DNA of 64,000 nucleotides, taken from Trametopsis cervina. Taxonomy: Eukaryota > Basidiomycota > Agaricomycetes > Polyporales > Irpicaceae. Positions 1 to 64,000 of the stretch are shown here, piece after piece. The stretch covers positions 110,976-174,975 of the forward strand of contig MU278382.1 in NCBI GenBank assembly GCA_022385755.1, written 5' to 3'. Each line of letters begins with the position of its first letter. The first letter of the stretch is position 1. The notes under the pieces are model-generated. The model was given only the letters and a program-made list of their open reading frames with translations, ran no database searches and was not told the DNA's origin. The position numbers were made by a program, and so were the translations under genes.

Positions 1-2664
1 TTGGCGGATAACTTGTTGAGGCGTCGAACACGCCAGAGTCGAAGGTATGACCTCTCCTCATTAAAAGGGTGATGAGGGTTGGGATTGATCCGCAGGAGTT
101 CCGAGATGAACTCATCCGGGACCGGAGAGCACTCCGGATTGAACGTCAGGAGCCACACCGTGTATCCTGCATCGTCGTCCGAGTTGTCGATTCCATCGAC
201 ATATTCGATCCAAAGAAAACAACTGTTGACAAGGTCCCTGGCAGCATCGGGATCTTCCACCTGAGTCCGCTGCACGAGCTGCGTCAAAGCGTCGAAGACA
301 CCGCGCCAGGCCGGGACCAAGTTCGAAGCCCGGACGTCATCGCGATTGTGGTACAATGACATACAGAGATCCCGACAGAGGTTCAGAGCCTTCTCTCCAT
401 CGATCTCGGAGGGGGGGTCGGAAGCGAGGGATGTAATGGCGGTCTTGATGTTTGATAGGCCTGGCCGAGTGAAGGGGTGAGAACGGGCTGATGCAGAATA
501 AATAATCACGCACCTTCTGCATCAAGGCCACCCAGAGGTACAAGAGACCATGGTACGTGAAGTTGGTAGTTGAAGCACGAGATCCAGAATGTTCGCAATG
601 TCTCGCTTGATTTGACTGCCATACGTCGGATATCACCGAATTCGTCGGTGTGTTCTGCGACGGCCATCAATTTGACGATGAGCGAGACGGCATCGCCCCA
701 CGCCGTTTCACGAGAACGAACATTTGATGACCCGGAAGCCGGGGTGGCAATATCTGACTTGATTCGTTGTGTCAGCCAAACCACGGTGGGACCGAGTGAC
801 TCGCGGTTCAGCACAGTTCTCCACGGCCTAGGTTGTTCTGCTTCGAATGAGTCGGGGACGTGCAATTTGTTGAAGTACACCGCAAGGAACGACTGCAGCC
901 TTGAGACCGATGTGCCGAGATTGAAGTCGGGTTGCTCAAGATGTCGACGGAGCATAGCGAGCACCAATTCTAGTACCCCTGCAGACTGGAATAGTTGACA
1001 TATCTCGACATGTCGATCAGGACCGCGTACATAAAAGCTGTTGATCCAGCGGGGCAGTTTGGCCATAGGGTGCAGAGCCGGGACTGAGAGTCGAAGAAAT
1101 ATGGCCCATTGTGCCGGCCGAATGTCGTCGTCGTCGTCAGGAGAAAGAAGTGGAAAGTAATCATCAGGGGCTTGAACTTGGAGCGAATCAACGTAGTCAA
1201 GAACATTGTGGATCGCCGCTAATGCGCGTGGTGTCAGGTCCTTCAAGTCGACGAACCCAGGGTCGTTCGTGAACGGATCGTCCGCCGGCATGCGATTCCG
1301 TATCAACTGCTGAGTAAAGGTGATGGCTTCCTGCCACGAAATCTTGCTCTGTTGGACTGCGTGCGAGATAGCTGCATCAGCAACTTCATCATTTCCATGC
1401 AACACGTCTGCACGAAGCAAGATATCCAGATCGTTCGCATTAGTCGCGATGACGGCATCCTCGTCATGAGGACGTTTCTGGTCTTTCATACTATCCAGGT
1501 GATTGGTTGCCCACTGATTGACCATCGGAATGAAGCCCGGCCATTTGCGCAGACGTTCACGAATAGCTTTTAGTTTGGCTAATGCCTTCGCCCGGAGCTC
1601 CGACAAAGCTTTCATGACCGCATTTGGCCACGCGCGAAGAGTGTCGAGGATGTTGTGAAGGGATTTGAACCACTTCTTCCTACCTACCAACCCCTCACTC
1701 CCTTCTGCTGACCGTTCGTTCTCTTCTGCCGATTTTCCCACCCCTCCTGCCGGCCCCCCCTGCCTACCCCCAGAGATGGCTACCAATGTTTCTAATGCCG
1801 TGACCCAGACAGGCCGCAGTTCGTTCCTTGCGAGTGTTGTTAATGAGCTGAGCGCAGGCGTCTTGTAAGGACATCGTGCCGAGAAGACAGGGAGGATGGT
1901 GGCGGCAATGAAGAAGAATGCCCATGCGGACACAAGGGGGAGCGTTGTGTTCTTCACACTCGGGTGTATGTCTGCTGTGAAATAGCAGAGACCAATAAAA
2001 AACAGGGCGAGCGAGATCTGCAAAAGCAAAGGAAGGGCGGATGCGATTGCAAGGACGTCCCAGTCTTCAAGAGCGAGCCTCCGGAAGGAACGGATTCGCA
2101 TCTTGCTCAGGGCGAATGATGTCGTCGAGGCGGTGTATCCGCGCAGCCATTGCTTGACAGAAATTGCAAAGGAGGCGGTGGCGAGACTGACGATGAGACT
2201 GGCCGTCCACAGAATGTTGACAACGACTGCGTTGTGCGACGGTTCGAACTGCGGGAGAGACGTGGGAGCGGGTGTCGTGCTGTTGATGAAGCTACCTGTG
2301 ATGGTGTAGCTTGCGGCCTGGATAGACATGCCCATCATGATGAACACCATAGAATCTGCGGGGTCGGCTTTCAATAAGGAAAAGGACATGGCGACAAAGC
2401 CTGCTAATACGGCGGAGAAGAGACCGATCTGGGGAGCGTTTAGCGAGAAGACGGATGGCCCACGAGCACAAAAAGACTTACAAAGACAAGGAGTGCATCC
2501 ATATCCTCCTTGTATCCCTGGATTTCCTCTCTGTCGAACTCCTCGACGCCGCTCTGGACACCGGCCCAGCCAATAACTGGTGCAGGGCGAGAGACGACGT
2601 GGGTGGGGTTTCCTTCTGTACCGAGTGGTCCTTGCGACGCACCGGTCGTAGACTGATCTGCCAT
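1..2664 (-). CDS. DUF6535 membrane protein, array copy 1 (3' part outside window)
   Basis: A fungal DUF6535-type protein of unknown function. The start ATG at 2664-2662 opens a peptide beginning MADQSTTGA, directly after a long pyrimidine tract. My splicing gives exon 1 2482-2664, exon 2 514-2428 and exon 3 from 460 down past base 1; both introns are 53 nt with GTAAGT/GTGCGT donors and CAG acceptors. The DUF6535 region spans the end of exon 1 and the start of exon 2, with four hydrophobic segments (GLFSAVLAGFVAMSF; NILWTASLIVSLATASFAI; ALPLLLQISLALFFIGLCYF; VSAWAFFFIAATILPVF), so it should be a multi-pass membrane protein. A long helical region without a recognised domain follows. Copies 2-4 in this window share the exon layout. 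No frame break is seen in the visible part. Family membership is confident; function is unknown. Confidence 0.88.
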
Positions 2665-2990
2665 AGCGGATGTCAATCTAGGAGCGGCAGAGTGGGGCTG
2701 TGGCGGTGGGGGAGAAGGGGAAGGGAGAGAGGGAAGGGGGAAGAGGCCGGCGGATATAGCTTGTATGCACGACGGAAGAGCGCTGACACGAGATGAGTGC
2801 GCGCATCTCATATGGAACTGATCACTGACCTCTATTGGCAGACGTCGACTTCATCCCCCCTTCCCTGTTTCCATCTTCCATCCCATTCCGACGTCGGAGT
2901 GGACCTGTGACCGTCCTTCTTCATTGAGCTTCGCACACGAGCCCGCCGCATTGCAGCACCCTGTACAAGAATATTAGCAGGTGAGTATGT
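2665..2990 (-). promoter_or_regulatory. 5' flank of DUF6535 copy 1
   Basis: Immediately upstream of the ATG on the minus strand is a C/T-rich tract (about 2690-2750), typical of fungal transcription starts. Further out are a CCAAT box (reverse of ATTGG near 2834-2838) and a perfect palindrome CCGACGTCGG at 2888-2897, about 225 nt upstream of the ATG. The same arrangement flanks copies 2 and 3 at matching distances, so the flank was duplicated with the gene. The GACGTC core resembles a bZIP/CRE-type site; binding is inferred only. Confidence 0.45.
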
Positions 2991-5345
2991 GTGATCATTA
3001 GATACACCAAATGCTCACCGATTGCTTGACCTTTCGCATCACTACAATGAAAGCCGCCTGTGTGAGTGAACGACGAGACGGACGAAGAGCAGAGAAGGAT
3101 GGATCCGAGGAATCGGCGCACACGCGCGCGCTCACGCCACAAAGTTCATCGCGGTCCGAACATACCGGCGCAGATCTGACAAGTACGACCGTCTCAGTTT
3201 TCCAGCTCAAGCTCTCCCATAGTGCATACCGAGTGACCCACCTGCTCTGCTCCAGCTATCCTCACGCAAGCTTCTGAAAAGGCGGCAATGTCGTGTTCCC
3301 ACTGGCTCTTCGCGTCACAATGCGGATTTCAGAGGTAATCTCTCTGTCAACAAGGCCAGTGAGTCAACGGTCCAACTCATCCGGTATTCCTCATCTTGCT
3401 TACACCAGGTCATTATCGCTCTCAGACACGTGTCGAAAACATGCTCTGGGTGTGGCTGGTTTGCTCGCTGTGCCTCTCGTAGGTAAGCCTTTGCATCAGT
3501 ATGTTACTCGGAGACGGTGAGTGCACATCAGCTCTCTTGTACGACCTGCTACTATCCTTTTGATACCATCGCAGGGCTAAGGTACGCATTCATCCACTGT
3601 TGAACTGCTCTTGTATCCTCTGTTTTTACTCACCTCACAGCCTATGTATGTATCGATGCCAGTGGACGACTGCTCCCTCCCTCATCGCAGCGTTCCCTGA
3701 GTTTGCCTCAGTTCCCTTTCGACCGCTGCCCACAGACTCCCTTGACGTCTGCCATCTGTTACACGTACCGCGTTGTGTTGAAATTGCAGCTACACTCGAT
3801 GTACGCGCAAATCGCCGTCCATGTCTTCTGTGCCGGTTCGACTACCCCCCTCGCAGATAAACTCTAGCAGCGCATCGCATCGCCCGCAGAGTTTCCTCTA
3901 CAACACCTCAACCCGCTCATGTATGTCCCGTGTTGCGTCCAAAGCGCAAGTCAGAATTCCCGCCTGTAATGCGACGCGGTCCTTGCTTCGCATTGCCGTC
4001 CCTCGTCCTAATACACATCAACATTGCGCAAGACTACGAAACCGGCGCCGCTGTTTAGTACACAACGTTTGTCGTCGTCCACATTGTGTTTCTCAGCTGA
4101 CACTCTAACGATGTACAGGGTGGAAGTGATCTTTCTTTTGCAGTCGAAGCACATACACCGCTGTGTTCTCCCTCGAAAAGATCAACGATAAAATTGATCA
4201 GCAGGATCGTGCGATCAGAGGGCCCCAGATCCTGCCCCTCAAGCAGTACGGATGTTGCGACAAGTTTTACAGGTCCTGTTTACATGCTCACGCTATTGTA
4301 CAGGTCTGTCGTCACTCAACCTGAGACACACCGCTCAAGGCCTAGCCAGTATCTTTCCACTGGTATATACTGACTGAAATGCACCGCACGGCTTATGTCG
4401 CTGCTGAACGGAGCCAAAGACGAAGCCCTGACAGCGATGCTAGCCCTGATGAAGTTGGCGGTTTGAAATGTGAGGCGCGTACATGCACACATCCGTCCGA
4501 CTCCGCTTTACTGCTGATTTTACTATGCTAACAGACCAGCACACTGCTAAAATAAGCCCACAACACGCTTGAGGGTGCAGCAACGTCCCACTACGCGACG
4601 TCGATCCCTTCATATACACGATCGCCCCGAGCATCGCTGCTCGCGCACCCTCGACGCGATCTGTCTCGTCCAGGCGGAGATGCATGGACACAAACACAGA
4701 ACCGCGAGTCCGCACTGCACACAGGCAAGGGTGTCATCAGGCACCTCCTAACTCACGTCCATGCGTTCGCTTTTCCAAGACGCACCTCCAATTCGCAGAC
4801 GACGTGCCGGACAGGCGATACCGCCTCGTCTCCTCTACGGTATGTCGACGTCGCCTGGGACACGCTCTCGCGAACGTGCCGCATACGTCGGCGACGTCAG
4901 CCTCGCGCTTGCATGGGCGTATCGTAGAACGAATATCATACGTCAGTCGCTCACTAAATTGACACTGAATGTAGTAGTCAAAGCGTTACTGTCATTAGTT
5001 TTATATACTATCTAATACTTGTGGCCCTAATTATGTTGTTGGATGACCGGCACAATCTCGTCCTAAAAACCACGAATCACAATCAATCACTCCGTAGATA
5101 TCCAGGAAGTCATCCATCCCCGGGTATCGGTGACTGACACAACTCGCAGTCCGACACGCACATTTTCAGGGAGCCATACATCTGAGCTTGAAGGCAAGGG
5201 TCGGCCTACACAGCTTCCCAACCAGAGACACATACCTGGGCTGATGATACAGCAATGCGGTGTATTCGGGATACCGCGCATCTCATGGACAGACGCACGA
5301 CGTACCTGTGTCTGCACAGCCCAGCTGCGCCCATTTATCTTTCGT
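2991..5345. repeat. Duplicated intergenic block, no supported gene
   Basis: This stretch is collinear with 48549-50790 (for example the segment around 4960-5025 matches 50455-50527), with indels of tens of bases. Short open frames occur on both strands but are not conserved as protein between the two copies; the frame at 3821-4108, for instance, differs from its counterpart near 49359-49652, where a signal-peptide-like start (MLRTPRFVLLSLFLIHINLA) is seen only in the second copy. I call it duplicated, decaying intergenic DNA. Confidence 0.5.
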
Positions 5346-5562
5346 TTCCATCTTCCCTTCCATCCCATTCCGACATCGGAAGGGCCTTGTGACCGATCTT
5401 CTATCCTGCCCATCCAACACGAGGCTCGCCGCATGGCAGGAAGACCCTGTACGAGGATATCAGAGAGCGCGCAGGTAACCATAGACAGTCCAGACTCATA
5501 CCTATTCTTTGGGCCCGCTAGGATTACGTCGATGGATGCCTGTAGCGGTAAACGACGACTCA
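5346..5562 (-). repeat. Distal copy of the DUF6535 promoter-associated repeat
   Basis: About 120 bp here match the upstream region of the DUF6535 genes (2870-2985, 34880-34990, 48430-48545). Similar distal copies lie at 37950-38060 and 50790-50910. In the distal copies the GACGTC palindrome core is altered (here GACATC). On the minus strand a small spliced frame crosses the block (exon ending GPKNR, then FLPCGEPRVG) that resembles the end of the frame at 38005-38460, so a decayed gene tail is possible. Confidence 0.45.
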
Positions 5563-6425
5563 CGACATATGCACCGTCCGAGAGAAGGCCGTAATCTTCA
5601 AAGGATTTCGCGCTATGGATTCAAATCCAAATTGTACCACTGATGTCGAATGACGGCCCATACGCCTGGCGAAGAACTGCAAGAGTGAAACTGTTCCGCA
5701 GTCTTAGGATACGCTCGGAACGATATCGAATATTTTGCGGTGCTGGCGGGAGTCGTTCAATGGCTATGGGCAGCATACGCCAGCGATTATGCGGGGTAAT
5801 CAGGCGTTCTCACGACGAGGGACGAGGGACTGCAATCGGGGGACTTGCCTTGAATGGTTGTACGAACATTATTGCCGTAGCCTGCTGCTTGATGGTGGGA
5901 ATCAGTAGTGGTATACTAAAGCTCGAGCCAATTTAGGGCTCACCGGCTGTCCCGTTGATGTTGAATAAGCGAGAGTCGCACCCTTAACCCCCACTTTCTT
6001 CTGGCCTCCGCTGTGCGGGTAGGACCTTGCATCAGGTGCGACCATGGGGTTCCCGTGGCTTGTTGGCTCTGCGCGTAGAGCGCGCGTTGTACATAGCTCT
6101 CTACCACTTGCCACCGAGGGGAAATCGGATGTCGTTTAGACGGTGGAATTCATGGGCAGCGTTCCTGCTCGACGGCAATCTCCAGGCAAAAACGAGCATA
6201 GCGGCCTCGGAATCCTTGTGCTCATATATGCTCCAGAACACGAGAGATCTACGTCAATGCTGGAATGAGTTCAAAATCAGAGGTCGTACAGAGCCGTGGG
6301 AAGGAAAGGATGTGTTCTCGGTGCCTTTAAACCGGTGCGAAAAACGCATTGTCGGCTGGCACAGATATAGCAATGAGAGACGATGCATGTTGTATTGGAA
6401 GCGGGTAGAGGGAAGCTAGTTCGAA
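5563..6425. repeat. Repeat block almost identical to 51020-52085
   Basis: Over 5880-6400 this block is nearly identical to 51550-52080 (59 of 60 bases in the stretch starting at 5941), whereas flanking duplicated DNA shows clearly more differences. Near 5690-5720 the second copy has about 230 extra bases (51140-51370). The same short minus-strand frame (5902-6114) is intact in both copies, but this follows from DNA identity and is not evidence of a gene. Confidence 0.55.
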
Positions 6426-6804
6426 GGGAGAGCGCGAGGTGTGAAGTGGAAGTGTTGGTCAGGGTGGATGAGCTAGGGGCCATACGCTCGCGCGAGGGGA
6501 CCCGAAGTTGGAAGCTGGGGCTGAGAACACGGAGCTGCAGGTGAGAAGACAGTAATGCATAGCCAGCGAGGAGAAAAACGTGGGATTCACTGACCTTGAC
6601 ACGGCTCTTCCTTCTTCCATTCATTCAGCGTCCCACCTTCCACACCGATCACCAATCGGGACCTTTCGCGAGCGTGCCTGGTGGTTCGCACTGTCAAGCA
6701 CAGCCTGAACACGCATCGATAGGCATTTCACATCGGTGATAACTCCACGACAGCCTTGTGGCGACTGAGGATCGAGGTGGGGTGCTTGACCTGTTTTGGT
6801 GTAG
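6426..6804. repeat. Left half of an intergenic repeat split by the Helentron
   Basis: This matches about 52090-52447, ending in the same string TTTGGTGTAG. The right half of the repeat resumes at 26862 with TGAGTGTATGG, matching 52448 onward. Related uninterrupted copies occur at about 40900-41200 and 58860-59150. The split defines the insertion site of the 20-kb element. Confidence 0.75.
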
Positions 6805-6805
6805 T

Positions 6806-6903
6806 TCCGATAGCATGTCTATCGGGTTTTTGAGCGTAGTGAACAAAGCCGTGCCTGGAAAATTTAAGCTACATGCCTTTTATGGTAGTCCATCGGGTTT
6901 TCT
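6806..6903. repeat. Left terminus: hairpin, inverted repeat and subterminal repeat
   Basis: CCGATAG (6807-6813) and CTATCGG (6819-6825) form a perfect 7-bp stem with loop CATGT. The first arm is also the partner of the inverted repeat near the right end. The motif ATCGGGTTTT occurs at about 6821 and again at about 6893, followed in both cases by a GCTCAGCG/GAGCG-like string. These are candidate Rep-binding sites by analogy with rolling-circle elements; that role is inferred. Confidence 0.6.
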
Positions 6904-7191
6904 ATCGCTCAGCGCTTGCTGTTCAGGGTCTGCACCGTGCGTCGTGAAAGCCACAGTCTCTCATCCTGACTTGTCGCAGCCACCCCTGCATTCGCTTTCT
7001 CGCACTCATTACCACACCAACTGTTAGACTATCTGCATTGTGCATCGAACAGGTGGCCCTCATACTCCGGTCATCGTTGGTACGCTGCCGAGCAATGGTC
7101 CTGAGTATCGTCCTGGATGCCTGTTCGTGTTGTCTCTCTTCATTGTCTGCCAACGTAAAATTGACACATTTTATAAGGCTATGGCGGCATT

Positions 7192-10100
7192 TTGGTAATC
7201 GTCCCATTGTTATGCATTGCATATGTCTACTATTGTGGCCGCACGCAGGGGGCGTGCGGTACTTCTGGTTTCATCTCCATGTCTGGAGGTGGAAGACGTA
7301 CCCGTCATGTTGCGACCACTACGTTGGCCCCTTATCGTGTCTTCTCCGGTGCTTTGCCTCTTTGTACTGAAGTTGAGTTTGTTGGGCAGCACACAGATGC
7401 CGAAATATACCGCTTAGCGTCCAGTGACATAGTTGCCGTCGAGGTTCCTTTAGCTACACTTGCATTGTTTGTGCCATTCAGAGATCTCGTGTTATTGGCT
7501 CGCCGCCATCGTATTCTCATATCCAGTACATCTCGTACAATTGCAGGCCTCGCCCGCACTCTGACTGCACATAAGTGTGACCTTTCATGTTCAGCGGTCT
7601 ACTCAGTGTTCCGTCGCCGCGGCCACTCTTCTGAGCCACCCTCGCCTCCCATCCCTCAGCTCCATTCAGCTGAACTTGGCGCGTCGCCTCGTCCTGCACC
7701 ACCACAATTTCCTCCGAGGAAACTGACACCGCGTGAGATTGCAGACAAGATAGCGAACTGGACCGAAGCTCTTTCCCCCGCAAAAATTGCAGAACGCCCA
7801 TGCGCCGTATGTGGGCAGCTCACACTTCTTGTGAAACAGAGTTCCGTTCCTATGTCAGAGCTCGACCTTACTCACCTTGCCGTCCCTGGGGTAACTAGGG
7901 CTGAACGTAGTCGAGCCTCAGATCCTATTGTTGAGTTATCTGGACCAATCCTTCACCAAGGAGGCATCACGCAACAGGATTCACAGTTGATCGTTCATAT
8001 GTGCCCGCCCTGTTTGGTGGCTGTCCGCAGGCATCACATAGGGAGACATAGCTTGGCGAATGGTATATGGTTAGGCGACGTGCCCGATGCGCTCATGTCG
8101 CTGAACTTCGTTGAGCAGCTACTCGTCGCTAAATACAGACATAACATATGTGTAGTCCGGGTTGACAAAGGGCAACGTAAGATGTCGGCCAATGCCATTG
8201 TATTCCCTCAACCCGTCGTGGCCGTTTCTCGTATTCTGCCGCCTGCTAGAGATGAGATGGATTTATGTCTTGCCATCCTCTTCACCGGCTCAGCTGTACC
8301 CACTCCGAAGGATTACACACGTACTCCACTACTGGTCCGCCATAACAAGGTTGTCGCCGCTTTACAATGGCTGAAATTGAATCACATCGATTATGGCGAT
8401 GTTGAGCTATCTTATGAAAACATGGCCACTTATCCTGTGGATGAACCGCCTGTGGCTGTTTTGCATCGCCCGACAGATGGGCGTCTAGGAGGAGAAATGC
8501 TCGCAGTGTACGAATCCAGTGATGACCGTGGAGTAGAAACGGGCCCTTGCCCTTTTGCCGTTCATGGGATTACAGGCACTGATTTCGCACAGATGTCTTA
8601 TCAAGCTAAGGTTGCAGCTGCAATAAAGTATTTTGCTTCAGGTGGCGCTGCGCTGGCCGTCAGTCATGGTAGTCGTCCATCGAACACATATGAGGACCTG
8701 AGACTTTTCCCGGGTATGTTTCCCTGGCTTTTCCCATACGGATATGGGGCGATGGGAAATAAGTTGATGCAAACAAAATTACCGCACGCTGCCCACGTCA
8801 GACAACTGCTGCTATACGCCGACTGCAGGTTTGCTGTTGACCGGTATTTTCCATTCATTGTGTTTAACCAGCAACAGATTCGCGGGAGCTCATATGGGGG
8901 TTACGCGGTAACCAACAAATCGAATGTTGATTCTGTCGTACAGAAAATTATGGATATTGATCCCGCGGCTTTGGATGCAATCATTTCCAGAGGGGAGGCA
9001 GGCGAGTTCGTTCGACCTGAAACCGACGCAGAACGTGCTTGCTTTGAATTGATACAGTTGATCGACCAGGTGAACCATTACGTCCCTGGCTCTGCCACGA
9101 ACCGTAAATTTCAGCGCAACGAAATAAAGTCGATGATCATGCAGAAGGGCGTACCATTCTGGTTCATAACGTTTTCTCCGACCGATTTTAAGCACCCTAT
9201 ATGTTTTTACTATTGCGGCATGAAGATAGACCTCTTTTCTTGTGACCAGAAACTACCTGACTATCAAGAACGAATGTGTGCAATTGCTCAGAATCCCGTC
9301 GCTTGTGCACGCTTTTTTGATCGCATTGTACTCACGTTTTTGAGTGAGATCCTGTGCTACGGAAAGGCAGAGGATGGCTTGTTTGGCCTTACTGAGTCTT
9401 ACTATGGCACCGTGGAGTCACAGGGCCGTCTTACGCTACATTTACACATCCTTATTTGGGTCAAGAACTCACTATCTCCGCAGGAGGTGCGCGATAAAAT
9501 CCGCGAAAACAAAACGTTCGCAGAAGAATATACTGCATGGTTAGAATCGTGTCATCAGGGTGGATACAGTACAGGCACTGACGTGGAGATTGCAACGGTT
9601 GTTGAGCAACTGTCTCAAAACCCAACTGAGTCCATACCCGTGCCTCCGCCATCTGATATGACCGATGCTGATGCGGAGTCGTGGTTAAATGAGGTTCGTC
9701 GGATTACAGACTGCATTGTTCACCTTTCCAATAGACACAATAGTCGTCACGATAAAGGATGCTTGAGAGGTAACGCTCCTAATACGTACTGCCGCGCGAA
9801 CTTTCCTCGGATGCTATATCCACAGACTCTCGTGGACTGGGTGACAGGAAGTGTACAGTTGAGACATACTGACCAGTGGATGAACACATTTAATATTGTT
9901 TTGACTTACCTAATTCGTTGTAATACGGACGTTACATGCTTAATGTCGAGCACCCAGGTTCGCGCCATAATAGCTTATGTCACGGACTATGTCACCAAAA
10001 ACTCCTTGAAGACGCACGCCGTTTTCGAGACCATTAAAGCAGTGCTTGACAAGAAGACTGATATTGTCAATGAACATGCGACAGTAAAAGATGCTGCGCG

Positions 10101-13100
10101 CACTGTACTGGTCAAAATAGTGAACGGGTTGACTGCGAAATCTGAATCTCCCGGTCCAATGACTTGCGCCCTTCTCCTTGGGCAACCAGATCATTACACC
10201 CCCGAGTCATTTCGTGTATGTTACTGGTGGCCTTTCGCGAAATATGTAGAGAACACCGCGTTTTGTATCGCTACAGACAGCGCCAGTCAGAACACTCAAG
10301 AAAAGGTGATTCTGAGTTGTAAAGATGGTCGTATAATTGCCCGTAACCAAATACAAGATTATATCCTTCGTCCCACTGAACATCAGTGTCTTTCGCTGTA
10401 TGACTTCCTGTGTACCACCGTTGTTAAAAAAATTACCAAACAACATCGTCCACATGCTCCACACTCCGGTGAATGCAGCGATGTCGATATGGATGCAAGC
10501 ACTGATGGGGAGGAGGATTCGGGTGATGAACCCAGTGACAATACAAACGAGGATGACGTTGCAGAACAGAATATTCGTCCTGGTACGCAGTACTATAAAT
10601 TTCAGCCCGAGCATCCGTTATCTACTACTCATGGAGTGTTTTTTGTCAAAAACCCTGTTCTTTTGAACTTTGTTGGTGGGACTTTACCACGACGCGATCG
10701 TGGTGACCGCGAAGAATATTGTCGTGTCATGTTGACACTTTTCGCTCCAGTCGGATGGCGGTCTGGGTTGGATCTCAAGCCTGATGGTCGTACTTGGTGC
10801 GAAGTATTCGATGGTACTGTGTTCGATGCGACCCACCTGTATATTATGAATAACATGAACCTCCTTTATGAGTGTTATGACGCAAAACATGACTGGGCAG
10901 CACAGCGACGAGAGCATGGAAACAATGGCAGTGCCACGTTGAATGGCATTGGCAACTTCTCTGAGGCAGTGCTACAGGACGTTGAAAGATTTGGAAACGA
11001 GTGCGATATTGGCGATCAGCTTCTTGATGTTGGTATCTTAGCCAGTGCATGCGAGACACCTGCTGACTTTGGCCGCAAAACAGTCAGGCACATGCGTGAG
11101 TTTCACGAGATGACTCTACTAATGAAGAGCGCAGGCGCACCCATATCGTCTGTAGGATCAGAAACTGTAGATCCGCATCATGCTCTAAGTTCGTTCGAAG
11201 CAGAGGGCCTCTCCATCTCAACAACCAACACCTCTGTTTCTGGCACAGATGATACCATGTTCCCATCAAGAAATAGTCTTGAGTGGGATTCTATTCTGTC
11301 CAGTGTTCGCGATGCGGTTTTGTCTGAACGTGCACGTCCTTCCATCCCCGCACTGGAAGACAACTTGCAAGATCAACGCATGGCACCTCAGAGGGTGGGC
11401 AATGTTCCACTGTGTTGTGACTCTACGCATGGCAGTGTCTATGTTGTTACTACAAAATGCATGCAATGGGTAGACAATGCGACGACCGTGGCATCCTCGA
11501 TAGATCCACACATTGCTCTTATAAAGCAAGTTGTGGACCAGTTTACGCTAAATTCAGCACAGCAACGTGCATTCAAAATTGCGGCGACGTATTTAGCTCA
11601 CAACGATACAACGGCACTTCGAATGTATTTGGCAGGGATGGCGGGTACAGGGAAGAGTCAGGTTCTCCATGCCATAGGTACCTTCTTAGATTTACGAGGG
11701 GAATCTTGTAGATTCGTTGTAATGGCGCCCACTGGGAGCGCAGCAGCTTTAATCGGTGGCTCGACATATCATTCGATGTTGGGGTTCGGACAATCGTCTG
11801 GTAAGCAGTCTATGGCAAATTTAGAGAAAGTAAGAGGTCGCCTAACAGGCGTAGACGTCATTTTCCTCGATGAAATTTCTATGTTTAGTCTGCACGACTT
11901 GTATCGAATCAGCGCACAACTATGTAAGGCTCTAAACGTGCCCGAGAAGTCATTTGGGGGTTTGGGTGTCATTGTAGCGGGTGATTTTGCCCAGTTGCCC
12001 CCAGTAGGAAAGGGAAGTGTACCATTGTACTCAGACACTGTAGGTTCATTCAGTGACGGAAGCACGTTGCGTTCCCAGCAGAATGCTATGGGAAAGGTTC
12101 TGTGGCATTCATTCACTACTGTCGTGATCTTACGTGAAAACATGCGAATACGTAGCATGTGTGGGGAAGATATAGCTTTCAGGAGGGTGTTAGAAAATAT
12201 GCGCTATAAGTCCTGCACGAAAGAGGACATCGCCGTTTTGCGATCCCGTACTGCGAATGCAGACGATCCCGAGCTATCCTTGGCCAATTCTCGCTTTGCG
12301 TCTGTGTCCATGATCACTGCTCACAATGCACAACGTGATGCCATCAACTTGCATTCACTACACCGCTTTGCACGGGAACGTGGTGTATCTTTGTCCTATT
12401 TTCATTCTATCGATAAGTGGGCAGGCCGTGATGCAAACAGCGATGCATCAGTCAAAGGCGCAAACCAAAAAATGCAGCATCTTCTGTGGAACTTGCCTCC
12501 TGCGTTGACTGAAAATCGTGCGGGAATTTTACCGCTTTGCATGGGCATGCCTGTACTACTGAAGGCCAATAAGGTCACCGAGATTTCTGCTACTAACGGT
12601 GCAGAAGCGACTGTTGTGGGATGGCAAGCACATTGGGACACAGAACACCTGTATCAACATTTAGACGTTGTTTTTGTCCATTTGACTGCTCCACCCCAGC
12701 CATGCAAAGTTCCTGGTCTTCCGCGAAATGTTATACCAATTACAACGCATACCGAACGAATCAATTGTACGTTGCCGTCAGATTCGTCTGTCAGGGTCTC
12801 ACGCACGCAAGTTCAACTCTTACCAAATTTTGGAATGACTGACTATGCATCGCAAGGTCGTACACGACACGAAAATGTAGTGCATTTAGAGCATTGCAGA
12901 GGTGTATTGAGTGTATACACATGTTTGTCTCGAAGCTCCAGTCTGCAAGGAACGCTGATTGTTGGACGATTAGATGCTTCTAAAATAACGGGAGGTCTAT
13001 CAGGCGCATTGCGAAATGAATTTTACGAACTTGAATTACTGGATGACATAACTACCAAACGTTGGTGTGAAGCTCTACCTCAGGCACTCGATGTCTCCAC

Positions 13101-14259
13101 CCGATCTGTACTGTTGCCTGATTTCCTCAAAACACAAGAATCAGGGTACAGACCACCATATCTGCATCACACCCTCCAGATCCGTGCTCGCGAAAGGCTG
13201 CACAATAAAAGCAACACGGGTAAGGTTCCATGGCAGGTTCTGGATCACGTTAGAACAAGCAGTGTATCAAAAGCTCCCGACGTGGGCTTGGATGTGAACG
13301 GTGTTACAAAGCGTTCCAGATCCAAGCGTATGATCAGTAAAATGAATCCGGCGGACAGCATTATGGAAGACTTATACGCGTCCGGTAATGCGAGCGAGCC
13401 TATTCCATTAAAAGCTTTGCGATGGGACGCGGTAAATTGGAGTTGTGCGTATGATGCATTCCTCAATCTTATGTGGAATCTGTGGGTGCAGCGCGGTCAA
13501 CAGTGGTTTGAACAGGTTTTAGTACACAGTATAGAAATGCATAATCTTGCCGGACTGTTTGCTCAAGTCGATCTTGGTATATACCCTCTAGAAACTGTAC
13601 GGAGCACAGTGAGGGAGCGTTTGACTTTGAGCGACCCTCAAATGTTCCCTAACGTTGGGCATGTCTCTATTGCTGTTGACAATGTTTTCTCAGCTTTCTT
13701 ACCGTCCTCGTTTCCGTCTCTCTTCTTAACTCGCGCGTTTCTGAACTGCATGAATTGTGGTATCACCTCTGCTGCTGTTCACAACGTCGCCTGTCCTGTC
13801 ATATGGGAAAGTCAGGCCATCGAAGACTCTGCATCTCGTCAAGCTAGCCCATTAGGTATGAGTGGCATATTATCAGATTTATTACAATACGCGTTTTCCA
13901 TTCGCTGCACGGCTTGCCGACACCCAGTAGCTTCGCATGTGACGTTCTCCGATGTACCCCCACTGTTTATTGTGAATCTGAATAGAAGAACTACTAATCA
14001 CGTACCCTTCAATATTGAACGGTCACTCGTCATACCTACTACAGGCCATACCCAGAGAGTACTGTCTCTGTTTGGTATCGTATATTGGGGAGCAAATCAC
14101 TTTACCACGTGGGTCATCGATGTTAATGGCGATGTCTGGTACAATGACAGTGCCATCTCATCTATGGGTAGCCAATATAAACGCATAGGCTCGGTTGAAA
14201 CAGTGAGACTTGACCAGTGCGAGGGGCGTATGCCTCGCATTATAATGTATCGGGCATAG
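7192..14259 (+). CDS. Helitron Rep-helicase with C-terminal USP-like protease domain
   Basis: Rolling-circle transposase of the element: Rep nicks and joins single strands, the PIF1-type helicase unwinds DNA. The frame is one intact exon of 2355 codons; the start may be Met30 (7279, MSGGGRRTRH) rather than 7192. In order: a region like DUF6570 with CxxC pairs at 204/207 and 271/274; the Helitron N-terminal region from about residue 500; the HUH motif HLH at 750-752; the catalytic tyrosine pair Y929 and Y933 in AYVTDYVTK; a PIF1 helicase with Walker A GMAGTGKS (K1488), Walker B FLDE (D1560, E1561) and GDFAQLPP (about 1597-1604). The last 300 residues resemble a ubiquitin-specific protease: Cys2085 in NWSCAYDA, CxxC pairs 2186/2189 and 2239/2242, His2303 in GANHF, and WYND (Asp2319). 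No stop or frameshift interrupts it, so it could be active. Family assignment is strong; the protease call is moderate. Confidence 0.93.
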   Translation: MVIVPLLCIAYVYYCGRTQGACGTSGFISMSGGGRRTRHVATTTLAPYRVFSGALPLCTEVEFVGQHTDAEIYRLASSDIVAVEVPLATLALFVPFRDLVLLARRHRILISSTSRTIAGLARTLTAHKCDLSCSAVYSVFRRRGHSSEPPSPPIPQLHSAELGASPRPAPPQFPPRKLTPREIADKIANWTEALSPAKIAERPCAVCGQLTLLVKQSSVPMSELDLTHLAVPGVTRAERSRASDPIVELSGPILHQGGITQQDSQLIVHMCPPCLVAVRRHHIGRHSLANGIWLGDVPDALMSLNFVEQLLVAKYRHNICVVRVDKGQRKMSANAIVFPQPVVAVSRILPPARDEMDLCLAILFTGSAVPTPKDYTRTPLLVRHNKVVAALQWLKLNHIDYGDVELSYENMATYPVDEPPVAVLHRPTDGRLGGEMLAVYESSDDRGVETGPCPFAVHGITGTDFAQMSYQAKVAAAIKYFASGGAALAVSHGSRPSNTYEDLRLFPGMFPWLFPYGYGAMGNKLMQTKLPHAAHVRQLLLYADCRFAVDRYFPFIVFNQQQIRGSSYGGYAVTNKSNVDSVVQKIMDIDPAALDAIISRGEAGEFVRPETDAERACFELIQLIDQVNHYVPGSATNRKFQRNEIKSMIMQKGVPFWFITFSPTDFKHPICFYYCGMKIDLFSCDQKLPDYQERMCAIAQNPVACARFFDRIVLTFLSEILCYGKAEDGLFGLTESYYGTVESQGRLTLHLHILIWVKNSLSPQEVRDKIRENKTFAEEYTAWLESCHQGGYSTGTDVEIATVVEQLSQNPTESIPVPPPSDMTDADAESWLNEVRRITDCIVHLSNRHNSRHDKGCLRGNAPNTYCRANFPRMLYPQTLVDWVTGSVQLRHTDQWMNTFNIVLTYLIRCNTDVTCLMSSTQVRAIIAYVTDYVTKNSLKTHAVFETIKAVLDKKTDIVNEHATVKDAARTVLVKIVNGLTAKSESPGPMTCALLLGQPDHYTPESFRVCYWWPFAKYVENTAFCIATDSASQNTQEKVILSCKDGRIIARNQIQDYILRPTEHQCLSLYDFLCTTVVKKITKQHRPHAPHSGECSDVDMDASTDGEEDSGDEPSDNTNEDDVAEQNIRPGTQYYKFQPEHPLSTTHGVFFVKNPVLLNFVGGTLPRRDRGDREEYCRVMLTLFAPVGWRSGLDLKPDGRTWCEVFDGTVFDATHLYIMNNMNLLYECYDAKHDWAAQRREHGNNGSATLNGIGNFSEAVLQDVERFGNECDIGDQLLDVGILASACETPADFGRKTVRHMREFHEMTLLMKSAGAPISSVGSETVDPHHALSSFEAEGLSISTTNTSVSGTDDTMFPSRNSLEWDSILSSVRDAVLSERARPSIPALEDNLQDQRMAPQRVGNVPLCCDSTHGSVYVVTTKCMQWVDNATTVASSIDPHIALIKQVVDQFTLNSAQQRAFKIAATYLAHNDTTALRMYLAGMAGTGKSQVLHAIGTFLDLRGESCRFVVMAPTGSAAALIGGSTYHSMLGFGQSSGKQSMANLEKVRGRLTGVDVIFLDEISMFSLHDLYRISAQLCKALNVPEKSFGGLGVIVAGDFAQLPPVGKGSVPLYSDTVGSFSDGSTLRSQQNAMGKVLWHSFTTVVILRENMRIRSMCGEDIAFRRVLENMRYKSCTKEDIAVLRSRTANADDPELSLANSRFASVSMITAHNAQRDAINLHSLHRFARERGVSLSYFHSIDKWAGRDANSDASVKGANQKMQHLLWNLPPALTENRAGILPLCMGMPVLLKANKVTEISATNGAEATVVGWQAHWDTEHLYQHLDVVFVHLTAPPQPCKVPGLPRNVIPITTHTERINCTLPSDSSVRVSRTQVQLLPNFGMTDYASQGRTRHENVVHLEHCRGVLSVYTCLSRSSSLQGTLIVGRLDASKITGGLSGALRNEFYELELLDDITTKRWCEALPQALDVSTRSVLLPDFLKTQESGYRPPYLHHTLQIRARERLHNKSNTGKVPWQVLDHVRTSSVSKAPDVGLDVNGVTKRSRSKRMISKMNPADSIMEDLYASGNASEPIPLKALRWDAVNWSCAYDAFLNLMWNLWVQRGQQWFEQVLVHSIEMHNLAGLFAQVDLGIYPLETVRSTVRERLTLSDPQMFPNVGHVSIAVDNVFSAFLPSSFPSLFLTRAFLNCMNCGITSAAVHNVACPVIWESQAIEDSASRQASPLGMSGILSDLLQYAFSIRCTACRHPVASHVTFSDVPPLFIVNLNRRTTNHVPFNIERSLVIPTTGHTQRVLSLFGIVYWGANHFTTWVIDVNGDVWYNDSAISSMGSQYKRIGSVETVRLDQCEGRMPRIIMYRA

Positions 14260-14436
14260 GGCCTCTGTTACAACACAGTTGTCACCTTCTGCCCTTGCTG
14301 GTCTCTAAATCAACCATCCAGCGCACAACTTTCAGAGGGCTCGTATTATCGTTCATGAAGATCGACACTGATCAAGACCCTAGCCTAATGAGAATCTCGC
14401 ATTCTACATGTTGACAATTGTCATACCCAGAACATA

Positions 14437-15710
14437 TTATGCATCAGTAAGTATTTCATCGTCGTCAATAACCGCTTCCCCGCCAACAACAAAACCTCCA
14501 TCCGCAACTTCCATTGCTACTTCTACTTCGTTATGCACCGTCACCGTAGGCACCAAGCCCAACGCCTAACAAAGAGCCATAGTTAACACAAGGAGCGACA
14601 AAAAACAGTAGTGACTTACCGCCATTTCTGCGGCAGCACGCAAACGGAACACTTGCTGGGGCTGTAGCTGAATCGAGATGTCTTTACGGCCAGACTTGTG
14701 CGTAATGACTATTTTGAGCGTTGCAGCGACGTCCACAAAATCGCCTCGTCGGATCGCAAGATACCTTGCAGGCCTGAGCACACCGTCGTTGTCTTGTACA
14801 CCACAGCGAATCTGGTGTGTCACACGCCACATGGACTCCACGCGAGCTAGACGTCCATCTTGGTCGTCCATGTGGTGAATCGCGACAGCGGGAGGTCCAA
14901 CTTGACCAGGAGTTACCTTCAAGTGTGATAGTCAACAATGAAAAGCTCTGTTGAGAAGCCCTGCAAATGAACTCACCTTGACAAACACTTCTCTCGAGAA
15001 TACTAACGTATTTGCAGCCACATGCCCCGCTTCCCTAGTAGGACGACAGTGTAATGATGCATAAACATATTCACGTAGGCCCCCAAGCTGAATTTGCATT
15101 GCGTCGAACGCGTCATTGCCCGCAATTCCTTTCAGTACAAGCCGTTGCCCAGCTTTGGCACAATTCAGGACGTTCCTACGTCGGATTATAGCTTCATGGT
15201 TTCCTCGAAGCAAAGCATTGACGTACCCATTCCAATTCCCAGCCGGACTCAACGCCGCATCTTGAACTACTCCTTGGAACCTGAACACAGGTTCCAACAC
15301 GGCGTTTCCAGCTCGTGGAGATACCTCAGGAGTGAACGCGAGCTTGTGTTCAGTGCGTCCCATTCCACGAGAGGGCTGACGGAAGGTGTAGTAGGTCTTG
15401 ACAAGATCATCGAATGTCTCGGGGACCAACTGGTGCCTGTGCAAATCCAACACATCTCGCGTGTCTGTGCCTGCGCTACCAATTTGGTGGGGCCATAAAC
15501 TACGGACGAGCACACCGTTCGCTGTAGAAGCTTCAGCGTTAGGCAACTGTTGTCAGGGTGTGCACTTACTGCAAAAAAACGACATGGGTACAGAGGATAG
15601 TTTCTCACGAGGAGGACGACATCCGTCCTTGGTCTATATGCAGGTTCGCCGCGGCCAACAGGGACTATGTTTAATAATATTTCAATTTTATCCTGCTCCA
15701 CGATCGACAT
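14437..15710 (-). CDS. Helentron accessory protein 1, possibly OB-fold/ssDNA-binding
   Basis: I splice four exons: 15609-15710, 14977-15546, 14620-14916 and 14437-14565. They sum to 1098 nt with phases that agree (365 residues, start MSIVEQDKIE, end DEILTDA). I do not recognise the family by name. The C-terminal half shows alternating hydrophobic strands such as RRGDFVDVAATLKIVITHK and QLQPQQVFRLRAA, which would suit a small beta-barrel. It is divergent from 15850-17277, 139 bp apart, and the two proteins share a similar ending (MW/IW followed by a GDFVDV / NDIVML strand), suggesting an old duplication. Plant Helitrons often encode RPA-like proteins, so an ssDNA-binding helper of the Rep-helicase is a reasonable guess, not shown. 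The gene lies convergent to the transposase gene, 178 bp from its stop. Confidence 0.6.
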
Positions 15711-15849
15711 AGTACGTTTGAGTTCGCAAACTTTCGATCGGGTGCACCATTTTTGTTTTTGGGGCACTGCTGGATACGGATGGTCGCCCGGAGCACAGTG
15801 GACTCTATTTAATCTGCGCAACGACCCACCTTCTTCCCACACATCGAAC
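15711..15849. promoter_or_regulatory. Shared promoter between divergent accessory genes
   Basis: Only 139 bp separate the two start codons. The interval contains a TATTTAAT string near 15807-15814 and a pyrimidine-rich stretch before the plus-strand ATG (CCACCTTCTTCCC). A bidirectional promoter is the simplest explanation and would co-express the pair. Confidence 0.4.
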
Positions 15850-17277
15850 ATGAACTCGCGTTCCAAAGCCAAAGCTAGCAAACGAGTTTCTTCTCCCTCT
15901 CTGACAGATACTGCGGGTGATGCTAAACGGCCTCGTCTGGAGGCTGGTGCTGTTCGTGAGATCGAAAGGTAAGCAGTGCATGCCATAGATGAACAAGTGC
16001 TGACTCTTTTTTAGTGCTGTTACGTGGGTTCCCGACAAATTCTTTATCTCGGGAACGTCTGGTGGGGCTGAAGGAAACAGTCAGCCATCAGGTAATTCGC
16101 CCGCAGATGACGGGTCGGGGGACTCCACGTTATCAAACAGTTCTTCCAACCACCCTTCGCAGTTACACGGGAGTTTGGGAGATGCCGGATCGTCACCGCA
16201 ACAGTACGCATATTACGCAGCTCATACATTCGCCGACCTCATCCTTTCACAGAGCGCAAGTGGGTGACAGTGTTGTACCAGGCCGCACGGTATTTGGAGA
16301 TCTGCCTGACGGAAATCAGAGGTGTGTGTATAAATATTGAGGATGGCAGTTAGTTGACGCAGTATACAGTCAATCCACCTCGAAGGGCAAGCAAACCGGT
16401 GTGGTAGATGAACCCGGGGATATGAAGAACTCAGTCGACATTACCGAGTTTCATTTTCCGGCCAGGATTGCCGACAAGAACGTGCAGTACGTACTTTTGT
16501 TGTCTGCTCGCGAAAGTACCCCTGACGTCGTTGCAGACTGTTCACAGCTGCCGCATCCTCAGTCGACACAAGAAACCATGTGTATCCCATCAACGCTGTA
16601 CCTCGCTCGGTCACATGGGGCAAGAAGACTCCGGCACTCGCTAAGTTTCTTTGCGTTGCCGACAGCGTGATCACCGTCAAAATAGTAGGCACAGTCACAA
16701 GCGTTTACTTTTACGATCGTACAGGTTCCCCTGCGGAACGGGTCAGTATTGGTATTCGTCCTCTGAGACAATGTGACAGTATCGCCGCTCAGAAATATCT
16801 TGAGTCATGCTCCACCGGTAAACGTAAGCAGTGCCTTATTTGGTTTTCTCTGCGATCCTTGCTGACAACCATGCAGGTGCGAACGTTGACAATGACGAAT
16901 TCGTCCTGTACGCAAGCAAATATTGTACGAAGACTGTTCGTGGAGAGGTCAAACCGCAGGTAACTAACATGTCGATACCTGGTATGTGTGTTCCTGACTT
17001 AAACATGCAGATCTACCGGTTCGAGAACATATGGGATGGGACCCGTTGCGTCGACAGCATCACCACGCGCGTGAAGACTGGGGGCCCCGAAAGCATCACC
17101 GTCAATGACATCGTGATGCTAGAAGTTCGTCTGTTCCGATGGAAGAACACGTCTGCTGGACCCTCGTCTGGCTGGACATCTTTCACCGCGGGATTTCAGC
17201 TGGAGGGCGCAACTCTTATGGTTGAAGATGAAGATTCACAAGCGAGTGACAACGAGGGTATGGGAGCGGCATTCTAA
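15850..17277 (+). CDS. Helentron accessory protein 2, paralogue of accessory protein 1
   Basis: I splice six exons: 15850-15968, 16015-16259, 16363-16486, 16537-16823, 16877-16959 and 17011-17277, summing to 1125 nt (374 residues) with consistent phases. The second intron (16260-16362, 103 nt) is the least certain. The N-terminus is basic and Ser/Lys-rich (MNSRSKAKASKRVSS), like a nuclear localisation region, followed by a Gly/Ser/Asn-rich linker. The C-terminal half has strand-rich segments (SVITVKIVGTVTSVYFYD; ITVNDIVMLEVRLFRWK; FTAGFQLEGATLM) that parallel the end of accessory protein 1. The tail is acidic. Function is not known; an ssDNA-binding or replication-helper role is inferred from position beside the Rep-helicase and from the OB-like strand pattern. 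Confidence 0.6.
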
Positions 17278-18003
17278 CCATATGTGATTACGAGGCTCTG
17301 TCGAATACGTTAGCACTACTGTCTCGTAGATGGTCATGTAGTGTTGCCAATCACAATTGCGTCTCGCTGTTCCCGCCCTTTGTGCTCTACGACCATTAGG
17401 CTGTTAAAACGTAGCGGAGTTACCCCGGAGGCGACTGAGCGGTATGCATTGGTTTCATTGCACACACTCCTTCGAAGTCTCGTCGAAAATTGTTTTCCAT
17501 TACAGTTCGGAGATGTTGTGGGTCAAATGCAATTTTGCCCGGAGCGATCGTAACCGGATGTGCTACTTTTTCACCTTTGCGTTCGGCTGATCGAATATTA
17601 AAATCTCCCTGTGTTGTAGGAACTCAGCAGTCCGTGGCAGCATCTTATAGCATTCTACCTCTATATGATGGTTAACATGGTGTTCAACAGAACGTCGCGC
17701 ACTACCCGTGGCCGTGTACAAGGCATTGATGTGGTATAACCGTGGAGTCCGGTGATTGCTTGAGTCATTTCCAAGACCTCCCCGATCCTTGCAGTTTAAA
17801 GTTTGGGGCATGTATTCAGCAACCCGGCTTTGCTACTTAGCATCCGTCAAAGAATGGACGGGCCAAACTGATTCCTGTTGGATATATCAGCAGCACCAAA
17901 ATAGGTCTGCCGCTTTTATCGACGCTGGTAAATACTGAGGATTTCAGCAGTTAGGACGTGAGGATCGAGTCCGTTGTTAAGCATATCTTGCCCGTGAGTT
18001 CGT
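17278..18003. other. Intergenic, nothing recognised
   Basis: Frames of up to about 80 codons occur on both strands (17341-17553 plus; 17563-17811 minus) but show no motif and no neighbouring paralogue. It may contain promoter sequence of the following nucleotidyltransferase-like gene, whose true start is uncertain. Confidence 0.4.
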
Positions 18004-19258
18004 GTGAAGCTCGTGTGCAAAATGATCCCTAACGTCCAGGTGTTTCAGGTCTGGTTCCGTCATTCGATGCTGGTCGCACTGCTGGTGAACTACGGGCTGG
18101 CCCACTGTATCTTCTCATACTGTGGACCGGTGGCAATCTTCAAGGTTCGACGGACGAGTCGGATCCTCGCAGACGTGGTCGAGCAATACCTGAGATCCGC
18201 ATTCAATATCGAGCGGTCGCTCACGGCCTTTTTCGAAGATGTCCGAGGATTTCGACGTTTGCAAAGACGGGCGGGATTACTCATCTCCGGCTCATTCGCT
18301 CTACAGTTTTTTGGTCGAGTAAATTATCCCGAGGCCGATCTGGATTTGTTTCTGCCCATGCACGCACGGCAGGAGGTGGCCATGTGACTGCAGGAACAAG
18401 GATATGAGTTTCGACCGACTCGGACGCAGGCTCAGGACGCGCACACAGTCTTGCGTGCGGATGAGCATGGAGCTGTTAACGGGGACTACGGTTACCCAAC
18501 CAATGGAATCTTTGCCGTGCTCAGTTTCGAAAAAACCGTCAAGGCAGGTCAACAGCGCAACGTCGTGCAGTTGATCGTTGCATGGCGCGCTCCGATGGAA
18601 ATAATACTCGGTTTTCATTCTAGTGCGTGTGCATATACCTGGTAGCTTGCCTTACTGATGATTCTGCCTTAGCATGTGTCCTCAACGTGATTACAGCCGA
18701 CACAGCGTATGCAATGTATCCCTGGTCGACTTTTGAAGACATGAACAACCTTGTTCTCATCGATACTCCATCGCAAATAACTCCACTGGCAAAATATGCG
18801 CGACGAGGGTGGGCTTTAACCCGTGAACTGCATTTCCCGCAATTCGAACTGGATTTACCTTCGCGGTCGATGCAAGACTATCGTACGTGGAGGATAGGTC
18901 TTCATACCGGACCTTCATCAGTGCAATCTCACGACGTCCATCCCGCTGCGATCACTTCATGGAGATTAGAGCGCGATTTGTCACTACGCCCCCATGTCAG
19001 CTTTCACGTGGTGGCTGACCATGCCCGCTTATTTCCACTTGTCGTTTCTGATCATTCACTGGTCGACCTCTTGCGACGAATACTCAACTATCCCACTCCC
19101 TCGTCCTCAAATCGACTATACTTTTGGCCATCTCAACAAACGGAACAGTCAAGGTAAAGCAATCGCTTCCTCTCAGGTTTTAATTGACCATGCTTCACAG
19201 TACTACTCAGAACATTGTGAAACTCGTCAAAGCATGGCTGACAGACTGGTCAAGATAG
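18004..19258 (+). pseudogene. Nucleotidyltransferase-like gene with one in-frame stop
   Basis: Three exons, 18004-18622, 18673-19153 and 19201-19258, join in phase (386 codons) and end TDWSR. The protein shows the nucleotidyltransferase-fold signature: GS at residues 96-97 (LLISGSFALQFF) followed by DLD at 112-114 (EADLDLFLP). After the first intron comes FHSTCVLN...AYAMYPWSTFE, an ending I recognise from many Agaricomycete hypothetical proteins of this type. A TGA at 18385-18387 interrupts codon 128 (EVAM-stop-LQEQGYEF), while the frame on both sides stays clearly coding. A single base change, probably from Trp TGG, explains it. Otherwise it would be a recoded stop or a sequencing error. The start is not certain and may lie in an upstream exon. 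It is cargo within the Helentron. Confidence 0.72.
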
Positions 19259-19525
19259 AATGCGCGTTATGTACTAACTCGATGGTACGTGATAACCCCT
19301 TGCATGCCAACCTGTAACTAAACCTACTTCTACAGTCGTGCTTGGACCAGGCTTGTACGACGAGCTTGTGCGTATGAGTGCATAGATATTTATGTAGTAG
19401 CTTCATTCAACTTACATGATTGCGCGCAACACGGTTGAACGTATCGAGTAACATGCGTGAAAATTTCACGCGGTGTATTGTTATCGGCGCAGGAACTTGA
19501 GGCTGGTGGATGAGCTATGAACGTG

Positions 19526-19801
19526 TTAACAGATGAGTGAGTACAGATGTAACGATACGATAAAAACGCGCACTGCGAGCGACCTACCCGATTTCCGACA
19601 ATACTGCTCTATGTATTGCTCAACTTCGGTCGGTGTCACTTGACGTGTTGAGCCTTGATCAGCGTTATGAAGGGGGGATGGTAAATAGGTAGCGAATGCT
19701 ATGCAGGGTAATTGAGTACACAGAAACCGTCGTGTTGAATTGCCTACTAATAACACGAAACATTCTGGAATGCGAACAATGACTTGAGCGAGGTGCGCCA
19801 T
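19526..19801 (-). CDS. Small hypothetical protein, doubtful
   Basis: A 91-codon frame starting MAHLAQVIVR lies between the nucleotidyltransferase-like gene and the first F-box gene, on the opposite strand. It contains a hydrophilic segment TPTEVEQYIEQYCRKSGRS that looks protein-like, and a GGTAGG near its end could be a splice donor to a further exon. No family is recognised. The rest of 19259-19989 shows nothing. Confidence 0.22.
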   Translation of the reverse strand: MAHLAQVIVRIPECFVLLVGNSTRRFLCTQLPCIAFATYLPSPLHNADQGSTRQVTPTEVEQYIEQYCRKSGRSLAVRVFIVSLHLYSLIC

Positions 19802-19989
19802 ATTGTCTTGGCAAAGCGAAAGGCATTTGTAGGTGTAAGGACTTTCTTCCTCAGCGTATTCAGGCGAATGCACCCTTCCTTTTATAAGAGGCCAGATTTG
19901 GCATTGAAAAGACAGGTATGCCGTGGCGATCGTGCGGCAAGACGGCCGAATGAAAAAATGAAAAACCGACGTGAAACGATGAGGCCGGT

Positions 19990-21237
19990 ATGGAAGGGAT
20001 AAATACTCCCCACTGTAAATCACTCCCCAGCGACGACATGGAGCGATTATCCCCTCGGGCGTTGGCTAACATTGCCTCGATGATCTCATACAACGACCTT
20101 CTTACTTTACATGCTACATCGAGCTTTCTATGGAGGTCTTGCAGACCTCTCGTATTTGCCAAGCTTCGCTTACAAGGGAACACCGCAAAGCTGGAAGAGC
20201 TATGTGAATGGTTGGAGGAGAACCCGGGGGTTGCCCAAACAGTTATGCAGCTCCACATCTCTGGTCGTAAACGACGCCGTCCTTACCCACTGAACACTGC
20301 AAGCCCTTCACTTACTTCGGCAGAAGTTGCAAGCGTAGTGCGCCTACTACCTTGCCTCAACCGCTTAGTGCTATCCTGGCTGGTCGTACCGTCAACGAGC
20401 ACAGCATGGCCCATCGCACACGGTGTCACCCAGTTCTTCTTCCACCATGTCGACTTTCCAACCAACGTGCTCAACACATTACATAATTTCTGCGAGCTTA
20501 ACCTTTCAATTGTCACTTTGGATTGCGTTCGTTTACTGCTCGACAGCCCTGTCTATCACCAGCTATCATTCGCAACAAAAACCCTCCATGTCATTCTTTC
20601 TGCGCAGGGGGAAAATCTAGGCAACATCATTGCTGTTCGGGGCATAGAAACCCTGATATGCGAGAACATCACTCCTGGCAACGTTGACTGGTTCGCTCAC
20701 GTGGTAGCTGAAAATTGCGCCACTTTACGATGCCTGAAGTTGGTCGAGGCAAGCCACAAGTCAGGTATGTGCCAGGCGTGTTTAATGACCGTGACTAATC
20801 TTTCGCATGTAGCATTTACTGCAGTTTGGCCGAAGTTACCTTTCGCCAGTTGTCATGGGCTGCAAGTGATGACCATTGGCATGCCGCTGAACGTCTGGGA
20901 TGACCGAACGGACAGTCGATCAATCGCGGAGAGCTTGAGTGTCCTCATTGCAGGGCTGCCTTCGACGTTGTCATCTTTGTCAATTGAGTTGGATTGTCGT
21001 GGATGGTATGGCGTACCGTCATATGCAAGCATCATCGAGAAGATACCTTGGAAGGGGGTGTTGGAAGCAATCGCGGGCTTGCCAGGTTTGCGTGAACTGC
21101 AGTGGGTGATGATGATAAAACGCATGGAACCATTCCAGAGAAGTGATATAGCGGCCGTAGAATACATCTTAGGTATAGATCAAAGACAGGGCGATGAACG
21201 CACCTTAGCAGTTTCACTTGCTTACACAAGTGGCTGA
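19990..21237 (+). CDS. F-box-like protein with LRR-like region
   Basis: The frame encodes up to 415 residues. Near the start, LSPRALANIASMISYNDLLTLHATSSFLWRS follows the F-box pattern (hydrophobic-Pro motif, then Leu/Ser/Cys-rich helices), which in eukaryotes binds Skp1 and recruits targets to SCF ubiquitin ligases. The rest has irregular leucine-rich segments (LLPCLNRLVLSWL, FCELNLSIVTLDCVRLLL, LPSTLSSLSIEL), as in many Agaricomycete F-box proteins. A 48-nt in-frame intron with GTATGT donor, CTAAT branch site and TAG acceptor probably lies at 20765-20812, giving about 399 residues. The start may be 19990 or the second Met at 20038. It is carried inside the Helentron next to a second, related gene. 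Agaricomycete genomes hold hundreds of such genes, so capture from the host is plausible. Confidence 0.7.
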   Translation: MEGINTPHCKSLPSDDMERLSPRALANIASMISYNDLLTLHATSSFLWRSCRPLVFAKLRLQGNTAKLEELCEWLEENPGVAQTVMQLHISGRKRRRPYPLNTASPSLTSAEVASVVRLLPCLNRLVLSWLVVPSTSTAWPIAHGVTQFFFHHVDFPTNVLNTLHNFCELNLSIVTLDCVRLLLDSPVYHQLSFATKTLHVILSAQGENLGNIIAVRGIETLICENITPGNVDWFAHVVAENCATLRCLKLVEASHKSGMCQACLMTVTNLSHVAFTAVWPKLPFASCHGLQVMTIGMPLNVWDDRTDSRSIAESLSVLIAGLPSTLSSLSIELDCRGWYGVPSYASIIEKIPWKGVLEAIAGLPGLRELQWVMMIKRMEPFQRSDIAAVEYILGIDQRQGDERTLAVSLAYTSG

Positions 21238-21308
21238 CATGGCAGTTCTTTCTCGTACATCTATTATAGAATGCATGTTACACATTTTCAACGCCCTCAA
21301 ACACCATC

Positions 21309-22460
21309 ATGGCCACCATCTTCCTCATATGTCGCATTCTGTGCGATTACCTTGCACATGAGCTTGCTTTACTGAAGAGCTTATCAAGAACATGTTCACT
21401 ATTTGCGGACCTCGCTGCGCGTGTTTTATACAGGTCTTGTACACGTATCGTCACAGGAGATGGTTTCAACACCGTCCGAAGGATTCTCCTCACGCATCCA
21501 AGGCTTTCGAACGCCATAAGGCAGTTACAAGTCCAGGGAAATATTGGTGGTGAATGTGGAACGAGTCCTATAGTACGATGGAGAGATCTGGTGAGGTTGT
21601 TACAGGTAACCCCTGCGATGCAACACCTAAACATCAATGGCCATTACATCAAATCCTCGGGTCCCTTCCCTATGCATACCGCGTTTCCCATTTCGCTACA
21701 CATATCCAACTCAACGTTCGACCGACTCTCGCCTTCCCTTGGCATTTTGCTGCAGACCATTTCACTGGAGGAGCTATGCCTAACCAACGTCCGGTTACCT
21801 CCATCGACAAATTGGATCAGTGGATATCTAGGTGTACCAAACGTTGTGATGACTTGGATGCGCCCTTTACAACTGGACGAAGTGCAAGCGGTACCAATCT
21901 TCTCCTCGACAACCCAGTTAGCATCGTTCAACATGACAGACGTATGCTGGCTATGGTTAAGACAGACGATTCACATCAATTGTCTGACGCTACACACTCT
22001 GCGGATAGGACTCGCACATAATGTTCCTGGTACGTGCGTGTTTGTACTTTGATTACGTTACCTGAACCATGTGGCAGCCGTGATATCTCAGACATGGACA
22101 ACACTGGATTTACACAACTGTAGCAGTTTAACGACTGTACATGTACAGCTGCCTATGGACTTTTGGTTCGGACAGGACGACTACTATCGCAGACAGCGGG
22201 GGCTTATCAAATTTATCTCGCAACTGCCGGCATCAACTACACACTTCATTCTAGAGATGAGTTATTATGCTTGGGCAAAGTACGAGACACAGCCGCATAC
22301 CCCATTCTCTACAGGCATGCGTTGGAACGAATTAGACGATGCACTGAGCCACGTGCCAAATCTCGAATGCCTCACCATACAGTGGTTCGCTCAGGAGGAG
22401 ACAGCGGAACTGCTGCACGGCACTCTGCCAGATACTGTAGATGGGTGGACTCCAGGGTGA
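21309..22460 (+). CDS. Second F-box/LRR-like protein
   Basis: Exons 21309-22029 and 22078-22460 (48-nt intron, GTACGT...GCAG) join in phase to 367 residues. The N-terminus (ICRILCDYLAHELALLKSLSRTC, then ADLAARVLYRSCTRI) resembles a degenerate F-box followed by the usual ARVLY motif, and the remainder has LRR-like stretches (SLEELCLTNVRLPP, LTLHTLRIGL, PNLECLTIQW). It follows the first F-box gene by 71 bp in the same direction and may be a diverged tandem duplicate. The 22461-22737 gap to the next gene shows only a 70-codon minus-strand frame without features. Confidence 0.65.
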
Positions 22461-22737
22461 AAGGCATATGTACACAGTGGGTTACCACGCGTTACTGAGC
22501 GGACTACAATACGCTTTGCGTGGAGGTTAGCTGCGAGCGATGTCGAGCTTTGCTAGGGCGTAATGAAATATGTCGGTATCACTTGAGTGTCGCGATAGCT
22601 TGTTACCGGGAGTAACCTGACATACGTAGTGAGGACGTGATAATGTCCCCGTCCGGCGCCACACTGGAACACGCGTCTCAAAACACCGCGGGATCTGCTG
22701 AACTACTCCTTGCACATCATCGTCTTTGACTGTACCC

Positions 22738-24093
22738 ATGGATAACGATGCACGTTCCCATTACGACTCAGATGATGTCGCCGTCAAGCACTTAAACACA
22801 CTGCTGGAGACCGTGCGAGGTGAATCGACGTCTGAAAGTGAGGACAAGGGTTTTTTGGCAGAAGTGATGTCCGCTATGGTATGTGCAGTTACGTGTAATC
22901 GATCCAAATTTGTGTTACTAACTATGCGAAGGTAAAACTTGTGGCCCACGACGGTGCCCAGCAAGCGGTCTTAACGCGTAATAAGACCAGGGAAGTGCTG
23001 CGCGGTGTTGTAGTGAAATGGATGCATACAGCATGGCTGCATGAAACCCGGGAAGAATTTCACGCCAAACACGACTATGATCTTTTTGAAGATCTGGTGT
23101 TCGACCTGGACATGGTCGTCGACAAACTGTGGGCGCAGATGAAAGAGAAGCAGATTGACATCGATACCTTCGATCGTCAGCATGCGCGGGTTCAGAAGGT
23201 GTACGATGGTAAGGCTGTCTTTTGTCGTCCAGAACTTACATTCACGAGCCTGTAAAGCAATACCTCCTGAGAAGCGAGCGATCAAACCTACCATAGACAG
23301 CACTACGTCTCAGAAAGCAGCTGGGTCAGACAAAGGCCTGAAAGGACGTAAGGCGAACGTGCGTGGTGCAAAAGGTACAACTGCAGGAACAGTGCCTGCA
23401 CCTAACAAGACTTTCGACGTTGTTTATGAAAAGTATCCCAAGTATCTCAAAGATACATTTTCGAAAGCAGATTTACTGCGCACATTTCCGCATGAGAACA
23501 CCTGGCCAAAGCCACCATACGACAAACACCTGCGTTCTAAAGGACACAAGATGGTACGTAAGCTGACTGTTCGTTGCAGGTGTTTCGCACTGACAGTTCC
23601 TAAGTGTGACAGGTGCTCTATAAACACGAATGTTGAGCTATGTCTCTATTTCAAGGGTCGTCCCACCTGCGTGCAGTGTTACATCGACAACGCAGACTGC
23701 ATGACAACGCTCACTCATCTGCCCACAAGCGCGAGTGTCGAGGAAATCCGGCTCCCTCACGATGGTATGTGTACAATGTTATCGCATTGTTCTCGTAGAC
23801 CTGAAAAGACTACGCCAGATCACGACTTATTGACTCACGTGGGCAACGCTGGCAACGACAGGGTTGTCAAATATAACCGCACTCAGCAAAGTACAACACC
23901 TGCGATTACAGACAACCATGATTTACCTACATTGTCGCAACTACCACGGGCTGCTGGGGAGGACCTAGAAACACAAGATCTCGTCGATGCTGTGCAGCGC
24001 GAAAGGAGATCCCTACGTGCCCAATTGGCTGTGCAAACGTGGTTACTGGACGACCTGGAAGATAACGAAGAGGGTTCATCCGACGCTGCGTAA
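22738..24093 (+). CDS. Six-cysteine finger protein A (Helentron cargo family)
   Basis: Exons 22738-22878, 22932-23208, 23258-23553 and 23605-24093 join in phase (400 codons; a further in-frame 54-nt intron at 23765-23818 is likely, giving about 382). Exon 2 encodes a helical domain with WMHTAWLHETREEF. Exon 3 has a basic linker and a WPKPPYDKHLR motif. Exon 4 opens with a finger C-x2-C-x8-C-x8-C-x2-C-x6-C (residues 239-270), probably zinc-binding, and the protein ends in a coiled-coil-like helix (LVDAVQRERRSLRAQLAV). The paralogue at 24229-25595 has the same exon lengths, phases and cysteine spacing. Such Cys-rich proteins are common but unnamed in Agaricomycetes. A DNA-binding role is a guess. 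Confidence 0.75.
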
Positions 24094-24228
24094 CCTGCCA
24101 TGTCTAGCCCTGTCACCTAACGTACCTTTGTTACCCTACATATTAAGCATGCCGTATATACGCCTGATTAACCAATACATCGCATTATTCGGTCTACTGT
24201 AACTGCAATACATATAGCGAGTAAAAAT

Positions 24229-25595
24229 CTACTTGCGCTTGCGCATAGTGAGAGCCTTTGGTCCGTACTTGTTCAGCTTGCTTTCCAGGTCATCCAATGA
24301 CTTCAGTTGCCTCTGAAGCAAATGGATACGGGAGCGGATGGCAGCTTTCGTGTCTTCTACGGTGTGCGCAACGTTGACGGACTGACAGGGTGCAGTAAAA
24401 AACTCTTGCAAAGCATCTGATGCCTTTTGTTGAAGACGACCGTTTGAACCACCCGCACCACCGTCATGAGCTACTCCTAACACAGATGTGGCAGGAATAG
24501 TCATTTGCGAGGGCCCTTGGTGAGGCTCATGCGCTTTACGAAGCGCAAGCGTCTTCATGGCCTCCTCACCTCTCGAGGTTGCAATACGACCTGTAAAATA
24601 TCAGCGTCATCGAGCCGGGCAACAAGGAAACTCACGTCGTTTGGGCCGAGGTGCAGCCTCATCATAAGATGCAACGCTATTGACCATACACTGTTGTTGA
24701 TTGAGGGCACACCGAATGCACGCATTGTGCCCTGCACTGTAAAAGCAGGTCGACACTGTGGGGATTGCAATGCATTGAGAGCACTACATCCCAGTTGGTT
24801 AATAAACGAATGACCGCAAACAGAATCAACGTACCATATTCGTCTCAGCGGTGCGCAAAATCTGCACAAATGGAGCCTTGGGCCACATATTCACGTCAGA
24901 GAAAGCTTGGGTGAAGCTTTCCAGCGTGAATATGTTTCGGATGTAAGCGGGATACTCAGCGTATACCTGGGCTGGCAATGGGTGCACTTCACTCATTGTA
25001 ATGTCCGAGCTGGCATTCTCAGCAGGTAATTGCTGCTGGTGTGACAATGGAGGAAGTTCTACAGCTCAATGAGGGTAAGTAAAGGTTCTTCCATTGATAA
25101 CAGAGACGTACCTGCGTGCAACAACTTGATGCGAGCCTCCAGGTCAGTGAAAGTGTCTTGAGAGAGCTTCGCGGCCGCAAACAACTGCCGAGTCTTAACT
25201 AGTTCAGTCTCTACGTCAAACCGAAAGTCTGCGTATACGTCGTATTCAAACCGCTCGATAAGTTCGTCGCGCATGTCTTGCGCCCACGCTGTGTGGAACC
25301 ATTGGCGTAGCATAACTTGTAATGTTTGTAGAGCGGCCAATGCTGCAGTCTGCACAGTCTCGTTACCTGCGAACGTGTGCGCAGTGATCTGCCATTCGAA
25401 CAAACGAGTCAGTAGCGTTTAAGGGTAAACAATGCAAGTGCTCACCAGCGACGCCATTATCAATGTAGCAAACTCTTGGTCAGCCACCTCATTACAGATC
25501 CCCTGACGGGGACGGCTGGCGAACGTTTGCAGATCGTGAAGGGCTTCGAGTAGAGAAGGATCAAGTGCGTTTGGAACAGATGCAACGATTTCCAT
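24229..25595 (-). CDS. Six-cysteine finger protein B (Helentron cargo family)
   Basis: Exons 25446-25595, 25112-25388, 24835-25058, 24636-24783 and 24229-24590 join in phase to 386 residues. Exon 2 is 277 nt, exactly as in paralogue A, and encodes RQWFHTAWAQDMRDEL, matching WMHTAWLHETREEF of A. Exon 3 contains YPAYIRNIFTLESFTQAF and MWPKAPF, again matching A (YPKYLKDTFSKADLLRTF, TWPKPPY). Exon 4 carries the same finger spacing C-x2-C-x8-C-x8-C-x2-C-x6-C (residues 218-249). The C-terminus is a coiled-coil-like helix (LLQRQLKSLDDLESKLN) with a basic tail. It is convergent with A and divergent from C (173 bp between starts). The conserved architecture with diverged sequence argues that these are real, selected genes. 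Confidence 0.75.
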
Positions 25596-25768
25596 GATAG
25601 GTGGGACGGTAATGCGCTGAAGAGAAATGCGGAATAAGTGGCAGAGCGTCCGATTAAACAACGCGTTAATTGACCGTGAGATATTATTTCTCGCAATTAA
25701 ATTATGTAATTCACATAAGTACGCCGCCCGTCGAACTTCCGGCTGACCAGCACGGCTTCATCTTCAGC

Positions 25769-26776
25769 ATGGAGAAGAAAGAAAGTTCCCGTGAATACCT
25801 GGCGCGTCGAGCAAAAGACGAATTAGAAGAAGCTTGTGCGAGTGAGCATACCACGGAGACCACAGGGGAACGGTGCGCGCGGAACATCTTGAACTGTCTG
25901 GTACGATGGTTCTGGGTAGTTGACCGTCTACTTAACACCACTAACGACGGAGTAGGACCTTTATCTCACTTTACAAGGCAATGACACCAAGGACAACACC
26001 ACGCAAAGAGCTTTGAGCACGATTGGAGCTGTAACACGACGATGGCCTCAAAGCCAGTGGGCTTTAGAAGTACGTGAATTCGTTATGGGTAAATGGGCCT
26101 TCGACGTCCTAAACGGTATGCCTCTGTGCGCTACTACTGTAAACACGCTCACAGTAAGCCGACAGAGGATGCTAACGAGGGGGTGCCTGAAGGCTCGGAC
26201 GACGAAACGGACGATGTCACCGCGCATGCAATGGGGTCTAGGCAATTCACGGCACATGGTAAAGACGTGCAGGTCACTGCGAAAAGAAACAAAGGTACTG
26301 ATGATGATCGCTGGGGGTGCGCTGTCTAACGTTGATTGACTGCGAGTGTAGGTCAGAATGACAATGTGAACGACCGCCAGACGCGTGCATCGCGAAAGGC
26401 CAAGGAGGCAATCGGTGCTGGCAAGTCTAGCGACGCAAAAACCGCACTTGGCGGGGAAGGTACAACCACCCAGCCTACCGCGGGGCCATCCAAACCCAAC
26501 AGAGCCGCACCCGCAGCGGCCTACAGTGTGGAAGACCTTGTAGGTGGCATGCTGACAGATCCAATCGCGGTGCCTTTCCACAACGTTGAGGCAGCGATGG
26601 GGGGTGAGGAACTACCTTACACGCAAGCCCCACTGAATAGCGACTTGACACTGCGCTCTGTGAGAAAATTGTTGGCAGAGGTTGAGCATGACATTGCGGT
26701 GAAGCAATGGCAGGCGCATAGCATTCGGTCGTTGGAACGTGCTCTCATGCAGTTGAATACAAACACAACCCTATGA
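25769..26776 (+). CDS. Member C of the cargo family, lacking the cysteine finger
   Basis: Exons 25769-25900, 25992-26115, 26166-26294 and 26352-26776 join in phase to 269 residues. Exon 1 is 44 codons (47 and 50 in A and B), and exon 2 encodes RRWPQSQWALEVREFVMGKWAFDVL, which aligns with the WFHTAW helix of A and B. The later exons are low-complexity and acidic (EGSDDETDDVTAH), then end in a coiled-coil-like helix (SVRKLLAEVEHDIAVKQWQ). The finger exon is missing, so C is a shortened relative. The first intron (91 nt) has an uncertain acceptor. It ends only 24 bp before the right-end palindrome of the Helentron. Confidence 0.62.
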
Positions 26777-26800
26777 TATAGTACTTATTACAATGAATAC

Positions 26801-26861
26801 TGCGGAATATTCCGCATGCTATCGGACCGGGCGTGCTCCCGCAGCGCCGTTACCCCCCAAG
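26801..26861. repeat. Right terminus: palindrome, inverted repeat, GC-rich hairpin
   Basis: TGCGGAATATTCCGCA (26801-26816) is a perfect 16-bp palindrome overlapping the start of CATGCTATCGGA (26815-26826), the inverted copy of the left end. Outside it, CGGG and CCCG (26828-26842) with a 6-nt loop, or GGCG/CGCC with a longer loop, can form a hairpin just before the boundary. A hairpin acting as 3' terminator of rolling-circle transfer is known for Helitrons; here it is inferred. Confidence 0.6.
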
Positions 26862-27730
26862 TGAGTGTATGGTGACATGGTGAGTGAAGCGTGCACAGAT
26901 CGAAGGGGGCCGATCTGACCCGAAGCGGGCACGCCACAACGCCCGCGCCTCGATAGCGCCGACAAACTGCCAAGCACTTCCACTTTTGTCTCGTCGTCAT
27001 CCCTGCGGCACTCAATCGACGCCTAATCGCAAGGTCATCTGGAAGTCTCGGTTCGACCTCTGACACTCGGCCTGGGTACGCTCACTCTCCTTCAACTGGA
27101 CGCCATGGACAATTCCCGTCGCCCTCATCCACGTTCCACGCCACGCCTCTTGACCCTCACCTCGCACCACAACCCCCCTTCTTCTTCCCTGCCGCTTCTC
27201 TAACATCATGCGTGCAAACCTTCTGCACAGATTGATGACAGCCGATCTGACCTACAGTGCACACACGACCGCGTCCTTCCATCGCACTCTGTCAAGCACT
27301 CCCACCTTCGCCTCTTGATCGACACTCAATCGCGTCCATCTAGTCTCTTCTCACCGGTCCATCGCGCTGTATGCAGTCACTCGCCTCCAACGCGATGACG
27401 CGGAGGGCTCTCATCGATGTTGCTCCCGTCTCATGCTCCGCCCCTCAATCCTCATCTCGAACCACAGCAACCCTTCCCCTTCCTCTCCGCTGCCCTCGCA
27501 CCGCGTACGCGAACCCTACCCCATGCTCAAGCCTCAGCTCCGAGCTCACGACTGCCTCCTCCGGGACCCTCACCAAGTGATCGCGCCGCCGCCATCTGGT
27601 GCTCACCAAGTCCCATATGAACTGCATGCACGGTATCGATACCATGGACGGCACGGCCACTCCATGTAGATAGATGGGGGAGATGGGACTTGGATAGCGA
27701 GGTTTGGGGCTAGGATGTGGCCGTCGCTGC
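26862..27730. repeat. Right half of the split intergenic repeat
   Basis: The first several hundred bases match 52448-53300 at high identity (ATGGTGAGTGAAGCGTGCAC and the following GATCTGACCCGAAGC string). Other copies start near 41137 and 59079. The block is C-rich on the plus strand and its open frames are chance products of that bias. Confidence 0.7.
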
Positions 27731-30088
27731 ACTGGTGAGTGACTTACTCTGGTCTGGTGTTGTAGTTGCTTATCAGGCCAGGTGCGTATTCTACTTCACA
27801 CAGTGGTCGGTGTGCGAGGTGAAGACAGGCAGGAGATATTCCCTCCAATCAACACCGCCAAGGCCGTCCTTCTTGCATTCACGCGTACGACTCGCATGTC
27901 ACAGCACGCTGCCCGCGACAAGTTCTGTTCTCCCAGCATCACCACACTTCCAGTCACGTCCCCGTACCATCGTCTCATACCGACACGCCGCGTTCTACCA
28001 GCTTCAGCCTTATTTGTGCGACCGCATCTTTTGGAACTCTTGCGGGGTAGTGTCTCCGTGTCCACCTCTCCTCCGCCATTGCTTCTCCTGCCGCTCTGGC
28101 TCTAATCTGGCCGAGAATCTGCACGTATAACCGGACAAGCCAGCAATCGCTTTCGTCTTCATAGAAGTCATCTTACCTCTCCTGGCCATCCCTTGGCTCT
28201 CTCACCGCGGCTACGTAAACATATCCGACGGGGCGTTAACTGCTCTGCACACTCTGCTTTCACTACGAGGATTCTCCGGCCATTTCCCGCTCACTGCTTA
28301 GCTCATAAGTATCGGTGTCGCACAATAGCCTATCCCATGGTCTACACGGAGGACAGCCTCTACGACGCAATGGAACAAATAGTAGGGGTGGCTGATCGGA
28401 CGAATCAACGCTGACGTCTGGGGGCAGCCATCGCACGACCTCTTCCCGTGAGTCATGTCCGCCGATAGTACTCAAACTCCACCTCTCCTTTCGATCACAC
28501 CGCACCACGCTTCAGCCCTCCACAGACTCAGCTTTCCTGCAGACTCTCCACGGAGGCCAGACTAGGGATTCTGAGGCGCTCTATCACCCTGATAGCTACC
28601 TACAACTAACGTGGGCGTGCGCTGTACGGCAACTCGTCGCTTCTGGCCGCCACATCGCCTCGTCATGCCGAACACAATCGAAGTAACTCCACCCTTCACC
28701 TGGCGGCTTGACTGCCGCACCAGTAGCAGGAGACCTATCTCATCGTCCGTAGGACATCTTCGACACACGGAATGGTGTCGCGATGTGCTCGAGACGAGGT
28801 GCGACGACTGTGTGAATGGTCTCGCTCGCGTTTCATGCTGTATCGCTTCAGTGACTCTCTGGGCTCCTTGGCCGCGATGCTGTATCAGGCGCACGACGCG
28901 GCTTTTGGGGAGAAGACGCCTCAAACCTTCCCATATATGCGTCGGGGCGCGTCCAGCACGCAGGCCGTAATTTATTCCCGGCAGGTAACCCGCATAGGCA
29001 CTCCGCAGCTCACTCCGTATAGCGCGCAGCCTCTGGTTCTACTTACGCATCTCAGGCCCGACTTTCGCGTGCGCGTGTCGAACGGGCCTCCGTTCCCTGG
29101 CTTGCACTCAATACAGTAACTGCTCATTCGGTGTCGTTGTGTCTAGGACTCGAGAAGACGAAGACGTAGAACTGTTTGCATACACAGCCCTCCAAGACAT
29201 CACCTCCGCCGCGTCCAAAATGTGCATACTCCCCAACTGGATTGTGCGGGACAAGATGGATGATCCCAGACGCGACGTGCGAGTTTGTATTCCGGGCAGG
29301 CAAGGACACCATCGCGTCGAGTGCTCGCGTGAACTACTACCTCTCTCCTGGGCCTGCTTTGCATCCATACTCGGCATCGAGGTCTCCGACATGGTACGTC
29401 TCCCCGCCTGTCGCTCGCACGCCGGCGCGCTCATGCTCGTGCGTCCGCTTTCGCAAGGTATGGCCTCGTTTCTCAGAAGATGCCCTGGATGAGACGTCCT
29501 ACCTCTTCTCCTCTATGGTGTCTCGACGTCACTCTTCGAGAACGCGGCGCGTGTGTCCGCGACGTCCACATTGTGCTCGTATAGGTTTCTACGCCCGCTA
29601 GATTGCTATTAATGCTAGTGATTTAGCAGCGCATCCCTCCATCCACGAGGCTTCCTCGACGAAGTGGCGTTGACCTCCGATATTCCGATGTTTTGCCACA
29701 ACTCTCTGCTCACGGTATCGTTTTTGCTTTACGTCGTGTCCCTTGCACTACCCGCTTCGTATTACAGATCGACATGCTGTGCTTGCTGCACGTTTGTACC
29801 TCTCCTGGATAAAAAAGCCGGTGCGGCACTGAAAAGCGTGCTGTCGACTCAATTTATATGGGTGGAGATCCTCTTCTCGCTTCGCATGACGCACGTCCTG
29901 CCGTTCCCCATTTCGAACTATTTGGGATCGCGCAAGACTGTCCCTCACCTCAATGCACGACTCACGCGAACAATCTGCCATCGCTTGGCCCGTGCGCACG
30001 ACAGCTCCTCTGTCATGAATCACCCCCTTGGCTCTTGCACCACGACATGTAATAATTCCCGCCGTGCTCGTCCGCCATCCGAGAGGAG
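27731..30088. other. Duplicated intergenic DNA with gene-like remnants
   Basis: 27731-29600 is collinear with about 53310-55200. Both copies contain gene-like pieces, for example ALQDITSAAS near 29188-29217 and 54786-54815 and CSRELLPLS further on, but each needs frame changes to be read, so no protein can be called. 29600-30088 shows short frames without recognisable features. Confidence 0.4.
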
Positions 30089-30538
30089 ATGTCGCGGAGC
30101 TTGGTGATAAATTTTGCCGGCGCGTTGTACTACTTTGCTCGCTACGTGCTGAGTACTTCTTTCCCAGGCCTGCAGGACCTGCAGAACGCTCATCGCAAGA
30201 GGCAGCGTACGGGACCGTGCACGTACTGCTCGTGGTTGCTGGGTCCTTGGAAGCCACAGAAGATCAACGCGATGGCGATTCGTGCGGGTTCTGTGAAGGG
30301 AGGGATCACTTGGTACGCGAATACAAGCGGGAGTGGCGGTAATCCCGCTGTTGCCTGGCGGAACGGCATGTGGCATTCTAGGGGGGAAGGCCTTGTGTGT
30401 CAGGCGGCGGCTTCGATGTACCATCCTACAGTTGCAGCAGCGGCTACTGCGCTTATGGGGACGTATGTCCTTGAGACAGTGTGCTACAGGTTGTCTACTG
30501 AAGCTTCTGTCGCGCTGGTGAAGGGCAGCACGCGGTAA
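30089..30538 (+). CDS. Hypothetical protein, uncertain
   Basis: A 149-codon frame (start MSRSLVINFAGALYYFARY, end LVKGSTR) just downstream of DUF6535 copy 2. Composition looks protein-like, with a CxxC (CTYC) and a hydrophobic C-terminal segment (ATALMGTYVLETVCY). I see no related frame elsewhere in the window and no recognised domain; it may be one exon of a larger gene or a chance frame. 30539-30759 is intergenic, GT-rich on the plus strand. Confidence 0.28.
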   Translation: MSRSLVINFAGALYYFARYVLSTSFPGLQDLQNAHRKRQRTGPCTYCSWLLGPWKPQKINAMAIRAGSVKGGITWYANTSGSGGNPAVAWRNGMWHSRGEGLVCQAAASMYHPTVAAAATALMGTYVLETVCYRLSTEASVALVKGSTR

Positions 30539-30759
30539 GTGGCGACATGGATATATGCGGGGTGCTGAAAGTTGGCGGTGCGAGACAGGGGGAGAACCGT
30601 ATGGAGGCGCGGTAAGTGGAGAGCGTGTGAGGGGGTCGTCGTCGGAGTTCTGGATGGGATATATCGAATTGCGGGGTCTATAGCAATCTGTAAAACAAGT
30701 AACGTATGCATTCTGAGCGACTCATAACATCATGCGTGCACCGCTCTATCCAAATTTAA

Positions 30760-33700
30760 TCACATAGTGCTGCTGTCATCGTCCGAGTCCTCTATCCCTT
30801 CACGAGCATCCACGCTCCCCCTACCAAGAACTTGCGACCCGTCATCATCTGCATACTCGTCCCGCTCCGCGCCACGTCCACGCTCGCTGTGCGCGGTGTC
30901 GAACGTCAGCTCATCGTCGCGCGTCCTGCGCATATCGACCGTGTCTCCTGTGTTAGAGATAGCAGGTTGCATGGTGAAGTCCATTGCTTGCTGGCTATCA
31001 TCAGCAGCGGGAGGGCGGATGTCCGGCAACTCTGCGTGCATGGTTTCAGGCGATGCGCTTTCGGGAGGCAGGTCGACGTCGTTCCGGGTACCGTATGATG
31101 AGGGCTCAGGTGCTGAGGCGACTGCGCGGTATGATACAGCCTGAACATCGTCAGCTCCGGGCTCTGCCATACGATTAGTGCCTTCGAAAATCACGCTGGA
31201 AGTTGCTGCTGCGCCGTGAGTGCTGAATAGATGATTATACATGGGAAGCAGCTCACCTGAGGGGCTCTTTTCATTGCCGTGGTCCGACTGGGTATCTCGC
31301 GACGAGTTGTCCGGGACAATTACTTCTGGAAGCAAGGGAGGAGAGCCATGTTGTATGGTACCCAGATCACGAGAAGAAGGTCCCTGCTCCTCATCACGCG
31401 CTGGAGGAAAGGCTGTCGCATCCGCGCCAGGAGTCGCTTCGTCGATAACGGCTTCCGAGCGACTATCGTCGACAATATCCGGCGGCGTTCGCGAGCGTGT
31501 GGTATGGAGAGTTGATGCATGGTCATTGCTGTCCTTGTTGCGAGTGAAGTTGTTGACAGCAGGAGCCTCTTCAGAGCTTCGGGCAATAGATGAAGGGCGA
31601 GGTAAGGTGGACTGATGGTCGAGAGATGGAGAAGAATCCTCGACAGTACTGAGATACAACCCACGTTAGCGTAAATTTATCATGAGCCTGAACTACATAC
31701 GCATGATCTTCGTGGTCATCGTAAGACACATCTGTGGGCCCGACCCTATTAACTGGTGCTTGCCCTGCGCTAGTATCCTCGTGATGCATCGGAAGCGTAG
31801 GTTGGGCTTCGGCAGAGAAGCTATCAGTCTCGTCCGGACTGTGAGATATCGTGTCAACCTCTGCATCCTCGTTGTGCGCCGTCTGCTTCGAGTCGTCCCA
31901 GTGCAACAGGGCTTTTTCGTTGTCTCCCACAGAGGTTGCAAGAGAACCATCGACAGACTGCGGTACGACTTCTCCAGCCTGTCTCTTATTTTCGGCCAAG
32001 ATCTCTTTAGAACGGCGGACTCGCCAGCCCCCATCTTCTGAGTCGGGATTAATCCGCAGAAGTTCTTTGATGAACTCATCCGGGAAAGGAGAGTCCTCCG
32101 GATTGAACGTCGCGAGCCACGTCATGTATTCCGCATCGTCGTCAGAGTTGTCAATTCCATCGACGGCTTGGATCCATGAAAAACAACCGTTGACAAGGTT
32201 CACGGCAGCATCGGGATCTTCCACCTGAGTCCGCTGCACGAGCTGCGTCAAAGCGTCGAAGACACCGCGCCAGGCTGGGACCAGGTTCGAAGCCCGGACG
32301 TCACGGCGATCGCTGTATAATGATCCACAGAGATGCCAACAGAGGGTCAATGCCTTCTTTCCATCAATCTCGGGCGGGGGGTCGGAAGCGAGGGCTGCAA
32401 TGGCGGTTTTGATGTTTGACAGGCCTGGCCGAGTGAAGAGGTGAGAACGAGCTGATGCAGAATGAACAATCACACACCTTGTGCATCAAGGCCACCCCGA
32501 GGTACAAGATCCCATGATTCGTGAAGTCGGTGGTTGAAGCACGAGATCTAAAAATTTCGCAATGCCTCGCTCGACTTCAGTGCCATACCTCTAATATCAG
32601 GGAAGTCGCCCATGTCACCCAGGACGACCATGAATTTGACGATGAACAAGACGGCATCGCCCCACGCCGTTTCGCGAGAACGAACATCTGATGACCCGGC
32701 AGTCGGGGTGGCGATATCTGACTTGAGCCGTTGGGTCAGCCAAGCAATGGTGGGACCGAGTGACTCGGGGTTCAACACATTGCTCCATTGCGTGGGTCGT
32801 CCTGCTTCAAACGAGTCGGGGACGTGTAATTCGTCGAAGTATACCCCAAGGAACTGCTGCAGTCGCGATACGGATGTGCTGAGATTGAAGTCGGGTCGGT
32901 CGAGACGTTGACAGATCAAGGCGAGTAGTGATCGCAGTGCCTGTACAGACTTGGAAGGTTCGCAGATTTCGGCAAGTCGTCTAGAATCCCTGCCATCAAG
33001 GCCTTCGAGCCAGCGAGGCAGCTTAGTCGGAGGTTGCAGGAGTGAGACAAAGAGTCGAAGGAATATAGCCCACCGCGCCGGCTGAATATGATCATCTTCA
33101 GGATTAATCAGGGAATAAGATGACCTTGTTTGAGTATCAATGTAGTCGAGAACGTTGTGTACTGCCGCCAATGCGCGTGGTGTCAGGTCCTTCAGATCGA
33201 CAAATCCAGGGCCGTTCGCAAACGGATCGTCCATCGGCATCCGATTCCGTATCAGCTGCTGAGTAAAGACGATAGCTTGCTGCCATGGGATTTTGCTCTG
33301 GTGGACTGCGTGCGATATGGCCGCATCCGCAACTTCGTCGTTGCCATGTAATTTGTCCGCGCGGAGTAAGATCTGGAGATCTTTGGTATTGGTTTCCATC
33401 GCAGCTGCCTCGTCATGCTGAACCTTCATACTGCCCAGGGTTTCCTTTGCCCGTTCATGAACTGTCGGCCATTTGCTGAATGGGTGTAATACTTTGATCG
33501 AGAGGGGTAACAAGCCGGCTAGAGTCCATTCACCTGGGTGCGTACAGGTGGCCACGAGTGGCTGTAGTAGATTGATTGCGAGTAGTAACAAGCCGGAAAG
33601 AGCCAATTCACCTAGGTGCACACAGGCAGCTGCGAGTGGCTGTAATAGGTTGATTGCGAGCAATAACAAGCCGGCTAGAGCCAGTTTGCCAGGGTGTGCA

Positions 33701-34676
33701 TAGGTGGCTGTCAGTGGCTATATCAGCTTGGTTCAGAGCAGGGACAAACTGTCTTCACCTATAGCTACATATATTTCCAGTGTCATGATCAACATGCGCC
33801 GCAAATAGCCCCGCAAGGCAGATATAAGACGGTCGAGTGCGGGAGTCTTGTACGGACATCGCACCGAAAAGATAGGAGAGATGGTGGCGGCCACAAAGAA
33901 GAATGCCCACGCGGATACGAGGGGAAGGGTTGTATTCTTCACACTTGAGTGCACGTCCGCCGTGAAGTAGCAGAGACCGACAAAGAACAGGGCGAGGGAC
34001 ATCTGCAAAAGGAAGGGCAGAGCGGATGCTATCTCAAGAACGTACCAGTCTTCGAGAGCGGCCCTTCGGAAATTACGGATGCGCATCTTATACATAGCGA
34101 ATGAGGTCTTCGAAGTGGTGTATTGGCGGAGCCACTGCTTGACGAGGAGTGCACCGGAGGCGGTCGACAGGCTGGCGATCAAACTGCCGGTCCAGAGGAT
34201 GTTGACAACGATTGCATTATGAGTCGGTTCGAACGCCGGAAGGGATGTGGGAGCGGGTGTTGTGCTGTTGATGAAGCTGCCTGTGATGGTGTAACTTGCC
34301 GCCTGAATCGACATGCCCATCATGACGAACACCATGGAATCTGCCGGGTTGGCGCTCAATGAGGAATAGGACATTGCGACGAAACTGGCCAACACGGCGG
34401 AGAAAAGACCGATCTGGAAAAGATGTAGTGAGGACACGGATGGCGCACGAGGACAAGTGGGCTTACAAAGACAAGGAGTGCGTCCATGTCCTCCTTGTAC
34501 CCTTGAATCTCCTCTCTATCAAATTCCTCCACACCACTCATAACGCCTGCCCACCCAAAGGTCGGGGCGGGGCGAGAGACGATGGGATCGCCTTCCTTGC
34601 GCGAGACGACATGAATGGGGTTGTCTTCGGTGCCTAGTGGCGTTTGCGGCGCACCACTCGCAGACTGATCTGACAT
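30760..34676 (-). pseudogene. DUF6535 membrane protein, array copy 2, one nonsense codon
   Basis: Exons 34467-34676, 33759-34413, 32478-33707, 31701-32424 and 30760-31648 join in phase (1236 codons). Exon 1 and the first part of exon 2 match copies 1 and 3, with the four hydrophobic segments of DUF6535 and the motif FINSTTPAPTSLP. Two oddities stand out. First, a TAG at 32548-32550 replaces the Trp of the conserved FWISCFN string found in copies 1 and 3, cutting the protein about two-thirds along although the later exons remain open. Second, the middle of the protein has been replaced by three 26-residue repeats (78-nt units), and an extra 51-nt intron must be removed there. The C-terminal exons are Ser/Asp-rich and disordered, as in the other copies. 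Either a pseudogene or a truncated but expressed protein. Confidence 0.8.
33516..33749 (-). repeat. Three 78-bp tandem repeats inside DUF6535 copy 2
   Basis: Units at 33516-33593, 33594-33671 and 33672-33749 encode variants of LAGLLLLAINLLQPL followed by a Cys-containing turn. The third unit is degenerate on its gene-upstream side and contains two stops, which fall in a predicted intron (33708-33758). Copies 1, 3 and 4 lack these repeats. Confidence 0.8.
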
Positions 34677-35000
34677 GGGGGATGTTGGTCTAGGAGCGGC
34701 AGAGTGGGGCTGTGGCGGTGGGGGAGAAAAGAAGGGAGAGAGGGAAGAGGGAAGAGGCCGGCAGATATAGCTTGTGTGTACGACGAAGGAGCGCTGACAT
34801 GAGGTGAGTGCGTGCATCTCATATGGAAATGGTGACTGACTGCTGCTTGCAGACGTCCACTTCATTCGTGCTTCTCTACCTGCATCTTCCATGCCATTTT
34901 GACGTCGGAGTGGATGCGCGACCGTCCTTCTTCGTTGCTCATCGCACACACATCCGCCATGTTGCAGACCCTGTACGAGCATATCAGCAAGCTCACCTGC
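34677..35000 (-). promoter_or_regulatory. 5' flank of DUF6535 copy 2
   Basis: The flank matches those of copies 1 and 3: a C/T tract before the ATG (about 34700-34760) and the site TTGACGTCGG at 34899-34908, about 225 nt upstream. The CCAAT box present in copies 1 and 3 is lost here (TGCTTGCAG in place of TATTGGCAG). An open frame runs upstream of the ATG but is not conserved. Confidence 0.42.
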
Positions 35001-36825
35001 CCTTACAAATGATCCAGAGCTCACATATCGAGAGATTCCGTTACGACGATGTTCATGAAAACCGCATACAGCACAGTTGCACAGGGCGGACTTCAAGAGA
35101 CAGTGGTGGCTGCGCCACAACGCGGGCGCTTGCTGTTGCGGCTCAGTGGTGCTGTCGGACCGAACGGCTTCAATATGCACGCCTGACGCTTGACGTCGGG
35201 CGATCACCACCAGCCCTGCACTTCCAGGCTGCCCCGACAGCCCACCCCAAGTACCTCTCATATTTGCCCCTCAGCAATCCGTATGCGGTTATGCAAACTT
35301 ACCTCCTCGTAGGCCACTTTAGCAAATGGGGCTGGGGGTCCGGGAGTGGGTTCTTGGTCGAAAAGGTCATCGAGTGAGTGCTTCTGTTTAGGTTGTCTAA
35401 TGTTTCTGATCTTACTTGATGCACATCAGCTTGGTCTATCTACATACAATTGTAATCCGTGGCCTCTGGTCACGTCTTTTGGTCGCTGCGTGGGTACGAA
35501 AGCGTTTCGTGCGATATCATGGTAAAGTTAGGTCTGTGCTCGCGTCGTTCAGGCTGCGAGGCAATAGTGCGTGTATTATCTGTTCTTCTAGCTAACGTTT
35601 GAGCAATGTGATTTGTTTTCACAGTGCGAGGAAACTTTTTTATCGCCTGATGCGTGCCCCTTTGCGCTCCGACTGCAGCGTCCCCTCAGGCATGTATCTG
35701 TATGGTCAAGGAGCTTATCGCTGCCCTCCGCGTTTCTGCCCTGCCGCTCATTCCCTCACGCAAGCTGCCCGCTTCCGTCCTGAATATATACCGACTTTGG
35801 GCACGTTACATGGTACCATTCCATCTGCATTCTGGCTATAGGCCAGGACCCGCCTCCGAAAGACTAATTACCCCATCGGCACCACCGTCCAGACCCGGCT
35901 CTTGAGCATCTCATGGCATCGCTTTTGATAACGCTGCAATGTCGAGATGCAGTGCTGCACGTGTTCTGTCGCAGCTTTACTCGTCGCTCTAACCGCTCGC
36001 CTCGCTGCTCAAACCGCCATGCTACGCTGGCTACACGGCCTCGGCTCTCTGGAAGAACCAAACTGCCTCAACCCCACTCGAATATGTTCTGTCTCCAGCA
36101 TGCATGCTACGAGCTCTGCCGGGAATACTACATCCGGCAACACTCTGCACACAGCCCGCAATGCCGCTCGCTCACCTCACTGTCCAACTTGTTTGTGGCC
36201 GCGTTATGCAACACACCATCGCCCGGCTTGCACCCAAATCAACATGTGGCTCTTGCCCGCCCGTCAGGATGAAAGACATTGCACGTAGGGTCTCCGGGTG
36301 CCCCTCGTGGGGACGCTCTTCTTGAGCGGCACTCTAAGGACGCCGGATACACAAGACAAGGTAGCAAACAACGGATATGGACGCGGAGTAACGGTGGGTT
36401 CGATCGTGCTTACCGCTCAATGACAGATATCTCGCAGGAGTTGAATCGGAGACCTCTATTTTGTCTGATCCCAACCGCAAACCCTCGCCGTACATCGGGA
36501 ACACCGCCGTAGAAGCTTATAAAATTGAGTCGGCTGATTCATGTCTCGTATGCGGCACTTCCAGAGTGGGTGCTGTGCGCGATGATCAACGTCTTCATCC
36601 AGAACGACAACGCGCTCCTTGCGGCGCCGCTTTACACTTCCCTCTTAACTATACCAGGGCCGGACAGGCTGTGCGACGCGAAATGTCTCAGAGGAGAAGG
36701 GAGGCCGTGTACGGTACGCAAGTCAATTACGTCCCGTAGTCAAATGTCGTTGACGTGCTAACATACAGGCGGCATTCCGATACTTTAAACACATAATTGT
36801 CACATTCCGTCTCCTTCTAGATCGA
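35001..36825. other. Intergenic, nothing recognised
   Basis: Only short frames on both strands. I see no repeat family, RNA gene or conserved protein motif in this interval. Confidence 0.35.
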
Positions 36826-37486
36826 CTACAAATAGTGAACGCGCGGTAGATGCCGCCTTCGTTCACACCAAGCGCGCTCTCTTTGGCGGGTGTCATCTTG
36901 TAGCTGGAACAGCGTCTGGAACCGGTCTTCAAAAGGGTTAAGCACGTCTGACCCTGCGCTCATGCGGAAAGCACGCCAAATATGTCTCTCTGCGGCTAGA
37001 GGAAACCTGCTGCGGTATGTTCGGCCCTCCTCTTCGTGCTCAAGCTCACAAAATAGAACTAGGATGAGTCCTTACGCAGGACGCCGTTGAAGCTGGTCCC
37101 CAGCTCGTTTATTCGTCAGATGAATAGGTCTGCAAGATGCCGCTCCAAAGATGATAATTTCCGGATCCGAGATATCGAAAGGAGTTCTTCCTCCGTATCG
37201 ACCTGGAGTCGCCTGTCCCTGCGAAACGGGCTGTCAAGATCTGCTAAGGCGGGGTTCAAGAGGATGCCATTGACTACTCGCATAGAATACGTCCCTCTGC
37301 GTAGCACGTCGCCAAACAAAGTATCATCAATCTCGTCACATCCCTGGTGCCTCAATTGGTGAAGACCTTACCATGCCGCGCCTGGTTGACCGATTCCTCT
37401 GGTCTCTCACCGCCACCATGCTCCGCAGGCCCTTTTGTTCCTTGTTGATGTTGTCCCCCGAGGGACTCATAGATGCATGTTCTCAT
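36826..37486 (-). CDS. Hypothetical protein or gene fragment with introns
   Basis: On the minus strand, protein-like segments follow one another: MRTCIYESLGGQHQQGTKGP, then after a short intron GCDEIDDTLFGDVLRRGTYS with LQVDTEEELLSISRIR, then EHEEEGRTYRSRF and WRAFRMSAGSDVLNPFEDRF, ending RVHYL at 36826. Plausible GTAAGG donors lie near 37370 and 37080, but the junction around 37110-37130 needs a frame change, so it may be broken. I do not recognise the family. The charged, balanced composition is unlike the shadow frames around it. Confidence 0.35.
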
Positions 37487-37940
37487 ACGTGGATTCACAT
37501 CCGGGACATTAACTAGCAATAAATTTGTACTAACCGCATATCAATTGTTCAGTCACTGACACCACATCGTAGTTATTAAACCGTAACTATTAGTAATGGT
37601 GCATGACTTGAGAGCGTGCTATACTCCTCCGCCGCTCTGGGACTTCTATTCCCACATGAGCAACACTATCTCATGCTCGAAGTTGCAACCAATCATGCCC
37701 TAGATACCGTTGAAATCCGGCGTCCTCCTCGTCACCCACACACACGAGTTCTACGCATGACCCTGCGGCACTTTTCGTGTCTCAGGCGTTCCTCTGGATC
37801 CAGCTTGTACATATCGCCAACAAGAGAATCCCACCTTGCGCTGAAAACACGCGAACACGGTTAGCATACGGACTCCAATCAATAGACGTGAGACTGAACT
37901 ACCCCGCTACACCCCGTCCGCGCCCGTACGGTGCATCTTA
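37487..37940. other. Intergenic, nothing recognised
   Basis: No frame or repeat that I can support. Confidence 0.3.
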
Positions 37941-38065
37941 ATTTTTGTCTTCGATCCCACGCCGACGCTGGCGTTGACTTGTGGCCCGTCTTCTCTCCTG
38001 ATCATCAAACACGCGGCTCGCTACATTGCAGAGTCCTGTACAGGTATATCAGGACGTGCGCGGGT
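37941..38065. repeat. Distal promoter-type repeat, unit 2
   Basis: A diverged copy of the block found upstream of each DUF6535 gene and at 5346-5465 and 50790-50910. The palindrome core is destroyed here (CCGACGCTGG). Confidence 0.45.
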
Positions 38066-38460
38066 AAGTATAGGCAGGACAGGTTCTTACCTATCGTTTG
38101 GACTCGCTACAGTCATGTCGATGCATGCCCGCACTAGAAGCTGACGGATCCGGTGCCTTGCGTACAGAAGTCTTCTTTTGAGACATCTATACCCCTCGGA
38201 GTGCCCTGCGGCCTCTAGTCGTCCGAATATTCGTTGCCAGGTATGTTCCAGGTCTACGTCCTCTTGTCGTTGCTGATACTTGTGGAGATTTAAGATTAGA
38301 TGCGGAAAGTTGAGGGCTTCGATGAGAAGTTGGTGCGCTCGAGCGTTGTACCGATGAATAAAATAGCCTAGCAGTCGGAACCAGCCTGGCGAATTCCGGT
38401 CTGGTGCTCGCCAAATGATCGGCCGTGCTGTTGCTGCAGCAGGCGGAGAAGTTAGCGAGG
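38005..38460 (-). pseudogene. Gene fragment, two exons, unknown family
   Basis: A long minus-strand frame without an ATG reads WFRLLGYFIHRYNARAHQLL, then ALNFPHLILNLHKYQQRQ, LEHTWQRIFGRLEAAG and RIRQLLVRACIDM to a GTAAGA donor at about 38090, then from 38035 the short end LQCSEPRV and a stop at 38005. The blocks at 5346-5562 and 50790-51010 hold the matching end (ASIDV.., NR, intron, then GEPRVG), so three copies share a splice structure. The 5' end is missing or in unrecognised exons. I do not recognise the family. Confidence 0.35.
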
Positions 38461-40024
38461 TTCATCGGCCATTGTATCTCGAATAAGAGAGGATAACTAG
38501 AGAGAGTCTCGCGCATTGACGGTGCCAGCAATTATACAGGGTGTCCGAGCGTTCTGGCGATGAGGGACTTTCAGCCGACAGAAAACTTGGCTTGAGTGGT
38601 CGGGAACCCATGATTGCTACGGCTTTCTAATAGATGGTTGTAATAAATAGAGTCAAGATTTTAGAACCCGAGCCAGTGTAATGCTTACCGGCTCGCCCAC
38701 TAGTGTTCAATTAAGATAACTCGGCTCGCGTTCTTCTGGTCTCAGCTCTAGGCTGCCTGCGTGAGATCTTGCCTCACGCCTGACCATAGAGCTGTCATAT
38801 ATCCTTGCCTCCTGGCGTCGCTCAAGACCCCTTGCCCGCCCTCCACCGTCGCGCTTGCCGGTTGCCCAGAGAGTTGCATCCTAGCCAGAACTTGCGGCAG
38901 GCGGCGTTCTTCAGGCGTTTGCGATGCCTGCGACCCGTGCGGTGTACAACCCACCTAGCCCATCGGCCTCCCTCACCGCACGCCATTGCTATACCCTACG
39001 GCAGGTACTCCCTGACTCATCACGTCCTCCGCGAGAAAAACGCACTGCATGCAGCATCCACGGATTAAGGAGCCGCTCGTGAATCCTTTCTGCGCCTGGC
39101 CGTCCTACCTCTTCACAAGGGCCAGTATCAATCGCGTGAAGTGCGGGTCCTACGTACAGAACTGCGGGCAACGGAAATGAAGCTGTATGTTACCGTGGTG
39201 CAGCTACTGCCCAAACACGGACGCGACTGCACGTAAGATGACGACGTATGTGGCGTCGTCACCGTCGCATATAGTCGCGTTTGTGTGATGTGTGGACAAC
39301 TCATCACGCACACGCAGCTGCTGGTCGTTGGCCATACACTTCCGTATAAGTGCGAGCAGTGGGCAGGGAGGATTCGAACACGAACGCATTCCTCGAATCT
39401 GTACTCATAGTATGCATCTTCATCGACGATATCTGCATCGACCTTGAAGATCTTCCGGACGAGGCGAGATAACCGGTTTCGGAGAAGGCCTCAGGTGGAT
39501 GCGTAGGAACGGGTGTTGGTTGTTGAGGTCGACATATTCAAGGGGGTGACAGGCCGAGCATGCGACCGCCCTATATCATGCGCGCACAATGGGTCGGCGG
39601 CACGACAACGCACGTCGAGCGGACATGGAGGGCAGGCATCGCTTGACAATCATGGCAAGTTGGAGCGTGGGTGGGGGACTCCATTACCGCAGCTCAGAGT
39701 GCGCCGCATGTCAAACTCGTGCTGCGTGAATCTCGGCTGGTCCTCCGGTTATGTAAAATTGAGGCTTTTGTATACTATGACTCGACCGTCGGTCCATTCT
39801 CGTCGCTGGACGCCGTGCGGATGGCAGATAATCTATAAGTGCGACGGACGTCAGCGTACTGGTCAAACAGCATAAAATACAAACCATGACAGTCGGTCGC
39901 TCATCGCTGAGAGAGCGGGTGTAGGTACGAGTACGTTGTGTCCCTCGGTATGCGCCGTGACGAGACTGTACAGGGTGAAATCAGTCGGACGTGTTAGTAA
40001 CAGTTTTTGAGCGACATATGCGCC
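38461..40024. other. Intergenic, nothing recognised
   Basis: Short frames only; no conserved motif or repeat identified. Confidence 0.3.
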
Positions 40025-40285
40025 GTACACATCCTATACTGTAGAGAAACTACCTAAAGTTCATGTCACAGTCACAAGCCCCTTGAACTTGGTCGATTTG
40101 AACTTGTGTAACACGTCACAGGCAGGCAAAACCCAGCGCTTGAAGGGCGCCTTTCAAAATTTGCGCGCTAACGCGATAAAATTACCATATTAGGGCACAT
40201 GAACTTCCAGATGTTTGATGAACTTGCGTCACATGTCACAGCCCATGAACGTTAGGTCGTTTCTCTACAGTATATCTATGTGTAC
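40025..40285. mobile_element. MITE-like element with long terminal inverted repeats
   Basis: The strings TACTGTAGAGAAACTACC (from 40037) and GGTCGTTTCTCTACAGTA (to 40272) are inverted copies with one mismatch, and weaker pairing extends to about 40 bp on each side (40025-40065 with 40244-40285). If the outer TA at 40037-40038 and 40271-40272 is the target duplication, the element is 232 bp (40039-40270), as for non-autonomous Tc1/mariner-type elements. There is no coding capacity. Three related GTCACAG strings lie inside. Confidence 0.5.
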
Positions 40286-40679
40286 TCACCTTCTGTGCAC
40301 GAAAAAGCGAGGGCACGAGCAGGCCTCGCAACGTCTGCAACTTGTCATTCGCAGCCACCTTATCGACAACGTACGTATCTGCCACCTAAGCAGGTCAGTA
40401 ACAACGTGCGAACGAGTGGTCCAGCTGGTCAACTTGATCGTATTCAGCGGGGCTACACAGGTGCTGGGACCGGTCGTCGAAAAGTATCAGGCAAATTCCA
40501 GCTGCGTTCAGCGTGTCAAGACCCTCGATTGAGGTCAGCTCACCTGCCATTCGTCCGCCTATATTGCGCAGCTAACGATTAGGACAGACTAGGTAAAGCG
40601 CCATGAAGACCAGCATGGTGTTGTGCGGAGCGGAGGTTCGATACGTTCGTCGGTGGGTAGGTGGACTGTGCACTAACAT
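40286..40679. other. Intergenic, nothing recognised
   Basis: No supported feature; two overlapping plus-strand frames of about 100 codons have no recognisable content. Confidence 0.3.
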
Positions 40680-42110
40680 GGGATGTCGTGGTGGACGGCG
40701 TGGTGGAGAGGAGAGGGGAAGACATCCGGCGTTGTTAGATGGGAATCATCCAGTGTGTAGGCCTCATTAAACGGGTAGGGCGTAAGGGTTGTAATGGTAG
40801 GGGGAAGCACGACATTGGGGGACGTGAGATCGGCTGGACGTTGAAGGCACGAGGTGAGTCCGTAGTGGTGCGGCAGCAGTGCAGACGCATCACACAGAAA
40901 CGTAGAACTCACCGACGTCGGAATCGCTCATCCTCATCCTCCTCTCACTTGTTCAGCGCTCCATCCTCCCCTTGGTACAACCATCGCGGTCAAATGTGGA
41001 TGTGTCCGTAACTATGCGCCGTCAGATACAGTATGAGAACGCTGGAATAGAGATCTCACCTCGGCCATTCTTTCGCTACAGCCTCGGGGTGACTGAGGAT
41101 CTAGGCGGAGTGCTCGACGTGCTGTGAGGTTGTTACATGGTGAGTGAGGCGTGCACAATTTGGTGGCGGCCGATCTGACCCGAAGTGCGCACGCCACAAC
41201 GCCCGCGCTTCCATTGCGCCGACGACCAGCCAAGCACCTCGTCATCATCACTGTATTGTACCACTCGATCGACGCCCAATCACAAGCCTATCTCAACATC
41301 TCGGCCCGACTTCTCACACTCGAGACCCATGCCGCGTGCACTCATCCAGCTTCAACCTGGTGCCGTGGGCCGCTTCCATCACCTTCACCTCGCGTCACAC
41401 CCCTCGATCCTCACCTCGCGCCCCAGCATTCCTTCCCCTTCTCCGCCACCTCTTCGACGACACGCATAGGAGCCCTCCACCGTCCACCTTCCACAAGCCT
41501 CAGCCCCGACCCTGTGGCTGCGTCCTCCGGGAGTCTCGTCAACAACCCGCAACTATCCGTTGATCACAAGTCAATACCGTGTCAAGATCGCAATTAATCT
41601 ACGTCGATCGGCCGCGACGGAGAGGATGCATCTGCTGGTTCCGTGGCTGGGGTGTATGGCCACCGTTAGTGCGTCTTCGATCTACTTTGAGGTTGTAGTC
41701 ACTTATCGTGCAGGGGCGCATCCTACTTCACAATTCTCTTCGGGCTGTTCACCGTCAACCTCCGATTTGCATCTGGGTCTGTCAATCCACGCCGCGAACG
41801 CCACCCTTCTCACAGTTACCCACACAACTCGATCGGCACAGAAGGCTGCCCACGCCAAGTTATGCGTTCCCCTAAGAAGCACAGCTCCTCCAGTCCCGCC
41901 CTCGTTCCACCCAAACGCCACTCATACGAGCGCGATCTGTCCCACCAGCCTCACCCTCCTCCTCGCAGCCGCCGCCGAGAAAACTCTTGCCAAAGAGTGA
42001 CACCACCTGTACCTCGTCGTCATCGCCACTCCTCTAGATCCTCTTGTTGCAGCCCACCCGGAGTCCTCACACGTAACTCCCTGAGCCGGCAACTGCTTCT
42101 ATCTTGACAG
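40680..42110. repeat. Intergenic repeat, uninterrupted copy 2
   Basis: A diverged copy of the repeat split by the Helentron. The string ACATGGTGAGTGAGGCGTGC near 41135 and the following GATCTGACCCGAAGTG match 26876 and 52461 onward, and the preceding GACTGAGGATC / GTGCTCGACGTGCT matches 6763-6790. No insertion is present at the equivalent position. Confidence 0.55.
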
Positions 42111-44325
42111 CCGTGATTCTCTCTCGTCTACCCATCGGTTCTCTGCTCATGGCTGTCTGCATATATTCAGCGGGATATTTGTGGTGCAGTGAACGCTGCT
42201 CCCGCTATGGATTCTTCCGATGCCGTCTCTCGCCCGCACCTCAGTGTCCGTCTCACAAGTGACCGTACCGAACCTTCATCCCTCAGTTCAAGAGAGGTCC
42301 CCCCTTGGATATGCGCCGTCTGCGATAGGTTGTTGCGAGGCGAGACGTGAACCGTTGTCGGTGCGTCATACCTTTTGTATTACCAACCGCGCATTTAACC
42401 CCTTCTCAGATCTGCCGCAGCCATACTGTTCACCTGGAAAACACCAAACGCAAGGCTGTTGTACCCTTCCAGACGCTGTGTCCGGCTGTGAGCAGCACAC
42501 AGTCGACAGGAGGACTTGGTCAAGCTATCGATGGCGGCAGGAGTGGTGCCGTGTTGCTGGGCACTGTTGTGCACCTCCTTGCGGTCCGCTGCTACGGTTC
42601 TCATACTCAAGACCCCTCTATAAACCTTTCAACACCGCGCAGTGCACATCAACGGGCCACTACGAGATATACCCCGCGTACACCAACGACTAGCCGGAAA
42701 GGTGGTGCCTCCGCGCGCACCAGAACGCGGGTGTATGCTCCACGACGACGACGTTGTCGTCATTGTTGTCGTACACTCGCGTTTCTCTGCTCTGCGGATG
42801 TCGTCTCCCAAGGCTATCTCCCATCATACCACCACCACTTCAGTGTGCAGCCGCCCCTCGCCCACTAGACGTTTCCGGATCCCCAGGCGAAGTGGAACAG
42901 GGTACGTACAGAATGGGACACAGACGGAATAAGATTCAGATGCACGTCTGTCTGCGCGTTCGTTCGTTCATCAACGTCACCTCAAACTTCCTGAGCGTAA
43001 GCACCTGGTGGACAAGATTGCGGAGACGTATCCGCGGACGGACTCAGGAGCGACAAAGCGCAGGCTCGCGCTTCTCAAATCTGCCGCACGCTCAGTATAT
43101 CTGGCACATCATGCCGACGACACGACGCTGCCTGTTGCAAGCAAGCGGAGGAAGACGAACGTCGGTTGGAGCCTCCATTCGAGGAAGATGGCAGTCGGCG
43201 GCGTTGGCCTAGACGTCGATATTATAACACCCACGACCCAGACTCCGGACAGGAGTGTCTCGGGCGTATGTGCGAACGCTCTGTCCGCCTAAGACTACGT
43301 GATGTAGTGGTGGTGCCGTCAAGGCGATGTCCCGGGGCAGCTTATGGTGGCTGGTGACTCGGGCAGCCATGTATGTTGAAGGCTTGTCGATGGAGGCTTC
43401 GTGGTCGCGAGCGGAGAACGTGCTCTGAGAATGTGTGCGGCACGAGATTGGTGAAGAGGTGTTGACGGTTGCAAATCGCGATATTAGTGCAAACTGAGGG
43501 CGCACAGCGTGGCCTTGAAGGTGTGTATCATATTTGTAGCTTGCGACACCATGCAACGACTTGGTGGACCAATACTGAATGAGCCATCACTAGAGAAGCG
43601 TCACTGCATCTTTTCAGTGTCCGGAGCCACGACTCTTTCCACCCTACAACGGCCGCGGTGCTCCCTCTATTCCCCACTCGCAACGGACAACGTTCAGAAA
43701 ACAACGGCTCTGTCTGCAAGATTTATGTAACTGCCCACCACTATGTCTAAGGCCATGCACGTTGCCTCACCACGCCAGCTCAGATCGCTCGTTGATTTCC
43801 CGTACCGTTCGTCTCCTCAGATCGTCAGCGCGGTACGTCTCTGAACCGTGCATGAAACTCGTAGGTATTACTTTGAAAAACAATCCTGCAGTACCGCGTG
43901 TGCAGTTCCTGGGCCTTCTACCGTCGCGTCTCAAACTGCAACCTCTTGCGCAGCTGCATACAAGGGCATTCAGGAATCGCGATAGCGGTGAAGAATGTAA
44001 CATTGGAATTGAACAAAAGGTAAGTGGGAAACCTTTGGCACGCTGGCTGACATGCTCCCCCCACAGATTTTGTACTGGACGTTCCAGGATTTGATGCATA
44101 AAGCGCACTTTGAGCCATCGACGAAGGACCTTGCACATTGGCCAATAGCGACACGTATATAGGGCGCATGTACCTTCATTACTCACAAAAGTATCCACGT
44201 GTGTACGATATTTAACCTCCACGCCTCCGCGCACGGAAATCACGCTAGCGACACAACCTTCCATAAACGACAGTATACACATGAATGTGGGTATCTCGCT
44301 CGTGTGCGAGTCTGCATACATAAGA
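42111..44325. other. Intergenic, mostly unrecognised
   Basis: Overlapping short frames only. The last 300 bases (about 44050-44325) match 60220-60484, the 3' flank of DUF6535 copy 4, so this part belongs to the duplicated cassette and probably contains the 3' UTR of copy 3. Confidence 0.4.
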
Positions 44326-47300
44326 TCATGGATGATACCCACTGCCCCCGTCCTCTGTTCCCTCGCGAGTAGACACGCTTCCGTCCCCGTCTCGAGACTG
44401 ATCCCCTTCATCATCCTCCCGTCTCACGCTGTATACAGGCCCACTGTCTCTCGTGCTGAATGCCCGCTCGCTTGTACCTCCGGGATCCGTTGCCTCCACG
44501 GTGTCACTTCCAGACAGCACAGCGGCGTTCATCGATTGCTCGCCATCCTCTTCGACGGGAGAGCGCATGCCCGATGCTCCTTCGCGCGTACGTCCATGGA
44601 GTGCGCTTTCGCGAGGTTGGTCGAGTTCGCTGAGGTAGCCGTATGAGGAGGATGGGAGTGCGATGATCGACGTGCTGTATGCATCGACTCTAGTGTTTTC
44701 CGTGTCCGTGCCAAGCCTATATGCCGTGCCAGATCTACGAGGGGATCCTACTACAGGTCCTCAGGTGAGAGCATACTCTCATCTGGAAATAGACAGCTCA
44801 CCTGATGGCGTTACCCCGTCGCCGTGGTCCGGCTGGATATCCTGTGAGGAAGCAACTGGAGTGACAGAACTGGCTTGCGGGGAGGGGGCGTTGAACACAG
44901 TAGCATCTGGAGCTTGGGCGGAGTGACCCGCGGGCTGCTGCGGATCGTGGTTGGTGATATCGCCGTGGACAACCTCCCCTCGACTCGTATACGTTGCCGC
45001 TGCGTATTCTACAGGGACCACCGCACTTCCGGTAGCCTCCGTTCCGTGGTTCACGGCAGATCCCTCTGGTGTTGCCACTCCCTCGGAACGCATGAAGGCT
45101 TCTGACTTACCGGGAATGTCCTGTTCAGGCACAATGCGAACGGCGCGAGGTTGTCCAGAACTAAGGATGTCGGTAGACGCGATATCGAGTGGTTTGGCGT
45201 GACCTTCCAGATACCGCGACGGGTCCCTGGAATCAGTCGATGCAGTCTTGGGTGTACTACTAAACAGCGGGAATTAAGATGTGACTGATCATAAGTTTGA
45301 AGTACGTACACGTTGCTCGGAAGGGGTGCGTCGCTACCAGCGTTCTGCATTTTGGTCAAAGCCGCGTTTAGACTGTGCGAACCATGGTTGTCGATAGGAA
45401 GGGGAGGGGTCGCATCATCCTGCACGCCGTCCTCTTCGGCCGCGATATCGCGCTGTAGCGCACTTCCTTGGTTTTCGCTGCCCTCTCCAGACATTGCAAG
45501 CGGTGTGTTGAGTCTGTCAGGTACGGCGGTTCCATCCGCCTGGCTTTGAGTGCCGCCGGATAAGTCGTTGAGGCGTCGAACGCGCCAAAGTCGAAGGTAT
45601 GACTTCTCCTCATTAAATGGGTTATGAGGGTTAGGGTTTATCCGCAGGAGTTCCGAGATGAACTCATCCGGGAAGGGAGAGTCCTCCGGCTTGAACGTCG
45701 CGAGCCACGCCGCGTATTCTGCATCGTCGGCCTGGTTGTCAATTCCATCGATGTCTTCGATGGAGTAAAAACACCAGTTGACATTTCCCTTCGCAGCATA
45801 GGAATCTTCCACCTGATCCCGCTGCACGAGCTGCGTCAAAGCGGCGAAGACATCGCGCCAGGCTGAGACTAAGTTCAAAGCTCGGACGTCACCGCGATCA
45901 TACCATAATGACCGACAGAGATCCGCACAGAGCTTCAGTGCCTTTTCTCCATCAATCGAGGGCGGGGGGTCGGAAGCGAGGGCTGCAATGGCGGTCTTGA
46001 TGTTCGACAGGCCTGGCCAAGGGAAGAGGTAAGAAGGGGCTGATGCAGAATGAACAATCGCGCACCTTCTGCATCAAGGCCACCCAGAGGCACAAGGGCC
46101 CGTGAGCTGTGAAGTGGGTAGTTGAAGCACGAGATCCAAAACTTCCGCAACGTCTCGCTTGATTTGACTGCCACAGGCGAGATATCACTGAAGTTGTCAG
46201 TGTGTTCTGAGATGGCCATCAATTTGACGATGAGCGAGATGGTATCCTCCCATGCCGTTTGGCGCGAACGATCATTTGACGACCCGGCAGCCGGGCTGGC
46301 GATATCTGACTCGAGCTGTCGTGTCAGCCAAGCCACGGTGGGACCGAATGACTCGCCGTTCAGCACAGTGCTCCGTGGCCTGGGTTGATCTGCTCCAAAC
46401 GAGTCGAAGCCGTGTAATTCGTCGAAGTATACCCCCAGGAATGACTGCAGCCTTGAGACTGATGTGCTGAGATCGAAGTCGGGTCGGTCGAGGCGTCGGC
46501 AGAGCAAGGCGAGCAGTGTTCGCAGTGCCGGTACAGACTTGGAAGGTTCGCAGATTTCGGCAATTCGTTCAGAATCATCCTCATCAAGGCCTTCGAGCCA
46601 GCGAGGTAGCTTAATCGGAGATTGCAGAAGTGAAACTGAGAGACGAAGGAATATCGCCCACCGGGCCGGCTGAATATCATCCTCTTCAGGATAAATCAGG
46701 GAATAAGATGACCTTGTTTGAGTATCAATGTAGTCGAGAACGTTGTGTACTGCCGCCAATGCGCGTGGTGTCAGGTCCTTCAGATCGACGAATCCAGGGC
46801 CGTTTGCAAATAGATCGTCCGCCGGCATCCGATTCCGTATCAGCTGCTGAGTGAAGGTGAGAGCTGCCTGCCACGAAATCTTGCTCTGATGGACTGCGTG
46901 TGATATGGCCGCATCGACCACCTCGTCGTTTCCATGCAACTCGTCTGCACGAAGCAAGATATCCAGATCGTTCGCATTCGTTTTGGTTGCTGCCGCCTCG
47001 TCGTGTGGGTGTTCTTTGTCGTCCATGCTGGCTAGAGCCGCAGTTGCCCACTCATGAACCATTGCGGATATCGCGCCGATGAGGCTCGAGTGTCGGTCCA
47101 GGCGTTCACGGATAGCTGTCAGTTTATGTGCTGCCTTGGTCCAGAGTTGCGACAAACCGGACTGGGCCGCAGATGGCCATGCACGCACGGCTTCCCAGAT
47201 GCTGTGAAGAATTTCGGACCACTTTCCTCTGTCTGCCAGCTGCTCCTCTCCATCCATAGACTGCTCCTCTCCATCCGCAGGCTGCTCCTCCTTATCCGCG

Positions 47301-48225
47301 GAGATGGTGACCAGTGTTTGCAGCGTCCTCATCCAGACAAGTCGAAGCCCGTTCCTTGCGAGTGTTGTTAAGGAGCTGAGCGCAGGCGTCTTGTAAGGAC
47401 ATCGTGCTGAGAATACGGGCAAGATGATTGCGGCGATGAAGAAGAATGCCCAAGCGGACACAAGGGGGAGCGTTGTGTTCTTCACAGTCGGGTGTATGTC
47501 CGCCGTGAAGTAGCAGAGCCCGACAAAAAACAGGGCGAGCGACATCTGCAAAAGCAAAGGAAGGGCGGATGCAATTTCAAGCACGCCCCAATCTTCAAGA
47601 GCAAGCCTCCGAAAGAAACGGATTCGCATCTTGCTCAGGGCGAATGACGTTGTTGAGGCAGTGTATCCGCGCAGCCATTGCTTGACACAAATCGCAAACG
47701 AGGCGGTGGCAAGACTGACAATAAGACTGGCCGTCCAAAGGATGTTGACGACAATGGCGTTATGTGTTGGTACAAAGGGCGGAAGGGATGTAGGAGCGGG
47801 TGCCGTGCTGTTGATGAAGCCGCCTTGGATGGTGTAGCTTGCGGCCTGAATAGACATGCCTGTCATGATGAACACCATTGAATCCGCAGGGCTGGCTTGC
47901 AGCAGGGAAAAAGACATTGCGACGAAACTTGCTAATACGGCGGAGAAAAGACCAATCTGGGGAGCATACAGTGAGAACACGAATGGCGCACGAGGAGAAG
48001 CGGACTTACGAAAACGAGGAGTGCATCCATGTCTTCCTTGTACCCTTGAATTTCCTCTTTGTCGAATTCCTCAACGCCGCTCATCACGCCTGCCCAGCCA
48101 GTAGTTGGGGCGGGACGGGAGACGACATGGATGGGATCATCTTCCTTGCGAGAGACGACGTGGATGGGGTCGCCCTCTGTGCCTTGTGGCCTTTGCAGTG
48201 GGCCCGTCGCAGACTGATCTGCCAT
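44326..48225 (-). CDS. DUF6535 membrane protein, array copy 3, intact
   Basis: The best copy of the array. Exons 48010-48225, 46066-47956, 45310-46012, 44802-45256 and 44326-44750 sum to 3690 nt (1229 residues) with every phase consistent; introns are 51-53 nt. Residues 1-72 (exon 1) are hydrophilic and end DMDALLVF. Four hydrophobic segments lie at about 73-92, 140-162, 198-222 and 234-254, the DUF6535 core. Residues about 280-310 include short EEQ-rich repeats. A long alpha-helical region follows with the array motifs LLRADELHGNDEV, LTPRALAAVHNVLDY and FWISCFN. The last three exons encode an acidic, Ser/Gly-rich and probably disordered tail (REDDEGDQSRDGDGS). The protein should sit in a membrane with a large cytosolic part. 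DUF6535 proteins are expanded in Agaricomycetes; no biochemical function is known to me. Confidence 0.92.
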
Positions 48226-48548
48226 AGCGGATGTCAATCTAGGATCGGCAGAGTGGGGCGGTGGAGGTGGGGGAGAAGGGAAAGGGAGAGAGGGAAGAGG
48301 GAAGAGGCCGGTGGATATAGCTTGTGTGTACGACGAAGGAGCGCTGACACGAGGTGAGTGCGCGCATCTCATATGGAACTGATCACTGACCTCTATTGGC
48401 AGATGCCACTTCATTCATGCTTCCCCGTTTCCATCTTCCATGTCATTCCGACGTCGGAGTGCACCTGTGACCGTCCTTCTTCATCGAGCTGCGCACACGA
48501 GCCCGCCGCATTGCAGCACCCTGTACAAGAATATTAGCAGGTGAGTAT
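48226..48548 (-). promoter_or_regulatory. 5' flank of DUF6535 copy 3
   Basis: Same layout as copy 1: C/T tract before the ATG, CCAAT box (reverse of ATTGG near 48397), and the palindrome CCGACGTCGG at 48448-48457, about 223 nt upstream of the start. Confidence 0.45.
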
Positions 48549-51019
48549 GTGTAATCATTAGATACACCAAATGCTCACCGATTGCTTGACCTGGTTGTGT
48601 TACTGCGATGAAGAACGCCTGCGCGAGTGAACGACAAGATGGACCGACCAGCAGAAACGGATGGATCCGAGGAATCGGCGCACATACGCGCGCTCACGCC
48701 ACAAAGCAGATCTGACAAGCACGACCGTCTTGATTCTCCAGCTCAAACTCTCTCACAATGTATGCCGAGTGCCTCTCCCGCCTTACTCTCGATACCACTC
48801 AAGAAAACACTCCAAGGGGCGGCAGTATCGTATTTCTACGAATTCCATACTCAATGGTGCTCTCCGTACAAGGTCAGTGAGTTGAACAGTCTAACTCGTC
48901 CGATGTCGCTGATCTTACCTGCACCAGGTCATCATCGCGCTTTCACAGTCACTGAAAAAATGCTCGGGGTGCGGTTGATTTCAACACTGGCGTTGCTTTA
49001 GGCAGGCGTTTGCGCCGGTATGCTACTCGAAGATGGTGAGTGCACATCAACTCTCTTGTACGACTTGCTACTATCCTTTTACGTACGCTCGCAGGGCTAA
49101 GGCACGCGTTAACCTACTGTTCAATTGCTCTTGTATCCTCCTTTTTTTCTCGTTTGTCGGCCTATGGATGTTCCGATGCCGATGAATGACTATCCCCTCC
49201 CTCATCGCAGCGTTTGCTGTGTTTGCCTCCGCTCACTTTCAACCACTGCCCACAGGCTCCCTCAACATCTGCCATCTGTTACATGCACCGCGTTGTCTTG
49301 AAATTGCAGCTCCACTTGATGTAGGCAGAAAAGTCTCGTCTTCTGATTCTATGCCGGCTTGACCACCCTCGCAGATGGACTCCAGCGTTGCATCGCATCG
49401 CTCGCAGAGCATTCTCTACAAAACATTCACCCTGTTCGTGCGTCCACTGCGTCACTCCTGACGCGTGAGCCAGGATCAACGCCTACAATGCTCCGCACCC
49501 CTCGCTTTGTACTGCTGTCCCTCTTCCTAATACATATCAACCTCGCACAAGACTGCGAGGCCACCGCCGCTGGTCGGATATGCACGCAAGGTTTGTCGTC
49601 GTCCTCATTGTGTTTTTTGCTGACATTTGAAAGATTTACAGGGCAGAAGTAGGCTGTTTTTCGTCGTCGAAGTACATATGCCCTTCTATCCTCCGTCAAA
49701 ATAGAGAAGGGTTAGACGGTGATCAACAAGATCGCGCGATCAGACGGCCCCGGACAAAGTGTCCCCTCAAGCAGGGTATATTTTGAACAAATTGTATAGC
49801 TGATCTGCACATGCTCACGCTGTTCATATCTAGGTATGTCGCTACTCGACCTGTGACACCGCTCAAGACTTGTCTCGCATCTGTCGAACGGCATATACCA
49901 CCGAACGCACCCTGTACGGTTTATGCCGCTGTGGAACAGAGCTGAATACGAAGCTCAGAGAATGATGTTATCCCTCATGAATTTGGTAGGTCGAACTATG
50001 ATGTGCGCACACCCACGCCGTACCGCTAATTCAGCTACGCTAACGGTCCGGCATACTGCTGGTAGAAGGTCACATCACGTCTGAGGGTGCATCAACGTCC
50101 CACTACCGCTCTGCACACGGCGCTGATCCCTTTGTATACACGATTGTTCCGAAATTCGCCGCTTAGGCACCCCCGACGCGAACAGCTCGTGCGCGCGGAG
50201 ATGCATGAACAAAAGCACAGAAACGCGAGCTCGCACTCCGCATAGACAAGGCTGTTATCAGGCATCCGCTCGCTCACGCCCGTACGTCCGCTTCCCAGGA
50301 TGTACCTCCAATTCGCAGACGTGCCGGACAGGCGATATCGCAGTGGAGAGGAGGCGGTGTGTCGACGTCGTTTGGGACACGCTCTCGCGAATGCGATGCG
50401 TAAGTCGGCGACGTCAGCCTCACGCTTGCGAGGGCGTATCGTAGAACGAATATCATACGTCAGTCGCTCACTAAATTGACACTGAATGTAGTAGTCAAAG
50501 CGTTACTGTCATTAGTTTTATATACTAAAATCACTGCGTAGATATCCAGGACGTCCTCCATCCCCGGGTATCGGTGACTGACACAACTCGCAGTCCGAGA
50601 CGCACATTCTTTGGGGAGCCATACATCTAAAGCTTGAATACGAGGGTCGGCCTGCACAGCTTCCCAACCAGAGACACATAGCTAGGCTGATGATACAGCA
50701 ATGCGGTGTATTGGGGATACCGCGCATCTCATGGACAGACGCACGACGTACCTGTGTCTGCACAGCCCAGCTGCGCCCATTTATCACCATTTCCATCTTC
50801 CTTTCCATCCCATGCCGACATCGGAGCGGATTTGTGCCCGGTCTTCTGTCCTGCCTATCCAACACGAGGCTCGCCGCGTTGCAGGAAGACCCTGTACGAG
50901 GATATCAGAAGGTGCGTAGTTAATTATAGACATTCTAGGCTCGTACCTATTGCTTGGGCCCGCTAGAATTAGAATTACGTCGATGGATGCCTGTAGCGGT
51001 AAACGACACCTCACGACGG
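48549..51019. repeat. Duplicated intergenic block, second copy
   Basis: Collinear with 2991-5562. It includes the distal promoter-type repeat at 50790-50910 (core GACATC). Compared with the first copy, about 80 bp are missing near 50527. A possible small secreted-protein start (MLRTPRFVLLSLFLIHINLA at about 49487) is not conserved in the first copy, so no gene is called. Confidence 0.5.
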
Positions 51020-52085
51020 ATGCACCGTCAGAGAGAAGGCCGTAATCTTCAAAGGATAGGATTTCGCGCTATGGATTCGAATCCAAATTGTACCACTGAT
51101 GTCGAATGATGGCCCATAAGCGTAGCGAAGAACTGCAGGAGAGAATTGTTAGATCCCTTGTGAATCACGCGTGCGGCATCTCCAGTGAGTAGCTGTCCAA
51201 CTGGTTGTACCTAGCTAGGCTTGCATTCCCTCCTCTCGCCATTTCTGCCACTTGTCGAGAACCGAGGGTCCATATCTCCAGCCTCTGGAATATCCAGAGC
51301 CGAGATGAGCATTGTCAATGCTCGCGTTCACTCAGCAGTCGGGACAGGCATGGTCAGGGTAGGGTAGGGTTCCTCGGTCTTAAGGTACGCTTGCAACAAT
51401 ACCGAATATTTTGCGGTTCTGAGCGGGAGTCGTTCAATGGATGTGGACTGCATACGCCAGCGGTTATACGGGGTAATCAGGCGGTCTCACGGCGAGGGAC
51501 TGTAATTGGGGACTTGACTTGAATGATTGTACGCATATTCTTGCCGTAGCCTGCTGCTTAATGGTTGAAATCAGTAGTGGTATACTAAAGCTCGAGCCAA
51601 TTTAGGGCTCACCGGCTGTCCCGTTGATGTTGAATAAGCGAGAGTCGCACCCTCAACCCCCACTTTCTTCTGGCCTCCGCTGTGCGGGTAGGACCTTGCA
51701 TCAGGTGCGACCATGGGGTTCCCGTGGCTTGTTGGCTCTGCGCGTAAAGCTCGCGTTGTACATAGCTCTCTACCACTTGCCACCGAGGGGAAATCGGATG
51801 TCGTTTAGACGGTGGAATTCATGGGCAGCGTTCCTGCTCGACGGCAATCTCCAGGCAAAAACGAGCATAGCGGCCTCGGAGTCCTTGTGCTCATATATGC
51901 TCTAGAACACGGGCGACCTAAGTCAATGCTGGAATGAGTTCAAAATCAGAGGTCGGTCGTACAGAGCCGTGGGAAGGAAAGGATGTGTTCTCGGTGCCTT
52001 GAAACCGGTGCGAAAAATGCATCGTCGGCTGGCACAGATATAGCATGAGAGACGATGCATGTTGTATTGGAAGCGGGTAGAGGGA
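51020..52085. repeat. Repeat block almost identical to 5563-6425
   Basis: High identity over 51550-52080; carries about 230 extra bases at 51140-51370 that the first copy lacks. No gene supported. Confidence 0.55.
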
Positions 52086-53310
52086 GGGCTAGTTCGAAGG
52101 GAGAACGCGTGGCGTGAAGTGGAAGTGTAGGACAGGGTGGATGTGCTGGGAGGCATACGATCGTGCGAGGCGAGTCGGAGTTGAGACGACGAGCACAGTA
52201 CTGCAGATGAGAAGACAGTAATGCATGCTCATCAAACAGAGAAACGCAGGACTCACCGATGTTATTATGGCTCGTCCTCTCTCCCACTCAGCATCCCTTC
52301 CTCCACACCAAGCAACCGTCGGGCTCAAACGTGAGCGCGAAACGCGGCGTGAGCACGCAGAGATAGACGTATAACCTCGGTAACGCCTCCATGGCAGCGT
52401 TGGGGCGGTTGAGAATCGGAGTGGGTGCTTGACGTGCTTTGGTGTAGTGAGTGTAAGATGACATGGTGAGTGAAGCGTGCACAGATTGAAGAGGCCGATC
52501 TGACCCGAAGCGGGCACGCCACAACGCCCGCGCCTCGACAGCGCCGACAACCTGCCAAGCACTTCCCTTTGTCTCGTCGTCATCACTGCGGCACTCAATC
52601 AACTCCCAACCGCGAGCTTATCTTGCAATCTCGGCCCGACCTTTGACACTCGACCTGGATGCGCTCACTCATCTTCAACTGGACGCCATGGACAATTCCC
52701 GTCGCCCTCAGTCACGTCTCGCCCCACGCCTCTCGACCCTCACCTCGCACCAGAACACCGCTTCTTCTTCCTCGCCACTTCTCTCACATCATGCATGCAA
52801 ATCTTCTACACACATCGATGTCAGCCGATCTGACCCACAGTGCACACGCGATCACGCCCTTCCATCGCACTCTGGCAGCCACTCCCACCTTCGCCTCTTG
52901 ATCGCCACTCAATCGCGTCCAGCTCTTCTCTTCTCACCAGTGGTCTATCGCACTGCATGCTGTCACTCGCCTCCAACGTGATGGCGCGGACGGCTCTCGT
53001 TGCCTTCACTCCTGTCTCATACCCGCCCTTAAATCAACCATGGCCACACTTCCCCTTTCCTGTCATCGACCTTCTAGCGTGTACGCGAATCCTCTGCCAT
53101 CCACAAGCACGCATCACGCCTGGGCTCATGGCTCCCCCTCTGGGACTGTCATCCAATGATCGCGCCGCCGCCATCTGGCGTTCACCCAGTCCCATTTCCA
53201 TGGCATGCACCGTATCGACACTATGGACGGCACGGCCACTCCATGTAGGTAGATGGGGGAAATGGGACTTGGATAGCGAGTTTGGGGCTAGGATGTAGCC
53301 ATCGCTGCAC
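52086..53310. repeat. Intergenic repeat, copy 3, with the empty Helentron site
   Basis: Closest uninterrupted relative of the split repeat. The left flank of the Helentron (…GGTGTAG) corresponds to 52441-52447 and the right flank (TGAGTG…) to 52448 onward, directly adjacent here. Matches continue for hundreds of bases on both sides. Confidence 0.72.
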
Positions 53311-56300
53311 TGGTGAGTGATTCGCTCTAATCTGATGCTGTAGTTGCAGTTGTTTGTCAGGCGGGTACGTATTCTAGTTCATCAAGTTGTTGGTGTGTGA
53401 GGCGAGCACACGGAGAGATATGATCTCCAATCGACACCGCCGACACCGCCCTTCTCGCATGCACGTGCACAACTCGTATGTCACAACAGGCTGCCCGCGA
53501 AAAGTTCTGTTCTCCCAGCATGACCGCACTTCCAGTCATACCCCCATACATGCCGGCACGCTGTGTCCCCACCAGCCTCAGCCTCATTTGCGCGACCGTC
53601 TCTTCCGGCACTCTTGCAAAAGAGTGGCTTCGTGTCTACCTCCCCTTTGCCATCGCTCCTCCTGCTTCTCCTGTTGCAACCTACCCGGGAATCCCCACGT
53701 GTGACTAGATGGGCCAGGAACCACTTCTATCTTCACAGCAGTCATCCTGCCTCTCTTGCCCGCCCCTCGACTCTCTGACCGCGACTGCCTAGAAATATTC
53801 AGCTGGACTTTTGTTTCCTAGCGCACGCTGCTCTCACTACAGATATTTCGCGGGCACCTCCTCCTCACTGCTTGGCTCACGAGTGCACGTGCCGCACATT
53901 CCGCCATACCCTGGTCCGCGCGCAGGACAGCCTCCACAACGAAATAGATCGAACAGTATGGATGACTGGTCCAACGAATCGACGCCGCGTCCACGCCACA
54001 GAGCTGCGTCTGGTAGTAACCCTCGCACGACCTCTTCCTGTGAGTCACACTCCCTGACAGCACCCAAAGCCCGCCTCTCCGTCTGCTCACACTACGCCGC
54101 GCTCCAGTCCTCCAAATGCGCGCAGCACCTTCTTGCCCGTAGACTCTCCACGGAGACCAGCTTGGGGATTTGGAGACACTCAATCACCCCTGACAGCTAC
54201 CTACGACTATCCTGGACGTGCGTTGTACCGCGACTGGCCACTTCCGGCCCCACATCGCCTCCTCATACCGAAAACGCTCGAAGTAGCCGCACCCTTCACC
54301 TGGCGGCTTAACTGCGGCAGCAATGGCAGAAGACCTATCCAATCGTTCGTGGGACATCCTCCACCCATACGGAATGGTGCCGCGATGTCCTCCAGACGAG
54401 GTGCTATGACTGTGCGGACGGCCTCGCCCGCGTTTCATGCTGTATCACTTCAGCAACTCTCTGAGCTCCTTGGCCGCGATGCTGTATCAGGCGCACGACA
54501 ACACCTTTCGGGGGAAGACGTTTCAAAAATTACCCAGATATGTGTTGCGCCGGGTCCAGTACGCAGGCCGTAATATCTTCCCGGTAGGTAATCCGTATAG
54601 GCACTCCGCAGCTCACACCGTATGACGCGCAGCCTCCCGTTCCACTTACGCATCTCAGTCCCGACTTTCGCGTGCGCGTGTCAAACAGGCCTTCATTGCC
54701 TGGCTCGCACTCAATACAATTCGCGACTCCTCATTTTGTGTCAAGAATATGCGGAGACGAAAGCATACAACTGTTTATATATGCGGCCCTTCAAGACATC
54801 ACCTCCGCCGCCTCCGAAATCTGCATACATACCCGCGAACTGGCTCGTGCGGGACAAGATACATGATCGCAGGCGCGGCGTGCAATTTTGGGTTACAATC
54901 AGGCACCGCTACCGTCGCAACGGGTGCTCGCGTGAATTACTACCTCTCTCCCCGGTCTGCTTTTCATTCGTACTCGACATCAGGATCTCCGAGATGGTAC
55001 GTCTCCCCGCCCGTCTCCCGCCCTCTGGCTCGCTTATGGCTGCGCGTCCGTTTCCGCAAGATGTGGCTCTATCCTCAGAAAATGCCCTAGATGAGAAATC
55101 CTACCTCTTCTCCTCTGCGGTGTGTCGACGTCGCCTCTCGCGTACCGCCTTCTCAACTTCTACCGCGTCATATTCACACTACTGCAATCACGTCCGGTGA
55201 ACCGCGTGTCCTGGCAAATTTTCTGCAACTCGCTTCTGGATGGTCAGTGGAGGGAATAGCCGCTCTTGCGATTCCGTGCGTGGGGGCCATCGTACCTCAA
55301 GATGAGTACAATCACATCGGGTGTTTGTCCCCAGCAGATGCCCAGAACAAACAGTTATGAGTCCGTCAGGACCACGACCCAGCCAGCCCATCGACTTCCC
55401 TCCCTGCTCCGCAACCGTACGCCCTGTCGCAGACAGCTCCGCCCCTCTCCTTTTGCCTCGCGTGAACAAGACGTGCCGCATATTTTAAAATCTACAGATC
55501 GAGGAGTAGCTCGTTCCTTCTGTGTTTGCCGCGCGGGTGAGGCGACTCTCGAGGACCATTTCCATCTCGCGCTGTGCGAGTCCAAGACCTGATGGAGGTC
55601 GGCAGCTGCTGCTGAGTGGGAAGCTTGTGCGGGCTTTGACATAGGAGGGCCGCTGTGGAGATAAAGTGAGTACATGACCAACCACAGGTCTTGTATCTAG
55701 ACTGGCTTACGTCGACTGGTAGGTAATGCTATCGACGTTGACGAGGCATTCCTGATGGCGCATCCCCGATCTGCGAAGCCCTGCTTCGTCGCTGTGGCGT
55801 GAAGTATGACAGCATCGAAGCCTGCGCCGCATCGATCGATGCTTCCTTTTGGACATATTGCGCATCCGCGGCCCCCAAGACGCATACACGCACCTCCAAC
55901 GACACACCACAAACGGCTCGTTCATCGCCCCGATTGTCGTCTTGCGTCACGGCACCCCGACCGCTGCCGGCTCTCTCACTTCTTCTTGAAGCTAGCTTGG
56001 TGAACGCATTGCCATTTCCACACCTCAGCAGCAAACTAGTACCCGCTCCCTGCGGCGCTCTCACCAAGTGACCGCTCCGCTTCTACCTCGCCCTCGCTCC
56101 CAGTCTCGTTTCCGACCCCGTTGTTCTTCTCCATCCCAGGCCCCGTTCCCTCACTTTTTTACACTGTGCTGCTTGTGCAAGGCAAGGGTGTCCGGCGATC
56201 GTCGTGTATATGTTCTGCAACTCTTTGTCGACCCACGATCGCTGCCTATGCCTGATGTCAAATCATCTCCGTGCGGCCCGTCCACCACTCTTGCCCTAAA

Positions 56301-57736
56301 CCCATGACCACCGGCTCCTCGTTAATACATGACGGAGTTAGTGACCTCCGGCAACGTTCCCGATTGCACACAGTGAGTCTTCCACCGTCCGAAGTCACGC
56401 CGCGACTTTCTTGGGTATCTACGTTCTGAGTTCGTAAGTACTACCATTAATTCTACTCAAACTGACTACCAGACTGATGGGTTGCCGCTACAAAGCGGTC
56501 TGAACAAGTTGAACAGCGCGTTACGCTATTGGTCTGCCTCACTCTCCGACTATCGTTCCCTCAACAGAGATTTGACGCGTTAACAGAACGTGCATGCCAG
56601 AAACCAATCGCAAGGCAGCACTCGCACTACCCCTTTTTTCCGTGGGTATGCTCGCCCCAGCGACTACAGTCCGCATTTGCGCAACCTTGGGTTGTGCAGT
56701 ATCAATGTCAATGACATGGAGCTTCGGGTAGGCGTAACGGCTGATATCCCAAGTATCTACATGTGTTGGAGGTCGGACGATGCGAGGCACATTGCCTGGA
56801 CGCGGGGTGAGAGCTGTGGAGGTGATGTTAGAGTCACTGGCTGGTGGAGAACACATTTCTGAAAAAGTGCGCGTGTTGAAAGGCTTGTACCTTTTTCGTG
56901 ACTCACGAAAATACATCTCATCGTCTTCGAAACGATACAGATTCCGCTACCGGTCGAAGTGTTGTGACCATTCTATAGCGTCGAGACCCGAGCTCTTTCC
57001 ACGTCGAAGTGGCAGAAAAGCTTCATTTTGTGTCACGATTGACACCTTCCAGCACACAGCGATTCCTGTTCACTGAGCAACGCGTTCTACGTGATCGCTC
57101 TGGCTAGCGCAATTGCCCGTCCCCTTCGGTGCAGGTTATGCATGATGTTCAACGGTGCCAGAAGTTCCTCCTGCGGCTGTGATCGACCTCAGACAGCAAC
57201 ATCAAACGCCGTTCCGAGTTCAAGTGTATCCACTCTGCCGTATATTGCTGGCGCGGTGCGTCTGTGAACCTGCAGGGTTTCACACATTCTCCATTCGATA
57301 CTACGAGATTGCCGGTGTCCTTAACAGGCTGTACTTAGGCGGAACTACGATTACAATCTCCCGCACATCCGCATAGAAAGTCATCGTAGGCACCCGATGG
57401 CGTTGAGAAATATAACATCGGACTTGGCGCGATCTTTGGGACGACAGGTAGGCGGTCTCCCGTACCACGACGACCGATATGGGGTTCCCTCTACATGGCA
57501 TTTGTGGTATCGACCACGCTAGTCGAAAAACCAGTGTCGGATGGAGAGAATTGACGGATGTACCGTCGGGCAGCGGAGTATTCATACGATGAGCCGATGG
57601 ACTTCATTAGCATCAAAAGCTTCACCGTGTAAATTACCATGCGCATAGATGGCAGTATCTACGTGCAATCAGGCCATAATGACCGTACAACATCTGCGAG
57701 CAAAGTCACGTTCATGTATTTCATGTTTTGCGTCGG
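53311..57736. other. Duplicated and unrecognised intergenic DNA
   Basis: 53311-55200 matches 27731-29600. A 192-codon plus-strand frame at 54622-55200 has its counterpart split between frames in the other copy and is not called. 55200-57736 contains only short frames; one ending in a Cys/His-rich string (CVCRAGEATLEDHFHLALC, about 55520-55580) is not enough for a call. Confidence 0.35.
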
Positions 57737-57758
57737 ATATATATATATATATATATAT
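57737..57758. repeat. AT dinucleotide microsatellite
   Basis: About eleven consecutive AT units. Confidence 0.9.
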
Positions 57759-58650
57759 GCTTTGATCAGGACGCTTAGACGAATCATACAGATGTCTATC
57801 AGATTATCGCTCTCCAGAATCCCGATGCGATCAGAGAGAACTACGCCTCCCCTAATTATCGACGCTCTGGGCCGCTATTGTCCACCCGATCCGCGTTAGC
57901 GGTTCATGTAGTTGTTCCCAGGTAATCTCCTAGTCGTCTCCTCTACCTCTTGCAGTGGGTGCCGCCTATTGAGGTTATATATTCCTTCGGTATACGGGAT
58001 GTGAAGAGCGGCGATGGGAAGCTGCACATCTTGATCCCTCCATCAACTATCAGGTGGCGGTTGTCGGGTCTTGCCTGGCTAAGGTAGGGTTTCGAGGTCT
58101 CAAGGTACGCCTAAGACGATAATCAGACATCTTGTACTGACTGATCAAAATTCGTTGAGGTCCTGCACGCTGAATACGCCTGTAATTCTGCGGATTTTTT
58201 CGACCGTGTTGTCCATGAAGGGCCCCAAAGTTGACGAAGATGGCTTGAACGATTGCAGGGGCTTATCACTCTGGCACTGTAACAAGCGTTTGCAATAAGC
58301 CATACTAATATAAGACAGCTTCAGACAATCTAGACCTTACCTGAGGCATAACCACGCGCATTTCAAGACTCGTGGTGGTACTGAGGGCTGTCCCATTTCT
58401 TTCCTCGCACGCCTACCGAGCAGAGCTCCGCCGCACGTGTGGCCGAGGAGACGACAAAGTCTACGTATTGAGCATGCTAGTATCGATATCCTTGCGGCAC
58501 CGCGTGTTCTGGGCCCCAAAGGATCTAGATGGCGGCATGAAGACCACCCTAGGGCCCGGATAGACGCATGGGAAGTAGAAGACATGTGTGGAAGATTGCT
58601 TCAGATGCCTTGGGGTGTGTGCGAGTCCGCCGATCGTGACCTTGCGTCAA
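57759..58650. other. Intergenic, nothing recognised
   Basis: No supported gene. A short string around 58080-58110 (GGTAGGGTT, CTCAAGGTACGC) resembles 51358-51390. Confidence 0.3.
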
Positions 58651-59520
58651 TGCGGCGCAGTGGATATTGTGGTAGAGGTGGGTAGGAGAAGCGTGAGTAG
58701 GAAGGAAGGGCACGATGCGTAAAGTGAGACGTGTTGGTACATGTGTATGTGCCGGGAGGTGCACACCCGCGCGAGGTGAGTCCGAGGTGAATACTGTGAC
58801 CGAAAACGCAGGTAATATCGATGAAGCTATATTGATGCAGGTGCATCGCACGAGAAAACGCGGAACTCACTAGAGACAGCACGCGTCATACTCCTACGTC
58901 CCATCCAACGTCCATCCTCCCTACCAAGCGACCATCATGGTCAAACGCGAGCGGCCTGATAGTTCGTGTCGTGAGACGCAGCACGAGGACGTGACGCTAG
59001 AACTCTCACTTCATCTTCCACAGCCAGGGCGCAGTTGAGGATCAAGGTGGAGCGGTTGACATGCAGTGAAGTTGGACCATGGTGAATGAAACGAGTGTGA
59101 AGGCACAGATCGAAGACGACCGATCTGACCCGAAGTGCCCACGCCACAACGCCCGAGCTTCTATCGCGCCGTTACGGCCTGCCAAGCACTTCCGCCTTCA
59201 TCTCGACATCGTCACTGGATCGACAAACAATCGCAACGATGTCTCGACGTCTCGGCCTAACTGCGGACGCTCGAGATACATACGTTCACTCACCGTGACG
59301 CATCGGACCACTCTCATCACCCTCGTTCACGTCGCACGCCACGCACCTCAAGCGTCGTCTCGGACCACAGCACCGCTTCCGCCACATCACGCCTTCTACC
59401 AGCACTCATTCTCCTCCTGTATCACAACTCTAACACTGTCTATGCTACTTATCAACCATCCGCAAGCCTCCGCCTCGATCTTGTGACCCCCTTCCTCTCA
59501 GAGTCTTGTCAAGTGACCGC
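58651..59520. repeat. Intergenic repeat, copy 4
   Basis: A diverged, uninterrupted copy. CCATGGTGAATGAAAC near 59076 and the following GATCTGACCCGAAGTGCC align with 26876, 41135 and 52461. It shows the same order of blocks as the other copies. Confidence 0.5.
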
Positions 59521-60484
59521 GCCACCGCAAGTTGACGTTCACACAGTCCGATGCAAACCGTGCGTCATGAGTCGTCTGCTGCAATTGGTGGCCCGAGTGG
59601 CTGTGGGAGTCGAGTGTCGAACGATTGGAGGCAAATAGGTTGGAAGACTGGTGAGCGTGTTCTATGTATATGTGTTGATTGTGGATGCTGTGTATTTCGT
59701 GGTACTCACCGTATGAACATTCATCGGACTAATACCCCCTCAGCTCTCAGTAGAAACGTCACTGCCTTTTTATGGCGTGCAGGGACTTTCCACCTTCCAG
59801 CGACCATGTCGCCGCCTTTCTAGCCGAGTCCAACCCCTTACAACTACGTCCAAGCCTTGCACGATTCCTTAAGGTGCAGAACCTCAATTGGCCTCTTTAT
59901 TCTCCGGATAGTAGCAGCATTAGACATCTGCTCTGATCACGTTAACATCTAAAGTGCCCCATTCGCGTTCGTCCCAGCAGATATGTCTCCCCACTGTACG
60001 TGAAGTTCTAACTCTTCGGCCCAACGCCTCACGGCCGATGTTGTAGATGACAGGGCTTTCAACGCTGCACCCCTAAATACAACCTCTCACGTAGCCGCAG
60101 ATGATGACGTTGAGGAGCCACGATAGTGTCGAAGACAATGTCGGAATTCGGGTGAGCGTAACACAGGGTAAGTAGGCCTCCCGGTACAGCGACTGACTTG
60201 CCCCGCCTGTAAGCTATATACTGCGGGTTGTAGTATTTGCGTCAAAAGGTGCACCTTTGAGCCACTGCGTCGACGGAGGCCCCTACGTATGTACTGTCTA
60301 GTAGCAGCATGTAGATGCACCCATGTATTTTAACTACTGACAAAAACGCTCCGTGTTTGTGCAATATTTAATCAGCACGCTTTCGCAAAAATAACACATA
60401 CTGACGACACGAAGTGACAGCATACACATAGGTCTGGATAATCCTAGCCGACATGACTTGTGCACGAATTTGTGTAGATTAAAG
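59521..60484. other. 3' flank of DUF6535 copy 4
   Basis: The last about 270 bases match the 3' flank of copy 3 (44050-44325), so they probably include the 3' UTR. The rest shows nothing I can support. Confidence 0.4.
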
Positions 60485-63400
60485 TTACGGGTTATCCCCG
60501 CTGTGTCTATCCTCTGTTCCCTCACGAATAGCTTTGCCTAGAGACTGATCTCTATCACGGTTTGTATGATCCGCCCGTTCTACGTCGTGCGCAAGCTGGC
60601 CGTACGCTGCGCTAACCCTTCTCTTGCTATCACCTGTATTGCCAATGTCCGTCGCCTCCGCGGGATCGCTTCTGGACAGCCCAGTAGCGTTCGTAGATCC
60701 CATACCATTCTCTTGGACTGGAGATCGCACGTCTAATGCTCCTTCGCGAATGGGTTCAGAGGGTGCGCTATCTAGAGACCGGTCGGGTTCGATACCGTGG
60801 TCGTATGGCGAGAATGGAAGGGTGATGGTCGGAATGGTGTATGGATATGTACGAGTATCATCCGTGTCTTCCCCAAGCTCAGAGTCGACAGCTTGATGGC
60901 CCGCGCCAGACGTGCCGTAGGGTATTGCTGCAGGACATTAGTTTTGATCCTGCTAAACATCGAAGAACAGAGGACCCACCTGATTGTGTTGCTCCTTTGA
61001 CATGCTCCAGAGGGATGTCCTGTGAGGTATTACCTTGAGCGACGGTACCGGTCGGCAAAGAGGGTGCAGTGGACGTGATGATATCAGGACCTTGGGCGGG
61101 AAGTCTCTCAAGCTGTTGCTGACCCTCGTTGGTGGTATCACTGCGTCCAGCCTCCACTCGGCGTGTACCACTTGCATCTTCAGCAAGACTCGATGCATCT
61201 GTGTCGGCCACCGATCTGTCGCTCACAAGAAGCTCCGCAGGTGTTGGAACTCCCTCGGAATGCACGAAGGCTTCGTCATCACCGGGATTATCGTCTTGAG
61301 CAAGAATTTCAGCGAGAGGAGGCTCTTCTAAGCTGGAAGTTTGGGTAGGTATGATATGGAGTGGATGAACGTGAGAGTCGAGGTGTCGCAACAGACTGTG
61401 GGTACTATCCACTGTCACATCGGGTACTAGTTCGGATGTTCTGATTGTACATTACGAATCAGTATAAAATATACGACGAGATAATGGTACATACACACTG
61501 TGCGTAGTAAGTGCAATAACCATACCACCAACCATACCCGGCACCTCACTCGAAGTCCCATGTTGACAGAGCGGTTCGTAACTGTCGAGAGGAGAGGGAA
61601 ACGTCATATCAACTGGTACGTTCTCACCATCTGATGCCAATGCGCTGGACTGCGCGGAACTTCCTTGATTGTCACTGCCCTGGCCAAAAATCACAAGCGG
61701 TGTGTTGAGTGTGTCAAACATGGCGGCCTCCCGGACCTGGCTTTGAGCGTTGGCAGAAACCTCTTTAAGGCGGCGTATGCGCCAGAGTCCGAGGTATGAA
61801 CCCCCGTCACCCCATAGACCTCGAGGGCTAGGATTGATGTGCAGAAGTTCCGAGATGTACTCATCCGGGACAGGAGAGTCCTCCGGATTGAACGTTGAAA
61901 GCCACGCCGCGTATTCTTCATCGTTGTCCGAGTTGTTGATTCCATCGAAGCCTGTGATCCAGTAAAAACACACGTTGACATCGTACCTGGCAGAATCGGA
62001 ATCTTTCCTCCAAGTACGCTGCACGAGCTGCGTCAAAGCAGTGAAGACATCGCGCCAGACTGGGCCCAAGTTTAGAGCCCGGATGTCATCACGATCATAC
62101 GGTGATGGCCCACGGATTTCCGAGCAGAGCCTCACTGCCTTCTCTCCATCGATCTCGGAAGGGGGGCTGGAAGCGAAGGCCGTAATGACAGTCTTGATGT
62201 TTGACAGGGCTAGCCGAGTGAAGAGGTGAGAATGAGCTAATGTAGAATAAACAAATCACGCACCGTCTGCGTTAATGTTTGTTAGCACATCGGGTCCTAT
62301 TTCGTACAGTCGATACCCGAAGTATGAGATCCAAAACCGCCTTAACGCTTCGCTCGACTTCACTGCCAATTCTCGAATATTAAAGAAGTCGCTAGTGTCA
62401 TACGAGACAGCCATCAATTTAACAAGAAGCGAGACGGCATAACCCCACCCCCATTCGCGGTAATGAACATTGGATGACCCGGCAGCCGTGGTTGCGATAT
62501 CTGACTTGAGCCGCTGCGCCAGCCAAGCGATAGTAGGACCGAGTGACTCGCGGTGCAGCACCTTGCTCCATGGCCTGGATTGTTCTGCTTCAAACGAGGC
62601 GGGGACGTCCAATCTAGTAAAGTACACCTCCAGCAATGACTTCAGGCATGATACAGATATGAAGAGAGCAAAGTCGGGGCGCTCGAGACGTCGGCAGATG
62701 AGTGCGAGCAGTAATTGTAGCACCGGGGCAGAATCTGAGGGCTGGCAGATCGTGCCAAGCATCGCGCAGTCATTCGGGTCGCAGCGATCGAGCCAACGTG
62801 GGAGGGTAGTCGGGGGTTGCATGAGCGAGACAGAGAGACGAAGGAAGAAAGCCCAGCGTTCTGGCTCTTTACCAGCAGACACAGACTGAAGAAAGGGCAC
62901 GGCTTCCATGTGATATTCTGGAATTGTTAGGTGGAAGGATTCCACATAGTCCAAAATGGTGTGGACCGCCGTCAGTGCGCGAGGCGTTAGCTCCTCCAAC
63001 TCTATAATCTTCGAATCGCCAGAGAACATGTCCTGCGATGGGAGTCGATTGAGTATGAGCTGTTGGGAAAGCTTGAGGGCGTCTTTCCACTCGATCTTGC
63101 TTTGTTGTATTGCGTGTGAGATGGCTGTGTCAACCACCTCGTCGTTACCGTGCAATCTGTCCGCATCAAGCAGGATTGCAAAGTCGGCGGAGCCGCTCTT
63201 GATGGCGATCTCCTCGGTGCGCGCCAACGTTGTGTCGGTCAGATGTTTGTAATATTCATCTAGCCATACTTGAAGGACACCCAGAAGACGGATGGCGGTG
63301 CCAGTTGAACGTCGGCGCCAAAACGTGATAAATCGAAGTACCACATCGATCCACATCTTCCTGAGATTTTCGCGCACCAGTGTGGTTAATCCATCGAGGG

Positions 63401-63971
63401 CAGGCGTCTGGTACGGACACTGCGCAGAGAAGATTGGCAAAGTAGTAGCGGCGATGAAGAGGAAAGCCCAGCCGCATACAAGGGGAAGGGTAGTGTTCCT
63501 CACACTTGGGTGTACGTCGGCTGTAAAGTAGCACAGACCGACGAAGAAGAGTGCGAGGGAAATTTGGAGGAGGAATGGCAGAAACGCAGCTATTTCCAGA
63601 ACATACCATCTTTCTAGGCCTTCCCTGCGAAAGTGGCGCACACGCATACGACCCTGCGGAAAAGAGGTGGTGAATTTGATGTATTGTCGCAGCCACTGCT
63701 TGACGAGGATGGCGAATGACGCGGTTGCGAGGCTGATGATAAGGCTTGCCGTCCAGAGGTCGTTGACGACAATGGCGTTACGGGTCGGCTCAAAAGGCGG
63801 CGGCGGGGTTGCGGGCGTGGTGCTGTTGATGAAGCTACCTTCCACGTGGTAACTGGCTCCTTGAGTCGACATCTGGGTGGCAACGAAGAGAGTGGTGACT
63901 GCGGCATCGGGCTGGAGAAGGGCGTATGCAATGAGGACAAAGGCTGCTAGGACAGCGGAAAAGAGGCCAGT
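60485..63971 (-). CDS. DUF6535 membrane protein, array copy 4 (exon 1 outside window)
   Basis: Exon 2 62264-63971, exon 3 61495-62209, exon 4 60980-61440 and exon 5 60485-60927, with 52-54 nt introns and consistent phases. Exon 2 opens after a CTCTCAG acceptor with TGLFSAVLAAFVLIAYALLQ and continues through the same four hydrophobic segments (NDLWTASLIISLATASFAIL; FLPFLLQISLALFFVGLCYF; CGWAFLFIAATTLPIF). The motifs LHGNDEV and ELTPRALTAVHTILDY match the other copies. It is the most diverged copy (for example PVPDEYISELL in place of PFPDEFISELL, and FWISYFG in place of FWISCFN). No stops interrupt the visible part. The first exon, with the MADQ/MSDQ start, must lie beyond base 64000. Confidence 0.88.
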
Positions 63972-64000
63972 CTGAGAGGTAGTCGGTTCGAGTAAACAAC

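Follow-up and report, generated by a model that had tools for sequence, protein, structure and literature searches.

The stretch of DNA analysed here, hereafter the window, is 64,000 nucleotides of the genome of Trametopsis cervina, a wood-rotting polypore (C35:110976-174975; labels of the form C3 to C52 denote contigs of the same assembly, 29.4 Mb in 59 contigs). It holds repeated host units several kilobases long, including the one at 45557-55132, as well as two DUF6535 genes on the minus strand (506-2389 and 62256-63872). One of its segments carries a Rep-helicase gene, here called gene A, and eight further genes, B to I, between distinctive terminal sequences; we represented these features and the other copies found in the genome in Table 1. 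The G+C content of this segment is 0.49, versus 0.54 for the remaining window.

Table 1. Features of the element in the window, the uninterrupted host unit and the related copies in the genome (window coordinates).
Feature	Position	Strand	Details
Whole element	6805..26861	+	20,057 bp, on the 5' side of a T; from the empty site and ends common to other loci
5' terminus with hairpin	6805..6826	+	CCGATAG-CATGT-CTATCGG at 6807-6825; 7 exact genomic matches
Gene A, Rep-helicase	7177..14259	+	One frame, 2360 codons; Pfam
Gene B, possible ssDNA-binding protein	14437..15633	-	Start uncertain; conserved in at least five element copies
Gene C	15850..17277	+	376 aa, acidic tail ending in F; public model mapped exon by exon
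Gene D, nucleotidyltransferase-like	18022..19258	+	TGA at 18385-18387; public model 289 aa
Gene E, possible F-box-like protein	19990..21237	+	Open frame
Gene F, paralogue of E	21309..22556	+	3' end uncertain
Gene G, six-cysteine zinc-cluster-like	22738..24093	+	CX2CX8CX8CX2CX6C
Gene H, paralogue of G	24229..25689	-	Same six-cysteine motif
Gene I, shorter G/H relative	25769..26776	+	Without the cysteines
Conserved 3' terminus	26815..26861	+	47 bp, common to 9 loci
Paralogous host unit without insert	45557..55132	+	Empty site 52447/52448; flank alignment
Two-ended copies			Window 20,057 bp; C16 19,925; C15 18,482; C9 3,821; C12 266 bp
Two-ended nested C15 relative			About 0.7 kb
C32, left end only			Rep, B, C, then contig end
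C28, right end only			B to I all present; Rep residues 596 onward
C41, right end only			D, E, G, H, I up to the contig end
C27, right end only			94 bp up to the contig end
C23, left end only			Right end absent over about 20 kb

Gene A is the intact Rep-helicase that had been described from a first inspection of the DNA: its single open frame matches the Pfam families DUF6570, Helitron_like_N (E = 2.4e-26) and PIF1 (E = 2.4e-20). The motifs LHLH and YVTDY, the Walker A and DE motifs, and the Cys, CxxC and NHFTT of the tail are kept in all five copies compared, and we take them to represent an HUH Rep with two tyrosines joined to a PIF1-type helicase. We detected no endonuclease among the five Pfam families matching the whole frame (E <=0.001), nor in the Rep tails of four copies scanned with Pfam at E <=1. 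A ubiquitin protease in the tail is no more than speculation: the UCH family reached E 0.078 in the window copy, below the cut-off, and no family was found in three others. More distant Rep-helicases are encoded at C3:720593, C52:20332 and C31:238478 (39-48% in the main pieces). Among the matches listed, no cargo gene lies near those on C3 and C52, and one relative of D lies about 19 kb from that on C31.

The preliminary description had proposed that 6805-26861 is an insert in a repeat whose uncut relative lies near 52380-52600. When 6200-6804 was joined to 26862-27700, we obtained a continuous alignment with the 52-kb region, with neither gap nor mismatch at the junction (GGTGTAG/TGAGTGTA), which bears out the insertion and places its borders exactly to the base at 6804/6805 and 26861/26862, opposite the paralogous empty site. 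The relative is real, and its homology is wider than had been described: 1-6646 and 26862-29530 match the host unit at about 45557-55132, in pieces of 75-89% identity. The base 5' of the T shared by both borders is G in the window. Across the loci the 5' flanks are variable, and the 3' flank is T at 9/9 right ends. The T at 6805 and 26862 could reflect duplication of 1 bp or could itself open the element; alternatively, the element may start with TT and insert 5' of a T.

The 5' terminus is predicted to form a hairpin (DNA fold z -5.5, with 1 of 200 shuffles equally good), and folding of the 3' end gave none that beat shuffles (z -1.5 for 61 nt, z -0.2 for 50 nt). An inverted copy of the 5' 12-mer lies subterminally, 35 bp before the 3' end: the window contains TCCGATAGCATG at exactly two places, 6806-6817 (+) and 26815-26826 (-). 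The matching inverted ends noticed earlier are thus present over 12 bp, but the 12-mer by itself is weak evidence, because at least two matches with one mismatch or fewer arise in 6 of 100 shuffles. The ends are settled by the other loci. The left end begins at the identical base in C15, C32, C12, C23 and C16, and each of the nine right ends reads CCCCAAG, then T. A search of this genome for the same ends recovered seven left and nine right ends. The patterns used were composed from these same copies; the left one gave seven matches without mismatch and one with three (control 0 and 1), the last being the remnant of a nested target on C15, and the right one gave eight without mismatch and one with a single mismatch (controls 0 and 0). 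In a circle or tandem, the predicted joined-end sequence would be CCCAAG adjoining TTCCGATAG.

Besides the window copy, two large copies possess both ends (19.9 kb on C16, 18.5 kb on C15). The latter (C15:56393-74874) is nested in a 0.7-kb relative, within its 5' hairpin (C15:55687-56409), where it entered between nucleotides 17 and 18 of the target's 5' end, before a T. The right ends on C27 (358452-358545) and C41 (143597) are equal at 94/94 bases and have different flanks, a hint of recent movement. The copies on C27, C41 and C32, and a Rep piece on C24, sit at contig ends. The C28 copy has an additional Rep piece, corresponding to residues 520-599, about 6 kb upstream.

All eight cargo genes are found in three copies (window, C16, C28), with subsets in three more (C15, C32, C41), and their order and strand (B minus, C to G plus, H minus, I plus) are constant across copies that have diverged considerably, with Rep identities to the window copy of 57-68% and local cargo identities among copies of 25-72%. 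The C15 copy carries B to F and a single gene of the G/H/I type, which groups with I at 93% in a tree. On C41, F has no homologue in the roughly 2.4 kb between E and G, where no other gene was recognised either. By these comparisons the cargo is a gene set conserved among copies and not DNA that a single copy happens to carry.

The empty site, the two-ended copies on C16 and C15 and the nested insertion together uphold the original proposal of one cargo-rich unit that moves as a whole, which was to fall if the two ends never occurred together around the same gene set; the C16 copy, with eight genes, and the C15 copy both carry the pair. Single ends do exist, as shown by the C23 left end, so one may imagine a chance composite in which a host cluster or another mobile element came to lie between unrelated Helitron ends. 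We consider this scarcely credible, given that the genes between the two ends follow one order at the window, C16 and C15 and that the empty site is free of gaps.

The cargo gene models come from an in-house splice program that always returns start-to-stop models, so the completeness of seven of the genes is a prediction; public models exist for C and D of the window. The preliminary count of eight further genes, seven of them complete, holds in this form, as all eight are conserved across copies, D is broken by an in-frame TGA in the window, and the other seven are predicted to be complete. At the position of this TGA, the frame is open in C16 and C15.

Gene B yielded a weak structural model whose best match is T7 gp2.5, and it may tentatively be given a T7 gp2.5-like ssDNA-binding fold. 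For gene C, which has a 287-nt exon common to 4/4 models, an example of the exon lengths shared between copies, the AlphaFold model (pLDDT 29) contains no usable structure. The two genes are unrelated in a profile comparison; PHROGs gave no match, and PDB sequence searches returned nothing convincing. In gene D, the motif GS...DLDLF presumably marks a nucleotidyltransferase-like fold, and relatives in its family are partly named F-box. The C16 copy of E matches the F-box family PF12937 at E 0.034, below the Pfam cut-off, and a Pfam scan of the cargo models found no F-box in D or F. Two groups of paralogues are present, E with F and G with H and I. The motif CX2CX8CX8CX2CX6C is found in 6/6 G and H models (window, C16, C28) and is absent from the single C15 gene and from 3/3 I models.

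Descent of the cargo from a virus or plasmid that had merged with a Helitron, contributing replication proteins of its own, could account for a phage ssDNA-binding protein as the best structural match of B, and for B and C being without recognised cellular relatives. Such an origin is very improbable: no relatives of B or C were found among the viral contigs searched, PHROGs were equally silent, the eight models matched no viral family in Pfam, and the cargo gene models contain introns.

We next consider where relatives of the cargo occur, with genome locus counts that are lower bounds. B and C are each found at at least five loci, all with a Rep; F has at least four element matches, plus weak matches of the E type; and for H, 21/21 rows listed are inside element copies. 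Among the matches listed, B, C, F and H appear to be confined to copies of the element in this genome. Protein database matches are all from T. cervina for gene C (5/5) and gene B (4/4), and a protein search requiring shared 5-residue words found no match to either outside this species.

Gene D is more widespread. In the genome it occurs in the elements and as a copy on C20 (C20:330464-331548), with weaker relatives on C51, C19, C6 and C31, and in a large protein database it matches 152 proteins, the best outside T. cervina at 40% (Amylocystis). In a tree with 19 hand-picked outside proteins, built without the relatives on C51, C19, C6 and C31, six T. cervina sequences (five from elements and that on C20) are separated from the rest by a split with 100% support. 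The C20 copy is accompanied by neither ends nor further cargo within about 9 kb on either side. It was considered as a host donor and rejected, since the tree places it among the element copies (88% support), with the C15 copy outside that clade; a stranded element gene is likelier.

Of relevance to the origin of the cargo is a 3.8-kb unit (C9:132394-136214) in which a left and a right end surround a tyrosinase-like gene (Pfam PF00264, PF18132). Its left end has only about 21 bp in common with other left ends. The nearest relatives of the gene are three adjoining genes at C12:463476-472067 (45-86% identity in pieces), and the unit likely captured a complete host tyrosinase gene. The eight genes may likewise have come from the host, picked up by an ancestral Helitron2 that has carried them since as passengers, with selection acting for the host and not for the element's cycle. 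The C9 unit has the same ends, and its gene is related to those of a host cluster, which indicates that capture of complete genes is possible, and the many fungal relatives of D point in the same direction. We nevertheless find passengers unlikely, as B, C, F and H are without copies outside elements in this genome, among the matches listed, and the gene order is constant despite saturated synonymous sites.

Nei-Gojobori pN/pS over the pairs examined is 0.24-0.56 for the cargo and 0.22-0.29 for Rep, with synonymous sites saturated in most pairs. Between the window and C16, dN/dS is 0.18 (B), 0.12 (C), 0.17 (D), 0.37 (E), 0.16 (F), 0.18 (G), 0.14 (H) and 0.17 (I), values that are biased down by a script keeping only stretches of at least 30% local identity and that include a distrusted window model for D. 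These signatures are consistent with purifying selection on all nine genes, Rep and the eight cargo genes.

The trees of B to F each pair the window with C16 at 98-100%. In AU tests, neither alternative survived for C, D, E and F, whereas for B one was rejected and the other gave p 0.06. For Rep they rejected no alternative, so its topology does not contradict the pairing. At four-fold sites, the window and C16 mismatch at about 511/743 in Rep (0.69) versus about 451/869 in the cargo (0.52), a difference with a chi-square p of about 8e-12 computed from rounded bins; between the window and C15, both values are 0.69. From the window-C16 contrast, the cargo would share a later ancestor than the Reps. 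This suggests that Rep and cargo modules have been exchanged among copies, a case that rests on the four-fold sites and to which gene conversion and different substitution rates are alternatives.

Taken together, the locus is very likely occupied by a giant rolling-circle transposon of the Helitron2 type that maintains a complement of eight genes besides its Rep-helicase. By analogy with Helitron biology, Rep would nick at the 5' hairpin end, the helicase would displace a strand of about 20 kb, and replication would stop at the 47-bp 3' end. A circular intermediate may follow, as in the accounts of Helitrons that we drew on (PMC6431247, PMC5148889), and its product would insert 5' of a T. The cargo most likely serves the element. 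We speculate that B, and perhaps C, coats the long single strand, that G and H bind DNA as regulators, and that D, E and F act on the host as ubiquitin-linked factors, for which the F-box evidence is thin. A broader and more doubtful reading, which we put forward as a tentative possibility, is a rolling-circle equivalent of the giant cargo elements, a self-contained 20-kb Helitron with its own ssDNA-binding protein or proteins, DNA-binding regulators, host-directed factors, reassorting modules and pickup of host genes as on C9. Possible F-box proteins and a ubiquitin-protease-like Rep tail would then be directed, with the rest, against the problems of a long single strand and of host defence. 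If diverged copies keep a syntenic complement of eight genes, rolling-circle transposons would be capable of developing into multigene elements, and an ssDNA-binding protein of its own is a testable idea for how such an element handles a single strand of 20 kb.

The fusion of a Rep to a PIF1-type helicase places the element in the Helitron superfamily. Starships carry a DUF3435 tyrosine-recombinase captain, and DUF3435 is absent from the Pfam matches of Rep (E <=0.001) and of the eight cargo models (E <=1). Canonical Helitron1 elements have 5'-TC and 3'-CTRR ends and insert between A and T (PMC5148889, PMC4067079); this class was rejected, the 3' end here being CCAAG and the base before the shared T a G. 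The earlier label, Helentron/Helitron2, stands in its second half: because no endonuclease was detected in Rep by Pfam, a Helitron2-type element fits better than a Helentron in the strict sense. Strict-sense Helentrons insert in a TT dinucleotide, and both reconstructed empty sites (window, C15) contain a single T. The 12-bp repeats are asymmetric terminal inverted repeats as in Helitron2, and of the hairpins expected at both ends, that at the 5' end stands out from shuffles. Helitron2 is described as a single Rep-helicase ORF without endonuclease (PMC4067079); here the endonuclease is absent, yet eight further genes are present. Likewise, Helitron2 is reported to insert between TTTT and T or C (PMC5148889), whereas here the T on the 3' side is constant and the 5' flanks vary.

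Helitrons are described as movers of gene fragments, with full-length gene acquisition called "exceptionally rare" and fungal elements reaching 14 kb (PMC6431247). A conserved gene set is unusual in elements whose normal load is scraps of genes, and we found no comparable multigene Helitron described in the mainly freely accessible literature searched. For HELPO1 of Pleurotus ostreatus, the account we drew on reports genes that differ by subfamily and describes no conserved eight-gene complement (PMC4289320). KDZ, EnSpm and Starship elements are also large and carry accessory genes, but they use other transposases, in contrast to the rolling-circle Rep-helicase found here (PMC6431247, PMC12477816, PMC10799480). 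The Helitron2 element FoHeli of Fusarium oxysporum shares the asymmetric terminal inverted repeats, the 5' hairpin, a Rep-helicase without endonuclease, an inverted repeat about 20-50 bp before the 3' end and an ambiguous T at the 5' end; the lengths reported for it are about 5-11 kb, whereas the present element has 20 kb, eight further genes and other terminal sequences (PMC5148889). The nearest precedent found is proto-Helentron-Pi of Phytophthora infestans, about 14 kb, which likewise encodes further proteins beside an endonuclease-less Rep-helicase and has a border defined by an empty site (PMC4067079). As described in that work, it carries three further ORFs, one with a SET domain, ends in 5'TT and 3'CTAG and inserts between A and T, whereas the T. 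cervina element has eight other genes and asymmetric inverted repeats (PMC4067079).
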